Source: Tetradesmus obliquus
Lineage: Eukaryota; Chlorophyta; Chlorophyceae; Sphaeropleales; Scenedesmaceae
Direction of reading: 5' to 3'
DNA length: 64,000 nucleotides
Assembly (NCBI GenBank): GCA_030272155.1
Contig: CP126193.1
Span: forward strand, 7,750,001-7,814,000
The notes beneath the pieces were generated by a model, which was not told the DNA's origin, made no database searches, and saw only the letters and a program-made list of their open reading frames with translations. Below are positions 1 through 64,000 of the stretch, in pieces (the stretch's first letter is position 1; each line of letters starts with the position of its first letter). The position numbers and the translations under genes are program-made.

Positions 1-3000
1 AGAGCCAGTGCTGCCATGGATTCAACCAAGCACACGGAATCAACCAAGGGCCGAGTTGCTGTGCCGGCAGCAGCTGCACACTCACCCTTCAGTGCGTAAG
101 GAGCAGATGGCAGGTACTTCATCCACACGTTGTCAAACTCAACCGTGCCGCGGCGAGGCCAGCCAGCGGGTGCGCCGCCGTTCTCTCCAGCCGCCACCTT
201 GACAATCTGCTTGCCGGCATCGCCAGAGTCCTTGCTGGGCCCGTCTGCGTTGTACAGCGCGTCGCCCTCCAGGGGTGTCTTGGTTGCCAGCCAGCCCACC
301 TTCTCAGTGGAGCTCATCATGCTGATGGCATCAGCAGTGAAGCGCACGGACCAGGTGTAGAACACAAGCATCTGCAGGGTGCAGGGTGCAGCGCAGAGCA
401 GAGGCAGCAGGCAAGTTCGGATCTACCATGAGCATTGCTGTAGCGGACCAAGCAGCGTGGATGACTGGACAGGGCAGGTGGATGGTATCTCGGCTGATAC
501 GGTACAGCACTGCAGGCAGCGAAGAAACAAGCTTGCGCAAGAGGCTGAAAACATGCTCTACATATGCATACACCTCCTGTGTATGCCGGTGCCCACCTGG
601 ATGGTGTTGGAGAAGGCCAGGCCGACAGCAGCAGGGCCGAGGATGTCTCGCATCACAACAGCGAAGATGCACACCGCCAGCACCAGGATGGCACCGTACA
701 GGTCGCAGTAGAAGGCCAGCCACAGGTTGAGGGACTCGGCGTTGAACAGGGCGCGGTGGTGCTCGTCAATCTTGTTGGCGGCGGTTGCGATGAAGTACTT
801 GTTCTGGTTGAATGCAGTGATGATGGGCAGGCCCTCCAGGGTCTCAGCAACCAGGCCGACCAGGTCACCTGTGCAGCAGCAGGTCGGATCAGGCAGCAGC
901 CAAGCAGACAACAGTTAGCACTGGTTGGCACACAGCCATGTTGTGGACCTGAAAGTTGCACGAAACCAGCTAGCCAGACAGTTGTATCTTCAGTTACAGG
1001 CATGAAGGCTACGCCGGCTGCACAAGCTGCAGAGTCCCTACATTAGCCGGGGGTGAGGTGCAGGGCATCACCTCAGAAGAAGACAGCACTAGCTTACAGC
1101 AGTTACAGCAGCAGCAGCACTCACCGGCAGTCTCTGCCCTCTGCTTCTTCAGGGTGGTGGCAGCTGGCAGGTAGTAGCGGAGCATGATGATGGTCACGAT
1201 GAACAGCGTACCACCAAAGGCAGCAAAGTGGGGGATGGTGACGCTGACGGTGATGATGGTGGAAAGCATGATCAGGCCGTAGATGCCCAGGTAGTGCAGG
1301 GTGTCCATCAAGTTCTCATCCAGAATGTCCTGGTCCTTGGTGAAGGCGACAAGCATGTCGCCGACAGGGTTCTGCAGGAAGAAGCCGAGGGGAGCGTACA
1401 GCACACTGCGGGAAGCAGAGAGCAAGGCAGGCGCGGCAGGCGGCAGCAACAGAGAGTCAGCACAGGATGACAGACCACCAGACGGCAGCAGAGGATCATG
1501 GTGCATACAGTCCCGTCACAGCAGCAGGCTGTTTGCTGTCCTTCGTTGCGCTGCGGCTGACCAACTGTCAAACCCATCTGTAGCAACAATGTACCGCAAC
1601 AAGCCACCGCACGGCACTCACTTGTGAAGCATCTTCTTCTGCATGGTCTGCGCGCCGCCCAGCGCGCACATATGGAAGTTGTGGCCGCGGAAGATCATGA
1701 AGACCAGGAAGGCCAGGGTGAGCATGCCGTAGATGAACACGTAGGCCTGGCCGGGTGCGCTGAAGAACGGCGCGCGGCCGAGGCGGTACCAGAACATGGT
1801 GTCGCCCGTCCACTGGCGGATCCTGCGGGGCGCAACAGCAGCGGCAACAGCAGCAGCAGCAGCAGCAGATCGTTAAGATTGTGTTGGGTAAGATTGTGTT
1901 GGGTTACCGGAGTCATATGGTGTCGGATGCGATTGGTTGCAGAGGCAGCTGCGCGTGACAGGCAGTTGTGATTCTGCTGCAAGCTGTTGGCTGGCCCTCA
2001 CTGCAGCTACAGGCTGGCAGCTCGATACAGAGCGGCGATGCCCAGCACACTGCCTGACACGCACACACACATGGCAGGCATGGGTTGGCAGCAGCAGCAG
2101 CAGCAGCAGCCAGTTGGGCTCACCAGTAGTCGGAGATCTGGCGGGATGTCTGCGCGATGAGGAACCACACCAGAGAGGTGAAGCCCAGGATGTGCAGACC
2201 CAGGCGACCAAACTTGATGTAGGTGCGGGAGGCCTGGCCGAGTGTCAGGGAGGTGGTGGGGCGATCCTTCTTCTTGCCCATCTGGTCCTTGATGTTGGTG
2301 GCAGACAGGGAGAGGCCTGAGCTGGATGCACCGGAGGGCTTCTTCTTGGGGGCTTCCTTCTTCTCCTCAGCGCCGCCGGCAGCTGCCAGCAGGTGGCTGG
2401 TGGGCAGCACCTTGGACAGCAGCTGCTGCGCGCGGGCGTTCCAGGGGCCGAAGTAGATCATGTTGCCCTCGTCCATGATAGCAACCTTGTCGCACTCAGG
2501 GAGGAACTCGACCTGGTGGGTGATGAGGACGATGGCCTTGTCCGACATGCTGTCCTTGAGCAGGTTCTTGAAGATGTGGTGGGCGGTGTGGTGGTCCACA
2601 GCAGACAGGGCATTGTCAAGCAGCACCAGGTCGCCGTTGAAATAGGCAGCGCGGGCAAGGTTCAGGCGCTGGCGCTGGCCACCGGACAGGTTGATGCCGC
2701 GCAGGCCGGCCTTGGACTGGTCACCCTTGGGCAGGATCTGCAGGTCGAGCTCCAGGGCGCAGTCGTGGATCACCTGCATGGTGGCAGCAGCAGCAGCAGG
2801 ATGAGGCAGGAACCACAGTCAGCACAACGTTGCATTTGCACAGCGCAAATCCACATGGCAGTTGCATAGCATAAACAGCCAGCGCTAACAAACAGCGCTA
2901 ACAAACAGCGCACAGGAAGCAAAGCTGGCAGGGCAAGACAGCACAGGCCAAGCATGCAGGCTATCTCCTAAGCTGCAGCTCATCCTAGAGTAGCAGCACA

Positions 3001-6000
3001 GCTGCAGCAGCAGCAGCCGCAGCAGCAGCAACAGCAGCAGTGGTAACATCACCACTCACCCTGGAGTAGCGCTCCTCATCCATGGGCAGGCCGAAGCAGA
3101 TATTGTCGCGCAGGGTCAGGTTCTGGCACCAGGGGTTCTGCGGCACGAAGGACACCTTGCCGCCGGTCTCTGCAGCACCAGCCACGGGGGCCATGTTGCC
3201 GAGGATTGCGTGGAACAGGGAGGACTTGCCGGCACCCACGCGGCCCACAACAGCAACAAGCTCTCCGGAGCGGACGCTGAACTCGGGCACGTTGAGGGTG
3301 AAGTTGTCTTTGCCGTGGTGCTTAAACTGCGCGTTGCTCTGCAGGGTTGGGAAGTGTGAGCAGGGGCGGGGCGGCAACAGGCAGGATGCAGTCAAGCCAG
3401 CTGAACAGGGATGTCCTGTGCGGCACAGCAGGAAGACAAGAAAGATTGCAACAGCCACAACGTTCCACGCAAGTGTCAAGCATATTCAAGCAGTATGCTC
3501 ACAGCAAAGCTGTTATACAACATGTTATAACAAGCCCTTCCCAAGCCAGCCAGCCACTCACGATCTTCACGCCGGCGCGGCTGGACCTGCTGATGCCCTC
3601 AGCATCAGTTGGCACATGCTGGAGCATGAACTCCTCAATGCGCGAGATGGAAGCAAGGGCCTCGGACAGCGCGCGCAGCGCCTTGGGCAGCACCACCAGC
3701 GGGAAGCGCAGGATGTTGAACAGGGAGAGTGAAGTGAAGGCGAGGGTGGCAGCCAGGCGGCCAACCATGAGCTCGTAGGCGGCGAAGATGACGCAGGCGG
3801 CGACCGGGGGTGTGCCGAACACCATGGTGATGTTGATGGTCTTGATGTTGGCGTTCTTCCAGTGCAGCTTCATCTCTTCCTTGCGGATCTTGGTGATTTC
3901 CTGCTCAAAGAACTGCTCCCTGCGGGGTGAGGAAAAGGAGAAAAAAAGCGACAGCGGGGCAGCAGCACAGGAGGCAGTCAGCGACTGAAGTCGAAGCTAC
4001 AGCAGTGAAGAGGAGAGGTGGGAGCGGTGTCGGTTACAGCAGCAGCAGCAGCGGCGGCAGTGCAGCAGGATGGCAGAAATGTCAGCCTGCTACAAGAGCA
4101 GCAAGTTGTGCGAGACTGCTCTGCAGCAGCACTGCACTGTGCAAGCTACACACTACGGTAAATGCCCTGCCAAGGTCCAAACAGCTGTGCTGATTAATCA
4201 GCTGCAGCAGGCAAGCAAGTGTGGCAATATCAGTCACTCCGCCGCCATTGGTAGCAGCAGCAACGATGCAAACTCACCATGCGTAGTACTTGACCAGCTT
4301 CATGGCGGGCAGGATCTCCTGGATCATGCCTCCGCGTGCCTGGGTGTTCTTGCTGTTCTTGACCTTGTTCTGGATGATCTTCCAGCCAAAGAAGTACTGG
4401 CAAGGCATCACGATCATGATGACACCCCAGCCAGGCAGAGAGTAGACCTTCACCAGGATGGCCAGGATGGTCAGGATGGCGCCGGCCTCGATGGGTGCAG
4501 TCCACAGGTAGTGGATCTCCTGGCAGCCATCAAAGATCTTGCCGATGTCTGCTGCCATGAAGGACACAGCATCAGACGCCATGTCCTTGTTGATGGTCGC
4601 CATGTTGAAGCACTTCTTGCAGACGGCATTGCAGAGCGCGGCTCGGATGCGGATGCCGACTGTCATGCAGCCGTAGCCCATGCGCTGAAGCATGATGCCT
4701 GTGGTGCGCAACACGCGGACAACAGCAGGAGCAGCAGCAGCAGCAGAGGACAGGCTTCAGTGAACATCATCCATGCAGCAACCGAGGAAGGTGCATGCAG
4801 CAATCTCTCAACAACAAATGGCAGATTGGATGAAGGGCCATTTCGTGTCGCCTACGTCCATGTTTGTACATTCACCCTGAGCTACCAGGCTGCACTGAGT
4901 ACAGCACCATGCAGTGCAGAGCAAGCACCCCTATCACCCCAGCATCAGCAGGGGCAGTGTAACACATGCCCAGCAGCCAAGCGCGCACGACAAATGCGGC
5001 CAGAGCAACATTGCACATGCATTACAGAGCAGACACACCCCAAAGCCCAGCATCAAAGCACGAGCAATCAATGAGCACTCACCCAGCAGCCAGGCGTCGA
5101 AGAAGAATGTGGCGGTGAGGATCCAGCCGTTGGTCCTGCCCGCGGCCCATCCCTCATTGTTGACAAACTGCAGCAGGCTGCGGATGAAGAAGAAGACTCC
5201 ACCGATGACGCTGCAGGTTGATAAAGTGGGTTGTGGCAGGCAAAAAGCGCGTGGCAGGAGCAGCAGGGCAGCAGTGACAGGTGTGAGAGCTTTGAAGACA
5301 GGACGATGCGGATGCTACTTGCTGCAAGGTTTGCATGTGGGCCGGCCTTTGCGCAGGCAGGTGCACAGCAGCTCCATGCAAAAGGACAGACACCTAACAG
5401 CACAGCAGATTAATACAGCAAGCCGGCTGCCATAATGCACACCACAGCCGCAATATGCAAGTCACCTGGCAAGCAACCAATGCAGCTCTGCACTGCGGCA
5501 GCAGCAGGGTAGGAACAGGGCCGGCCCACTCACCAGACTGACCACACCAGCTTGAAGAGTCCTGCAATCATCAGGTCCTTGCCAAAGGTGCTCCACAGCA
5601 CCTTGCGCAGGTTGGGCCTGCCCTCCTTGACTGCAGCATCCCAGCGGACCTGGAACTCCTCGTACGCCACGTCAGCAGTCTGGGGGGTAGGCAGGGGCAG
5701 CTCGTGCACGTCCACATCGCCTGCAGGAAGCAGCAGAAACAGCAACAAAGCAGCAGAGGGAGGTGTTGGGAGCCAGCTGATGTGCTTGGAAGGCGTAGGC
5801 CAGCTTGTGCTGCTGAGCAAAAGCTGTTGGAGGGTCGGAGAGTTGCTGTTGGAGGGCATCGCAGCGGCGGGTGAAAAAGCGCAAGATGCACATTGCCACT
5901 CACAGCCATATACCACTGTGTACAAGCGTATAATAAGCGCCTGCAGGCGCCTGAGGAGGCCCTGCTGGCATTGCAGGGCATGCTCACGGTGCAATTCACG

Positions 6001-6141
6001 ATAGGCGCGCTTTTTCAAGGGCCTCACTGCGGGCTTGCACTCACCCTGCCTGGCCTTCTTGACGACATTGTTCATCCATCCGAAGCTGAGCTTGTTGTAG
6101 AACCCGCTGGTTGCGGCATCAGGGCAGCGTGAGTTGCCCAT
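1..6141 (-). CDS. ABCC (MRP-type) ABC transporter, copy A, 3' part outside window
   Basis: Full-size ABC exporter of the C subfamily without the extra N-terminal TMD0, an ATP-driven membrane transporter of organic anions or inorganic ions. Coding exons read on the minus strand: 6141-6045, 5720-5534, 5210-5083, 4698-4278, 3919-3562, 3338-3060, 2773-2124, 1822-1622, 1405-1125, 868-597 and 371-86; the frame is continuous. Start is the first ATG (6141), matching the start of copy B. TMD1 is in exons 1-5. NBD1 shows Walker A GRVGAGKSS, signature LSGGQ, Walker B LVLLD followed by N, and an H-loop in LITHQVEFL. TMD2 follows. The exon carrying NBD2 lies left of the window. Compared with copies B and C, an extra intron splits exon 1 (5721-6044) and, at least, exon 8 (869-1124). 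TMD2 is more diverged from B and C than they are from each other. The substrate is unknown; the algal bicarbonate transporter HLA3 belongs to this subfamily, but orthology cannot be judged here. Confidence 0.93.
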
Positions 6142-7509
6142 CTTGCCTTGCTGCTGTTGGGTAAGTGATGTCTTAACCAAGCTTGGTCTTAAACGTTAGG
6201 GTAAGACAAGGTAAAGGTGAGTGCAGCTGATTGGGGTCGCTGCTTCGCTATGGATCTGACGTGGGGGGTGAGGATGAGTTAAAGCAGCAAAGCTTGCGCA
6301 CCCGAAGAAGCGGGCGCTGCTGATACTTTGTTGAACTGGAGCCGAAGCCTTATATGCTGGGACACTCTCTCCTACAACGTCTGTGCTCTAGGTCACCACC
6401 AACATGAATGTATCTGTTTGTTTGTCCAAGGTAGGATCACCTTAGGAACCGCTCAGAAACATCGGAAAATTGCCTTGTTTAAATTCCTGCCGCACAGAAA
6501 GCTACTGCAAAGTCTACGTTCTGTCGGTGATGTGAGTCATGCCTTCCTGAGCCTGAGCATGTGCGGCAGTACAGCACAAAGGGCGAGGGCCAACGGGCAA
6601 GATCGCACAGCTAGGCAAGCCTGAAAAAAAAGAATGAAGAATGAAAAAGTATTCTACTCTAATGAATTGTTTTCTGAGTTCCTGCTGATGCATCGACACG
6701 GTTGTCACTTGCCTCGAGCGCCAATGCGCGGAGGCTCTCTGCCATCATGATGCAGTGCGAGTCTACAATGGGCGGCAGGCGTTAACGGCACAAGAGCAAC
6801 AATTCAAGACAGCAGGACACGTAGCAGCGGAGCACGACCATGCCAGCATGGTCACACGCACCTGGCCTGGCTGCATGCTTGCAAGCGAAAGCAAGGACCA
6901 GTTCTCGGAGGTTTTTCGGCAATAATCAGCACGTACATACAGCATCAGCTGGTTGTGCGATTTTCGAGATCCTGCCTCGCACAAGGAAAGCTCCCGCGAT
7001 CTGGGCGGTCTACATGGGTGTGACCATGAGCCAGCTGCACGCTGCATCACTTGGGTGCCTTGGCAGTCGCGTGTTTGACTTGTTGCTTCAAAAACAGTAG
7101 TGTTCATGCAAGCGGCTGCACCTGATCACCTGACACAGATAGAAGCAGCTGTTGAACAGGGATTCCTGCTGAACGAAGCATGCGCTGCTTCACAGTGCGC
7201 CGACAGCACAGGCGCTCATGCCAGCTAAGCCAACCTGCTTCATTGCAATCTGGTCGCATCGCAACAGCAACAGCAGCACCAGAACCAGCCTGCGTGAAGC
7301 ACCTGTCGCACCTTCACGCCAGCTACAGCAATAAGTCACTGCACACGCAGCTGCTGTACGCATGTCTGGACGGTACAACTGCCAAACTTGAAGGCATAGG
7401 ACAGCTTGAGCAGCTGCCTGCACAAAAGCAGCATCCATGTCAGCAGCAGCACTCATTAGCAGCAGCATTGCTTGCAGACCCCTGGCGCGACACTGCCGCC
7501 AGCAGCATC
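6142..7509. other. Intergenic: promoter of ABCC copy A and 3' flank of PEX5
   Basis: No coding exon recognised. Both neighbours are on the minus strand, so the left part should hold the promoter and 5' UTR of copy A and the right part the PEX5 3' UTR. The region is less rich in CTG triplets than the introns. No TGTAA polyadenylation signal for PEX5 was found on the minus strand here, so the PEX5 transcript end is unresolved. Confidence 0.5.
6349..6355 (-). promoter_or_regulatory. Candidate TATA box of ABCC copy A
   Basis: On the minus strand this reads ATATAAG, about 210 bases upstream of the ATG at 6141. It is the only TATA-like motif noticed in the near upstream region. Position and match are consistent with a core promoter, but the transcription start is not known. 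Confidence 0.4.
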
Positions 7510-7822
7510 CTACAGCGGCAGCGCTGTCTGCAGCGCCTGCAGGTTCTTTGCCTCTACAGCCTCTAGCAGCTCTACCTGCCCAGCACATGCCAAGCTAGTC
7601 CTCAAATAGCCCCACACATGCTGCGCCTCAGGGTTCATGCTGAGGGCTCGCACATAGTACGCTGCGCTGGCCATATAATCCCCGAGATTGGCATAGCTGA
7701 TGCCCATGTTGGTCCACGCGCGCATGTAGTTGGGCTTCAGGTCTAGGGCTTTGCGGTAGGCTGCCACAGCCTCGCTGCTGTGGCTGTAGTTGGCCAGCGT
7801 GGCACCCAGCTTGTTCCAAAGG

Positions 7823-7867
<45 letters not shown>

Positions 7868-10800
7868 AATGACAGCAGGGTGTTAGTATCGCAGCGCAGA
7901 ACCGGAAGGCGGCAGCTGCAATACACACAGTGATGAAACGGTGCTCTGCGTGCTGACCCAGCTTCACCCGCCGCACCCACCTGCAGTCGCCATTATGCTG
8001 GGCATGGCCGCATGACCAGGGCACTGGAGCTGCGACCCTGCACACCGCTGCGCAGCTGCTTCCAGTACCGCACCGACCTGCGGTCTCTAGGCCGCAGCTC
8101 CAGCGCGTGCTAGAATGCCGCGATGCAAGCCAGCTGAAGTATGCACGTGTGCAGGCACAGCTAACTGCATGCTGCTGCTACGTCATTTGATATGTGCAGG
8201 TAGAAACGCAGGCAACAACGCAGAAAACAGTGCATGAATACATGATCCGGATAGTCGTACGGGAGGCGTTGCGCAGGTGCTGCCAGTGCCACGCAATAGG
8301 CACCAGCCGCGCGACAGGCACCAACCACTGCATTGGCCTTGCATTGCACTTTGCATATGCCTTTGCTTGACACCAACTGTAACAAGCATTCTTATGCTTA
8401 CACCCTTAACCAACCGCCGCACCCACCCACCTATAGTCTCCAGGCCTTAGCTCCAGCGCGCGCTGAAACGCCGCGATCGCGCCATCATAGCGCCGATTCA
8501 AATGGTGCAGCACTCCCAGCGCCAGCTGCAGCTCAGTATCTTGAGGATGCGAGGCCACCACTTGCTCAAACAGGCGCACCGTGTGGCTCAGCGCCTGGCT
8601 GCTGTCTGGCGGCGGGCCTGCTGCTGCTGCTGCGTCGCGGTAGGTGGGATGGCCTGACAGCCAGCGGTGCAGGTAGCTGAGCGCTTCACCTGTGTGCAGC
8701 AGGTGCGGCAGATGAACGCGCATCCACAAGCAGCAACTGCATTAGGACCAAAACAAATAAACACAGCAACCTAAGTGAGCGATCCGCATCGAAGCGTCCA
8801 CTAGCGGCTGTCCTAGCTGTGCCCAGCATTACCTACGCCTGGCTGTAAGGCCAGCAGTCTACACTCTGCCAATCGCAACACAAAACAGGTTCCATAATAG
8901 CTGCAGCACCCGCGCCAACCAGCTCGCCGCACCTGCGTCCAGCTCGTTGGTGTGGCTGACCCCCAGCGCCAGCAGCACCTCCAAACTGTCAGGGCTGGCC
9001 TGCAGAGCCTTGTCCAGCGCAGCAATGGCCTGGCACGATTGAAAAACAGGGCAGGGACGGCCGCAGCAGGCCAACAACAGTTGGTAAAGAAGGTCAGAAC
9101 AAGAGCTGCAGCTGCAGCGCCTTGTCCAGCGCAGCAATGGCCTGGGGAAAAGGAGGGGTTGGGGAAGCAGCAGCGCATCAGGCAGGAGGTAAGGCATCAG
9201 ACACAGGAGCAAGCGCTACGGCTGCAGCCACAACAGCACATGCAGGACTTGCGACAGCAAATCCACAGCTGCTAGTTCACACAGTGGCAACCCATGCGAC
9301 CCGCACTGCGCGGGCGCGGCCAAGCAACTTCAGCAGCATGCTGACGTAAGCAGGTCTGGTTTCTGCTTGGCGCAGACATTGCAGCTTTGTTCTATGGTGC
9401 TCACTCTCCTTTTCTGGTCTCAGACCATGTGTTCAACCTGTTGTGGCTCATACCAACTAACTTGGATGGTGCCAGGACCCACATGTAACTATCCTCTCTC
9501 TAATTGCTGGCAGGAGCTGCAGCCGTGCCGGCGCTGCGCAGCATGCCGCACGCGCACCTGCCGATCGTCGTCGTTCTCTGCATGCACCGTTCCTAGCAGC
9601 CGCCATGCCGTGGCATTTTGCGGGTTGACCTGCACCTGCAGCAGCCAGAAATGCGGCGTGCACTGCGCGTCAGCATGCATGCACGCAAGGCATCATGCAG
9701 CATCGAAAGCACCATAGGCAGGTCAGCTGACAGCTCAACACATCAGCCAACAGCCAGGCGCGGAAGCATCGCGTGCTCACCTAGCACCATGCTGCTGGCA
9801 TTCACACGGCACAAGCATGCCAGGAGCACACGCATCGTTCCCCTGCATGCACCACAGGTGTGGTGCTAGGTCAGCTGCCAATCACCTGCTGTGCAGTATG
9901 GCAGTGCTGTGCTTGCAGGGCAGCGTACGTTGCAACATGGTGCGCAAATACACACCACCGCACACGTAAGGCTTGCCCGTCCAGCCACACCTGCAGAAGA
10001 GCTCCCTCAACCAGCAGCATGCATGCTGAACCTGCTGTACTCAGGGCACGCATACCTTCACAGCACAAGACAGCCCACGCAGACACGCCGCACGCACAGC
10101 ACAACACAAGCACCAGCACAACACAACAGCGCACTCACTTACATCTTTTCCACGGCATCGCTCACCTCTGCTTCCAGTGCCAGCGCTGCCTCGCTGAGCA
10201 GGCAGCGCTAAAACAAAACCCGGGCCTTGATTTGCACACCAGCCTGCACACACACCAGCAGCCCTGCCCCTCCGCACCTCTGCTTCTAGTGCCAGCGCTG
10301 CCTCGCTGAGCAGGCCGCGCTAAAACAAAACCCGGGCCTTGGTTTGCACACCAGCCTGCAAACACACCAGCAACCCTGCCCTGCCCTCCCCCACCTCTGC
10401 TTCCAGTGCCAGCGCTGCCTCACTGAGCAGGCCGCGCTTGAACAGGTCCCTGCCCTTCTCCAGCGCAGCAGGGTCCCCAAGGAAGGGGTTGTTAGCTGCA
10501 AATTGGTACTCGCCGCGCACGTGCTGCCCGGGTGCGGCCTGCAGGGCAGTTGTTTGCAGGCACACATGCGGAGGCGAGGAGTGAGAGGATAGTTACATGT
10601 GGGTCCTGGCACCATCCTAGACACACCCGAACGTGCCAAAACGTTGTGGCCCACGTGCTCCGCAGGTATGAGCCACAACAGGGTGAACACATGGTCTGAC
10701 GAGTGAGGCGTGAGGTGCGCATGCAGGTGAAGTGTGCATGCCTGCACAGCAACTTCCGGCACTGAGGAGGAATAACATCGGCTAATCATATCCACAGCAG

Positions 10801-12648
10801 CGCATGACATGTCACATGGCGGCCTATCCACCTGCACAGCTCTATAATATAGACTTCTAGACTGCTATTGCTGTTCTATGCACAGCAATAGACTGCATGC
10901 TGTAACAACGCCGTTTGCGGCATGGCAGTGCACGTCGCCATGTCATGCGCTGCTGTGGATCGTATCCACAGCAGCGAATGACACCGCGACGTGCACTGCA
11001 ATGCCGCAAACGATGTTGTTACAGCACGCAGTCTATTCCTGCTGCCTCATTACCTCAGCAGGAATAGACTGCGTGCTGTAACAACACCGTTTGCGGCATT
11101 GCAGCGCACGCCCCCAGGCATCCCTATACCATGCATGCCAGATCTACTGAGCCGGCCTCCCTGCATCAAATGCATCATCAGACCAACAGCAACTCGTGTT
11201 GCAGCTTCCCTTGCGCAGCCTGGCAGCAGCTCACCGCCGCATTCTTAGCGTACAAGTCCTCCCAATCTGCATACGCAGCGCCCTCTGCATCATTCACAAA
11301 CTCATTCGCCCACGCAGCGCTGCCAGCACCCCCTGCACGTAGCAGACCACACGCAGCACAGCAAGAGCTTGATGAACAGGATGTTTATGGTCTGCATGAG
11401 TATTGATGGCTGCACTGCACCGCCAGCGATCACCGCCAGACTTGCGCTGCTTCGCTGGGCACACTTGGCATGCTGTGCTGTGCTGCAACAGCCCTCCCAA
11501 AAGAACCAGCAGCTGCAGCATCTCAACACGATGCAGCTTGCCCTGACACTGGCATGCAATTCTGTACAAGAATGCACACAGCCTCCCACATTCGCACGCG
11601 CAGTCTGTTTATCCCAAACACTCACCCATCTCTGCCCAAGCCGCCTCTAGCTGTTCCTCTGTTGCGCCCTCGCCTATGTTGATGTTGGCAAAGCCATCCG
11701 CAAACTCCGCAGCCCAATCCCGCGGCGCTGCCGGCTGCTGCTGCTGTCCCTGCTGCTGCATGAACTCGCTGGACCAGTTGGATGCTGCTGCTGCTGCGCT
11801 GCTGCTGCCAGCCCCAAACTCGGATGCCCAGGCGTCTCCAGCTGCCCGCTCTACCACCTGCAGGAAGGCAGCAGCAAGGCAGTCATGCACGCAGCATGCG
11901 TTTGAGTTCAAGGCAGGAGTTGCAGGCTTCAGGTGCAGGGAAGCCCATGCAGCACTGTACTTTGCGATCAATGACAGCATGGCAGCAGGCATTCATGTTT
12001 CCACGTCACAGCCGCAACTGCAGGCCAATGGAGAGAAATAATGGTGAATCATGTACTGAAACAGCCAGCACTCACCTTATTGTCCTCAAACTCGAGCTCG
12101 CCTTTGCTCATTTTGCTCAGAAACTGCAGGAACTTGCTGTTGCGCATCTTGGGGTCCCCATCTGCAGTCAGCGCATCCACAAGCCGAGCACTCGTGGCGC
12201 GCGCATCAGCAGCAGCAGCGGCAGCAGCCTCTGGCGTCGATTGAACAGCAGCTGCTTCTTGCGCTTCACTAAACTCAGCTGCCCAGCCCTGCGGCCCTGC
12301 TGCTGCTTCTGCTTTGTTGAACTCCTCCGCCCACGCTGCCTGCTGCTGGTGCTGCTGCACTGCAAAGTCGTCCGCCCAGCCAGTTGACACCGGCCGCCGC
12401 TGCTGCTGCTGCTGCTGCTGCTGCCAGAGCTGATCCCAGCCGGGCGGCCCCGCTGCTGCACTGCGTGCTGCTGCTGCTGCAGCTGCTGCTGCCATCTCAG
12501 CACCAACAAGCGGCTCTGGCGGCCTGCCGCGTGCTGCTTGCCCCTCCCAGAGTGCTGCCCACTCTGCTGGCGCCGCTTGGTGCGGCAGCTCCGCGGGTAG
12601 TGAAGCAGGGTCTATCGCCAGCGAGGCAAGCAGCGCAGCAACCTGCAC

Positions 12649-12680
<32 letters not shown>

Positions 12681-14528
12681 GCGCAATGCCGCAGATCAGC
12701 ACGGCTCGATTCCGTAACAGCAGTGACTGATGCTGTGCAGTGTGAACGTCTCTAAGGCACTGCTCTGCTCATTGGGCAAGCGCCTACGGCACAGCAAAGC
12801 ACATAGCTGCCAGCCTACAACCTGAGCAGGTGCATCAGCATGTGGGCCCTGCAAACAGTATCCCAGCACCTGGACACACCATCAGCAGCAGCAGCAGCAC
12901 GTGTCGTTGCTCTCCACGCACGCACCTGCTGGTCTGCCACTGCCGCCCTGCGTCCGCGCCGTACATCTGCCGAGCCAGCACCAGCAGCAGCACACATCAC
13001 ACCAATTCTCTGCACGCACCCACCTGCTGGTCTGCCACTGCTGCCCCGGCGTCCGCGCCGTACATCTGCCGAGCCAGAATGGTGGCCCTATCGCGCAGCC
13101 GCACAGCGTCTGGCAGTGACAGCTGTGCGCCTGGCGGCAGCGCCTGCATCCCCGGCTGTGCGCCGCCAGCTAGGAACGCCTGCAACAGTCGGGGACGGCG
13201 AGAGGGCAAGAGTTAAGCCAGAGAGCCATCACACATGTGCGCACGATGTGCGGCGCTTGTGAGGACTGTGCATCGCAGCTGACAGCAACAGCAGCGGGTG
13301 CGGCATGTTGAGCAGCAACAAGCCGCCTCGAGCCGCGGCCACGCGCCGTCAGCTAGGAACGCCTGGTGGTTGAGCGGAAGGAGAGAGTATGGGAGTGTGT
13401 CAATGTGCAAGCTTGGAATAGTGACAGGGAGAGAGAGAGAGACAGCACACGAGCAGTGAAGATTCAAGGCAGAGCGTATGGAGGATGGCACGTGCAGTTT
13501 TGATGCGCGCGATTGTGCGTGTCATGGTGTGCGCGCTGTGTGTGTAGTGGTGGGCGCGCCTGAGCGAGTGCTAATGCGCGCCTGTGCGTCATTTGATGCG
13601 CGCGCATCACCGCACGCACAGGCAAAACACGCATGTGCATGTGTTAACGCGCGCAACTGTGCGCGCCGCTACGCATGTGGTGATGTGCGCACATGTGCAT
13701 GTGATGATGCAGGCATGTGTGCACGCATGTGTGCACGCATGTGTGTGCAGTGGTGCGCGCCCGTGCCTCTTTTGATGCGCGCGTCTGTGCGTGCGGTTGT
13801 GCATGTGGCAACGTTCGCGCAGGTGCGTGCAGTGACGCCCAAGCTGAGGCGTACGCGCGGTCATGCGCGCGCATGTGCATGCGGTGATGGTGGCAACCAC
13901 CACAGCTGCAAGCCAGTGGATCATGCTCAATGTCCCTCCGCTGCGCTTGCACCCCAAGCCGCTGATGCCGCCTGAAGTGCGCTACCCACATGACAACGCT
14001 ACAATTGCAGGTGCATTGCTACATATGCATTATATATGCGCCGCACCTTGAGCGTTGCTGCCAGCATGGGTGCGGGCGGCGGCCCTGGCATCAACGCCCC
14101 TGGCAGCATGTGACCCGGCGGCATCTGCGGCAGGCTCTGCGAGAGCACCAACCACCAGCAGCAGCAGTCACCAGGCTTGATATGTCAGGTGTTGGCTAAC
14201 ACACCTTAGTCAACGCACATCATTCGACAGCATCTGCGGCAGGCTCTGCGAGAGCACCAACCACCAGCAGCAGCAGCAGCCAGAAGAGTCACTGCAGGTG
14301 CTGTTGGCTGCGCTGTTGTGGTGCAACAGCTGTGGCGCCACGATGCGTGCTTGCAGGCCGCCTGCTCTGCCATGCTCCAGCATGCAACAGCTGCTGTCTC
14401 TGCTGCCGCTGCAGGTGCCGACAGAAGGCTTGCTGCCACAGCTTAACTGCTCTGGTCGCTGCCATCAAGCATTCGGCCTTGCCAGCCAATGCAGCTGCAG
14501 CAAAAGGTGCGCGTGCTGGTCCCCACAT

Positions 14529-14589
<61 letters not shown>

Positions 14590-15578
14590 ACCGCACCTGC
14601 TGGTGTCGCTCAAACTCTGCCACCATGTCTGCGGTGTGCCGCGCAGCAGCAGCAGCAGCTGAGGAGGACGGCCCGGCTGCTCCAGGGAAGAATGCATCCA
14701 GGTGCGACAGCTGCAGGGCGCAACAGACAGACACATGCAAGGGCAGGGACAGCCAGCAAGTTGCTTGCCGTTATGGCCAGCTTGTGCATGGAAGCGACAG
14801 CTGCGCTTTGCTACCAGTGCAAGCAAGCTGCACGTAGCCAGGCATGTCAGGAGGCGGGTAGACTGGCAACGAGCCTCAGCTGAGTTGCAGCTGCACAACA
14901 GAAGTGAAGGGCAACAGGGCACGCTGCGCACACTGAGGGCACGAGCACGTTGCAGCATTGACAATGCTGATTGCAGGCATTAACAGGATCCAGAAGTAAC
15001 TGCGCCAGCCAACATCCATCACAGGCAGCTGGATGGCAGCACGCCTTGCCGTGACCGGCCATAGTGCATCTGCTCCTGCCCCACTCTGCCGTTGCTTTTG
15101 TCCAAGCCATGCAGGCATCGGCAAACTGCCAGGCTACCAAAGCCAGTTGTTAGGGTAACTCACCGATGCTGAGGGTGGTGCCATTCCTGGCATAGCCATG
15201 CCATGCCCTGCTGCTGCAGCTGCAGCTGCTTCAGGCGTCAGTGGCACGGGCGGGGCCATGTGCGGGCCTTGCTGAACAGGCAGCTGCGCTTGCAGGAAAC
15301 CACACAGCAGCAGAAACAAGGAAGGCCATCAATGCTCTGAAACTGTGCGGCTTACTAGGTTCCATGACATGGGATGCATGGCAACAGCTGCAGTGCAGTG
15401 CATGGGCTGCATGCTACCCCAGGCCAGCTGCACAGGCACTCACATCCCGCAGCTGCTCCTGCGTCTTGCTGGCCCCGCCAAGCAGCTGGTTGACGAGTGC
15501 TCCAACGGCATTAGATGGTCCCGCGCCATCTGAGCCGGTACACATGTCGCTGCCAGTGACCAAAGTCCTGAGAGCCAT
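7510..15578 (-). CDS. PEX5: PEX5, peroxisomal targeting signal 1 receptor
   Basis: Cycling receptor that binds C-terminal PTS1 (SKL-type) signals in the cytosol and docks at the peroxisome. Thirteen exons on the minus strand, about 800 residues: 15578-15444, 15283-15164, 14710-14597, 14136-14047, 13179-13024, 12642-12076, 11857-11626, 11332-11235, 10538-10395, about 9636-9559, 9029-8933, 8689-8431 and 7822-7510. The N-terminus (MALRTLVTGSDMC, then ALVNQLLGGASKTQEQLRD) matches plant PEX5 and has the conserved Cys (C13) used for ubiquitin-dependent recycling in the family. The middle carries seven WxxxF docking motifs (WADDF, WAEEF, WAAEF, WASEF, WSSEF, WAAEF, WANEF) that bind PEX14/PEX13. After EYQFAANNPF come the TPRs, ending with LWNKLGATLANYSHSSEAV. 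Several introns hold decayed copies of neighbouring exon ends (see repeats). Ala and Gln runs are longer than usual. Confidence 0.96.
7826..7865. repeat. Triplet tract at the last PEX5 acceptor
   Basis: About 13 GCA units on the plus strand, reading as CTG in the PEX5 transcript and ending three bases before the acceptor AG of the final exon (first coding base 7822). Confidence 0.85.
7972..8110 (-). repeat. Decayed copies of PEX5 exon 12 end inside intron 12
   Basis: The segment near 8064-8110 resembles the last ~45 bases of exon 12 plus its donor (genuine junction at 8431) but has in-frame stops. A second, shorter match to the donor region lies near 7972-7995. They are non-coding by frame. 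Confidence 0.7.
9119..9146 (-). repeat. Copy of PEX5 exon 11 start with its own acceptor-like site
   Basis: Duplicates the first ~26 bases of exon 11 (genuine start 9029; encodes AIAALDKALQ) and is preceded by a better pyrimidine tract than the genuine acceptor. After the duplicated part the reading diverges into Leu/Gln codons. Confidence 0.75.
9393..9505 (+). repeat. Dispersed repeat family 1, copy a (PEX5 intron 10)
   Basis: About 110 bases sharing blocks such as CAGACCATGTGTTCA and ATGGTGCCAGGACC with copies at 10585-10705 (opposite strand) and 37729-37852. No coding capacity and no clear terminal inverted repeats. A short non-autonomous mobile element is the simplest reading. Confidence 0.75.
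10160..10395 (-). repeat. Two extra copies of PEX5 exon 9 end plus donor
   Basis: The last ~42 bases of exon 9 (encoding RGLLSEAALALEAE) and ~70 bases of following intron recur at about 10272-10390 and 10160-10272. Both copies have a possible acceptor (GTTTTAG) exactly at the start of the 42-base block. The copy nearest the left has the stronger donor GTGAGC, whereas the genuine exon is followed by GTGGGG. Each 42-base block is a whole number of codons. Confidence 0.85.
10585..10705 (-). repeat. Dispersed repeat family 1, copy b (PEX5 intron 8)
   Basis: Minus-strand match to the copies at 9393-9505 and 37729-37852, with a diverged centre and a conserved end that reads ATGGTGCCAGGACCCACATG. 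Confidence 0.75.
10781..11112. repeat. Nested palindrome / fold-back element in PEX5 intron 8
   Basis: An arm at about 10880-10963 is followed almost immediately by its inverted copy at about 10966-11045. A third copy, in the first orientation, lies at about 11057-11112, and a partial inverted copy near 10788-10818. Shared blocks include ATAGACTGC, CTGTAACAAC and GTTTGCGGCAT. No transposase is present; a fold-back or MITE-like element is likely. Confidence 0.8.
12903..13078 (-). repeat. Tandem copy of PEX5 exon 5 end
   Basis: The 3' end of exon 5 and its donor (genuine, ending 13024) are repeated at about 12905-12976, encoding the same YGADAG and ADQQ residues. A copy of the exon 5 start also lies near 13340-13365, so both ends of this exon have been duplicated into flanking introns. 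Confidence 0.8.
13490..13885. repeat. Alternating purine-pyrimidine tract in PEX5 intron 4
   Basis: About 400 bases dominated by TG, CA, CG and GC steps with repeated words such as GCATGTGTGCAC. Open frames across it are low-complexity Cys/His/Arg/Thr strings and are not coding. Confidence 0.7.
14121..14280 (-). repeat. Copy of PEX5 exon 4 start and acceptor
   Basis: About 45 bases spanning the acceptor and first codons of exon 4 (genuine start 14136) recur at about 14228-14277, next to further CAG triplets. Confidence 0.8.
14531..14589. repeat. CTG microsatellite, about 19 units, PEX5 intron 3
   Basis: Nearly perfect CTG run on the plus strand, just downstream (in transcript sense) of the exon 3 donor at 14597. 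In transcript sense it is CAG, the opposite of the acceptor-associated tracts. Confidence 0.9.
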
Positions 15579-16115
15579 GCTTGCTGCCTGTGCTGCTGCT
15601 GCTGTCGAGCACCGGTGCCAAGGCCCAAGCCTTGGGCTTGTTTACAACCAAGATCGCTCTTATGTCTATGTTGAAGGACAACACGAATTCCAGCGCACGC
15701 CTGCAAGTAAGAAGGGCCAATCAAAAGCAAGCCGACGCCCTCTCGCCAGCTCAGCACATGTCTGTTCAGTTGTGTTTAGCAGTAGTCATTTCATCGTGGG
15801 ATTGCACCTCAAAGGCACCAGGATGTTATGCTGACGCACATCAGCAAACCACAACGGCACTCGTACAGCAAGGTGCCTTGTCAAGAACCGCGCAACCCTT
15901 GCTTGCTTCTAATTTCACGTTCCTGGTTCTGCTTGAGCAAGTTACTCAGCGCAAGGCACTCACCATCTGCCCCAAAAAGTATTGCTGGTCCCGGCACTTC
16001 ACCAAGATCACTGCCTGCTTCAGTAGCATGATTCAAGCCCTCTGATACGATCATACTGCTCTTGCTGCTGTTATCTGGCCTGCTACCCAGCTGCTGTACA
16101 CACAGCCCACTGACC
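15579..16115. other. Divergent promoter region between PEX5 and ELF4-like gene
   Basis: 537 bases between two divergent start codons. No exon recognised; no convincing TATA box seen. A shared bidirectional promoter is the natural reading. Confidence 0.5.
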
Positions 16116-16419
16116 ATGTCAGCAGCAGCAGCACAACCAGCAGCAGCACCAGCGCCGGGCCCTGCAGGGCAACTTGCAGACCCCATGGGAGCAGCAGCGG
16201 CAGCAGACTGGCCAGGCTCGGACAAGTTTGTAGCTGTGCAGGACCTACTAGACAGAAACGCGGTGCTCATCACCCAGATAAACGACAATCACAGCATACG
16301 GACGCCCGAGGCGCTTACTTGCAATGTACTGCTCATAAAGGAGCTCAACAGCAATGTGCAGAGAATAGTGGATTTGTACCACGACCTGGCGGATGTTCTC
16401 AGCTGCAGCAAGCAGCCGG

Positions 16420-16450
<31 letters not shown>

Positions 16451-16553
16451 GCCGCAGCAGCGGCAGCAACCGCAGCAACAGCAGGCGCAGCAGGCTCAGC
16501 AGGACACAGCAGCGAAAGCAGCAGCTGCACAGCAGCCTGGGTCAGTAGATTAG
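16116..16553 (+). CDS. ELF4-like (EARLY FLOWERING 4 domain) protein
   Basis: Intronless 145-residue protein. Residues about 37-95 match the ELF4 domain: FVAVQDLLDRNAVLITQIND, then ELNSNVQRIVDLYHDLADVL, two helices with the family's N-H and L-I-K/R-E-L-N-N/S-N pattern. In land plants ELF4 is a small nuclear protein of the evening complex of the circadian clock; the role in this alga is inferred only. The N-terminus is Ala/Pro-rich and the C-terminus is a Gln-rich tail with CAG codons, both absent from the short plant protein. The ATG at 16116 has a good context (gaccATG); an in-frame ATG at 16062 would add 18 residues. The neighbour PEX5 is divergent. Confidence 0.87.
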
Positions 16554-17575
16554 AAGCCTCAATTCGGACGTTCCTTCGACTGCCTGTTGGCATAATGGGA
16601 AGCAGCTGCTTGACCAAAGCGCTGAACGCTTGCTTTCGCAGCCTTATGGTGTGTTTCTTGTTGCTGGGACCAACGTTGCGTCACCAGCAGTGACCAAGCA
16701 GCGACACCACTGGCTGGCAGGCACCAGTCAGCGCTCAGCTAGTTACACCAGCACATGGTGCCAGCAGTTGCTGCAGCTTCAACAGCAGCAGCATAATACG
16801 CAGCCTGCGGCCTGTGCAGCTAGGTGTGCACTGGGCAAGGGCGGCCTTTCATTTAGCCAGTTTGTGGCAAGCTTGAGGTGCTGCTGCATGTGATGTGCTA
16901 TGCATTGTCGACAACTTTGGGTGTGCTGACAGTTGGATGCAGTTGTGAGGTCAGGTGCTTGCAGGCCCCATGGCATCTGTTGCCAAACGCAGTTGTCAGC
17001 ATACATCTCTGGCTGGGCGTGTGGTGGCGCAGCTTGCGCCTGATGAGCCCTTGCAGCAGTGTTGTTGCTGAACATGGCTGTGTCAACGATTCTGCGGTTA
17101 CGCCAGTGCGCACAGGTTGTAGCAGTGCATGCAGCGCAGCTGGTGCGTTGCGAGCGCGTCTTCAAGTTGATGCAACATTTGCATGGCTGAGGCAGTGCTG
17201 GTGTTGCAGCCATGGTGTGTCAAGCTTCTTACTGCTACATTTCTATGTCATCACCACCAGCAGGTGTTGACTGGAACTCGGCTGCTTGGAGGCCAGTGCC
17301 GCTTCATTGGTCCAGGAACATGTGGCTAGCAGCTGTTGGACCAGCGTCAAGCGTAATCTGTTCGTGTGTTGCAATTGAACCGGGCGGGGCTCCCCTGGTC
17401 CAGCATTGCTTGATGCGGCGCAGCTATACATTGAACTTGGGTCTCTTTGCAGCCTTATAGCAGCATGATGGCGGCATTTACAACCGTTGTATGACCTGAA
17501 GTGCTGTTCTGCCCTGCCAGCCTGATTGTACCAGGTGGTAGCCTATGCATCATCTGTCCACACAGCTGACTTGTT

Positions 17576-17580
17576 TGTAA
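17576..17580 (+). terminator. Candidate TGTAA polyadenylation signal, ELF4-like gene
   Basis: TGTAA is the usual poly(A) signal of chlorophycean algae. This one lies about 1 kb after the stop codon, implying a long 3' UTR, so the assignment is tentative. Confidence 0.4.
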
Positions 17581-18174
17581 AACACTGACTCTTTGATGTT
17601 CATCGTGGCTGCTAGCTGAGTGATCTGATATTGCCACCAGTCACTGACTCTTGACTGTGTGAATTGTCAGGCCTGCCCAAGCAGGGCAAGGAGTGACTGC
17701 CGGCTGAACACATGCGTGCTGTGCATAACTCATAGCAAACTTTCAACATTGGTTTTTGTTCATGGTGAATTTGAGGCAATTCACGTCGTCGTGTGGGTTC
17801 GCGCACGGGTGTGCTATCTCGGCCTGAGGCACTTCACGGATTGCTGTACCGCAAACCTACCCGCACCTACGCGCCAACCGCAAGGCTAACAGCATTTAAT
17901 CCGTTCATAGATTTTGAGGACGACGTCTTGAGACTGCAGTCAAGGGCATCGCTCGCATGTGGGGGTCCATGGGATACATCAGTCAAAGCGCAGTACGCGT
18001 TGAAGTCACCCACCAGCCGGAGGCCCATCCAAGCACAGATTAAGCTACGAAATCAACACTTAAAGTTTATGATACGGGAAACTGCTTTCTAGTGTCGGTT
18101 GGAGAGTCTCCTACAACAACCTAACCTTCAAGCCTCCCACACACTACAACGCATGGAAGACTTCGTGCCCGGAC

Positions 18175-18180
18175 TATAAG
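18175..18180 (+). promoter_or_regulatory. Candidate TATA box of ABCC copy B
   Basis: TATAAG about 160 bases upstream of the ATG at 18337. About 65 bases further upstream is a block TCTCCTACAAC that also occurs upstream of copy A (6368-6378), on the plus strand in both cases and so opposite in sense to copy A. Confidence 0.45.
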
Positions 18181-18336
18181 AGAGAGTGGTAGCATGGTGG
18201 GATTGACAGTTGCTGGGCGCGTTGCAATATCTCTTGTCCCACTACTCCACTACTCAACCAATCGTTCGGTGCAGGCCCACCAAGTCACTGCAACACCTGA
18301 ACGCCCATCGCAACACTTCAACAGTCGATCAGCGCA

Positions 18337-21300
18337 ATGGGGGGCACCAACTGCCCAGATGCCGCTACAAGCGGCTTCTTCAACAAGCTCAGCTTCGGAT
18401 GGATGAACGGTGTTGTCAGGAAGGCTCGCACTGGCGATGTGGATGTGCACGAGCTGCCTCTGCCCACTGAGCAGACAGCAGACGTTGCCTATGAGGCATT
18501 CCAGGCCAACTGGGATGTCGCTGTCAAGGCTGGCCAGCCCAACCTGCGCAAGGTGCTCTGGCGTACGTTCGGCAAGGACCTGATGTTTGCAGGCATCTTC
18601 AAGCTGCTCTGGTCCATCTGGTGAGTGATCTACCTCTCGCAATTGCCGCTGTCCTGCCTCAGCGCGCCAGGGTGCAAACCCTCTCACCGAAACGTACCGT
18701 ATTTTGCACTTGCAGCGTGATCACCGGCGCCTTCTTCTTCGTGAGGAGCCTGCTGACATTCGTGAACAACGAGGCTCCCTTTGCTGGCAACGCCAATGGC
18801 TGGACCCTCACCTTCTTCTTCTTCTTCGATGCCTGGCTGCTGGGTGAGTGCCTGTCAGGGCTGGCCTGCCGGTTCCTTCTCCACTGCTTTGCTTGATCAA
18901 CTGGATCAACCATCAGTTGCTTGCATCTACCGTGCAGTTTGTAATTTAGTGGAGCCATTTTGCCAGCGCCACAGTACTGCCTTGCTGTGTGCACAGCAAA
19001 GTTGGTTGCTGAAGTGGTTGAGGCTGCTGCTTGTTCAGGCACAGACATTGCTTTATTTCATTGGGGTAGTAATTACCGTGAGTCTTCATAGCTGTACACT
19101 TACTATTCTGCTGCTGCTGCTGCTGCTGTCCCTTCCTGCAGGTATTGCCCTGCAGCGCATGGGCTACGGCTGCATGACAGTCGGCATCCGCGTGCGCGCT
19201 GCGCTGTGCAATGCCGTCTGCAAGAAGTGCTTCAACATGGCAACCATTGACCAGGACATGGCATCGGATGCTGTGTCCTTCATGGCATCAGACATCTCCA
19301 AGATCTTTGATGGCTGCCTGGAGATCCACTACCTGTGGACTGCACCCATTGAGGCCGGCGCCATCCTGACCATCCTGGCCATCCTGGTGAAGGTGTATGC
19401 CCTGCCTGGCTGGGGTGTCATCTTCATTGTGCTGCCTTGCCAGTACCTGTTCGGCTGGATGATCATCCAGAACAAGATGAAGAACAGCAAGAACACCCAG
19501 GAGCGTGGTGGCATCATCCAGGAGATCCTGCCCGCCATGAAGCTGGTCAAGTACTACGCATGGTGAGTGGCGCTGCCCTGGCTGCTCCTCTGCGCTTTGT
19601 CACCTGTGGCTGCAACCCTTAGCGCTGCTGCTGCTGCTGGAAGAAGTGACACTGTGTTCTGTGCTGCTTGGTGCAGGCTCGTCTGGCAGGCAGCATAGTT
19701 GCAGCTGTGTGCTACTGTTCCAACCTGCGGTTTCCTTGCGCCTGTGACCCCTGCTGTCAGCGCTGCTCTGGCTGCCTGTGCAATAGCCAGCAGCAGCCAT
19801 CTCTTGCAATGCCCTGCTTGCTTGCTGACTGCTCCCTGCGCTGCTGCCTTTTGTCTGTTTGTCCCGCCCTGCAGGGAGCAGTTCTTTGAGAAGCGCATCA
19901 AGGAGATTCGTGCCCGCGAGCTGAAGCTGCAGTTCAAGAACTCCATCATCAAGACCATCAACTTCTCCATGGTGTTCGGCACGCCGCCCATGACCGCCTG
20001 CGTGATCTTCGCCGCCTACGAGATGATGGTCGGCCGCCTGGCTGCCACCCTCGCCTTCACCACGCTGTCCCTGTTCAACATCCTGCGCTTCCCCCTGGTG
20101 GTGCTGCCCAAGGCCATGCGTGCGCTGTCCGAGGCTCTTGCTTCAATCAACCGTGTGGAGGAGTTCATGCTCAAGGAGGTGCCCACTGATGCAGTCGGCG
20201 TAAAGAAGTCCACCTCTGCCGGCGTCAAGATCGTGAGTGCCCGGGCTGCTGCAGTAGCAGCTGCTGCTTCTGGTTGCTTTAATGCATGCCTCACCCATAA
20301 CCTCTCCAGCAGTGTCAGCCTGCAATGCTTGCGTCAGCCTTTGAATGCCGTAAGCCAACGCCCAACCACTCACCCGTTTCTTGCTGCTCCTTGCTGCTGT
20401 TTTGCCGCTCGCAGCGCAACGCCCAGTTCAAGCACCACGGCGACAGCGCCTTCCGCCTCAACGTGCCCGAGTTCAGCGCTGCTCCCGGCGAGCTGGTGGC
20501 TGTTGTTGGCCGTGTCGGTGCCGGCAAGTCCTCCCTGTTCCAGGCAATCCTCGGCAACATGGACCCCGTGCAGGGCACTGCAGAGTCCGGCGGCCGCGTG
20601 TCGTTTGTGCCCCAGAACCCCTGGTGCCAGAACCTCACCCTGCGCGACAACATCCTGTTTGGCCTGCCCTTCGATGAGGAGAAGTACGAGAGGGTGAGTG
20701 GCAGTATCAGCTTAGTAGGGCTGGCAGGAAAACTGCCTGCTTGCAGGAACAGCAAGGATCATCGTCAGCACTGCAGCAGCTGCCAGGCAATGTGGTGGTG
20801 ATACAGTTTTCTCCTGACACCTGCAGCAGGAGTGTTGATGTGTGCATGGTTGCCAGCAGCAGGAAGTGGCATCCGTGGCATCCTTGAGGATAGCAGTGCT
20901 GCAGGCAGCAAAACATCTGTGTCTGTGCGTGCCAGTACGCCTCGTTAGGCATCAGTGAAAGTTTGTGCAGCAGCACATGCACTGCCTACCACTGCAGACA
21001 CTTCATGCAAGTCCAAGTTTCCCACCCCTGTTCGCCGCTGCTGCTGCTGTTGCTCTGCACAGACCATCCACGACTGCGCCCTGGAGCTCGACCTGCAGAT
21101 CCTGCCCAAGGGAGACCAGTCCAAGGCCGGCCTGCGCGGCATCAACCTGTCCGGTGGCCAGCGCCAGCGCCTGAACCTTGCCCGCGCTGCCTACTTCAAC
21201 GGTGATCTGGTGCTGCTTGACAACGCCCTGTCCGCTGTGGACCACCACACCGCCCACCACATCTTCAAGAACCTGCTCAAGGACACCATGTGCGAGAAGG

Positions 21301-24300
21301 CCATCATCCTCATCACCCACCAGGTCGAGTTCCTGCCCCAGTGCGACAAGGTTGCCATCTTGGACGAGGGCAACATGATCTATTTCGGCCCCTGGAACGC
21401 TGACGCTCAGGTCCTGCTCTCCAAGGTGCTGCCCACCAGCCACCTGCTGGCTGCTGCCGGCGGCGCTGAGCAGCCCAAGGACGCCCCCAAGAAGAAGCCT
21501 TCCGGCCGCTCCAGCTCTGGCCTGTCCCTGTCCGCCACCAACATCAAGGACAACCTGGGCAAGAAGAAGGACCAGAACGCCACCACGCTCACCATGCAGC
21601 AGGCCATGGTCAACTATGCTCGCTTCGGCGGCATCCTTGTGGGCATCTTGTCCATCCTGTGGTTCCTCAGCGCACAGACCTCCCGCCAGATCTCTGACTA
21701 CTGGTGGGTGCCCTGGCTGCTGTGCTTCTGAGTGTGCTTATAAAACAAAGCAAGGCTGCCGCATGGCATGGCTGTTTAGAAGCTGATCAGCAACAGCGGT
21801 GCTTCAGTTGTTTCAGTGCCGGATGCACCAAGCTTAGTAGTAAGACAGCGGTGCCCTGCCCAAACAAAGCAATTGCTGACTCTGCTTTTGCTGCTGCTGC
21901 TTGCTGTCCTGCAGGGTGCGCCAGTGGACCGGCGACACCCGCCAGTGGTATGTTACTGGCCCTCCTTTCTTCGGCGGCGCTGGCAAGGCGTATGTGTTCA
22001 TCTACGGCATGCTCACGGCTGTATTCATCGTGCTGATGCTCCTGCGTGGCGCCACCTTCCACCTGTGGACCCTGGGCAGCAGCCAGCGCATGCACAAGTC
22101 AATGCTCCACAAGTGAGTGTAACTGCAGCCTTTCCTGCAAGCCTTTCCTGCAAGCCTTTCTGTACTAGGTTCTGGGTGCTATGTTAACGCAACAGTGGCA
22201 GCAACAGCTGGCCTGTCCGCAGCTGTGTAGGATGGAATTTGGTCACTGTCAGCAGTCTGCAGCAGATTGCCAGCAACATCTCGCTTTCCCAGGGAAGCAG
22301 CTTACCTGGTAACCAGCAGCTGCTAGGATCAAGCTGACATTCACCCTGCAAGCTAACCTCCTTGTGCTGCTTGCCCTGTACTTGCCTTTCCTGCAGGGTA
22401 CTGTACGCTCCCCTCGGCTTCTTCCTGCAGAACCCTGTGGGTGAGATGCTTGTGGCCTTCACCAAGGACCAGGACATCATTGATGAGAACCTGGTCGACA
22501 CCCTGCACTACCTGGGCATCTACGGCCTGATCATGCTTTCCACCGTCATCACCGTGTCAGTCACCATCCCCATGTTCAGCGTGTTCGGCGGTGTGCTGTT
22601 CTTCGTCACCGGCGTCATGCTCTACTTCTACCTGCCAGCCGCCACCACCCTGAAGAAGCAGAAGACTGAGACTGCAGGAGAGCTTGTCGGCCTGGTTGCT
22701 GAGACCCTGGATGGCCTGCCCATCATCACTGCTTTCGGTCAGAACAAGTACTTCATCGCTACCGCCGCTAACAAGATCGACGAGCACCACCGCGCCCTGT
22801 TCAACGGAGAGTCCCTCAACCTGTGGCTGGCCTTCTACTGCGACCTGTACGGTGCCATCCTGGTGCTGGCGGTGTGCATCTTCGCTGTGACTCAGCGCGT
22901 GCAGCTGGGAGCCGCTGCTGTGGGCCTGGCCTTCTCCAACACCATCCAGGTGGGTGATTTGAAAAAGCTGATTGCTGTTGGCATGCATTGCTTGCTATCA
23001 GGTCAAAACAGCAGCAGCTGCTTGTGCAGGCTTGCAGAGTTACGGCAGCTGCCTATTTGCCTTGATTGTCTTGCCCTGTATCCGTGCAGTGCTTTCCACC
23101 TGCTGTGCATAATCCTGCTTTCTGTTCCATCGAGCTGAGTGCTGACTTGTCCTTGCTGCTGCTGCTGCACTCCTGCCGCAGATGCTTGTGTTCTACACCT
23201 GGACTGTGCGCAACCTGTCTGACACCATCTCCCTGTTCGCCTCTTCTGAGAAGATTGGATGGATGGCCACCAAGACCCCTCAGGAGGGCGAGGCACTCTA
23301 CACCGCAGAGCACAAGGACGGCGCCGATGGCAAGACTGTCGTGGCAGTCGGCGAGGGCGGTGCACCGGAGGGCTGGCCCCGTCGCGGTACCATTGAGTTT
23401 GAGAACGTGTGGATGAAGTACCTGCCGTCTGCACCCTACGCACTGAAGGGTGAGTGGAACAGAGCTGGTGGTTGCTCGCTTGTAGATGCAGCTAGGTTGC
23501 TTGTTTGTGGCTGCGGCTTGGTTGCTTGCTGGTGGCTGTCTGCTTGGCTTGCTGGTGACTGCAGCTGATTGTTGCTCTGGCCAGCTAACCATGGCTCTGC
23601 TGAGCAGCAAAGCGACTAGATTTAGCTGCTGCCACAGCTTACACGCCGTATGCTGACTCTACCTTTCTCTGCTCTGCTGCACATTTGCAGGTGTCACCTT
23701 CCGCCTGAACCACGCTGAGAAGGCTGGAGTTGTGGGCCGCACCGGCTCCGGCAAGTCCACCCTGCTGCTGGCCCTGTACCGCATGTTTGAGCTCGACAAG
23801 GGCTCCATCCGCGTGGATGGTGTGGACATTGCCAGCCTGGCCCTGCGCAAGCTGCGCCCAAGCCTGTCCATCATCCCCCAGGAGCCCGTGGTGTTCTCCG
23901 GCACCGTGCGCACCAACCTGGACCCCTTCGGCGAGTTCACCGACACTGCCATGTGGGAGGTGCTGAAGAAGGCTGGCCTGGAAAATCAAGCCAAGGCAGC
24001 AGGCGGCCTCGACGGCCGACTGGACGGAACCGGTGGCAAGGCCTGGTCCCTGGGCCAGCAGCAGCTGATGTGCCTTGCCCGCGCCGCCCTGCGCAACGTG
24101 CCCGTGCTGTGCCTGGACGAGGCGACTGCCGCCATGGACCCCCACACTGAGCAGGAGGTGCAGGCCGTCATCAAGCGCGTGTTCCAGGACCGCACCACCC
24201 TCACCATCGCCCACAGGCTGGACACCGTCATTGAGTCTGACCAGACTCTGGTGATGGAGGCTGGTGTGCTTAAGGAGATGGCGCCACCCTCAGTGCTGCT

Positions 24301-24409
24301 GGCAAACCCAGAGTCCATGTTCTCCAAGCTGGTGGACAAGTCGGGCCCTCAGGCAGCAGCAGCTCTGCGCCAGATGGCAGCAGACTTCTACGCATCCCGT
24401 CAGCAGTAA
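18337..24409 (+). CDS. ABCC (MRP-type) ABC transporter, copy B, complete
   Basis: Complete gene of 10 exons and 1282 residues: 18337-18620, 18716-18843, 19142-19562, 19875-20232, 20415-20693, 21063-21703, 21915-22112, 22397-22949, 23182-23449 and 23691-24409. Layout TMD1-NBD1-TMD2-NBD2 with no TMD0. NBD1: Walker A GRVGAGKS at residues 429-436, signature LSGGQ 519-523, Walker B ending LLD-N near 543, where the usual acidic residue is Asn. NBD2: Walker A GRTGSGKST 1059-1067, signature SLGQQ 1163-1167, Walker B LCLDE 1183-1187 with catalytic Glu, H-loop IAHRLDTV. So NBD1 looks degenerate and NBD2 hydrolytic, as in other ABCC proteins. It probably sits in the plasma membrane or vacuole membrane. 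Substrate unknown: glutathione conjugates and bicarbonate (HLA3) are both known for the subfamily. Starts MGGTNCPDAATSGFFNKLSF like copy A. Confidence 0.96.
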
Positions 24410-25592
24410 GCTTGCAGCAGCTGGTGCAGGTCCCTAGTTTCATCTGGTAGTTTTGAGCCTGTGTGATGTTCCCTACGTCACGGCTGGCTGGCTTAACATG
24501 CACAGTGTGAGGAAGTTGAGCATGCGAGCGAGTGCTCCAGCTTGTGAGGTTGCTGCTGCAGGCTGCGTGCAGTGTGCAGCATTGCAGGTTACGTGAGCTG
24601 TGTGTTTGCAACTGCACACATCTCATGCTGTGTTTGTGCATATCACAGAAGTGTCATGTACAATACGTCTACACAGTGATGTCCGTGGGTACGTGGCTGA
24701 GCTGCTTTTTCAAGCTAGCAGCGAATCGCCTCACCGGGACGTGAAGCACACACCAACAGATCACCTTTTGAGTGCACGTGTTGCATCTCATGTGGGATGA
24801 ACGGTGCATACTGCACGTGTTGAAACCGTGCAGCAACAGCAGGTTTATAGGAGGTTGTTCTGGGTTGGTTCACCTACTGGTGGTTGGCGTGGGTTGTCAG
24901 AGTTGTGTGTGGTGAGGGAAGCGGGGCTTTTTGATGGGTGTGGTTACGAGTATGCAGTATACAGTAGGGGAGAGACAAGTAGAGAATGCCAGCAGTGCAT
25001 AAGGCTGTGGCCAAATTACGATCTGAAACACACATGGAGTATGGCACGCATTGATTATACCAGTCAGCCTTATTGCAGTGTGTATGTTCTGGAGCAACAG
25101 GTGCAGCATCGGCTGTGAGAAGCAGCTGTGCTGTCATTGCGCCTCCTTAAGTGCTGAAGCATCCGCCTGCAGGAAAACAACTGTTGCAGTGCATGGTTGC
25201 AAAGCCAAGCCGTGTGTGTTGCTGGAGATGGTTCCACTTTTGAGGGTAGCCAGATTTGCCACTGCACTTGTATGGTACACAGCGTGCTGATTCTGCCAGC
25301 CCAGGGGCTGACAAAACACATCTCAACACAAAACTTTCACAAAAAAAGCGCTTGCTGCTGCAAGTGCTGGTTCTCTTTTGTGCCGCAGCCTCTTGTGCTG
25401 TGCCATGTTCTTCTGCTGAGAGGAGTGGTATCGTTTGCAGGGAGGTGCGTGCCTACCCTTCGTACATATATAGCAGGCAGCAAGTCGGCACTGAGCATCA
25501 GTTTGTCAAGGCAGGAGGAGAGTGATGCACTGAACTTCCAGCTTGTCTGTTACGTATGCTGTGCACATCCATGTGTGAGCAGGGCTCATATG

Positions 25593-25597
25593 TGTAA
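25593..25597 (+). terminator. Candidate TGTAA polyadenylation signal, ABCC copy B
   Basis: First clear TGTAA noted downstream of the copy B stop; it lies 1.2 kb away, so confidence is limited. Confidence 0.35.
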
Positions 25598-26039
25598 CAT
25601 GCTGCGTATCAAGCAAAGTATCTCCCGAGTCTAGCAGAGCCCCTAGCTTGAAAATCCCTTGCCATTTGGCTCTGATTGCAGCTAACCATCACGATTATAA
25701 TCAAATAATGCCTATTTAGGCAGCCCAAGCACCGCAGTTCATGACACAGAGTAGATCTCTTCTTGCCGCAAACTTTCCGGCGGTGGTCCTTTTGAATCCT
25801 TACCAGCTGACGCGCTCACTGCCAGCACTGTACTGCACAGTGTCTTGCAACCCTGTATTCTCACTGCTAGCACTGTGAGCTGCAAGATGACAACCAAATA
25901 TGCTGCGCTGTGCCAACGTACTAGTACATACGCAGTGCTGCGGGGCGAGGGGACGGGAGTTCAGATCAAGAGTCGCTGCGGCTGGATCCCGTTGGTGATG
26001 CTGACAACTAAGGAAAGCTGCAACTACCGGTAGTGATGT

Positions 26040-26094
26040 TTTACATATAAAACTGTGCATGTCCGTAACATCGCCAGCTTCCAAGAGATTTACA
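26040..26094 (-). terminator. Two TGTAA signals downstream of the ARID-SAND gene
   Basis: Minus-strand TGTAA at 26041-26045 and 26090-26094, about 190-250 bases past the stop codon at 26287. Confidence 0.55.
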
Positions 26095-26286
26095 GGCTCG
26101 TCTGGGAACCAACTGGATGTCAAACCATTCAACGACCAGTAGACCTTCACAGCAGCATATGACACCAGTGCACACGCCGCGCAGCCACGGCACAGCAATG
26201 ATCTAGACGCTTCTTGGCGTCAGCTGCAGAGCACACAAGGCAGTAAGCACACGCCACCATGGCCGTCAGCTAGCTGCACATCAACA

Positions 26287-27749
26287 CTACGCGTCATTCA
26301 CACGCACGTACAGCTGCCCGTGGTGTGTCATGAGCGCCCCGGCAGTGCTGGCAGCGATCCTGCCAGGCAGCTGCACAAGCCTCTCCACGATCTGCACCGC
26401 ACCAGCTTCCCCACAGCCAGTACCAGCATGCGCACCAGCACCAGCATCCTGCTGCATACCCCTTGCAAGCCCGAGGCCTTGCGCTGCACTGCAGGTGGCA
26501 CCTCCAATGCCAGCTGCTGCTGCTGCTGTTTGGGCCAGCACAGCTCGCAGCAGCAGGCGCCCATCGTCCCATGCCTTCACACGCACATCCTCCAGGCAGC
26601 AGCCAGGCAGGCTGACCAGCACTTCAAATCCGGGCGGGCCTGCTGCGCGCGTCACACACACCTGCAGCAGCTGCTGCTCGTCCTGCTGCTGCTGCTGCTG
26701 GTGGTGGTGGTGGTGGTTATGGTAGGGCAACTGCATGCCATCATGTGGCAGCTGCTCCTGCGGCTGTGGGGCCAGGGTGGCAGCAATGAGGGCAGCAGAC
26801 ACACTGTGTGGGAGCCGTCGCAATGCACTGCGGCCTTGAGGTGGTTGGCGTGCAGCGCACAGTGACGCTGAGGCAGCTGCGTCAGCAGATGCATGTCATG
26901 CTTTGCAATGACACCTCACAAAGCTGGCATGCACTGCAGCATGCCAGACTGGCACAACTTCCAGCAAAGACTCAACACGCTGGTTGCTTGCTCATCCTGT
27001 GCATCCTGCATTGCACATTCCACCTGAACACACCCTGGGCCTGCTGTAAACATGGAGTTTGCAGAGTTTTTAAGCATGCAAAGCAAATGGATCAAGTTTA
27101 CACTTTCCAGCATGCTGTGATCCGCAGCAGCATCCGCCCCACCTGTGTGTCCTGGTGCCTGTCTGCAGTGGCATCACTGCTGCTGGTGCTCAGTGCAGCC
27201 TGCCCCCGCACCACCTCAGGCAGCGGCACAGCACCAGCCTTCCCACCAGCTGTACCATAGTGCCACTGCCGCCTTGTTGCTGGCTCATCCTGCTGCTGCT
27301 GTTGCCAGTGCTGCTGCAGCTGCCGGTGATGATGCTCGGGCTGAGTAGCGGAGTCCAGTGCTGGTGCCAGCGCCTGCTGCTGCTGCTCTGCAGGCTCCCA
27401 AGAATGACAAGCTTGATGCTGCGACAGCAGCAGCAGCTGCTCATCGACACTGTGCATGGTCTTGTGCTGCTGCTGCTGATGATGATGATGAGGCTCCTGC
27501 AGCTCTGCTGGCTGGTAATGGTGGTCATCATGCTGCTCATGCCACACAGATGACTGCTGCTGCTGCTGCTGCTGTAGCTGCAGCTTCCGCTGCTGCCGCC
27601 GCATCTCCAGTTCCGCAGCCACCAGGTCTGCTGCTGCAATCACGCGCATCACGCATGCATGGCTGTCCCACATGATGCGCAGCGGGCGCGCAGCTGCTGC
27701 AGCCTCAGCTGCCTCCAGCCATGCCGCATCTGCATCTGCATGCTGTGTG

Positions 27750-27789
<40 letters not shown>

Positions 27790-30529
27790 CTTCATCGCCA
27801 TCAAGAGCCATGGTGACAGCAGCAGCAGCTGCTCTGTCAGCTGCCGCGGCTGCTGTACTGCTGTGGCCAGCATCAGCTGCCATTGTGCCATTTGCAGCGC
27901 AGGCAGCAACAGCAAATCTGCCAGAAGCCATCACCAGCTGTCGTGGCTCTTCACACTCACGCACAGCTGGCTGCTGCTGCTGCTGCTGCTCAGCAGGTGG
28001 GAGGTCTGCAGCGTCGTTCCATCCAGCGGTATTTGCATGACCGCAGGCTGCCTCTCTCGCTGCTGCTGTTGCTGCTGGAGGCGAGTGCTGCTGCTGCAGC
28101 AGCTCCCACTGCTCCTCTGAGAGGTTGAGCTGCTCCAGGTCACCATCATCATACAGCAGGCTGTGCAGCTGCAGGCGGGCATCAAAAGCCTGCACAAATA
28201 ACAAATAACAAATAACAGCCGCGTTGACGCCAGGTCCACCAACAGCAGCCAGGCAGCGGCTAGTGTGAGAGCGCCGTGCAAGAGCGCAGGCGACTGCAGC
28301 AGCCTGATCGTCTAGCCATGGGGGTCTGGGGGGTCAGCAAGCACATGCAGTTTCAGCTGCAGCTGTGGGGCCTGGCAACTAGGTAACGTGTGTAGTGTGA
28401 GCGGTTGTGTTTGGTGCAGTGTGAGACATCTGGGGCAGCGGGCATCTGTAACCACCAGCCAATGCATCACTAGTGGCTCTGTGTAAGCTGACAACTGCTG
28501 TTTGAACTTGGTATGCAGTGGGGAAGGGGCTGCCATGCTCGCGCACTGCCACTGGTGCACTGCCTGTTCTGCTGCTTCTCATCAACACTGACACTACTTG
28601 CAAGTTGCAAACACATACTGTACTGCTGCATCAGCATCACCTGGATGGTGCCACAGTACCACTCCCGATCCAGCGGCCACCAAACCCTAGCCCTGCACCC
28701 CACCAGGTCAAAACCCTCAGGCCTATGCAGCAGGCTGCCGCCACAATGCTCAGCTGGCACACCAGGGTTTGGGCCAGCACTGAACCCTGAGCCTGACCTG
28801 TCAGGCCTAGCAGGTGACCGCTGCTGCTGCTGCTGCCAGCTGAGCTCCGACGCATAGTCAGGCTCCATCCTATGGCAGGCCGGCTGCTGCTGCTGCTGTT
28901 GATGCTCCCAGCTTAGGTCCTCCCAGGCGCTTGCACGCTGCTGCTGCTGCTGCTGGCTCAGCAGCGCGTAGCTGCCTGCTTGCATTCCAGCAGCGCCTGC
29001 ATGCTGGCTGCTGTGCTGGCTGTGCTGTGTCATCCGGCTGCCGTTGCTGCTGGTCCTGCCAACAACACCCTGGGCATCTGGCAGTGCCTGGATCGCCTCG
29101 TCAAGCAGCAAGTGCTGCCGGTTGTCCCAGAGAGGCGGCTGATGCTCAGGCTGCTGCCACCCATGCTGCTGCTGCTGCTGGTGGTGGTTGCGCTGCTGCC
29201 AGTGCTGCTCTCCATACTGCTGCTGCGGCTGCTCATGCTCTGCATACGCTGCTCCAGCATGCTCAGCAGCAGCTGCAGCAGCAGCATAGCCATAGCTGCC
29301 GCGCTGCCAACCCGCTGCCTCCGCTCCAGCAGCACCCATCCCACCACCGCTCACACCCACAGCCGCACCGCCAGGCAGCTGCCTCCCCAGCACGCCAGCT
29401 GCTGCAGCCGCAGCAGCAGACATGTGGCGCCCTGCAGCCCTGTTAGCCTCAATGGTGGCTTGCAGCTGCCGCTTCTTTGTCTTCTTAGTGAGTGCCGAGG
29501 GGTTGAGGATGACCAGGCCGTGTGCATTGAGCCAGGAGCCGATGTTGCGCCCAGTCTCAGCCACCTGCAGCAGCAGCAGCAGCAGCAGCGACGGCAGCGG
29601 GGGCATGAGCGCAGCACAATAGTGGGCCGAATTTATTTCCGCAGGCATGTGATGTGACGAGCCCCAGTGCTGCTGCTGCACACGCTTACGTCTTAGTCTT
29701 CCGGTTTCTGCCACCTGTAGCAGTGTTTGTTTGAAAGAGCAGCGGCAGAGCACCTAGCTTGCATGAATGCACGCGATGTGCAGCAGCAGTGCTGCAACCA
29801 GGCAAGGGTGCCTTGCGCATGTGCGTTGCAGCTGCAACTCCAGCAGTGATGTATTCGGCCCGACAGGATGCATGCAGCGCAGTGGCGGAATGTGTCCTTA
29901 TAAGCTACAATGAGCTGCGCAGCGCACCAGGAAGCTCTTCTTCCGCATCTTGAAGGAGCCGTAGCTGCCGTTGTATAGTAGCAGTACAAGATAGTTGTAC
30001 AGCCAGGTGTTTGCAGTAGCATGATCTGTCAACATGCACACGCGCAGCAGGCATTTACACACACCAGGATGCTCTTTTTCCACTTTTTGAAGGAGCCGCA
30101 GCCGCCGTGGCGCTCAAACTCGGTGGGCATCATCTCCACGCCACCGGGGCCCACACCCGCCACGCAGCCGGCACACAGGCAGGTGGCGCGCTGCCTGCAG
30201 GTGCAGGTGTGTATGCGGCAGGCAGTGTGGCGGTACATTTGGGCACAGAACAGATTCACGTGGGGTGCTCATGGAGGTGTCTAATGGCTGTGGAAGCAGA
30301 CTGAGACGTGACGCAGAGGTGACACTTCCTGCTGCTCAGAGCGCCAAGTAGGACCATCACTGACTGCTACTGCTAGGACCATTACTGACTGCTACTGCAT
30401 CCCACCTATCCAGCCAGCCACCCAGTCAGCCAGCTACTCATGTGCCTGCTCACCTTGCAATGTCGAAGACACCATGCGCTGAGCCGCAGCGCACTGCCAG
30501 CCGCATGTATGCTGCTGGGTTGTCACCCG

Positions 30530-30567
<38 letters not shown>

Positions 30568-30914
30568 GCGGGGTAGCGCCTGCGGGGTGGTGCCGCTGGT
30601 GCTGTTGCGCTGCTGATGATGCTGTGGCTATGCTGCAACACATGCTCGTGGGTGCTGGCCAGGGAAACCATGCTGTGCTGCTGCTGCTGCTGCTGCTGGT
30701 GACGGGCTGATGCAGGGACCGCAGCTCCTGTGGGGTATGCGCTGACTGCAGACCCTGCTGCTGCTGCTGCTGCAGCTGCAGCTGCAGCTGCTGCAGTGAC
30801 AGGAGCATTGACATCATCCATTGCCACATCAGTATTATCATGCTCCAGCTGGTGCCCTTCAAGCTGCTGCTGCTGCTGCTGCTGCAGTGGGAGGTGGTAC
30901 AGCTCTTGCTCTTG

Positions 30915-30953
<39 letters not shown>

Positions 30954-32932
30954 GATGTAGCTGGTGATGGGCAGCTTGCCACTGTCCACCAGCTGCAGCA
31001 CAGCATTGAGGCAGATAGGGAGCACAATCAATCAATCAATCAGTTACACGTTTTTCAGCAAGAGCTGAACCCAGAGGAGGGAGCCACTCCCAAACCACCA
31101 CATGAAGCACAGCCAGTCATCAATGGCGAGCAGTAGCTAAGGATATGATCTCAGCAGAGCAGTATGTATGCTTGTGCATGAGCAGACGCAGCAAGAGCGC
31201 GGCCCACCATAGCAAAGTGTTAAGCCGTCATCATGGCGGGCTGTCAGTCAGCAAGGGGTTAAGCTTCAAGAGTACGATGATGAGAGTGACATACCAGCTT
31301 TCAGAGTTGCTTGAGGTGCTGATGGTACAGGCGCAAGCTAAGCCTTAACACAGCACTCTTCTAAGGGATGCCCAGCATCAGCCGCAGCCCCTTGTGCTGC
31401 TGCTGCTGCTATGTGCTGTGTGTGCTACTGCTCACATTCTCTAGCTCTGACAGGCCGGCTGCCTCGTATGTGGTCCTGAAGTAGTGCGAGGCGTTGGTCC
31501 AACTCCTGCAAGTCAATCAATTAATTGAATCAATTACACGTTTTCTAGCAAGAGGTGAACTCCTGCAAGTGCAAAAAAAAAACGAGGTGCCAGGCCAGGG
31601 CAAGCAGCAAGGTGCGGCAGCTCACACGGCAGCCGCATGTGCTGAAGTGAACACATGTGTGCAGGATTTGGCTGTCTTGTCAGCACATCCAGAATAGCTG
31701 CCAGCTACATGCTTAGTGAGCAACAATTTGGCAAACCAGCCAATTACAGCTGCCATATGCTGCGCAATAGTGAGTGCTGTAACAGGAATGCCCACGGCAC
31801 ACCAGCGTGCCTGCAGTGCTCACTTGGGGTGGTTGAAGAGGCGTGCTGTGCTGGCCCACAGCTTCCTGTGCTGCACCTGCATCAGCAAGGCAGGCAGAAG
31901 CATCGGTCGTTGTCTTTTGTTTGTTAGAACAAAAGGTTTATGGCCAAAAAAAGTCTATGAGTAAAAGGGCAAAGCAAGCAGTAGGCTTGGCAGCTGCTGG
32001 TCTGCTGCAAGTGGCCCAACACAAGCATACGTGTTTGATTACTGGCAGTATACTTGCATGGTGGGGACGGCTGCTGGTTGCCATGCTGTGAAGCAGCCTG
32101 CTGCTGTTGCTGCGTGAGGCAGTGCACTTGCAGGACCTGCAGCTGCTTGGTCACTGTCAGCACACACCGCTCAGCTGCACTTGCAGAGTTGCTGCTGTCT
32201 GGCGCTGCAGCTCAATTTGCTGTGTTTGTTAACTACACTGGGCATACCTGCAAGTGGCCGCCATGCTCCCTGACAGCTGCCCATAGCTGCCCAAGCAGCA
32301 GGAGCAGCAGTGCAGCGCACATGTCAGTTGATTGCAGCGCACATGTCAGTTGATTGCGGAGACATACACATGTGATCACGCGGTGCTGCAGTCTACACCA
32401 GTTGACACATTTCGTCAAAGTATCTCCAACTACTGGTGACGAGGTGCCTGCTTGATATCACGCAACCCACAAGACAGTAATAAGCATTGGAAGACAGCAG
32501 TGGATGACAGAGCATGTGCTCTGTCAGAGCTCAGTCGTTATTGCAACATGCTGTGTGCTGTTGTAACGCTGGCATGTGATGTTAATGCAGTGCAGCTCAC
32601 CCGGTATGTGTCTACAGGCAGCTTGCGTATCATCAGCACCTCCTGCCACAAGGTTTGTAAGAGGTTGAGTGAGCTGCTGTGCATGTGACGCGAGCAGGCA
32701 GGCTTGAAAGGTTTTGCCGGCAAAGCAACTGCCACATGCCAGCTGCTACCCGGCCTGCTTTACAAGTACGTGTACTCATTGCTGCTCTCTTGGGCTGACC
32801 AACCTGGTATAGCCGCTCCGTTGCTTGGCAGAAAGCATAGTATGCTGCCAAGAAGTCCTCCCTGCTGTAAGCAGGCTTGCCAGGCCTGGCAGACGCTGCT
32901 GCTGCAGGGCTGGTGAAGGATGCTGGCTGCAT
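26287..32932 (-). CDS. ARID-SAND-Tudor-Hsp20-like chromatin protein
   Basis: Ten exons with intact frame, 1115 residues: 32932-32804, 32642-32601, 32286-32248, 31876-31824, 31505-31436, 30992-30454, 30194-30065, 29564-28641, 28189-27143 and 26661-26287. The ARID DNA-binding domain (about 22-111) is spread over five exons, three of only 39-53 bases: SREDFLAAYYAFCQATERLY, KLPVDTYR, LWAAVREHGG, KLWASTARLFNHPK, NASHYFRTTYEAAGLSELE. A SAND domain (about 275-335) follows: RLAVRCGSAHGVFDI, then MMPTEFERHGGCGSFKKWKK. A Tudor-like fold spans 618-675 (VGCRARVWWPLDREWYCGTI, then LYDDGDLEQLNLSEEQWELL). The C-terminal 124 residues look Hsp20/alpha-crystallin-like (FEVLVSLPGC, then GQLYVRV). Linkers are Gln/Ala-rich. 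Plant ARID proteins with a C-terminal Hsp20-like domain are known; the added SAND and Tudor parts are unusual. The last intron boundary is the least certain, since an open frame continues upstream to about 26890. Confidence 0.88.
29686..29975 (-). repeat. Copies of SAND-gene exon borders inside one intron
   Basis: In the intron between the SAND exon and the next, 29688-29717 repeats the acceptor and first codons (VAETGR) of the downstream exon. The segment 29928-29975 repeats the end of the upstream exon (GSFKKWKKS-like with changes). So both borders of the same intron have been copied into it. Confidence 0.8.
31025..31561 (-). repeat. Pair of direct repeats in ARID-gene introns
   Basis: A CAATCAAT-rich block followed by TTACACGTTTTTCAGCAAGAG-like sequence occurs at about 31025-31070 and, diverged, at about 31515-31561. 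Confidence 0.6.
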
Positions 32933-33463
32933 CAACCACGCCTTTGGTGCGGTGCAGGCCGAGCGTACACTGTCAAAGCTCTGTCATTACAAGCGCCATT
33001 GAGATGCGCAGACCGCTGCGATCGGTGGCGAGAGCTCAGGGCGCGTGTTGTGCAGTCAAGAAGTTCAAACTCGCACTGCCGGATACAGCGATAGCGGATG
33101 GCCGGATAGGCTTGGCGTTGTTGCACCGCACAACTGTCGTGTTACTCCAAGAAAGATGCTCTGGACATGTCTTGGTTTAGCCGTGTTAGTTCGAGCACCT
33201 CGAGGCAGTTGGCAGGCTGCATGACAGCATGTCCCCTATTCAATGACCGCCGCACCAGTGGCTTCGCGTACGGTTGTACTTCAACAACAAATCAAAAGTT
33301 GAACCTAGGTGCTTTGCAGCACCACGTAGATGCACCTCGTCTGGCCACCCAAACCAGCTGTAGGCTACAGCCTGTAGCTGTAGTCAGCTTGACAGGTTGC
33401 GACCACCAGAACCTGTACCAGCACTGCTGGGCATTTCTGAAAAAGAAAACGCCTATCAAGTCG
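32933..33463. other. Promoter of ARID-SAND gene and 3' flank of GPN1
   Basis: Both neighbours are on the minus strand. No exon recognised. A minus-strand TGTAA near 32987 could end the GPN1 transcript, in which case it lies very close to the ARID start codon. Confidence 0.4.
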
Positions 33464-35635
33464 TCACTGCTCCTGCTCGTATGTATCACTGCCTATCGAA
33501 TCATCTGACAAGTTCAAATCCACACTCTCCTCTTCATCCTCGTCCTCCTGCAGGCCTTGCTGCAGCTGCTCCTGCTGCACACCAGCTGCTGCACTTCCTG
33601 CTGCACCTGCCACACCTGCTGCTGCTGCACCTGCTGCATTCCCTCCTTCCTGCAAGCTGGCCTTGCCTGCCATGTCAGCGCGCAGCTTTGCCATCTCCTT
33701 TTCCCGCCGCTTCTGCTCCAGCCCCTCCTTGCGCTGCTGCTTTGCCTGCAGCTCAGGCACGTAGAACTGCTGGTACTCCTGCGCACACTCGCCCAGTGCC
33801 TGCAGGAGCAGCGACAGCAGCAACACAGCATTGTGTTAGAACAGTACACGCAAATGCGATCGCACCTTGCATATTGCACGATGTAACACAAAAAAAAAAC
33901 GCACCGGGTGCAGTGACCTGGCCAGGCGGCCAGCCAGCCCGCACTATGAACAGCTCATTCATGCCTTCGCTGGTCAGCGCCGACTACGCGTGCCATCATA
34001 CAACTTCGTTCGACTACTTCCATCTGCTTCACATGCTGAAAAACTCTGAAGACACCATGTTAACAACTGGCAGCCCGCACCGTTCACGGATCTAACGAAC
34101 GACAACCCGCACCTTAAAAAGCTCATCCATCCCTTCTCCGGTCAGAGCCGACAGCCCCACGCAGCGCATGCCATCATACAACTGGCAGCCCGCACATTTG
34201 ACAGATGTAGAAGAATGACTGACCGCACCTTAAACAGCTCATCCATGCCTTCTCCAGTCAGCGCCGACAGCCCCACGCAGCGCATGCCGTCATAAAACTC
34301 CTCCAGCACCAGGCTCAGGCTGCGGCTGAGTGTTGCTGCGTAGCTCGCGTCTGCTTCCAAGGCAGCAGAGTAGGCCTCAAAGTCTGCCATCCACTCGAGC
34401 GCAAACTCGTGGCGCGACACATCCACCTTGTTGAAGGCCTACGCGTGTCAGCAGACAGCAGAGCAGACAGCATACCACAGCAGACAGACTTGGAGCATGC
34501 GTGTGGGGTGTTGCATGTGTGAGAATGGTGCAAATGGACATGCATGCTACTATTGGCAAGCTGTGTGTTGGGGCGTGCACAACAATGTGTTGCGCTCACA
34601 GGTACAGGCGTGTGATTGACTGTTCAGCGTGTGCTGGGGCCACAACAATACACCAGACAACGGAAATGTTGAAAGCACTCACTGCCTGGCACTCAGCGCA
34701 TAGTCTACCACCTGCGCCACTGCACAATCATACCAGTACATGGGCAATGCAGTACACAAGTGTAGCCGCCCTCCCAAAGCTGTCACAGACTGAAACCAGC
34801 CTTGCCTCTTGTGTCAGCCTGTTGCAGCGTCATCCTGTTACTAACAGGTTTAGTACACACCAGCCCCCACAGCTCACCAGCAGCATGGGCAGCTTGGTCT
34901 TGTACAAGATGCTGACCGCCTGCAGCATGTTGCTCATGAAGGTCTGCGGTGCTGTGCAGCGCGGCGTGTCGATGACGTACATCACCACAGTGGGGATGCT
35001 GCTGGCAAACAGGTCTACACGACAGCAGCAGCAGCAGCAGCGGCGGCCCAGACACAGTAAGGTGGTGCATAACGTGTCCTTAGCTGTGTACGCAGCACAT
35101 CTTAAGAGCTGCCTCTGTGTGCTCGCTGTCCAGGACTTGCTGAGGCGGTGTTGAAACCAAGCTGGTTGCTGCACTACAGCCACACGGAGGGATGCACAGA
35201 CTTCAGGGACACAATGAGGCGCCGCAACCTCTCATCCCATCACCTCTCACACCTGCCATTGCTCCGGCAGCATCACCCCAACGACTATGCACTCCATGCA
35301 CAAACACGCCCTCCCCACGGCTATGCACTCCATGCACAAACACACCCTCCCCACGGCTATGCACTCCATGCACAAACACACCCTCCCCACGGCTATGCAC
35401 TCCATGCACAAACACGCCCTCCCCACGGCTATGCACTCCATGCACAAACACACCCTCCCCACGGCTATGCACTCCATGCACAAACACGCCCTCTCCCTAT
35501 TCTTGAACCCGCGCGTCTCACCTGTGACCAGCTGCCCGCTGGCGCTCCATGTGAAGATCTCGATCTGCCCGGGTGTGTCTGCAAACACGTACTGCAGCGG
35601 AGGATCGCGCGGCTTCTCCACCAGCTGGATCACCT

Positions 35636-35688
<53 letters not shown>

Positions 35689-37110
35689 GTGAGCTGGATT
35701 CTGCTGTGTGATGCTGCTGCGAGCTGGTGCTGAGCTGCTGCTGCAGACAGGGCCAGATGGAGGCCTGCAAACAGAAGAGTGCACGCAGCTGCTGCCAGAG
35801 CTGCAGCTGCCATTGCGCGCAGCTGGCGGCACGCTGCTTGCATAGCCTGCTGCAATACTTGACCCCGTATGCAGGAGCCTCAGCAGGATGCTCCAGGTGG
35901 GCAATACGCCCATCTCACTTTCATTGGCTTCGGCTGATGCTCACAAGTGCCGCTGACTACTTAAAGCATTGCAAACACGGCTGTGGGCCTGCGCGTGCCT
36001 GCACAACACACTCTGCCTGGTCAAACCTGGTCAAAGCGTGTGGCGAACAGGTTGCATGCTGTGAGGATGCCTCCGTTGGGCCCCAGGCCGTACTGCTTCA
36101 TCACGTTCTTGTAGTTCACCTGCAGTGCAGCGGACACGACAGACGCACAGGCAGCGGGCAGAGATGACAAGGCAATCTAGGGTAAACAAACCTGAAACTA
36201 TACTAGGTTTGCAGGTTGATATCAAGGGGCACAGCAGAGCCTGCAGCATATGGCATGTGTTGATTTGCCCGAGGTGGACACGCCTGCAGGTACAGCTTCT
36301 GGTGTAGGCCACGCAGCTGACTGCTGCATCCAGCCAACCTCACACCATGCTGCTGCTGCTCACTGACTGCAGCCACATGATCCTGCGTTCTGCATAGCTT
36401 CTGCATTTCTTCTGCCACTATCGGCCATCGCAGCTGCCACCGCAGCTGTCGCAGCCGTAACAACTGCTCAATACAGTACTGCTTGCTGAGAAACCGCTGC
36501 GGCAGCTGCACTGCGGCGCTGGTTCGAAGCCTGAACTGCAGCAGGCTGCTCACAGTGTCCCGAATGTCTATGTTTGCTCCATATGGCAGGTGCGACACTG
36601 CTGGGTCCAGGTTGATTATGTAGCCGTTCAGCTTCTGCTGGTGCATGTGCGAGTTGACGCGCTGGATCAGCGTTGTTTTGCCTGAGCCTGCCATGCCTGG
36701 CGGTAAGAGAAAGAATGTGCCAGCAGAAGCAGCAACAGCAGCAGTAGCATCAGTGGATATGGCAAGGCAAGGAGGCAGGCAGTACAACAGGCAGGCACAC
36801 ATGACAACATGCAGGCCACAACTAGCAGCAGACAAAAGCAAGCTGCTGCAATTGCTTTATGAACAGCACACGCCACGAGATGCAGCTTTACTGAAGCTCT
36901 ATTGCTGTGGTGCACATAGCCGCTGATGCAGCTGATCATATCTGTTGCTGCTGCTGCATCCTGCTGCATGTTGCTGCTGCTTGACTGCCTGCACTCACCG
37001 ATCACCAGCACTACTATGGGCTTGGCTGACGGCCCCGCTGCCGTCGAACTAGAAGTGCTGGCCTGGCCTGCTGTACGCTGCTCCGCCTCCATAGGCGCTG
37101 CTGCGTCCAT
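33464..37110 (-). CDS. GPN1: GPN1, GPN-loop GTPase
   Basis: Small GTPase of the GPN family (XAB1/Npa3), needed in eukaryotes for assembly and nuclear import of RNA polymerase II. Seven exons, 380 residues, close to the usual ~375: 37110-36999, 36696-36554, 36119-36027, 35633-35522, 35014-34878, 34438-34229 and 33799-33464. G1 is GMAGSGKTT (38-46); [19 protein letters not shown] follows; the family-defining GPN triplet is at 98-100 in [11 protein letters not shown]3 is DTPGQIE (135-141); G4 is NKVD (202-205); [10 protein letters not shown] precedes G5. The C-terminal tail is acidic with a basic coiled-coil-like stretch before it, as in GPN1. The N-terminal 30 residues are low complexity. Divergent from the CPBP protease gene. 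Confidence 0.97.
33939..34300 (-). repeat. Two decayed copies of GPN1 exon 6 end in intron 6
   Basis: The last ~65 bases of exon 6 with donor (genuine end 34229, encoding [17 protein letters not shown]) recur at about 34108-34196 and 33939-34006 with increasing divergence. Confidence 0.88.
35279..35515. repeat. 36-bp tandem repeat, about 6 copies, GPN1 intron 4
   Basis: Units of 36 bases (core GGCTATGCACTCCATGCAC) in head-to-tail array starting just after the exon 4 donor at 35522 in transcript sense. No spacers, so not CRISPR-like. Confidence 0.95.
35636..35683. repeat. CAG microsatellite (CTG in transcript sense) at GPN1 exon 4 acceptor
   Basis: About 16 triplets directly abutting the acceptor of exon 4 (first coding base 35633). 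Confidence 0.9.
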
Positions 37111-37478
37111 GCTGCTACTGCTGTTTGGGGTCTGCTAGCAGCACCTGGCAGCAAGCGTGTCGTGGTTGCGAGAAACGTAAGCACACCAGCTAGTTAGAAG
37201 CAATCCTTGTGGAAGTAAGGCTGCCGACAGCAATCGACACTGACAAGGCTTGGCGAAGGCGCGAGGACAGGTCACTCTGTTGTTAGAGTGTAACTCCCAC
37301 GCGATCAACGAGTGCATCACAGAGCATGTATTGCACTTGTGACGTATAGCTAGTAGTGCATTGTATGCAGCACCTGCTTCTCGCACCGGCACGGACTACA
37401 CCTCGGATCATCTGCCAACCTCGCTGCTGCTGCACCTAGACAGCTGAATGCCCGCACAACGCTTCAGCAACAGCAACC
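37111..37478. other. Short divergent promoter region, GPN1 / CPBP protease
   Basis: 368 bases between two divergent ATGs, likely bidirectional promoter. No clear TATA box. Confidence 0.5.
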
Positions 37479-39732
37479 ATGCTACAGCAGAGGCTGCAGC
37501 CCGCCATGCAGGGTCAATGCAGGCGGTTGCATGCCCTGCCATGCAGCACAGCAAGGAGCCTGCGCAGCGTGCGGCTCACATGCCGCTGTGAGAAGGACAC
37601 GAAGACAACAGTGAAGAAGAGCAGCAGCTTAAACAAGCAGCCCACCCAGCTCACCCCAAGCCAGCTTCAGGACCAGCAGAAGCAGGTGGGGCGCCAGCAT
37701 TGCATTACGAAATTTGGCGTGCCAGACGGTGCACCATGTTCTATGGTGTTCACTCGCTTTTCAGTGGTCTCAGACCATGTGTTCACCCTGTTGTGGCTGA
37801 TACCATCTAAAATGGTGCCAGGACCACGTGTAACTTCCGTCTCTTTCTTGGTGCAGGCCCTTTGCATTACCCACACTTGCTCTGACAATGCATTGCAGCT
37901 GCTCTGAGTCTGCTTTGCTGCACGTGTATGCACTAGACACGTCTCGCCCTGAGCACACAGCAGTTCATGTTACCGTTGAGCAATCAGCTGAACAACTCTC
38001 TTCAAGTGTGAAGTTCACACTCAGCTATCAGACATCCCTGTGTTTGTCTGGCTGTGCTACAGGGCTGGCGTGTATTTGACTGGCAAGCCTACCAGGTACC
38101 CTGGGATGTTCCCTGGGACGGCAAGACCACAGCAGCAACCATGGCAGTGTGGACGCTCAGCTTTGCAGGAACAGCCTTCCTGATGATGCCGCTAGCGTAC
38201 ACGCGCATTGTAGGCATGCCGCTGTATGAGCTGAGCCCAGCCGGGCAGGCAGACTTTGCGCTGTGGAGCGAGATAGTGGAGCTGGTTGTCACGTTTGCAG
38301 TCATCGGATCAGTAGTAGCGAGGTGAGAGGACACGATGTTGCGCCTTGGGGTTGCATAAGTGTGCTCTGTCGGGCTGGCTGCATAGCTATCAGCTGCTGT
38401 TTGTGTAGTAGACATGTGCGCTTGGTACAGGCGGTTGCACAGCCGAGCCAGCAGCAGCGGCACCTTTCCTCGCCGCGCCTGATAATGTGGTGTTTGTCAA
38501 ACAAGCTTTCAGCACCATAACCTTGGACCATCACCTTGCTAATGCTTTGCACGCCGTGCTGCTATAGGCCAGCAGGTTGCAGAGCCCTAGGCAGCACCTC
38601 CTCCCACTCGAGCAACTGCACTTTTGCTGTCCTTGCATTGCCCAGCGTTTTGCAAAGTATATCACATTGAAGCTTACACACTCCTGCCGCCGCCGCTGTC
38701 GCAAATTGGCCCAGGTACAAGCCCGCCAAGCAGCAGCAGCTCTTCAACTTCAGCCTGGGTCAACCTTTTCAGACTGGCAGCGGCTGGCTGGCCTGGGGCC
38801 TGCTGGGGGCAGCAGCAGCGCCCATTGTGGTGGGCAGTATGGCGCTGCTGCTGACGGCTGTCGGCTATGAGTCTGCGACTGCAGGCGGGCACGGCACTGT
38901 GGATGGCGTGGCTGGGATGATCAGCATGGACACGCCCACGTATGTGCGGCTGCTGATGGTGACAGGTGAGCTGCTGCTTGATATTGACAGAGAGTTTGCT
39001 GATAGCATGTAAGCATGTAAGTATCCTGAGCACGTTTGATCGAAATGCGCGTCGAAATGTTGGAATGATGTATCTTTTGGACCATAAAAGGTTCATAATA
39101 AGTTCTAAGCTGTCCTGCCGCAGCATGGGATCAAGCATGGATTGGTTGAGTGGCCCATGTGCAGCACGGTGGAGCAGGCTGTGTGCAGCGACAGTTGTGC
39201 CTGCAGCTGTGCAATACAGCAGCAAGTGAGGCAGCTAGCTGCAGGCTGCTTGCTGCCAAGTGCGTGTTGTCATCTTGCAGCTGCTCAGGGTGGTGCAGGT
39301 GAGCTTCTGTGCTGCATTTCTGTGGTTTCAACCGTGGAGTTACATGTAGGGTACATCTGTATGTGGTGTGTTGACTGAGCTCCCTGTCCTGTGCTGAATT
39401 TTCTGCAAATTGCTGCAGGCGTGCTGGCGCCGTTCCTGGAAGAGACACTCTTCCGGGGCTTTCTGCTGACATCACTCACCAAGGTCATGCCCCCCTGGGC
39501 CGCAGTTATCACCTCGGCTGGCGCGTTTGCGATTGCACACCTGTCGCTGAAAGACCTGCCGGTGCTATTTGCGCTAGGCTGCTGGCTGGGTGCTATCTAC
39601 TGCCGCAGCCGCAACCTGCTGACGCCGATGATTGTGCACGGCGCGTGGAACAGCACGGTGCTCACGCTGCTGTTCTGGCTCACTGCGAATGGTGTGGACA
39701 TACAGCAGCTGCTGAAGGAAGGCAACTTGTAG
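37479..39732 (+). CDS. CPBP-family (CAAX/Abi) intramembrane metalloprotease, probably plastid-targeted
   Basis: Four exons, 343 residues: 37479-37685, 38063-38322, 38715-38965 and 39419-39732. The last exon holds the CPBP core: EExxxR at E247/E248/R252 (LEETLFRGF), FxxxH at F276-H280 (FAIAHLS) and HGAWN at H313-N317, the residues expected to bind metal and catalyse cleavage in a membrane. Several hydrophobic segments precede it (VWTLSFAGTAFLMMPLA; VVTFAVIGSVVA; WGLLGAAAAPIVVGSMALLL). The first ~50 residues are rich in Arg, Ser and Ala with few acids, fitting a chloroplast transit peptide. ATG context (accATG) is good. Related proteins in plants sit in plastid membranes; substrate unknown. Confidence 0.92.
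37729..37852 (+). repeat. Dispersed repeat family 1, copy c (CPBP intron 1)
   Basis: Third copy of the ~110-bp family seen in PEX5 introns, in the same orientation as copy a. Confidence 0.75.
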
Positions 39733-39775
39733 CGTGTAGCGTGGTCTGGGTTTGGCAGGTTGCGAGGTGCTTTCG

Positions 39776-39780
39776 TGTAA
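39776..39780 (+). terminator. TGTAA polyadenylation signal of CPBP protease
   Basis: TGTAA 44 bases after the stop codon, the best-placed such signal in the window. Confidence 0.65.
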
Positions 39781-40237
39781 CTCACCTGACACAGAAGTGG
39801 TACCGTTCAGAATACTTGCTTGACCAGCCAGACGCCAAGCTGTGTCGCACCTTTTTTTAGTGTTGGCTGTGCCCAGTTGTTCCGCACAACGCAGGTGTGT
39901 CGGCATGCCCGTACACGGCCCGCTGCCAGCATCAGCAACGTTGCCACATATGGAACCATAACAGGGCGTGCATACTTCAAGAACTGTCGCTGATACAACG
40001 TTAGCTCTCATAATGTATAGCGCGCACGAACCTGCGTGATGCCGACGGTTCCCGCTGCTTGCATCCCGCCAGGCCTGCCGGAGTCGGCCAACGGCTGGTA
40101 GAAACGGCGTCATTAAGTAGCAAAAATTGAACTTCAGCACCGACATCCTGGTTTCTCAATGCAACCAGGCTCCTAGTATAGTCGTACATGCTGTTGCTGC
40201 GCAGAGCAAGATCTGCCCACAGTAGTGGGCCCACTGC

Positions 40238-40460
40238 CCTGGATGATGTATAAAGAGTTACAACGTGCATGCAGGCAAGCCTTGCAAGCACAATGCAGCA
40301 TGATGCGTACTCACAGAGCGAGAAGGGCCACCGAGGCCATCATGGCTACTTCAGATATGGTGTCTCAAGGTCATAACTGGATATGGCAGTCACCATCATC
40401 TAACGGTTGGATCAGGGACTAAGGAATTCTGCACGTTATATAGAGTTACAGCGTGCACGT
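40238..40460 (+). repeat. Dispersed repeat family 2, copy a plus partial copy
   Basis: About 110 bases at 40240-40350 beginning TGTATAAAGAGTTACA resemble 57045-57165. A third, partial match (ATATAGAGTTACAGCGTGCA) lies at 40439-40460. Confidence 0.7.
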
Positions 40461-41813
40461 TGGAGCCGGCTGCTGCTGCATGCCTGTTTTATCCAGGACT
40501 GTCTGGCACCTGCGCTGTGCTCTGTACAGAGCACATGTGCTGCTCCGAAAGTGATAGCATCAATCGATAAGTTCTTCTGGATGGTTGCAAGACACATGGG
40601 TCGCTTCAGGTCACCCCGTTACACACAGGTGCTGCTACAAAGAGACAGCACATCGATGCTACAGCATGGCGACACGACACGTGCCACCTACCGCAACAGT
40701 TCATAACACTCCACGGTGGCTCAACAGGGTGGGGGTCCCCTGCTGCCTCACCGCCCAGCCTGACAACTTCACAACCTCGCTTATCCACAGCTACACGTGG
40801 GCACGCATATGCATGTACAGACCATGCAATGCAGCCACGGACGCTGCTGCAACCTGTTTGTGTTTGCGCCGGACCCTGGACCCCCACAGATGAAGCAGCC
40901 AGCAGCAGCAGGCAGCCAGATGTGGCCAGGGCTTGCACTGCTAGCATTTCTGATGTGCAGCGCAAAGCGGCTCACATGAATCTGCACCAGCGCATGCAAG
41001 TGAAACTGCAGCCAGACACAAGCCGCTGCCGCCAGGCTGCCCTACAGGCAGCTGCCCTGCACCACATCATGTACCAGCACACTGCTGTTGGGCTGTTCAT
41101 GCTATCCTCAACGCGCCAGCTGCGACCGGCCGCCTATCAAGGTTAACAATATTCACCCGCCCTGGCAGGCATATGCGCAGCCCAGTGCCTCACATCAAAC
41201 CAGGAACAGCGCGCCCCAACGCATCCCTGCTCCCCGAAGCCCCAAACACCCAACCGCCCAAAGCCACGCAAGCACCCTGGGGTGCGCTGTCGGGCAGAAA
41301 CGCTGCCACTGTTAGCCAGCACAGCTCCAGGTGCCATGGCAGCAGAAAGGATCTAGAAATCTTCGCTGCATGCTGCTCCTTGCAGTGCAGCGCTGCAGGC
41401 GCCCATCTGCGCATCTTCTTCACACAGTGACAAGGGACGCACACGGGCGCTGCTGCGCCTGCAACACGCTCGGAGCGCACGCAGCCATCCATAGCAAAAG
41501 CAAACACGGTGCAACTGCACATGGGGCATGCGCGCGTTGCGGGCCTACCCTACGCAGACGCTAACACAACACGGCCACCAGCAGCTGCCTGCTGCTGCAG
41601 CACTGCCAGATTCTTATGACACCGCTGGTGCTGCTGCTGATGCAGCCTGCGGGAGCTGCTGCTGCTGCTGCTGCTGCTCTTTGCCTGGACTGCTTGCTGC
41701 AAGGCAGATTCCTGCAAGCTCCTCTGCCCTGATCCAGCCTGGCGCAGCCATCTGGCGTGCTCTTGCTGCTGCTGCTGCTGGCTGCCTGCGAAATAACACC
41801 ACGCACCCCCTGC

Positions 41814-44800
41814 CTAGGCAAAGCGGTCGAGCCGCACAGTGATTGTCCTGCCCTCGTACTCTGTGTTGTTCAGCTTCGTGCAGGCTGCATCTGCATCCTC
41901 CTTGCTGCTGAAGCGCACAGTGCCAAAGCCCCTGCAGCAGCACATTGGCAGGTGGCAGGTGATGCGGGGCAGGGCAGAGCACAGCTTCAGCAGAGTTGCT
42001 GTGGCGCCAATGCAGTGGCGAGCCTCGTTCCTGCAAGTTCTACAGAGGTCTCCGTACTGCACCAGCTGCCATGCTGTGTTACTTGGCCCGAAATGCCGCA
42101 TCCCACGACTAAGAGGCCCTTCCTCTAAAGTGGGCACGGTATCTATTGACCTGCCGCAAATTCACAGCTGGTGCTGCCGTGCGCTGCTGCAGACGTCGCC
42201 CCAGCCGTGTTGCCATCGCACTGGTCTGACCTGAAATGCGCCATGCAGCTGCACGCCTGCCCCAAATCCAGCCTCACTCCAAACACACAATCAGCATCTG
42301 CAGCTGCCATGATGCTATGTTTGACCAGCAGCTGCTGTCACATGCTGTGCTAGACTGCCTTGCACGCAGCACTCGGTCCACACCAATCAACCAAACTGCA
42401 GCCCCTGACAGCAGGTCAAACTTGGCGTATGACAGCTGCAGCAAGAGCAGCTCTCATATACCAAGTTTGACCAGCTGTCACAGGCTACGTTTGAACTGAA
42501 GCCCCTGACAGCAGGTCAAACTTGGTGTATGATAGCTGCAGCAAGAGCAGCTCTCATATACCAAGTGTAACCAGCTGTCACAGGCTACGTTTGACCAGCA
42601 GCTGCCCGTCCCACATCTTGCCACGCACCTGCTCTTGCCCCAGCTGTCATACACCATGTTTGACCAGCTGTCACGCGCTATGTTGGACCAGCTGTCATAC
42701 ACTACTATGTACAGCTGCCACACATTGTGTTTCACCAGCAGGTGCCCATCCCACACCCTGCCGCACCTGCTCTTGCTCCAGCTGTCATACACCATGTTTG
42801 ACCAGCTGTCACACGCTACGTTTGACCAGCTGCCGCACACTGTGTTTGACCAGCAGGTGCTCATCCCACACCCTGCCGCACCTGCTCTTGCCCCAGCTGT
42901 CGTACACTACATCTGCACGCTCCACCTTCCACTCCTTGAACGCATCCTTCAGCTGCTGCCATGTGGTGGTCCATGGTAGGTTGTGCACCACCACCTGCGC
43001 ACACAACAAGTGCAGCGATTGGCGGCACGGAGACAGGGCAGGGCAAAAGGATGCAGCAAGGTTGGAGGACAAATCCAGGACAGGAAGGGGTGTAGTGGAT
43101 GAGGCTGGCCTTTCTGCTGCTCTGAATGGGATTTGCAGGACAGGTTTTCCTGCTTCCGCTGCCCAGTTTCTTGCTGGTGCCCCTTAAAGAATCAATTGCA
43201 TCTCCCTACTGCAGGCTGCAGTGGCTTCTTGCCTTAGTTGCCAGTGGAACAATCATGCCTGCCCATGTTGCTGTGTCTGGCATTGCCCAGCAATGCCAAG
43301 TAGGGCACGGCACCAGCCAGCGCAGCTGCTGCTGCTCCTGCTGTCTCCCGTACTGCAGCAACTCAACTGCTCATTGCACTGGCACAACTGTGCGCCAGGC
43401 CGCTGCAGGGAACGCCATGCAGCAACATCACGCATCAAGGGCGACTGCCACCGGCATCACCTCACTGCTGTCATCAGCAGCACTGTGCTGAAGGAAACTG
43501 CATAGCTGCCGCCCAGCTGCCACTAAGCTGCTCTGCAGTGAAGCAGCACTGCTCAGCCTGCAAACACAGCTGCAATTGCGGCTGTCCGCCTGCATCATTC
43601 TCAAAGCTGGCTGCTCACGCCACGTCTGTCCCTGCTGTTGCAGCTGCTGCTTTGACTGTCTGCCTGACATCTACTTGGCTCTGCAAGTGCTGCCTGCACC
43701 TGCTGCTGCTGCTGCTGCAATCTGGCGGTGCCATCTCAGCTGGCATGTTGCTGCTGCTGCATCTGCTGCCACACCCAACAGCACAGGTTCTCCAGTGCTG
43801 CTACTGACAAAACCCGCCCGCCCTCATGCCCAGCCACAAAGCAGCAGCTGCTCGGCTGCCATCAGCAGCAACTGCTGTTACCTCAACAGCCATATGATTA
43901 TCACCTGCAGCCCGCTGCTGTCGCCCGCCTGGCCGCCTGGCAGCCCCTGCATGTAGCCGCCAGCCCGGCCGCCGGGGAAGCGCCCTCCCCGGCCCCGGCC
44001 GCCGCGCCCGCCGCCGCGCATGCCGTACATGCCGCGCGGCGGGTAGCCGTACGCAGCATAGCCGCCATATGCGCCGTAGTAGTCGTATGCGCCATAGCCG
44101 TAGCCATAGGCCATGGGCATTGGCGCGCCCCGGCCGCGGCCGTTGCCTCTGTAGGCGCCGGCTACACCACCGGCTACTACGCCGCCTGCTGCTCCACTGC
44201 GGAAGGAGCTGCGCCGAGGAGCACCCTGTAGGTTGGCGGGTTGGTGTTGGGTCGCAGGTGACGGGCAGCAGCAGCAGCAGCAGCAGACACAGGCACGTGA
44301 CGTTGGTATGATATTAAATGCACGGTGCAAGGATACTACTAGGCTGTATCCACAGTGCACTGCTGCAAAAGGTTATGTGCTAGCACTGCGCAAGCCGCAT
44401 TTCTGTGCGTACAGTCTGTGGTGATGTGCCAGGAGCACTGCTGCTGTGAGCTGCTGCTGCTGCTGCCAAAAGATATGCAATAGCTGCTCAACAGCCAAGC
44501 ACACGCAGAGCACTTGCAGCAGGCAGACACTACATGCAGTTGCAAGCAGCTGCAAAGATCTCCAGCTGCGCTGCTTGCCATGAAACACTATTGTGGGTTT
44601 GGCTGCTGCTGCAGCTGCTGCTCCTGCTGCTGCAGCTGCTGCTCGTGCTGCTCCCAAAAGAGATGCTGTCGTCTGCTGCACCTGCTGTGGCATGCAGCAG
44701 TGACTGACGAGCAACACTGGCACTTGCTGACTGGTAGCCATTTGAGACACCTGCACTGCGCAGCTGATACTGATATGTACAGCCGCATGTGTCGCTGCGG

Positions 44801-45620
44801 TGCTGCACATCTGGCGGCGCGCCCGCTGCTGCTGCCAGAACTGCTGCTGCATGATCGCCAGCATACTGGCTGTGAGATCCCGGCATCCTAGCTGCAGCCG
44901 ATGCACCCCAGCTTGCTGCCTCCAGTATTGTGCCATAGCTGCAGCTGCTCAGAGGTGGCACAGCGCCCTGTTGCTGTGCTTTGCTTGATCCACATACAAT
45001 CTCCAGCAGCTGCTGCAGTACACCTCGGTGAACTGCACTGCGCTCAGCACAGCCCTGGCCTGCCTGCTGCGCAGCTGGCCACTCTGGCAGCTGCACGTGG
45101 CTTGCAAATGCCTAGTTGAACTGCTGGCTGCGTCCTGCAAGCACCTGTGGGGCTGAGCCCTCGGGCCCTGTGACGTTGATTGCCTTGGTGCGACCATCAG
45201 TGCCCTCCTCGACATCATACTCCACCTCCTCGCCTTCTCGAAGGCTGCGGAAGCCCTCCGCCTGTATGCTGGTCTGCAAGACACAAACAAGCGGGCTGAG
45301 AACCTTGCTGCGCAGGTGTCCAACGCTGCCCGACAGCCAGCGCGCTGCTACAGCTGATCCAGTGATGGCGCCCTGCTGCGAGACCCTGGAGAATCCGCTT
45401 GAACCACTTTAAGTTTGATACTATTTCGGCTAATTCTGCGCTCAATCCAAGCCTAGATCTAACGCCAGAGGTGCCTTGCACATTCGGAACAGACCTGGTG
45501 GACAAACAGGTCCTCGCCAGAGTCAGCTGGAGTCACAAAGCCGAAGCCTTTCGTGGCATTGAACCATTTTACGACCCCTTTGTGGCGAGTTGGGGCAGAC
45601 GCAGGGGCCTCGTCCCCCAT
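41814..45620 (-). CDS. NAB1: NAB1 orthologue, cold-shock-domain plus RRM translation repressor
   Basis: Five exons, 268 residues: 45620-45495, 45273-45145, 44225-43905, 42994-42882 and 41931-41814. Exon 1-2: cold-shock domain ([18 protein letters not shown] with RNP1, LFVHQ as RNP2, [17 protein letters not shown]). Exon 3: long RGG/Tyr-Gly linker. Exon 4-5: RRM with RNP2 VVVHNLPW and RNP1 GFGTVRF, ending RLDRFA. This order and the sequence match Chlamydomonas NAB1, a cytosolic protein that binds LHCII mRNAs and represses their translation; the linker here is longer (Chlamydomonas protein about 247 residues). The start at 45620 sits in gccATGg. Of the two Cys reported to form the redox switch in Chlamydomonas, the one in AACTKLNN (C247) is kept, while the position in PWxxxW is Thr. 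Intron 4 is packed with copies of the exon 4 end. Confidence 0.96.
42420..42882 (-). repeat. Array of decayed copies of NAB1 exon 4 end in intron 4
   Basis: Roughly ten units resembling the last ~30 bases of exon 4 plus donor-proximal intron (words such as GTGTATGACAGCTG and TGGTCAAACA on the minus strand). The minus frame keeps giving [13 protein letters not shown] and YDSWSN-like peptides. Unit length varies. Confidence 0.9.
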
Positions 45621-46935
45621 GGCGCTGCTGCCCGGCGTTACAGGGAGGAACAGGCTCCGGGAGCAGAGCTTGAGGGCACAGCAGAGCTCAGTTCCACCGC
45701 GTCTGCAGCGCTGGCTATGCTCAGAGGCTGCAGATCCGTATGACACATGTAACACCCAGAAAAATTCCGATCAGGCGCGGCTCATCGATCAGATCGTGAG
45801 CTTCAAGAGCGTCCATTCTTTTTAGATTCAAAGTTTAAAGCCTGATTGGCCTGCGTTTGCCTTGAAATCTAAAGTGAAGTTACCCAGTGACAATGTTCAC
45901 AGTGAGCAGAGCTGAGGCTGTACGCCTGGCACGACTGCAGCTTACATGATCAATTCAAAGATCTTGAACAACTAGTCGCTGACAACAAAGACAACATGCT
46001 CATCATACGTGAACAAACCAGCAATTCGCGCGCAGTGCTCCGCATGCAGCAGTCAAGGGGCCAGTGAGCCTGCTACATCCAGCATGTTGCATGCTATGAT
46101 GCTCAGAAAGCAAACAAACACGTGGCAGCTGTGCTGTGCCCCTTGCCCTGCAACACTGCTCTGTCCTGCCTGTGCCCCAGCATTGCTGCCTGACCATGGA
46201 GATGTGCATACTTTCACACTGCTGATGACTTGACCACCAACCCAGTGGAGGTTGCACCATGCATGATGTTGTCACACATGATGCAGCAGTCTGCCTTGCA
46301 CAAAGTAAGAATGGCATGCGCATCACAAGCAGTGCACTGCCACAGCACAGTTTATGTTTAACACGTGGCCGTGCAGCAGACGATGCGCAACATGCAAGGC
46401 TGCTGACGTGCATGCAATGCTTGCACAGACACACTATGGCGCATGTAAAACACCAGAGCAACATTCACTCCGCAAGCGCTGCAGCAGCTATGCTGCCGGC
46501 AGCGTGCGCAGCAAGGCGCAGCCTGCTGCAGCCAGACCTGGCCGCTTTGTTTGGAGGGCGCTCGCGCTGCTGTCCATGGACAGCACTGGCCAGTGCCACC
46601 AGCACACCATGATGTCATGGTGTGACTGATGAGTGGGTGGTGGTGTACGCTGCGTGCCAGCTGGCCTCTGCATGCCCTGACTGCTGCCCAGAACAGTCTA
46701 CCCGCTCTGACCTGCCGGCACTTATTCGTCGCCCACCAGGCGGAAGAGCCCCAGCACCTCCAGCAGCTGCAACCCGTGGCCATGTCAATCAGCAGCCGCC
46801 ATGTTTGCTGTTGGTTTTCAATTACTCGCTGCCCACCAGCCCAAACAGCCCCAGCACCTCCAGCAGCTGCTAGCCTGGACTATGCCAAGCAGCAGCTCGC
46901 CCATGTACTCGTTGCCCACCAACTCTGCACCCCGC
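45621..46935. other. NAB1 promoter and RMD1-like gene 3' flank
   Basis: Both genes are on the minus strand. No exon recognised except two extra, apparently untranslated copies of the RMD1-like C-terminal coding segment (46730-46870). A minus-strand TGTAA lies near 45943. Confidence 0.5.
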
Positions 46936-46983
46936 CTACTCGTTGCCCACCAGCCCGAACAGCCCCAGCACCTCCAGCAGCCC
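46730..46983 (-). repeat. Three tandem copies of the RMD1-like last-exon tail
   Basis: The segment encoding LLEVLGLFGLVG plus stop (genuine, 46936-46983) recurs at about 46826-46868 and 46730-46770 in the presumed 3' UTR, with both copies still readable as LLEVLGLF and a following stop. Confidence 0.85.
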
Positions 46984-49900
46984 CACCACCACCTCCACCA
47001 TGATGAGGTAGATCACGATCCACTCCAGCCGCGCGCTGTGGTGGTTGTTCTGGTGGTCGCGCAGCATGTCCAGCATCTCCTGCAGCACCTGCGGCATGAG
47101 TCAAGCATGTTGGTAAAATGCTTGGTGATTGCATGTCTGCAGATGAAGAGGTGTCCAGCATCTCCTGCAGCACCTGCGGCAGCAGCAGCATGCAGCAGGC
47201 TGACAACCGTCAGACAGATGCAGAGGTGTGCAGCATCTCCTGCAGCACCTGCAGGCGGCATCAACCAAGCATGCAGCAGCCCGACAGCAATCAGGCAATT
47301 GCCTGCCTGCAAAGGTGTTGTCAAAGGCAGCGCTGCATGCGGCTGCACGCTGACTCACCGCGAAGCGCGCGTTGAGCACCTCTACATTGTCAGGCAGGTC
47401 AGGTATTAACACTCGGCATCCGTTCCGACGCTGCATGCAACTCACCGCGAAGCGCGCGTTGAGCACCTCTACACTGTCAGGCAGGTCAGCTGTTCAAACT
47501 CCGCATCCGTCCCAACGCTGCACGCTGACTCACCGCGAAGCGCGCGTTGAGCACCTCCACGCGCTGCTCCAGCTCCAGGTACTCGCAAATGCGCTCGTAC
47601 AGCGCCTGGAAGGAGTCCGGGGCCCGCCAGAAGAACTCCGGCGTGTCCAGCACGCTGCTCAGCAGGTTGACGGCCGCCTTCTGGATGAACACCTGCCAAC
47701 ACGTGTGAAGGTGCAGCAGATTCAGCAGTGAGGCGACAGGCATAGCAGTTGCACCAGGGCGGCACGCTGCTCAGCAGGTTGACGGCCGCCTTTTGAATGA
47801 ACACCTGAAAAGGTGCGTGTGTATAACAAGCACAGCAATGAGGCAATACTTGGATATGACTGTTGAACAGGTGCACCAGGGCGGCACGCTGCTCAGCAGG
47901 TTCACGCCCGCCTTCTGGATGAACACCTGCCAACATGTGGTGTACAAACAAACACAGCAATGAGGCAAACTTCAATTTGTTGAACAGGCACACCACACGC
48001 TGCTGCGCTGCTGCTGCGACACACAGTGTACATTGCAGCCACCTGCTGTCACACCTGCCTGCCGCCCCACCTGGCTGATGAGGTTGGCGGTGATGCTGCT
48101 GCTGCTGCTAAAGAAAAATCTCCTGCTATACTACCTTCTGCTCCATCACCCACCTTGCTGATGAGCCAAGCTGGATGGCCTCTGGCGACAGCGCTACCTT
48201 GCCGGATGCTGCTGCTGCTGCAACAACACACATTCTACACCGCAGCCACTGCTGCCGCCTCACCTTGCCGATGAGCTTGGCGATCGTCTCCGGCGACAGC
48301 GCCACCTTGCCGGATGCCGCCAGGCTCTCAGGCAAGTGCTTTGTCTCCACCACCATCGCGCTCACGCGCCGCTCGTGCAGCGAGAGCTTCGTAGACTGCG
48401 CCAGCGCGTAGCTAATGGCCAGCTTCACCTGCAGAGATTCAAATTTAAATCGAACAACAGGTGCTGAACAATGTACGGCGACAGGCATCCAGTGTGTAGG
48501 CGTGTGAGCAGCCAAGGTGCCAGCGGACAGCTGATGGTAAGCTTCACCTGCAGTCACGAAACGGCACGGCGAACACGTCTGAGCAAACACGTGTCGGCGG
48601 TGTGGGTGTGCCAGCGTGTAGCTGTGATGGCAAGCTTAACCTGCAGTCACGGAACGGCACGGCAAACACATCTGAGCAAACACATGTTGGCAGTGTGGGT
48701 CTGGTGGCAGGCTTCACCTGCAAGAGTGCGGCAACAGGCATATGCAAGTATGTGTATGTGTGATGCACGAGCAGCAGAAGTGCGCCAGTGCGTAGGCCTC
48801 AGAGTGACAGCCCGAGCTGAGCTGCTTGCAGCTTCCTATTTTACCAGATGTCTGTGGTGGCGTGTGCCGCATGAACACACCGTGTAACCCCTCTATCTCT
48901 ATCTATCTAGTGCGTAGCTGAAGGTCAGCTTCACCTGCAATGCGGAGTGCGGGGTAACAATGGTTGCTGCGGGGCTACCACGGGTGCTGGTATAATGTCA
49001 TCCTGTGCAGGCCGAGCTGACCAATGCTAGGTGTGTAGAGCACGTGACAGCAAGAGTGCTGAGCACCAAGCTTACGCGCGGTGCTGGCTTGACGTGCAGC
49101 ACAACGCAAGAGCCCTTTCATGCAAGCCCCTTGAGCGTGCCATGAGGAGTAAAGCAGCGGCAGCTGTGCTCTGTGGAACAAGGGAACCCGCACCCAAACC
49201 TCGGACCCACCTGGTGGTCCTTGGCTGCCTTCTTGTGAAGTGTGACGGTGTCATTTTGGATGTGTGGCTTCTCCAAGGAGCTGTAGTTGAACTCAAACTG
49301 GCAGGCGTGGCAAACATGAAAGTGCGCGCGCGAGACAGGGACAGCACAAGGTAAGCAGTGAAGCTGGGAAGACCAACCCCAGGCAGGAAGCATGTAGCTG
49401 ATCTCAGACCGTCAGGCGATGGCGCTGGTGAGGCACTGGCAACACGGGTGCACGTGCTGTGTGTTCTTGCAGCAAGCCGGCACAACAATGTAACCTGCTG
49501 CTGCTGCTGCTGCTGCTGCTGCAGCCCTCCAAATCAGCCTACCTGGTCCACCTCCAGTTCTTCACTGTCCACAGGCTGGTTAGCTGCCTGGTGCGCGATC
49601 GTGCGCATCACGGCAGCCTCCTGCAGGCACAGCCAGCCAGCAGCAGCAGCAGCAGCAGCACGTGAGTGGCCGCACAGCCGCAGCACTGCAGCCCATGCCG
49701 CCAGCCAGCCTGCGCGTATGATATAGCTGATCCGATCACAGCACATTCTGGCATGCAAGCTCCCACACCAGCGACACCCACAAGCACGCTACAAACATCT
49801 GCATGGCAACGCACCAGGGCTGCAGCAACCATGTAATAACCGCACCTGCGCACTGTCCAGGCCCCAGCATGCCACTACGCCATAGTCAAAGAAGAAAAGG

Positions 49901-52124
49901 TCTCCCCCAGGGGCATCATCACTGGCTGCGCTTGCAGGAAAGCAGGCACATGCAGCAGTGGTTGGAGGTCAATGGGTGCGCACCTTGCTGCTGCAGCAGT
50001 GTTGCAGGCAACATGGTAGAATGGCTGTTCCTACTCCGGGCTCTGTACAGTGCTGCATGCTGTGCGTTGCAAGCATTTGAGTACTATTGAAGAGCCGGCA
50101 GCCACATGTGACACCAACTGCATGGGCATGTGCGGTGAGTCGCGCACCTGCAAAGTACTCTACGTAGAACACATCCGGGTACGACTTGATGGCGCTTGCA
50201 GGAAAGCTGGCTCGCAGCACCTGCAGCAAGCAGTGCAGCGGGACAGTGGCAAGTGCAGCACACACAGGTCAGCGGTTTAGATGCGAAAACAGCGGCACAC
50301 ATACATCCCCAAAGCCGCATGTGTTGCTACATGAGTAATGGAACATGACCTTTGCGCAAACAGCAGCCAAAGGCGCTGACAACAGCAATGTACTGCCCCA
50401 CACATCGTGGCTTTGTCACCACCAGCCACCCGGCAGTCCAGCACACCCGCAGCCACCAACCGAGCAGCAGTACGGCTGCATAAGGTACATCACAGCCGCT
50501 GTGCACTCCAGCAACTGTACGTGGAGCTGTAACACGTGGGCCAACTGCCCATATCAGTGCACATGCATGTGCCATACCACGCACCGAGCCCAACACACCA
50601 GCAGCCATGCAAAAGAAGCAGCAACACAGCTGCTTATATCAGTGCGCACGCACGTGCCACCACTGCGCACCAACTGCCCGACACACAAGCACCCATGCAT
50701 CGAAAGCAGCAGTACAGCTGCACATAACAGTGCACACAAAAGAAATTTTAGAAACTATTGCATGTGCCGCACCTCATCCAGCTTCTTCCTGTCGAAGCTG
50801 TCGCCAGGGCAGTACAGCGTGATGCGGCCGCGCTGCTGCCGCGCCCGCGATGCATCCAGGTCCTGAAACATGCCTGCCGGGCAGCAGCGGCGTTGCACAC
50901 AGGATGCAGCATGCGGACCTGGGGGCATCGCCCTACACAACCTGTGCATAATCACCCCAGGACAGCAGGCTGCAGAGCACAGCAGTGCCTGCCACAGCAA
51001 CCCAGCTAGCACAGCTGCCACTGAGGAAAGCCGCAGCAGGTGACTGCTGGTGGTGGTGGTGGTGGTGCTGCGTCGCCTGCAGCTGCCTACCTGGTGCGAT
51101 GGTGAGTGCGGTGAAGTCATCGCCTGTCGCTAGCGATGACAGAGATTCGCCTGAGCAGCAGAAGCACAGAATGCAGCCGCAGCAGCTGTCAACAAGCAGT
51201 GATGAGCTTGGAGTGCTTTTGATTGGTGCTGCTGAAACTTGAATTACCACACCACACCGTGTACTAAAAGGTGTATGTTTCCGCTGTTATTGACGTGCCA
51301 CAAGTCAGGACGGCTACTGTGCCGATCGACTTGTGCTTGGTGCAGCAGCACGGGAGGCAGGCAGTGCCACGCAAGGCGATGCTCATCACGCCCAATGCTC
51401 TGCTGCAAATTCAAACCAAGTACTATAGCGCTCTGCTGCAAGCTTGATCAAGTACTGCATCAGTCCTGCAAGCAAAACATAACTGCTGTGCTCACCATGC
51501 AGCGCCTCCAGCGATGCTGGCAATGAGTCGGGTGCTGCTGCTAGTGCTGCGGCTGCTGCTGCTGCATCCTCATCATCATCCTCAGGCAGAGGCACCCACC
51601 TGCAAGCAAGGCACAGCAGCAGTAGTGATGCGCATGACACATCATGCAGGATGCATCATGACCTGGAATCATGCGCGGCTTTGTGCCACTGGCTTGCAGG
51701 CATATGCAACCTCAGCTGGAGTGGTTGCTTGTCGTGGCAGGGGCATACAAGTGAGGTCTCACCCGCTCGTTTAAACGGAGCAGCTGTACTTGCTGCATGC
51801 ACAACGCGTGTACCGACAGCACTGCTTGGAGTCCCAGCAACTGCAGCCATGCCAACTTGGCAAGCCACAACCAGAAGCTGCGCCCATCGTTGCTCACTTG
51901 TCTTTCTGCCGCAGGTTCTGTATCTGCTGGCTTGACAGCGACAGCAGCTGCCTGCTGGGCCTGCCGGCTGCCATCTGCCGCACGCCTCGAGCTTCAGGGC
52001 CTGGGCTAGTGGTAGGCCGCCGCATCCAGCGCCCGTCATGATTAGGCGGGCTGGCAGACAGCAGCGGCTGATGCAGCGGAACCAGAGGCCCCTGCTGCCT
52101 GCTGCGGTGGTGCTTGGTGGACAT
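46936..52124 (-). CDS. RMD1/RMND1-type DUF155 membrane protein
   Basis: Eleven exons, 428 residues: 52124-51898, 51599-51496, 51150-51091, 50873-50773, 50220-50148, 49925-49846, 49620-49543, 49297-49211, 48428-48264, 47692-47534 and 47088-46936. The DUF155/YagE pattern is clear: GRITLYCPGDSFD, YPDVFYVEYFAG, GDLFFFDYGVVACWGL, then ALAQSTKLSLHERRV, NLLSSVLDTPEFFW, EYLELEQRVEVLNARF, MLRDHQNNHHSARLEWIVIY and a C-terminal membrane segment. Family members in yeast and animals include RMD1 and the mitochondrial RMND1; biochemical function is not settled. The first ~110 residues are low complexity and acidic around DDDEDAAA. ATG at 52124 is the first in the open frame. Introns are crowded with copies of exon borders. 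Confidence 0.94.
47155..47475 (-). repeat. Copies of RMD1-like exon 11 start and exon 10 end in intron 10
   Basis: Acceptor plus start of exon 11 (VLQEMLD) recurs near 47159-47183 and 47231-47255. Exon 10 end plus donor (VEVLNARFA, GTGAGT) recurs near 47357-47385 and 47443-47475. Confidence 0.88.
47763..48212 (-). repeat. Copies of RMD1-like exon 10 start and exon 9 end in intron 9
   Basis: Exon 10 start with acceptor (VFIQKA-NLLSSV) recurs at about 47763-47807 and 47885-47939. Exon 9 end (SGKVALSPE, LIGK) recurs with decay at about 48060-48080 and 48151-48212. Confidence 0.85.
48541..48945 (-). repeat. Four copies of RMD1-like exon 9 start in intron 8
   Basis: The acceptor-exon junction CTGCAG/GTGAAGCT (genuine 48428) recurs near 48541, 48636, 48711 and 48930; the last extends to FSYAL. 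Confidence 0.8.
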
Positions 52125-53045
52125 GGCCTCGAGCACTGCTGAGGTCTTTCAAAGACTACTTTTGCTACTAGTTGAGCCCAGCAGCTGCCGAGAGCGGCGC
52201 CCTAGAAGGAGACAGCACAGCATCTAGGTGAGTGAACAGTAGAGTGAACCTCTGCGCACAAGGTCCGGCAACTGGAATACGTCAAAGCTACAGAAAAGCG
52301 GCCAAAGGTTCAAACGGCGAGGCAGCAAGCTTGCGAGTGTGAAAGCCCTAGCTTGTCGTGAGCATCAGATGCATACGGACGCAACGCGCGCCGATCCAGG
52401 TTGCAAGCAAAGATGAAACCTTTAAAGGTCACTTCCTTGACCCTAAAGAGCGATCAGCGAAATAGGGAAGCAACGTAACCCCCTGTTCTAACCTGTGTGT
52501 TAGAGTGAGACAGGCGGTGTGAGACTGTTGAGTCTGAAGGTTCGTGGGGTGCATGGCACACTGCGCACTGCCTGCAGGTATGTCGCTTTGTCATTGTTGC
52601 ATGTGCTGTTTGCTGCGACTGTGTCGCCTGGACGCTTGAGACGGATCTACAGCTGCTGTGATGCGGGTGAGCCATCAAATTGCAGATCTGGAACCATGCA
52701 GTAGGATTATGTGCATTTGCCAACGTACATAAGACCTCATAATGCTGTACAAGTGTAGCTAACAGCTGACAATTGTACTGGGTGCCACCTGCTGCACTGC
52801 TGCAGCGCGCAAGCCACCTGCTTGCAAGTGCCCTTGGCCACAGCCGGGCACCATGCGTTGCTTCATGCACGGAGGCAGCAGCACTTGCTTGCTGCCAACA
52901 GAGCAGCACCAGCAGCACATGGCGGCAGCAGCAGCAGCAGGTACTCGGCAGGCATGCACTGCTGAATGCAGCTCGGCAGGCAACACAGCAGCAGCTGCTG
53001 CATGAGCAGGCACAGCAAGGCACCTGGAGGTTTCCTGCTCAACAT
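52125..53045. other. Divergent region between RMD1-like and TPR genes
   Basis: Probable promoters of both genes. An open frame continuous with the TPR gene runs from 52773 to 53045 without an ATG and may be coding if an upstream exon supplies the start. Confidence 0.45.
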
Positions 53046-55366
53046 ATGATGCCGGCGCACCAGCGGTGCTTCAGCAGCAGCAGCGCCCAGGCCAGCAGCA
53101 ATGCTGGCGGCAGCGATGCCGGCAGTGGCAGCGGCGGTGCTGCTGGCGGGGCAGACGCGCTGCAAGTGAGTGCTGTTGACGCTGCTGAAACAGCAACAAC
53201 TCACTGCAGCTGTTCAAGCCTCGTGCTTGGTTTCACGGGTACCTGCACCCGTAGTTGCCAGCCTGCATGCGTGCTCATTGCAGCCATGCGCACAGTATCG
53301 ATTTGCAGCGCTCCCTGTTTGGCGCCTGACAAGTCTGCCTCACATGGCTCACATGGCTGGTGCCTCCCGCAGGCATCCATGGACAAGCTTGTGGACACAG
53401 CAGTGAGGCTGGTGAAGCAATCCCTGTGCTGCATGTCATATTGCTGTGCCTGATGTCTGCTGCATGCCTGCCGGCCACCTGCTTGTTGCTTTTCTTGTTT
53501 TCAGGCCTCCATGGACAAGCTTGTGGACACTGCAGTGGCCCTAGTGGAGGAGAACCGGCTGCAGCAGGCCACGCAGGTGCTGCAGCAGGGCATAGAGCTG
53601 CTGGCCAGCACCTTCCCTGACAGGTGAGGTTACTAGAAGTGTTGTCATGGACACAGCAGGGGTGTAGTTTGCAGGTTTGGCAGCTGTTGCTGCAGCATTG
53701 CAGCATAGAGCTGCTGGCCAGCACCTTCCCTGACAGGTGCACTCTCTCCAAGACCACTACAAGTGTAGCCACAGGCACAGCAGGGGCACCGTTGTGTAGT
53801 CTGCAAGTTTGGCAGCTGTTGCGGCAGCAGGACAGCATAGAGCTGTTGGCCAGCACCTTCGCTGACAGGTGCGCATTTGCTGTGAGAGGTGACGGCAACC
53901 TTCTCAAAGGACCCGGCAAGGGCGGGGTTGTGTAGTCTGCATGTTCGGCAGCAGGGCATAGAGCTGCTGTCCAGCACCTTCCCTGTCAGGTGCGCACACA
54001 GGTAGAGGGGTTGAGGGGTTGAAGAACATTCCAGTGAAAGGTGTGCATGGCTATGTTTAGTTCGGGGATTAGTTTGATGCATGGAACAAGACGACTGTCT
54101 GCAGTGAATGCATGGTTGCCACCTTCAAGCACAGCTGGACCAGGAGACCCCCGTGTACAGCACAGCAGCAGTCCTGCAGTACGATCACAGCAGGAGTGCG
54201 CATGGCCGCCGCTGCTGCAGCAGGAAAAGCAGCTTGTCTATCGTGGAGATTTACCAGCCCTTGCGGGCGCCGCTGTAGTTTGTGGCTGGCAGCAAAGCAC
54301 TGGAGCTGCTGCATTGGCGTGCGAGCCAATGCTGTGCAGCACGCAATGGCTGCGTGAGTGTGGTTGCTGCTCTATCTGCCCCTGTTTGTCCCTACCCCTG
54401 CAGCAGCATTCTTGCTTCTGCCCAGTGTGCTGTGGCTGCTATCCCTCTGGCACTCCTGCCACTGCTTGACTTGCACAGTCTGATGTGAACACTGCTGAAT
54501 GCACTGCCTGTAGGCCTGAGCTGAGTGAGCTGCACAACCAGGCTGCGCTGCTGCTGCTGTTTGGGGGCCAGCACGAGGAGGCCGCAAAGCATGCGCAGCA
54601 GGCATTGGAGATCACGCAGAGATTCTTTGGCCCTGCACACCCACTGACAGGGCACAGGCTGCTGCGGCTGGGCACAATCAGGTGCGTTACAGGCGCCTTG
54701 TTATATGCAGTGCATGCATTGCCTTGCATTTGAGATTGAGCAGCTGAATGTAGATGTGTTGCCTGGGCGGGATGCGCCACATGCTGCAAGCTGTTATCCA
54801 AAGAAGCCCAAATCAGCTGCAGGCACCAGCAATGCTACCCCAGGCACGGTCAACACACATGATGACCAGCAGTTTGACTGTGAACACACCGGCGTGTCTA
54901 AGCAGCTGCATGCAACTGCACTGCTGCTGCTGCACTGCTGCTGCTGCTGCTGCTGCCTGCTTGCCTGCCTGCGCTGGCTGCAGGGTGGCTGCTGGGCAGT
55001 TGCAGGAGGCACAGCCGCTGCTGGCGGCAGCAACAGACATGCTCTCAAAGCAAGCTGAGGTGGGCATGTTTGCAGCTTGCAGCTTTCATTGCATGTATGT
55101 GTTACACTACGTGTGAGCATCTCTGAAAGTTGTAGCTGCTTGGATCACAGGCATTGCTTAGAAAGCTGCAGCTTGCTGGTTCGTGGTGGCGTAAGTGCCT
55201 GCAACAACGCGCATGCTGTATGGTCAGTGCGCAAGTGTCCCAACTCCTTTCACACCAGCGATCGCTGCAACGCAACGCGTGTATAGTCGTTGCGTGTGCA
55301 AGCCACAATGAACAAGTGTTTGGCGCATCAACCACACCACAGGCCAATGCACCAAACACACACAAC

Positions 55367-55403
<37 letters not shown>

Positions 55404-58008
55404 AGGACCCGAGCCTTTCAGAGGGCCTGTTCTACCTGCACGTGCTGGCTGTGGCTGCTGCTGACAGCCCGCAGGAGGTGGCAGCATCAACTGCGGGCAT
55501 GCAGGACTCATTCAAGCACATGCTGGCCACGCTGGGTGAGGCACAGCTGCAGCAGCAGCTGTGCTAAACTGTTCTATAACACGTTAAAGCGTCAACGGGC
55601 TTCACATCTGTCTCTGTTGTGTTGTTGTGCTGTGCTGTGCTGTGCTGGGCTGGGCCAAACTGTGCTGTGTTGCTGTACTACAGCAGTATACAAAGACAGC
55701 CCCGTGCTAGTCGGGGCTGCATGTCACCCTTGTGTCGGCTTGCTCACTGGCTTGTCAGCCGTCTGTTGTCTTGCATCACAATCATACTTTGAAAGCGCTT
55801 TGCACTGGGTTCTCTGCAGCGCATGTCTGCGCCATTGTGCGAGTCACATCACAGCCAACTCTGCTTGCCGCCCGTGCAGCTCAGGCAGAAGCCATACACT
55901 GCTCTGTGCAGGCAATTTGCCATTGCCATAGCTTTGTTATACTTAACCCACCCGGTTTACCTAACCTACTCGGTTTACCCCGGCCGCACCGAGCATGTCT
56001 TTGCCTTTGCGCAGGTGCCGAGAGCATGATTGTGCGCCTTGCCCTGGCTGCGCACAGCAAGCAGGTCGGCGTGGCACTGGATGGCAGCCTGGCCCTGGGG
56101 GAGGCGGCATTCAAGCAGCACATCAGCCTGCAGGTGAGGTTGTAGCAGCACATGAATTCGTCCTTTTACATCATCCTGCAGGTCAGGCTATAGCAGCACA
56201 ACAGATTCGTCCTTGACATCAGCCTTTTACACCAGCCTGGCCCTTGGGGAGCCGGGTTTCAAGCAGCACATAAGCCTGCAGGTGCGGCTGTAGCAGCTGT
56301 GGTAGAGCGTTCGTGTGGCAGCTATAGGCTCGACTGCTCCTGCAGTCTCTTGGAGCCGCTCTCTGCTGCCTGGAAAGCAGCATGTGCAGCCACATGTTTG
56401 CGGCAGAGCCTGTCAAACAATTTGCTGACATCCGCCTCTGCTGCACAGCTCCTGCACCGCTGCTGCTGCTGCTGCTGCTGCTGCTGCAGGAGCTGCAGGA
56501 CGCAGGCAGTGCTGCTGCAGGGGAAGCAGCGCTTGCAGTACATCATCGTTTGCGGCAGGTTCTGTCAACAAATTCAACATCTGCGTGTGCTCTGCTGCAC
56601 TGCTGCTGCTGCTGCTGCTGCAGGAGCTGCAGGATGTAGGCAGTGCTGAGCTGGGCCTCACACTGTACCAGCTGGCCACCACATACTACGCACATGACAT
56701 GCTGCAGGATGCCGGGCCAGCGCTGCAGCGAGGCTCAGCGCTGCTGCGCGCACACTACCCGGCAGAGCACGACCTGGTGGGTGTGCTGCTTTTTATTTGA
56801 AGACTAAACCGACTGGCTATCACTGCTCACAACACAGTTCAACTCCTTGTTTGCTGAAAGAACGTTACAACTTGAGCAGAGCACGACCTGGTGGGTTTGC
56901 TGCTGCGCCTGGGTGAGGCGCCAGGGTGCGGCACCTGGGTGCGGCGCGGATCACAGTCGCGGCCAGCTGCTGTAGTGCCTGCATGTCCTATGCTTGTCAT
57001 GCAGGCACTGCCTGTGCAGCTTGGGTGGGCTGCTGCCTTGCCTGCATAATGTATATAAAGAGTCACAGCATGCATGCAGGTCAGACATTACAAGGAAGCA
57101 TAATGCAACATAGTGAGTACTCACATGGCTAGAGATGGGGTCCCCCGGCACCATGGCTGCTTGAACCTATGTGCTTGAGCACCCGACACAGTTGCTGATG
57201 CATGAATGTTTGCGCCGCTGATTTCGCTGTGGCTTGCAGGTGCAGCTGTGCAAGCACCGGCTAGGGATGGTGTGTGCTGCAGGGCGCGACTACCGCTCAG
57301 CCACGCTGCTGCTGGGAGAGACACTGCAGCACTACCGGCAGCAGCAGCAGGGCCACCCGCTGGCACATGAGGCAGAGCTGGGGCTGGCCATGGCAAGGTG
57401 AGGAGCCGCTGCTTTGACTTTGACTTTGACTTTGACTTTGACCGCAGGCTGGGTGACTGACGCATGTGTTACAGTGGCTCGCTACTGCCACTGAGCGCCG
57501 TGCAGCCTACCAGGGCTGCGGTGTATGTGGTGCATTGCAGCACGTTTGATCTGGACTGGTGGTTGCATGAATCAATGAGCTACGCGTGGTGTGTTAAAAC
57601 TCGCCACCCGCGTAAGTTAACGAGGGTGTGTGTGTGACGATGAGGGTACCCCATGCGCCTTCATACCTCCTACCATGGTGGTTGCACAGCTTGCTGTTCA
57701 GCAAGCACTGTGGGTGTGGCGGCGGAAGGTGGATGATCGGAGGGTGTTCTGCTGGTCGGAGCCAGATGGCACAATGCCCTTGCACGCTGTGCTTGCTGCT
57801 GTCGCTGTGCAGGGTGAAGGGCCTGGATCCACGCATGCCCAAGGCAGACAGGGATGCAGCAGTGGGAGAGGCGCTGCAGCAGATGCGCGCCGCGCTTGCA
57901 GGCATGGCCACAGCGCTGGGAGCAGAGCACCTGCTGGTGATTGGCGGCAGCCGCTACCTTGCGCAGTTGGCAGTGATGACGGGGCATGCGGCACCGCAGG
58001 GCAGCTGA
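53046..58008 (+). CDS. TPR-repeat protein, possibly mitochondrial
   Basis: Nine exons with intact phase: 53046-53165, 53505-53623, 54514-54681, 54984-55059, 55406-55535, 56015-56133, 56624-56776, 57240-57397 and 57813-58008; about 412 residues from the ATG at 53046. TPR-like helices of the kinesin-light-chain style are visible: LHNQAALLLLFGGQHEEAAK, AQQALEITQRFFGPAHPLTG, LYQLATTYYAHDMLQDAGPA, YRSATLLLGETLQHYRQQQQ. The first exon encodes PAHQRCFSSSSAQ, similar to a mitochondrial cleavage-site region. The open frame extends upstream to 52773 without an ATG, so a 5' exon may be missing. No specific family recognised; likely a scaffold protein. Confidence 0.82.
53373..53992 (+). repeat. Copies of TPR-gene exon 2 borders
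   Basis: The acceptor and start of exon 2 (ASMDKLVDTAV; genuine 53505) also occur at 53373-53425. The exon end plus donor (GIELLASTFPD, genuine end 53623) recurs at about 53703-53741, 53832-53869 and 53954-53992. Confidence 0.9.
55367..55405 (+). repeat. CTG tract at TPR-gene exon 5 acceptor
   Basis: About 12 CTG units ending in the acceptor CAG of exon 5 (first base 55406). Confidence 0.9.
56160..56292 (+). repeat. Copies of TPR-gene exon 6 end in intron 6
   Basis: Exon 6 end plus donor (genuine end 56133) recurs at about 56233-56292 (LALGE-like, FKQHISLQ) and as a shorter copy near 56172-56200. Confidence 0.8.
56461..56910 (+). repeat. Copies of TPR-gene exon 7 borders
   Basis: A CTG tract, acceptor and ELQDAGSA codons at about 56461-56515 duplicate the genuine exon 7 start (56624). 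Exon 7 end (AEHDL plus donor) recurs at about 56876-56910. Confidence 0.85.
57045..57165 (+). repeat. Dispersed repeat family 2, copy b (TPR intron 7)
   Basis: Matches 40240-40350 over about 115 bases, starting TGTATATAAAGAGTCACA and ending near CCATGGCTGCTT. Confidence 0.7.
57410..57442 (+). repeat. TTTGAC hexanucleotide microsatellite
   Basis: About five tandem TTTGAC units, 13 bases after the exon 8 donor of the TPR gene. Confidence 0.9.
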
Positions 58009-58073
58009 GGAAAGGGTACGTTGCGCAGCTGGCAGTGGTGACGGGGCATGCGCCACCGCAGGGCAGCTGAGCG
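57959..58073 (+). repeat. Tandem duplication of the TPR-gene C-terminal segment
   Basis: About 50 bases including the stop codon (57959-58008; LAQLAVMTGHAAPQGS) are repeated at 58019-58070 after the stop. Confidence 0.92.
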
Positions 58074-60061
58074 CAGGCGCATCCTGCGTGGCGGCGCAAC
58101 CACTGCATGGCAGTGGCAAATGTGGCTGTCATACATGGCGTCAGAGATGCGTGTTCATTCAAGCTGTGTGTGTGGCGTACTACAATAATGTGCGAGCTGT
58201 ACAGACTTATGGGACATTGCTGTGCCTGCATGTGTGTGCCATACTATCCAGTCACTGGTGTTGTCCTGGGTTTCTTTGCGCATCAATGTAGTCTACTCAT
58301 GCCTCATGTGGCTATGTTTTGTGTTGCACAGCAGCAGAGCTGTTACATGGCGAGCTCCGGTAGTGTACGTGGCATCGTCTGCGTAGCTCACAGCTGGCAG
58401 CAGGTGTTGTCAGCTGCGTTGCAGCTGTGACAGCACGACGGCTGGCCTAGTACCTTGGTTTCACTTCCATTACTGGAGCTAAAATCTGCAGTGGAACTGG
58501 GTTGGTGTCAGTAGCACCGCTGTATGGTCAGGCACAACACTGCAGACAGCTGTCAGCTGCTTGGAGACAAAGATGGGCAGGTCTGGCCTAGGTGTGGTGT
58601 TTCACGAAGTGTGTAGCACTAACACTGATGCTATGGCTTGATGAGTAACAATATGATGATGAAGTGTGTAGCACCGTCAAAGACGTCTGGACAGGAAGCG
58701 AGTTAGCTGCATAGTCAACCCAAAAGGCTTGGTAGTACACTAGTTACACCGGGTGCCACAAACAACAAACCTGATCAGACAACTGGCATCCTTGCAGACG
58801 CACATGTTCTCAACGATAAGGTGACCACGAGAGGCAAATTTCGTAACACACACAATGGCCGTTGCTGTTGACCGTGCATGTTCCCACACACAAGTGTTGT
58901 GTTGTGCTTCATATGTAATGTGATGTAAATGTGTACCCCTGTGTATGCGATCCAACACCATGTATACCAAGCAAGCAGTGTTGTGATCAATGCGTTTTGT
59001 GTGCCGTGCCCAGCATGCCTGCCGCAAGGACAGATGCCTGCACCTCTGTACAACAGCCCATCTCCAATCACTTCACACATGTATTGCTGAAATGCCCAGG
59101 TCTAACTGGTGGTCCAACAGAAGGGTACCACTCAATACAGAAACACACAGCACCGCTCGCGAATGATCTGATCATTCAAGCTGGCATTGATTCTGGTTCT
59201 TAGAGCTGCACGTATCACTATGATCAGCATGATCCCTCCGTGACTCTCTACTTCTCACAGCCTCAAAAAACCTGCAAACCAGGCTGACACAGCCTGTCGC
59301 AGAGCCTGCCCCAGGCGCAGTGCAACGAGCATCATACCAGCTGCAGCTAGCAGCTGCTTAGCTGTACATGCGGACACCAGACTCGCAGGGGCATGGGCAA
59401 CAGCAGGAAAACTCTGCACACGGCGCTGAAAACAGCAACAGAAGCAGCAACCCAGCTGTCTGGCCATACGGCTGGAGCAGGGCCACGCCCTACTACTGTA
59501 CATGACCGTTTAACACGCCCACCAGCCTCGGCTGGCAGAGGCAAACAATAGCAGAGGCAAACAATAGCAGGAGTTGTTGAAAGAGTTGGTGCGTGTGATG
59601 AGGCGGCAGCAGCAGCTGCAGCAGGCAGCAGCAGGAGGGCCCCTGCTGCCAGTGCAGCTGCCACAGCTCGCCCTTTTGAACAATGCATATTAGTGAAGAA
59701 CCCGTACGGTAGCTACAGCCCAGCCAGACCGTACTGAACACTGCCAACAGCGACAAACTAGCAGTAGGCAACTCCAGCACATGAAATCAACCACCCTCCC
59801 CCAAGCTATAATACTCCACAGGGGCTGCGCGCAAAGCACGCAGCCATTGCTGTGGCACTCTCCAAATACAGACATTCACTGCCTCTCAAAATGTGTGGCA
59901 TGCACCACACAGTGCATCATGCACGCTGAATCGCACTTGCAGCCAGCCCGGCCGGACCGCACAAACACGGCAGCAATTGCAGCCACACTCCGCAGCACCA
60001 ACTCAGTACGGGCTGCCGCACACTCTTGCCAGGCACACTCACGCCTCAAGCTAGCAGCTGC
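58009..60061. other. Convergent intergenic region, TPR gene / ABCC copy C
   Basis: No exon recognised in about 2 kb apart from the duplicated tail at its left edge. TGTAA words near 58914 and 58925 on the plus strand are candidate ends of the TPR transcript. Confidence 0.5.
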
Positions 60062-63000
60062 TTAGAAAGCAGCGCCCTGTGCCCTGCGGCTGAAGTACTC
60101 AGCGGCCATCTGGCGCAGGCCAGCTGCTGCTGCAGCACCGGTCTTGTCCACCAGCTTGGAGAACATGGACTCGGGGTTGTCGAGCAGCACTGAGGGTGGC
60201 GCCATCTCCTTGAGCACACCAGCCTCCATCACCAGCACCTGGTCGGACTCGATGACGGTGTCCAGCCTGTGGGCAATGGTGAGCGTGGTGCGCTCCTGGA
60301 ACACACGCTTGATGACGGCCTGCACCTCCTGCTCGGTGTGGGGGTCCATGGCGGCAGTCGCCTCGTCCAGGCACAGAATGGGCACGTTGCGCAGGGCAGC
60401 GCGGGCAAGGCACACCAGCTGCTGCTGGCCCAGAGACCAGGCCTGGCCACCTGTGCCGTCCACGCGCCCATCAAGGCCACCTGCAGACTTGACCTGGCTC
60501 TCGAGGTTGGCCTTCTTGATGACCTCCCACATGGCAGTGTCGGTGAACTCGCCGAAGGGGTCCAGGTTGGTGCGCACGGTGCCGGTGAACACCACGGGCT
60601 CCTGGGGGATGATGGACAGGCTTGGGCGCAGCTTGCGCAGGGCCAGGCTGGCAACATCCACGCCGTCGACCTTGATGGTACCCTTGTCCAGTTCGAACAT
60701 GCGGTACAGGGCCAGCAGCAGGGTGGACTTGCCGGAGCCAGTGCGGCCCACAACACCTGCCTTCTCAGCGTGGTTGAGGCGGAAGGAGACGCCTGCAGGA
60801 GGGGGATGAGATGTAGTGGGAGGGTGTGCAGCAGTAACAGCAGGATCAGTCAGTAAGTCTCACCAAGCACAGCGAAAGCGCAGCATACTCTAGTGTCAGG
60901 CTACTCCTCAGGCAACTGCAGGCACTGCAGCGAACTGCACAAGCCTAAACAATCAGCTGCAAAACCTTTATACACTATGCTGATCAAGCAGCATGCAGGC
61001 ACACAGCAGTTAGCAGCACACACCGGCTGAGCTCTCAGGCAGGGAGCGGCACTCACCCTTCAGTGCGTAGGGCGCAGACGGCAGGTACTTCATCCACACG
61101 TTGTCAAACTCGATGGTGCCGCGGCGAGGCCAGCCAGCAGGTGCGCCACCGTCGCTGCCCGCAGCCACAATCATCTTGCCATCCTTCTTGTCTCCGGAGC
61201 TGTCAGTGGTGTAGAGTGCCTCGCCCTCCTGGGGGGTCTTGGTGGCCATCCATCCGATCTTCTCAGTGGATGCGAAGAGGGAGATGGCTTCTGCCAGGAA
61301 GCGCACAGACCAGGTGTAGAACACAAGCATCTGCAGCGGGGCAGGCAGGGAGGCAGTTGCAGGCGGAACATGGTGTGAGTAACACGCTAGGTGGTTCTGA
61401 GGTGTGTCACTGAAGGTGAACTATGCACAGGCCAACATGTACAAGCATTGAGCGCAAGCAACAAAGAACGGCAATGTTTGTATCAGATCAGTGCACCTGG
61501 CAAAATGGCCGGCTGCAGGATCTGCAGTGTTTGTATCTACTCAGTGCACCTGGCACAATGGCTGGCTGCAGGATCTGCAGTGTTTGTAACTACTCAGTGC
61601 ACCTGGCAGGGTGGCTGGCTGCGGGATCTGCAGTGTTTGTATCAGATAAGTGCACCTGGCAGGGTGGCTGGCTGCAAGATCTGCAGTGTTTGTATTGGAT
61701 AAGTGCACCTGGCAGGGTGGCTGGCTGCGGGATCTGCAGTGTTTGCATCGGGTAAGTGCACCTGGCAGGGTGGCTGGCTGCTGGATCTGCTTACCTGGAT
61801 GGTGTTGGAGAAGGCCAGGCCGACAGCGGCGGCACCCAGCACTGTGCGCTGAGTTACGGCGAAGATGCACACAGACAGCACCAGGATGGCACCGTACAGG
61901 TCGCAGTAGAAGGCCAGCCACAGGTTGAGGGACTCTCCGTTGAACAGGGCACGGTGGTGCTCGTCGATCTTGTTGGCGGCGGTGGCAACAAAGTACTTGT
62001 TCTGGCCGAAGGCAGTGATGATGGGCAGGCCCTCCAGGGTCTCAGCAACCAGGCCGACCAGGTCACCGGCAGTCTCGGCCTTCTGCTGCTTCAGGGTGGT
62101 GGCGGCTGGCAGGTAGAAGTAGAGCATGACGCCGGTGACGAAGAAGAGCACACCGCCGAACACGCTGAACATGGGGATGGTGACTGACACGGTGATGACG
62201 GTGGAAAGCATGATCAGGCCGTAGATGCCCAGGTAGTGCAGGGTGTCGACCAGGTTCTCATCCATCATGTCCTGGTCCTTGGTGAAGGCCACAAGCATCT
62301 CACCCACAGGGTTCTGCAGGAAGAAGCCGAGGGGAGCGTACAGCACCCTGCAGCAAGAAAAGCGAGACAGTAGGACGTGGTTAGTTGCCTACAACTTTGT
62401 TGCATTGCATGGCATTCACTGTGTTGGCACACAAATGCTTGCAGGAAGGCTGCAGGCAGGCTTGCAGGAGGCTGCAGGACGGCTACAAGATGGCACAAAG
62501 GCTTGCAGGAACGCTGCAGGAAGGCACAAAGGCTTGCAGGGACGCTGCAGGAAGGCACAAAGGCCTGCAGGAAGGCACAAAGGCTTGCAGGAAAGGAGGC
62601 TGCGGATTATCAAGTTGCAGGTGTGTTCTTGTGCAACTCACTTGTGGAGCATGTTCTTGTGCAGGCGCTGGCTGGCACCCAGAGACCACAAGTGGAAGGT
62701 GGATCCGCGCAGCAGCATCAGCACGATGAAGGCCAGGGTGAGCATACCGTAGATGAACACGTAGGCGGGGCCAGCGGCACCGAAGATCTTGATGGGAGGG
62801 CCAGTGACGTACCATTTGCGGGTGTCGCCGGTCCACTGGCGCACCCTGCGAGACAACGCAGCAGCAGCAAGCACCATCAGACGTGCAAAGCCAACGGTTG
62901 GAATGCTTGATGCAAGGCAGGCAGCTGAATATTGCACACTGCTGCACTGGAGAAGGCACTTTAGAACAGTGCAGGTTTACAGTAACGCATGCAGCACACA

Positions 63001-64000
63001 GCCTTCCAGGAACGTGTGCAGGAAACTTGCAGGAAACTTGCCGGAAACTTGCAGGAAAGCATGCAGCAGTGCACTTCCACGCGCCACTCACCACATGTCG
63101 GAGATCTGGCGGGATGTCTGCGCGCTGAGGAACCACACCAGGGAGATGGGCAGGATCCAGTACTTGGCATACTTGGTGTACACGCCGATGGCCTGGCCCA
63201 TGGTGAGGGTGGTGGCGTTCTTCTCCTTCTTCTTGCCCATCTGGTCCTTGATGTTGGTGGCGGACAGGGACAGGCCGGAGCTGGAGCGGCCGGTAGGCTT
63301 CTTCTTGGGAGCGTCCTTGGGCTGCTCGGCGCCGCCAGCAGCAGCCAGCAGGTGGCTGGTGGGCAGCACCTTGGACAGCAGCTGCTGGGCCTGGCCGTTC
63401 CAGGGGCCGAAGTAGATCATGTTGCCCTCGTCCATGATGGCAACCTTGTCGCACTGGGGCAGGAACTCGACTTGGTGGGTGATGAGGATGATGGCCTTCT
63501 CACACATGCTGTCCTTGAGCAGGTTCTTGAAGATGTGGTGGGCGGTGTGGTGGTCCACGGCGGACAGGGCGTTGTCAAGCAGCACCAGGTCACCGTTGAA
63601 ATAGGCACAGCGGGCGAGGTTGAGGCGCTGGCGCTGGCCACCGGACAGGTTGATGCCGCGCAGGCCGGCCTTGGACTGGTCACCCTTGGGCAGGATCTGC
63701 AGGTCGAGCTCCAGAGCGCAGTCGTGGATCACCTGCGGGGTGTGGTGGAAGGAGCAGCAGCAGGTACATGTCGAGCAACAGTTTCGCAGACGAATACCAG
63801 CTAGCCAACTGTGCCGATGCCATGCTGTTCAATGAATAGCAGGAACAGCTGGCACAAATCAGCTGATGCTTAGCAGCAGACACTAGCAGCTAGCAGTGCA
63901 ACATCACCAACAGAAGCGCCCACATCAGCAGTGGCAGCACCATGCAGACACACAGCAGTGCAGCAAGCAGCAACAGCAGCAGCAGCAGCAGCACCAGCGC
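60062..64000 (-). CDS. ABCC (MRP-type) ABC transporter, copy C, 5' part outside window
   Basis: Third paralogue of the ABCC transporter, last five exons only: 63732-63092, 62845-62642, 62347-61795, 61330-61057 and 60792-60062; exon phases equal those of copy B. Visible parts: end of NBD1 (LSGGQRQR, LVLLDNALSAVD with the same Asn after Walker B, LITHQVEFL), TMD2 (VLYAPLGFFLQNPVGEMLVA, LIMLSTVITVSVTIPMFSVF) and full NBD2 (GRTGSGKST, SLGQQQL, LCLDEATAAMD, IAHRLDTV). It is closer to copy B than to copy A and keeps exon 8 unsplit, where copy A has an intron. The C-terminus, RRAQGAAF, is a few residues longer than in B. Introns carry three minisatellites. Confidence 0.95.
61470..61795. repeat. ~54-bp tandem repeat, about 6 copies, ABCC copy C intron 8
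   Basis: Units with GTGCACCTGGCAGGGTGGCT and GGATCTGCAGTGTTTGTA run head to tail up to the exon 8 donor. In transcript sense each unit holds a CCAG/GTGCAC junction resembling a donor. Confidence 0.93.
62435..62600. repeat. Short tandem repeat (GGCTTGCAGGA units), ABCC copy C intron 7
   Basis: About ten imperfect units built from GGCTTGCAGGA, GCTGCAGGA and GGCACAAA. In transcript sense they give repeated TCCTGCA words resembling acceptors. Confidence 0.85.
63008..63062. repeat. 12-bp tandem repeat, ABCC copy C intron 6
   Basis: Four to five units of CTTGCAGGAAA, beginning about 30 bases downstream of the exon 6 donor (63092) in transcript sense. Confidence 0.85.

Follow-up and report, generated by a model that had tools for sequence, protein, structure and literature searches.

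Exon-border copies in the window

The window is a 64,000-nt stretch of Tetradesmus obliquus contig CP126193.1, which we analyzed together with 25 other loci as DNA sequence from one assembly, using gene models from our own gene finder trained on the T. obliquus genome itself. A first-pass annotation had claimed that six genes (PEX5, an "ARID-SAND" gene, GPN1, NAB1, an RMD1-like gene, and a TPR gene) carry extra copies of sequence spanning a splice junction, and such exon-border copies were present in all six. The expected Pfam domains were found for the named genes, save one: the "ARID-SAND" gene has the SAND domain (E value, 1e-4), whereas the 322-aa piece scanned gave no ARID match.

Copies accompany five PEX5 borders plus one weak case (border 13179, 81% over 42 bp), one border of the SAND-domain gene, one GPN1 border (two copies), one NAB1 donor (an array), several borders of the RMD1/DUF155 gene, and five of the TPR gene. 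These per-gene counts are approximate because the gene finder takes some copies as exons (PEX5, 10166-10207; TPR gene, 53373-53411; RMD1, 47359-47430; NAB1, 42629-42795) and shifts one PEX5 exon end, placed at 10368 in its last version versus about 10395 as favored by the protein. The TPR part of PEX5, minus one model-called copy, matches PEX5 structures nearly full-length. Besides, the NAB1 RRM is complete in Pfam when the exons are hand-joined at about 42881, which supports that border, and a complete Pfam DUF155 backs the RMD1 borders at 48264 and 47692. The features are as follows.

14121..14167, minus: PEX5 real acceptor, exon start and intron end, source copy
14230..14276, minus: copy of the PEX5 14136 acceptor border, lying in the intron upstream (identical over 47 bp, offset 109)
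13008..13077, minus: PEX5 real donor border, exon end 13024 and donor
12910..12978, minus: copy of the 13024 donor border (92.9%, offset 98)
10392..10457, minus: PEX5 real donor border, exon end about 10395 (end placed from the protein)
10275..10340, minus: nearest copy of the ~10395 donor border (period 112)
10163..10228, minus: second copy of the ~10395 donor border (86%)
9000..9033, minus: PEX5 real acceptor border, exon start 9029
9112..9145, minus: copy of the 9029 acceptor border (97%, offset 112)
8424..8477, minus: PEX5 real donor border, exon end 8431
8071..8124, minus: copy of the 8431 donor border (79.6%, offset 353)
30062..30108, minus: SAND-domain gene real donor border, exon end 30065
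29925..29971, minus: copy of the 30065 donor border (85%, offset 137)
34178..34299, minus: GPN1 real donor border, exon end 34229 (border supported by alignment of the protein with GPN-loop GTPase 1, chain 9t5j_B)
34063..34183, minus: first copy of the GPN1 donor border and part of the intron (86%, offset 115)
33939..33984, minus: second copy of the GPN1 donor border (85%)
42394..42907, minus: NAB1 row of copies, exon end ...DSWGKSR and donor (real end put at about 42881 by reading the model exon)
46719..46981, minus: RMD1/DUF155 gene, copies around the last modeled exons (period about 100)
47067..47560, minus: RMD1 donor-border array (period about 87)
47650..47705, minus: RMD1 real acceptor border, exon start 47692
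47762..48004, minus: two more copies of the 47692 acceptor border (offsets 112 and 234)
48205..48320, minus: RMD1 real donor border, exon end 48264
48092..48212, minus: copy of the 48264 donor border (74% over 123 bp)
53502..53537, plus: TPR gene real acceptor border, exon start 53505
53370..53405, plus: copy of the 53505 acceptor border (94%, offset 132; the gene finder takes it for an exon)
53578..53626, plus: TPR gene real donor border, exon end 53623
53688..53996, plus: three copies of the 53623 donor border (about 113, 245, and 366 bp; single-locus array)
56085..56149, plus: TPR gene real donor border, exon end 56133
56233..56297, plus: copy of the 56133 donor border (89%, offset 148)
56484..56514, plus: copy of the TPR-gene 56624 acceptor border (94% over 31 bp)
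56762..56790, plus: TPR gene real donor border, exon end 56780
56876..56904, plus: copy of the 56780 donor border (97%, offset 114; spacer similarity undetectable)

Frequency of border copies

A border-copy scan of the gene-finder models showed that 20 of the window's 160 intron borders have a copy, as do 62 of the 528 borders across the 25 other loci, which bears out the earlier expectation that the copies are bound to no single family and shows that they extend far past the window. The total was 114 copies at 82 of 688 modeled borders, whereas the identical 688 queries gave one match in foreign introns of equal total length; an earlier blastn-based count was 75 of 708. Thus, about one in eight intron ends has a decayed copy of itself, comprising exon edge and splice signal, some 119 bases into the intron. 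The copies, whose typical start-to-start distance is about 119 bp, sometimes form rows spaced at multiples of that length, and the rows of decoy splice sites that had been described do exist as sequence. Among 52 genes with at least six borders, 28 are copy-free, and none of the 25 window copies falls in the three ABCC-type genes.

The border-copy queries were exon-weighted; local direct-repeat arrays were detected by blastn on all sequence, without exon weighting, and numbered 119 in 314 kb versus 0 in a single order-2 Markov resampling. A nearby copy was present for 17.7% of border 66-mers (160/902), 13.0% of pure-intron 66-mers, and 7.7% of exon-interior 66-mers (109/1,422). Copies therefore occur more often at borders than inside exons, the comparison on which the first-pass annotation had staked its claim, although purging of frame-breaking exon duplications would yield the same contrast. 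Its proposal that introns are enlarged agrees with the length of array-bearing introns (median, 378 versus 284 bp), albeit long introns also give arrays more room. A dispersed or transposed element was rejected for both arrays searched genome-wide, one being that of the TPR-gene 53623 donor: each matched its own locus only, in a search that skips very common words.

Placement, offset, and reading frame

An offset between 80 and 160 bp characterized 59 of the 83 arrays touching exons, 8 of the 19 confined to introns, and 13 of the 17 lying between genes. With medians of 128, 116, and 108, arrays that touch exons depart to some extent in offset from the others (KS P = 0.03). Clean young tandem duplications occur at two loci: L004 5967-6281 (115-bp period, 98%) and L008 8250-8682 (216 bp, 100%).

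Geometry could be assessed for 59 of the 119 arrays, 26 having a copy outside gene models and 34 being unassignable to one intron. Border-touching events made up 46 of these 59, versus 40.7 ± 3.0 expected. A border-targeted process is largely unnecessary, because in an intron of 300 bp most 119-bp duplications will extend into an exon. Per available position, with eight exon-exon and gene-edge arrays left out, border arrays were 3.9 times (CI, 1.9 to 8.2) as frequent as intron-only arrays, an excess of which slower decay beside a conserved exon partner is expected to explain up to a factor of 2; they were 6.4 times (CI, 3.5 to 11.8) as frequent as intergenic arrays, which exceeds slower decay alone. 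Furthermore, the exon share of the duplicated unit, available for 42 of the 63 copies in the spacer test described below, was nonuniform (mean, 55; SD, 18): only 14% exceeded 75 nt, whereas 46% of simulated units did (KS P = 1e-4), a departure from what simple random placement would give.

Inside exons, it is chiefly in-frame duplications that survive, with offsets that are multiples of 3 in seven of eight exon-exon pairs, including all four within a single exon. Among near copies, the distance was divisible by 3 in 12 of 63, versus 30.5% expected after gene-finder bias (P = 0.03). Selection against in-frame offsets was nevertheless set aside, because no deficit is left once arrays in which the gene finder had called a copy as an exon are counted as well (28 divisible offsets among all 86 exon-touching arrays).

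Divergence of the exon-like part and the spacer

We define the spacer as the sequence between the exon part of the real border and that of the copy. The spacer test took 63 of the 114 copies (distance, 75 to 170; junction within 8 nt of the alignment), and after removal of 5 that were too short, 58 pairs remained. Spacer similarity was recognizable in 32 pairs, which resemble decayed tandem duplications, and undetectable in the other 26. The exon-like part was about 90% identical to the exon even beside an unrecognizable spacer and was equally diverged in both classes, third-position identity being 0.844 in the 26 pairs versus 0.853 in the 32. Over intron positions 7 to 12 from the junction, identity fell from 0.68 where the spacer was recognizable to 0.36 where it was not. 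At 23 borders with at least two copies, the nearest was more similar in 10 and the farthest in 10, with 3 ties. Similarity is thus independent of age and distance, as in concerted evolution, and constraint on the copies would look alike.

A simple neutral clock was rejected: in a simulated one-clock history, exon identity of at least 0.95 came with spacer identity near 0.9, versus averages of 0.62 to 0.65 in the 7 observed donor-side pairs. Among arrays with offsets of 80 to 160, less than 70% of the offset was aligned in 23 of 52 border-intron versus 4 of 22 intron-only and intergenic arrays (P = 0.04); outside this comparison, low-coverage pairs also made up three of four exon-exon and all five gene-edge arrays.

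Codon position 3 accounted for 50% (248/499) of real-copy differences and 41% (58/141) of copy-private changes (neutral expectation, 33%; P = 0.06), and therefore the copies show no clear coding signature. The idea that they are under coding constraint, first suggested by a small high-identity subset (20/26 at position 3; 19 pairs with exon identity of at least 0.95), was rejected since the larger set disagrees. As a calibration of intron divergence relative to silent sites, four-fold sites of the three ABCC-type paralogs differ by 0.21 to 0.29, and ungapped intron identity is 0.17 to 0.31 at +7 to +12 after donors and 0.35 to 0.50 at -12 to -7 before acceptors; this calibration is weak because exon conversion between neighbors may have occurred.

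Origin of the copies

The border copies were probably left by frequent small tandem duplications, the exon-derived part staying similar while the spacer drifts. Our preferred reading, which we hold with slightly better than even confidence, is that such duplications are followed by continued homogenization of the exon-derived part by the intact exon. Duplications of about 85 to 150 bp (mode, about 119) would arise frequently in introns, exon borders, exons, and intergenic DNA, perhaps by fill-in of staggered breaks, and in ~300-bp introns most would span a splice junction. These would be tolerated because splicing retains the outer, original site, leaving the extra exon piece and signal intronic, and recurrent duplication would give rows at multiples of 119 bp and a longer intron. 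Coding constraint would be lost in the copies, and the intact exon may hold the exon-derived part at ~90% by serving again and again as template for gene conversion or strand slippage; an indel-free template would persist on the exon side only, and the spacer would diverge to noise. Gene conversion is only a putative homogenizer, as constraint on the copies would equally give star-like, age-independent similarity, and 40 to 60 bp is a short tract for classical gene conversion.

It is unlikely, in our estimation, that selection retains the exon-end copies as decoy splice sites that bind the splicing machinery and regulate retention or site choice, the exon part being kept for enhancer content. 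Identity drops at the edge of the splice consensus, from 0.88 at +5 to 0.59 at +6 and 0.49 at +7 for donors and from 0.96 at -3 to 0.70 at -5 and 0.52 at -7 for acceptors; of the copied junctions, 52 of 65 donors have GT and 43 of 49 acceptors have AG; and at locus L022, eight by-eye occurrences of one exon end (modeled ends included) all carry CAG/GTGCG. However, donor-copy GT identity (0.915, 108/118) is no higher than that of the exon-like part (0.90), and the slightly better retention of AG in acceptor copies (0.957, 88/92, against 0.88 to 0.90 for the exon part) sits at alignment ends, which are biased toward a match. Copy-private changes are nearly even over codon positions, the shortage of near-copy distances divisible by 3, which would suit such selection, has no counterpart among all exon-touching offsets, and over half of the border-rich genes lack copies. 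Rather unlikely, too, is a junction-centered process that duplicates ~55 nt of exon together with ~65 nt of intron, after which the half comprising exon and splice signal is held matched to the exon, giving maintained decoy rows ~119 bp apart at one intron end in eight and possibly tuning splicing.

We regard as quite unlikely a process in which copying halts at the splice junction, so that only the exon end and splice signal reappear ~119 bp away, the intervening stretch being unrelated filler and the spacer never a duplicate. The 26 pairs without spacer similarity and the nonrandom exon share would accord with it, but pairs with and without spacer similarity have like mean distances (119 and 120 bp) and near-equal exon shares (50 and 47 nt), as expected for one kind of event at different ages; to our knowledge, moreover, no mechanism reads splice sites on DNA. 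Plain decayed tandem duplications without homogenization, the exon/spacer contrast being an artifact of exon-based detection, appear improbable. The scan was indeed exon-weighted, and real exons change mostly at silent sites, so that exon parts decay about half as fast, yet a simulation with blastn detection and two indel rates failed to reproduce the contrast and the unweighted blastn arrays gave the same class. An assembly or gene-model artifact is scarcely credible: the self-made models do take some copies as exons, but most copies differ from their originals by substitutions and small gaps, and the PEX5, GPN1, NAB1, and RMD1 exons fit known proteins or domains.

Relation to known systems and implications

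A potato RdRp gene is reportedly a case of intron gain via tandem genomic duplication. Tandem duplication of AG/GT-containing sequence is described as a route to intron gain in the excerpted part of a review (PMC3443670), and the T. obliquus copies resemble what is outlined there in that AG/GT sequence is duplicated and splice signals are doubled. They differ in that existing introns gain sequence and decoys, with no new intron seen. The intron-making model mentioned in the first-pass annotation found no backing here, as a copied junction lay within 3 nt of the far splice site in none of the 114 still-recognizable copies, the only ones visible.

Vaughn and Bennetzen are said to have attributed small tandem duplications to staggered-break repair in 2014. 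Direct adjacent small duplications, mostly under 100 bp, from such repair are reported for human and mouse cells and plants in the cited extract of PMC8355091. Judged against that extract, the T. obliquus copies are alike in being partly adjacent whole-unit repeats (the 32 of 58 pairs with spacer similarity and the clean young cases) and differ in their mode near 119 bp, their very high density, and exon-anchored copies that age unlike spacers. Introners are dispersed families affecting many algal introns genome-wide; many introns are likewise affected across this genome, whereas the two arrays searched match their own locus alone. In Chlamydomonas and Volvox, also green algae, tandem repeats are densest in introns and more frequent near junctions, but the portion of that report considered here deals with micro- and minisatellites and with intron-internal GT/AC motifs rather than with exon-containing copies (PMC3887541). 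Among the literature matches listed (titles and abstract openings of open-licence papers), none described exon-border copies in algal introns.

For annotation, the copies call for caution, as they resemble exons with good splice sites and a genome-trained gene finder called several of them coding. If the density holds, copies of many ages in one assembly would make the duplication rate and size rule measurable, as well as the decay of decoy splice sites and the correction by exons of their own copies, and the T. obliquus genome would show intron growth in progress.

Frequency of border copies

Self-comparison of the window revealed many local direct repeats, mostly at offsets near 85 to 150 bp, and 119 such arrays were found in 314 kb, versus none in one order-2 resampled control. 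The genome totals 104.66 Mb in 17 contigs, with the window on contig 3 (7750001-7814000). All gene models were predicted from DNA alone by our own small gene finder, self-trained on the window and on ten-kb loci from contigs 1 to 13 (20 loci at first, 25 later), and the sample represents 0.3% of the genome of one strain. The GC content of the window (0.55 to 0.61 in 4-kb steps) was similar to the 57% tabulated for Tetradesmus obliquus (PMC5966456). Models of PEX5, a SAND-domain gene, GPN1, NAB1, an RMD1/DUF155 gene, and a TPR gene were obtained in the window, and Pfam and PDB comparisons (PDB for PEX5 and GPN1 only) supported the identities of six tested genes.

We searched each exon end with its splice signal against the adjoining intron and found 114 copies at 82 of 688 modelled intron borders, versus one match when the 688 queries were compared with other introns of equal total length. 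Thus, the presence of exon-border copies in adjoining introns, which the first-pass annotation had described in at least six genes, is real. The window is typical of the sampled loci in this respect: copies occurred at 20/160 borders in the window and at 62/528 in the other loci (48/490 without the richest locus, L025). Of the 52 genes that have at least six borders, 24 carry a copy, and copies were over-dispersed across 69 genes (P = 0.006). In a border-blind scan, in which a copy of each 66-mer was sought within 260 bp, nearby copies were detected most often for border 66-mers (17.7%, versus 0.9% in far windows), followed by intron (13.0 versus 0.2%), exon-interior (7.7 versus 1.6%), and intergenic (5.7 versus 1.8%) 66-mers. 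L025 (1079-9545, local positions) bears copies at 14/38 borders and contains leucine-rich-repeat-like models, so named from their sequence pattern.

Three further models in the window (1-6141, 18337-24409, and 60062-63943) are presumably ABCC-type transporters, and one more is presumably a CPBP-like protease. The ABCC-type paralogs differ at 0.21 to 0.29 of four-fold sites, and their introns are at chance identity just past the donors (ungapped). These three genes carry none of the 25 border copies detected in the window. Other repeats in the window include six repeats of a 36-bp unit, 96% alike, in a GPN1 intron (35277-35496) and six repeats of a 53-bp unit in an ABCC-type intron (61471-61790), the latter with no match in the other two paralogs by window self-comparison. 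A PEX5 intron contains inverted repeats of 88 to 89% (10883-11116), and 9367-9499, also in a PEX5 intron, aligns with 37714-37844 between GPN1 and the protease gene (138 bp, 81%), with inverted pieces at 10580-10699; this is perhaps a small dispersed element.

Structure of arrays

Besides a main peak at 110 to 129 bp, junction-to-junction distances formed lesser clusters near 240 and 355. Clean tandem duplications make up the youngest arrays, and one in-frame duplication lies inside a coding exon (positions local to each sampled ten-kb locus):

L004 5967-6281, clean tandem duplication, period 115, 98%
L008 8250-8682, clean tandem duplication, 216 bp, 100%
L015 3837-4110, in-frame tandem duplication of 120 bp inside a coding exon, giving a 40-residue repeat

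Other arrays retain only the exon part, approximately 20 to 75 nt of exon with the splice signal, followed by a spacer without recognisable relation. By eye, about eight consecutive occurrences of one exon end with its donor can be read at L022 300-2300, in a gene that we take from its motif to be RNA-polymerase-like. Telomere-like TTTAGGG-type letters, also seen by eye, are present in a spacer between two border copies at L025 6415-6484 and may be due to chance. The exon share of the unit averaged 55 (sd, 18; 42 pairs), with the junction near the middle of the unit rather than anywhere, whereas uniform placement, when simulated through the same gene finder, yielded a higher mean, 71, and an excess of long shares (KS P = 1e-4). 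This could reflect selection against copies crowding the branch site or too near the real donor or, alternatively, a junction-centred process.

Location of copies at borders

Because the unit is 119 bp and introns are around 300 bp long, a tandem duplication with an intronic junction would in most cases have to overlap an exon. A single intron could be assigned to 59 events, and 46 of these reach a border, compared with 40.7 ± 3.0 expected from geometry alone. Arrays of offset 80 to 160 per available kb numbered 0.70 at borders (n = 51), 0.18 in pure intron (n = 8), and 0.11 in intergenic DNA (n = 13). Slower decay with one conserved-exon partner is expected to yield a border excess of up to a factor of 2; beyond this, the remaining excess is real versus intergenic DNA and within error versus pure intron. 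Exon-exon offsets were divisible by 3 in 7/8 pairs (4/4 inside one exon), implying that exons are also struck by duplications and that frame-breaking ones are lost. Geometry and this frame rule together indicate that the border rule of the first-pass annotation is mostly a footprint of selection plus geometry, and special targeting of borders is for the most part not needed to explain it. A point against our interpretation as a whole is that exon-touching arrays have somewhat larger offsets than the rest (KS P = 0.03).

Proposed intron birth and intron growth

The same annotation cited an intron-making model. Were an intron to arise by tandem duplication, its acceptor would be the second AG of the duplicated exon, and the exon-end copy would have to abut the far splice site; this was the case for 0 of the 114 copies, so the model does not fit. 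Array-bearing introns were longer than others (medians, 378 [92 introns] versus 284 [262 introns]; P = 0.004), which fits the proposal that copies enlarge introns, although long introns also offer more room for arrays.

Divergence of exon part and spacer

Identity between exon and copy was ~0.90 across the exon part and fell sharply just past the splice signal, to 0.49 at donor positions +7 to +12 (59 copies) and 0.54 at acceptor positions -12 to -7 (46 copies; both ungapped). When neutral decay was simulated with detection by blastn, pairs with exon parts at least 0.95 identical were expected to have spacer identities close to 0.9; the seven observed donor-side pairs averaged 0.62 to 0.65. 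The 26 pairs whose spacer was unrecognisable and the 32 in which it was recognisable hardly differed in mean distance (120 versus 119), in exon share (47 versus 50 nt), or in identity at third positions (0.844 versus 0.853), but intron identity was 0.36 in the former and 0.68 in the latter. Within rows of copies, similarity did not drop with distance (10 borders each way, 3 ties). Near-equal exon-part identity despite unequal intron identity, with no distance trend, shows that the exon-derived part ages apart from the spacer. Similarity confined to the exon part characterized 23/52 border pairs versus 4/22 intron-only and intergenic pairs, a modest difference (P = 0.04), as well as 3/4 exon-exon and 5/5 gene-edge pairs.

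It is possible that constraint on the copies keeps the exon part similar. Differences between exon and copy fell at codon position 3 in 248/499 cases, close to the proportion that silent change in the exon together with neutral change in the copy would give, and copy-private changes did so in 41% (58/141), slightly above one third; the copies are not clearly coding. An apparent signal of coding constraint in a high-identity subset (20/26 differences at position 3) was unsupported by the larger set. Decay of the splice letters in copies was about the same as that of the remaining copied sequence (GT, 0.915 versus 0.90 for the exon part; AG, 0.957 versus 0.88 to 0.90, the AG lying at alignment ends, where a match is favoured). 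Few near copies lay at distances divisible by 3 (12/63; P = 0.03 once gene-finder bias is corrected for), as would be expected if predicted decoy sites were used occasionally; this deficit was absent over all exon-touching arrays (28/86). Another possible explanation is a copying event that halts at the splice site, the spacer being unrelated from the start. We favour homogenisation of the copies by the exon: this explanation does not require the copies to have a function and accounts for both the tie to exons and the absent codon bias.
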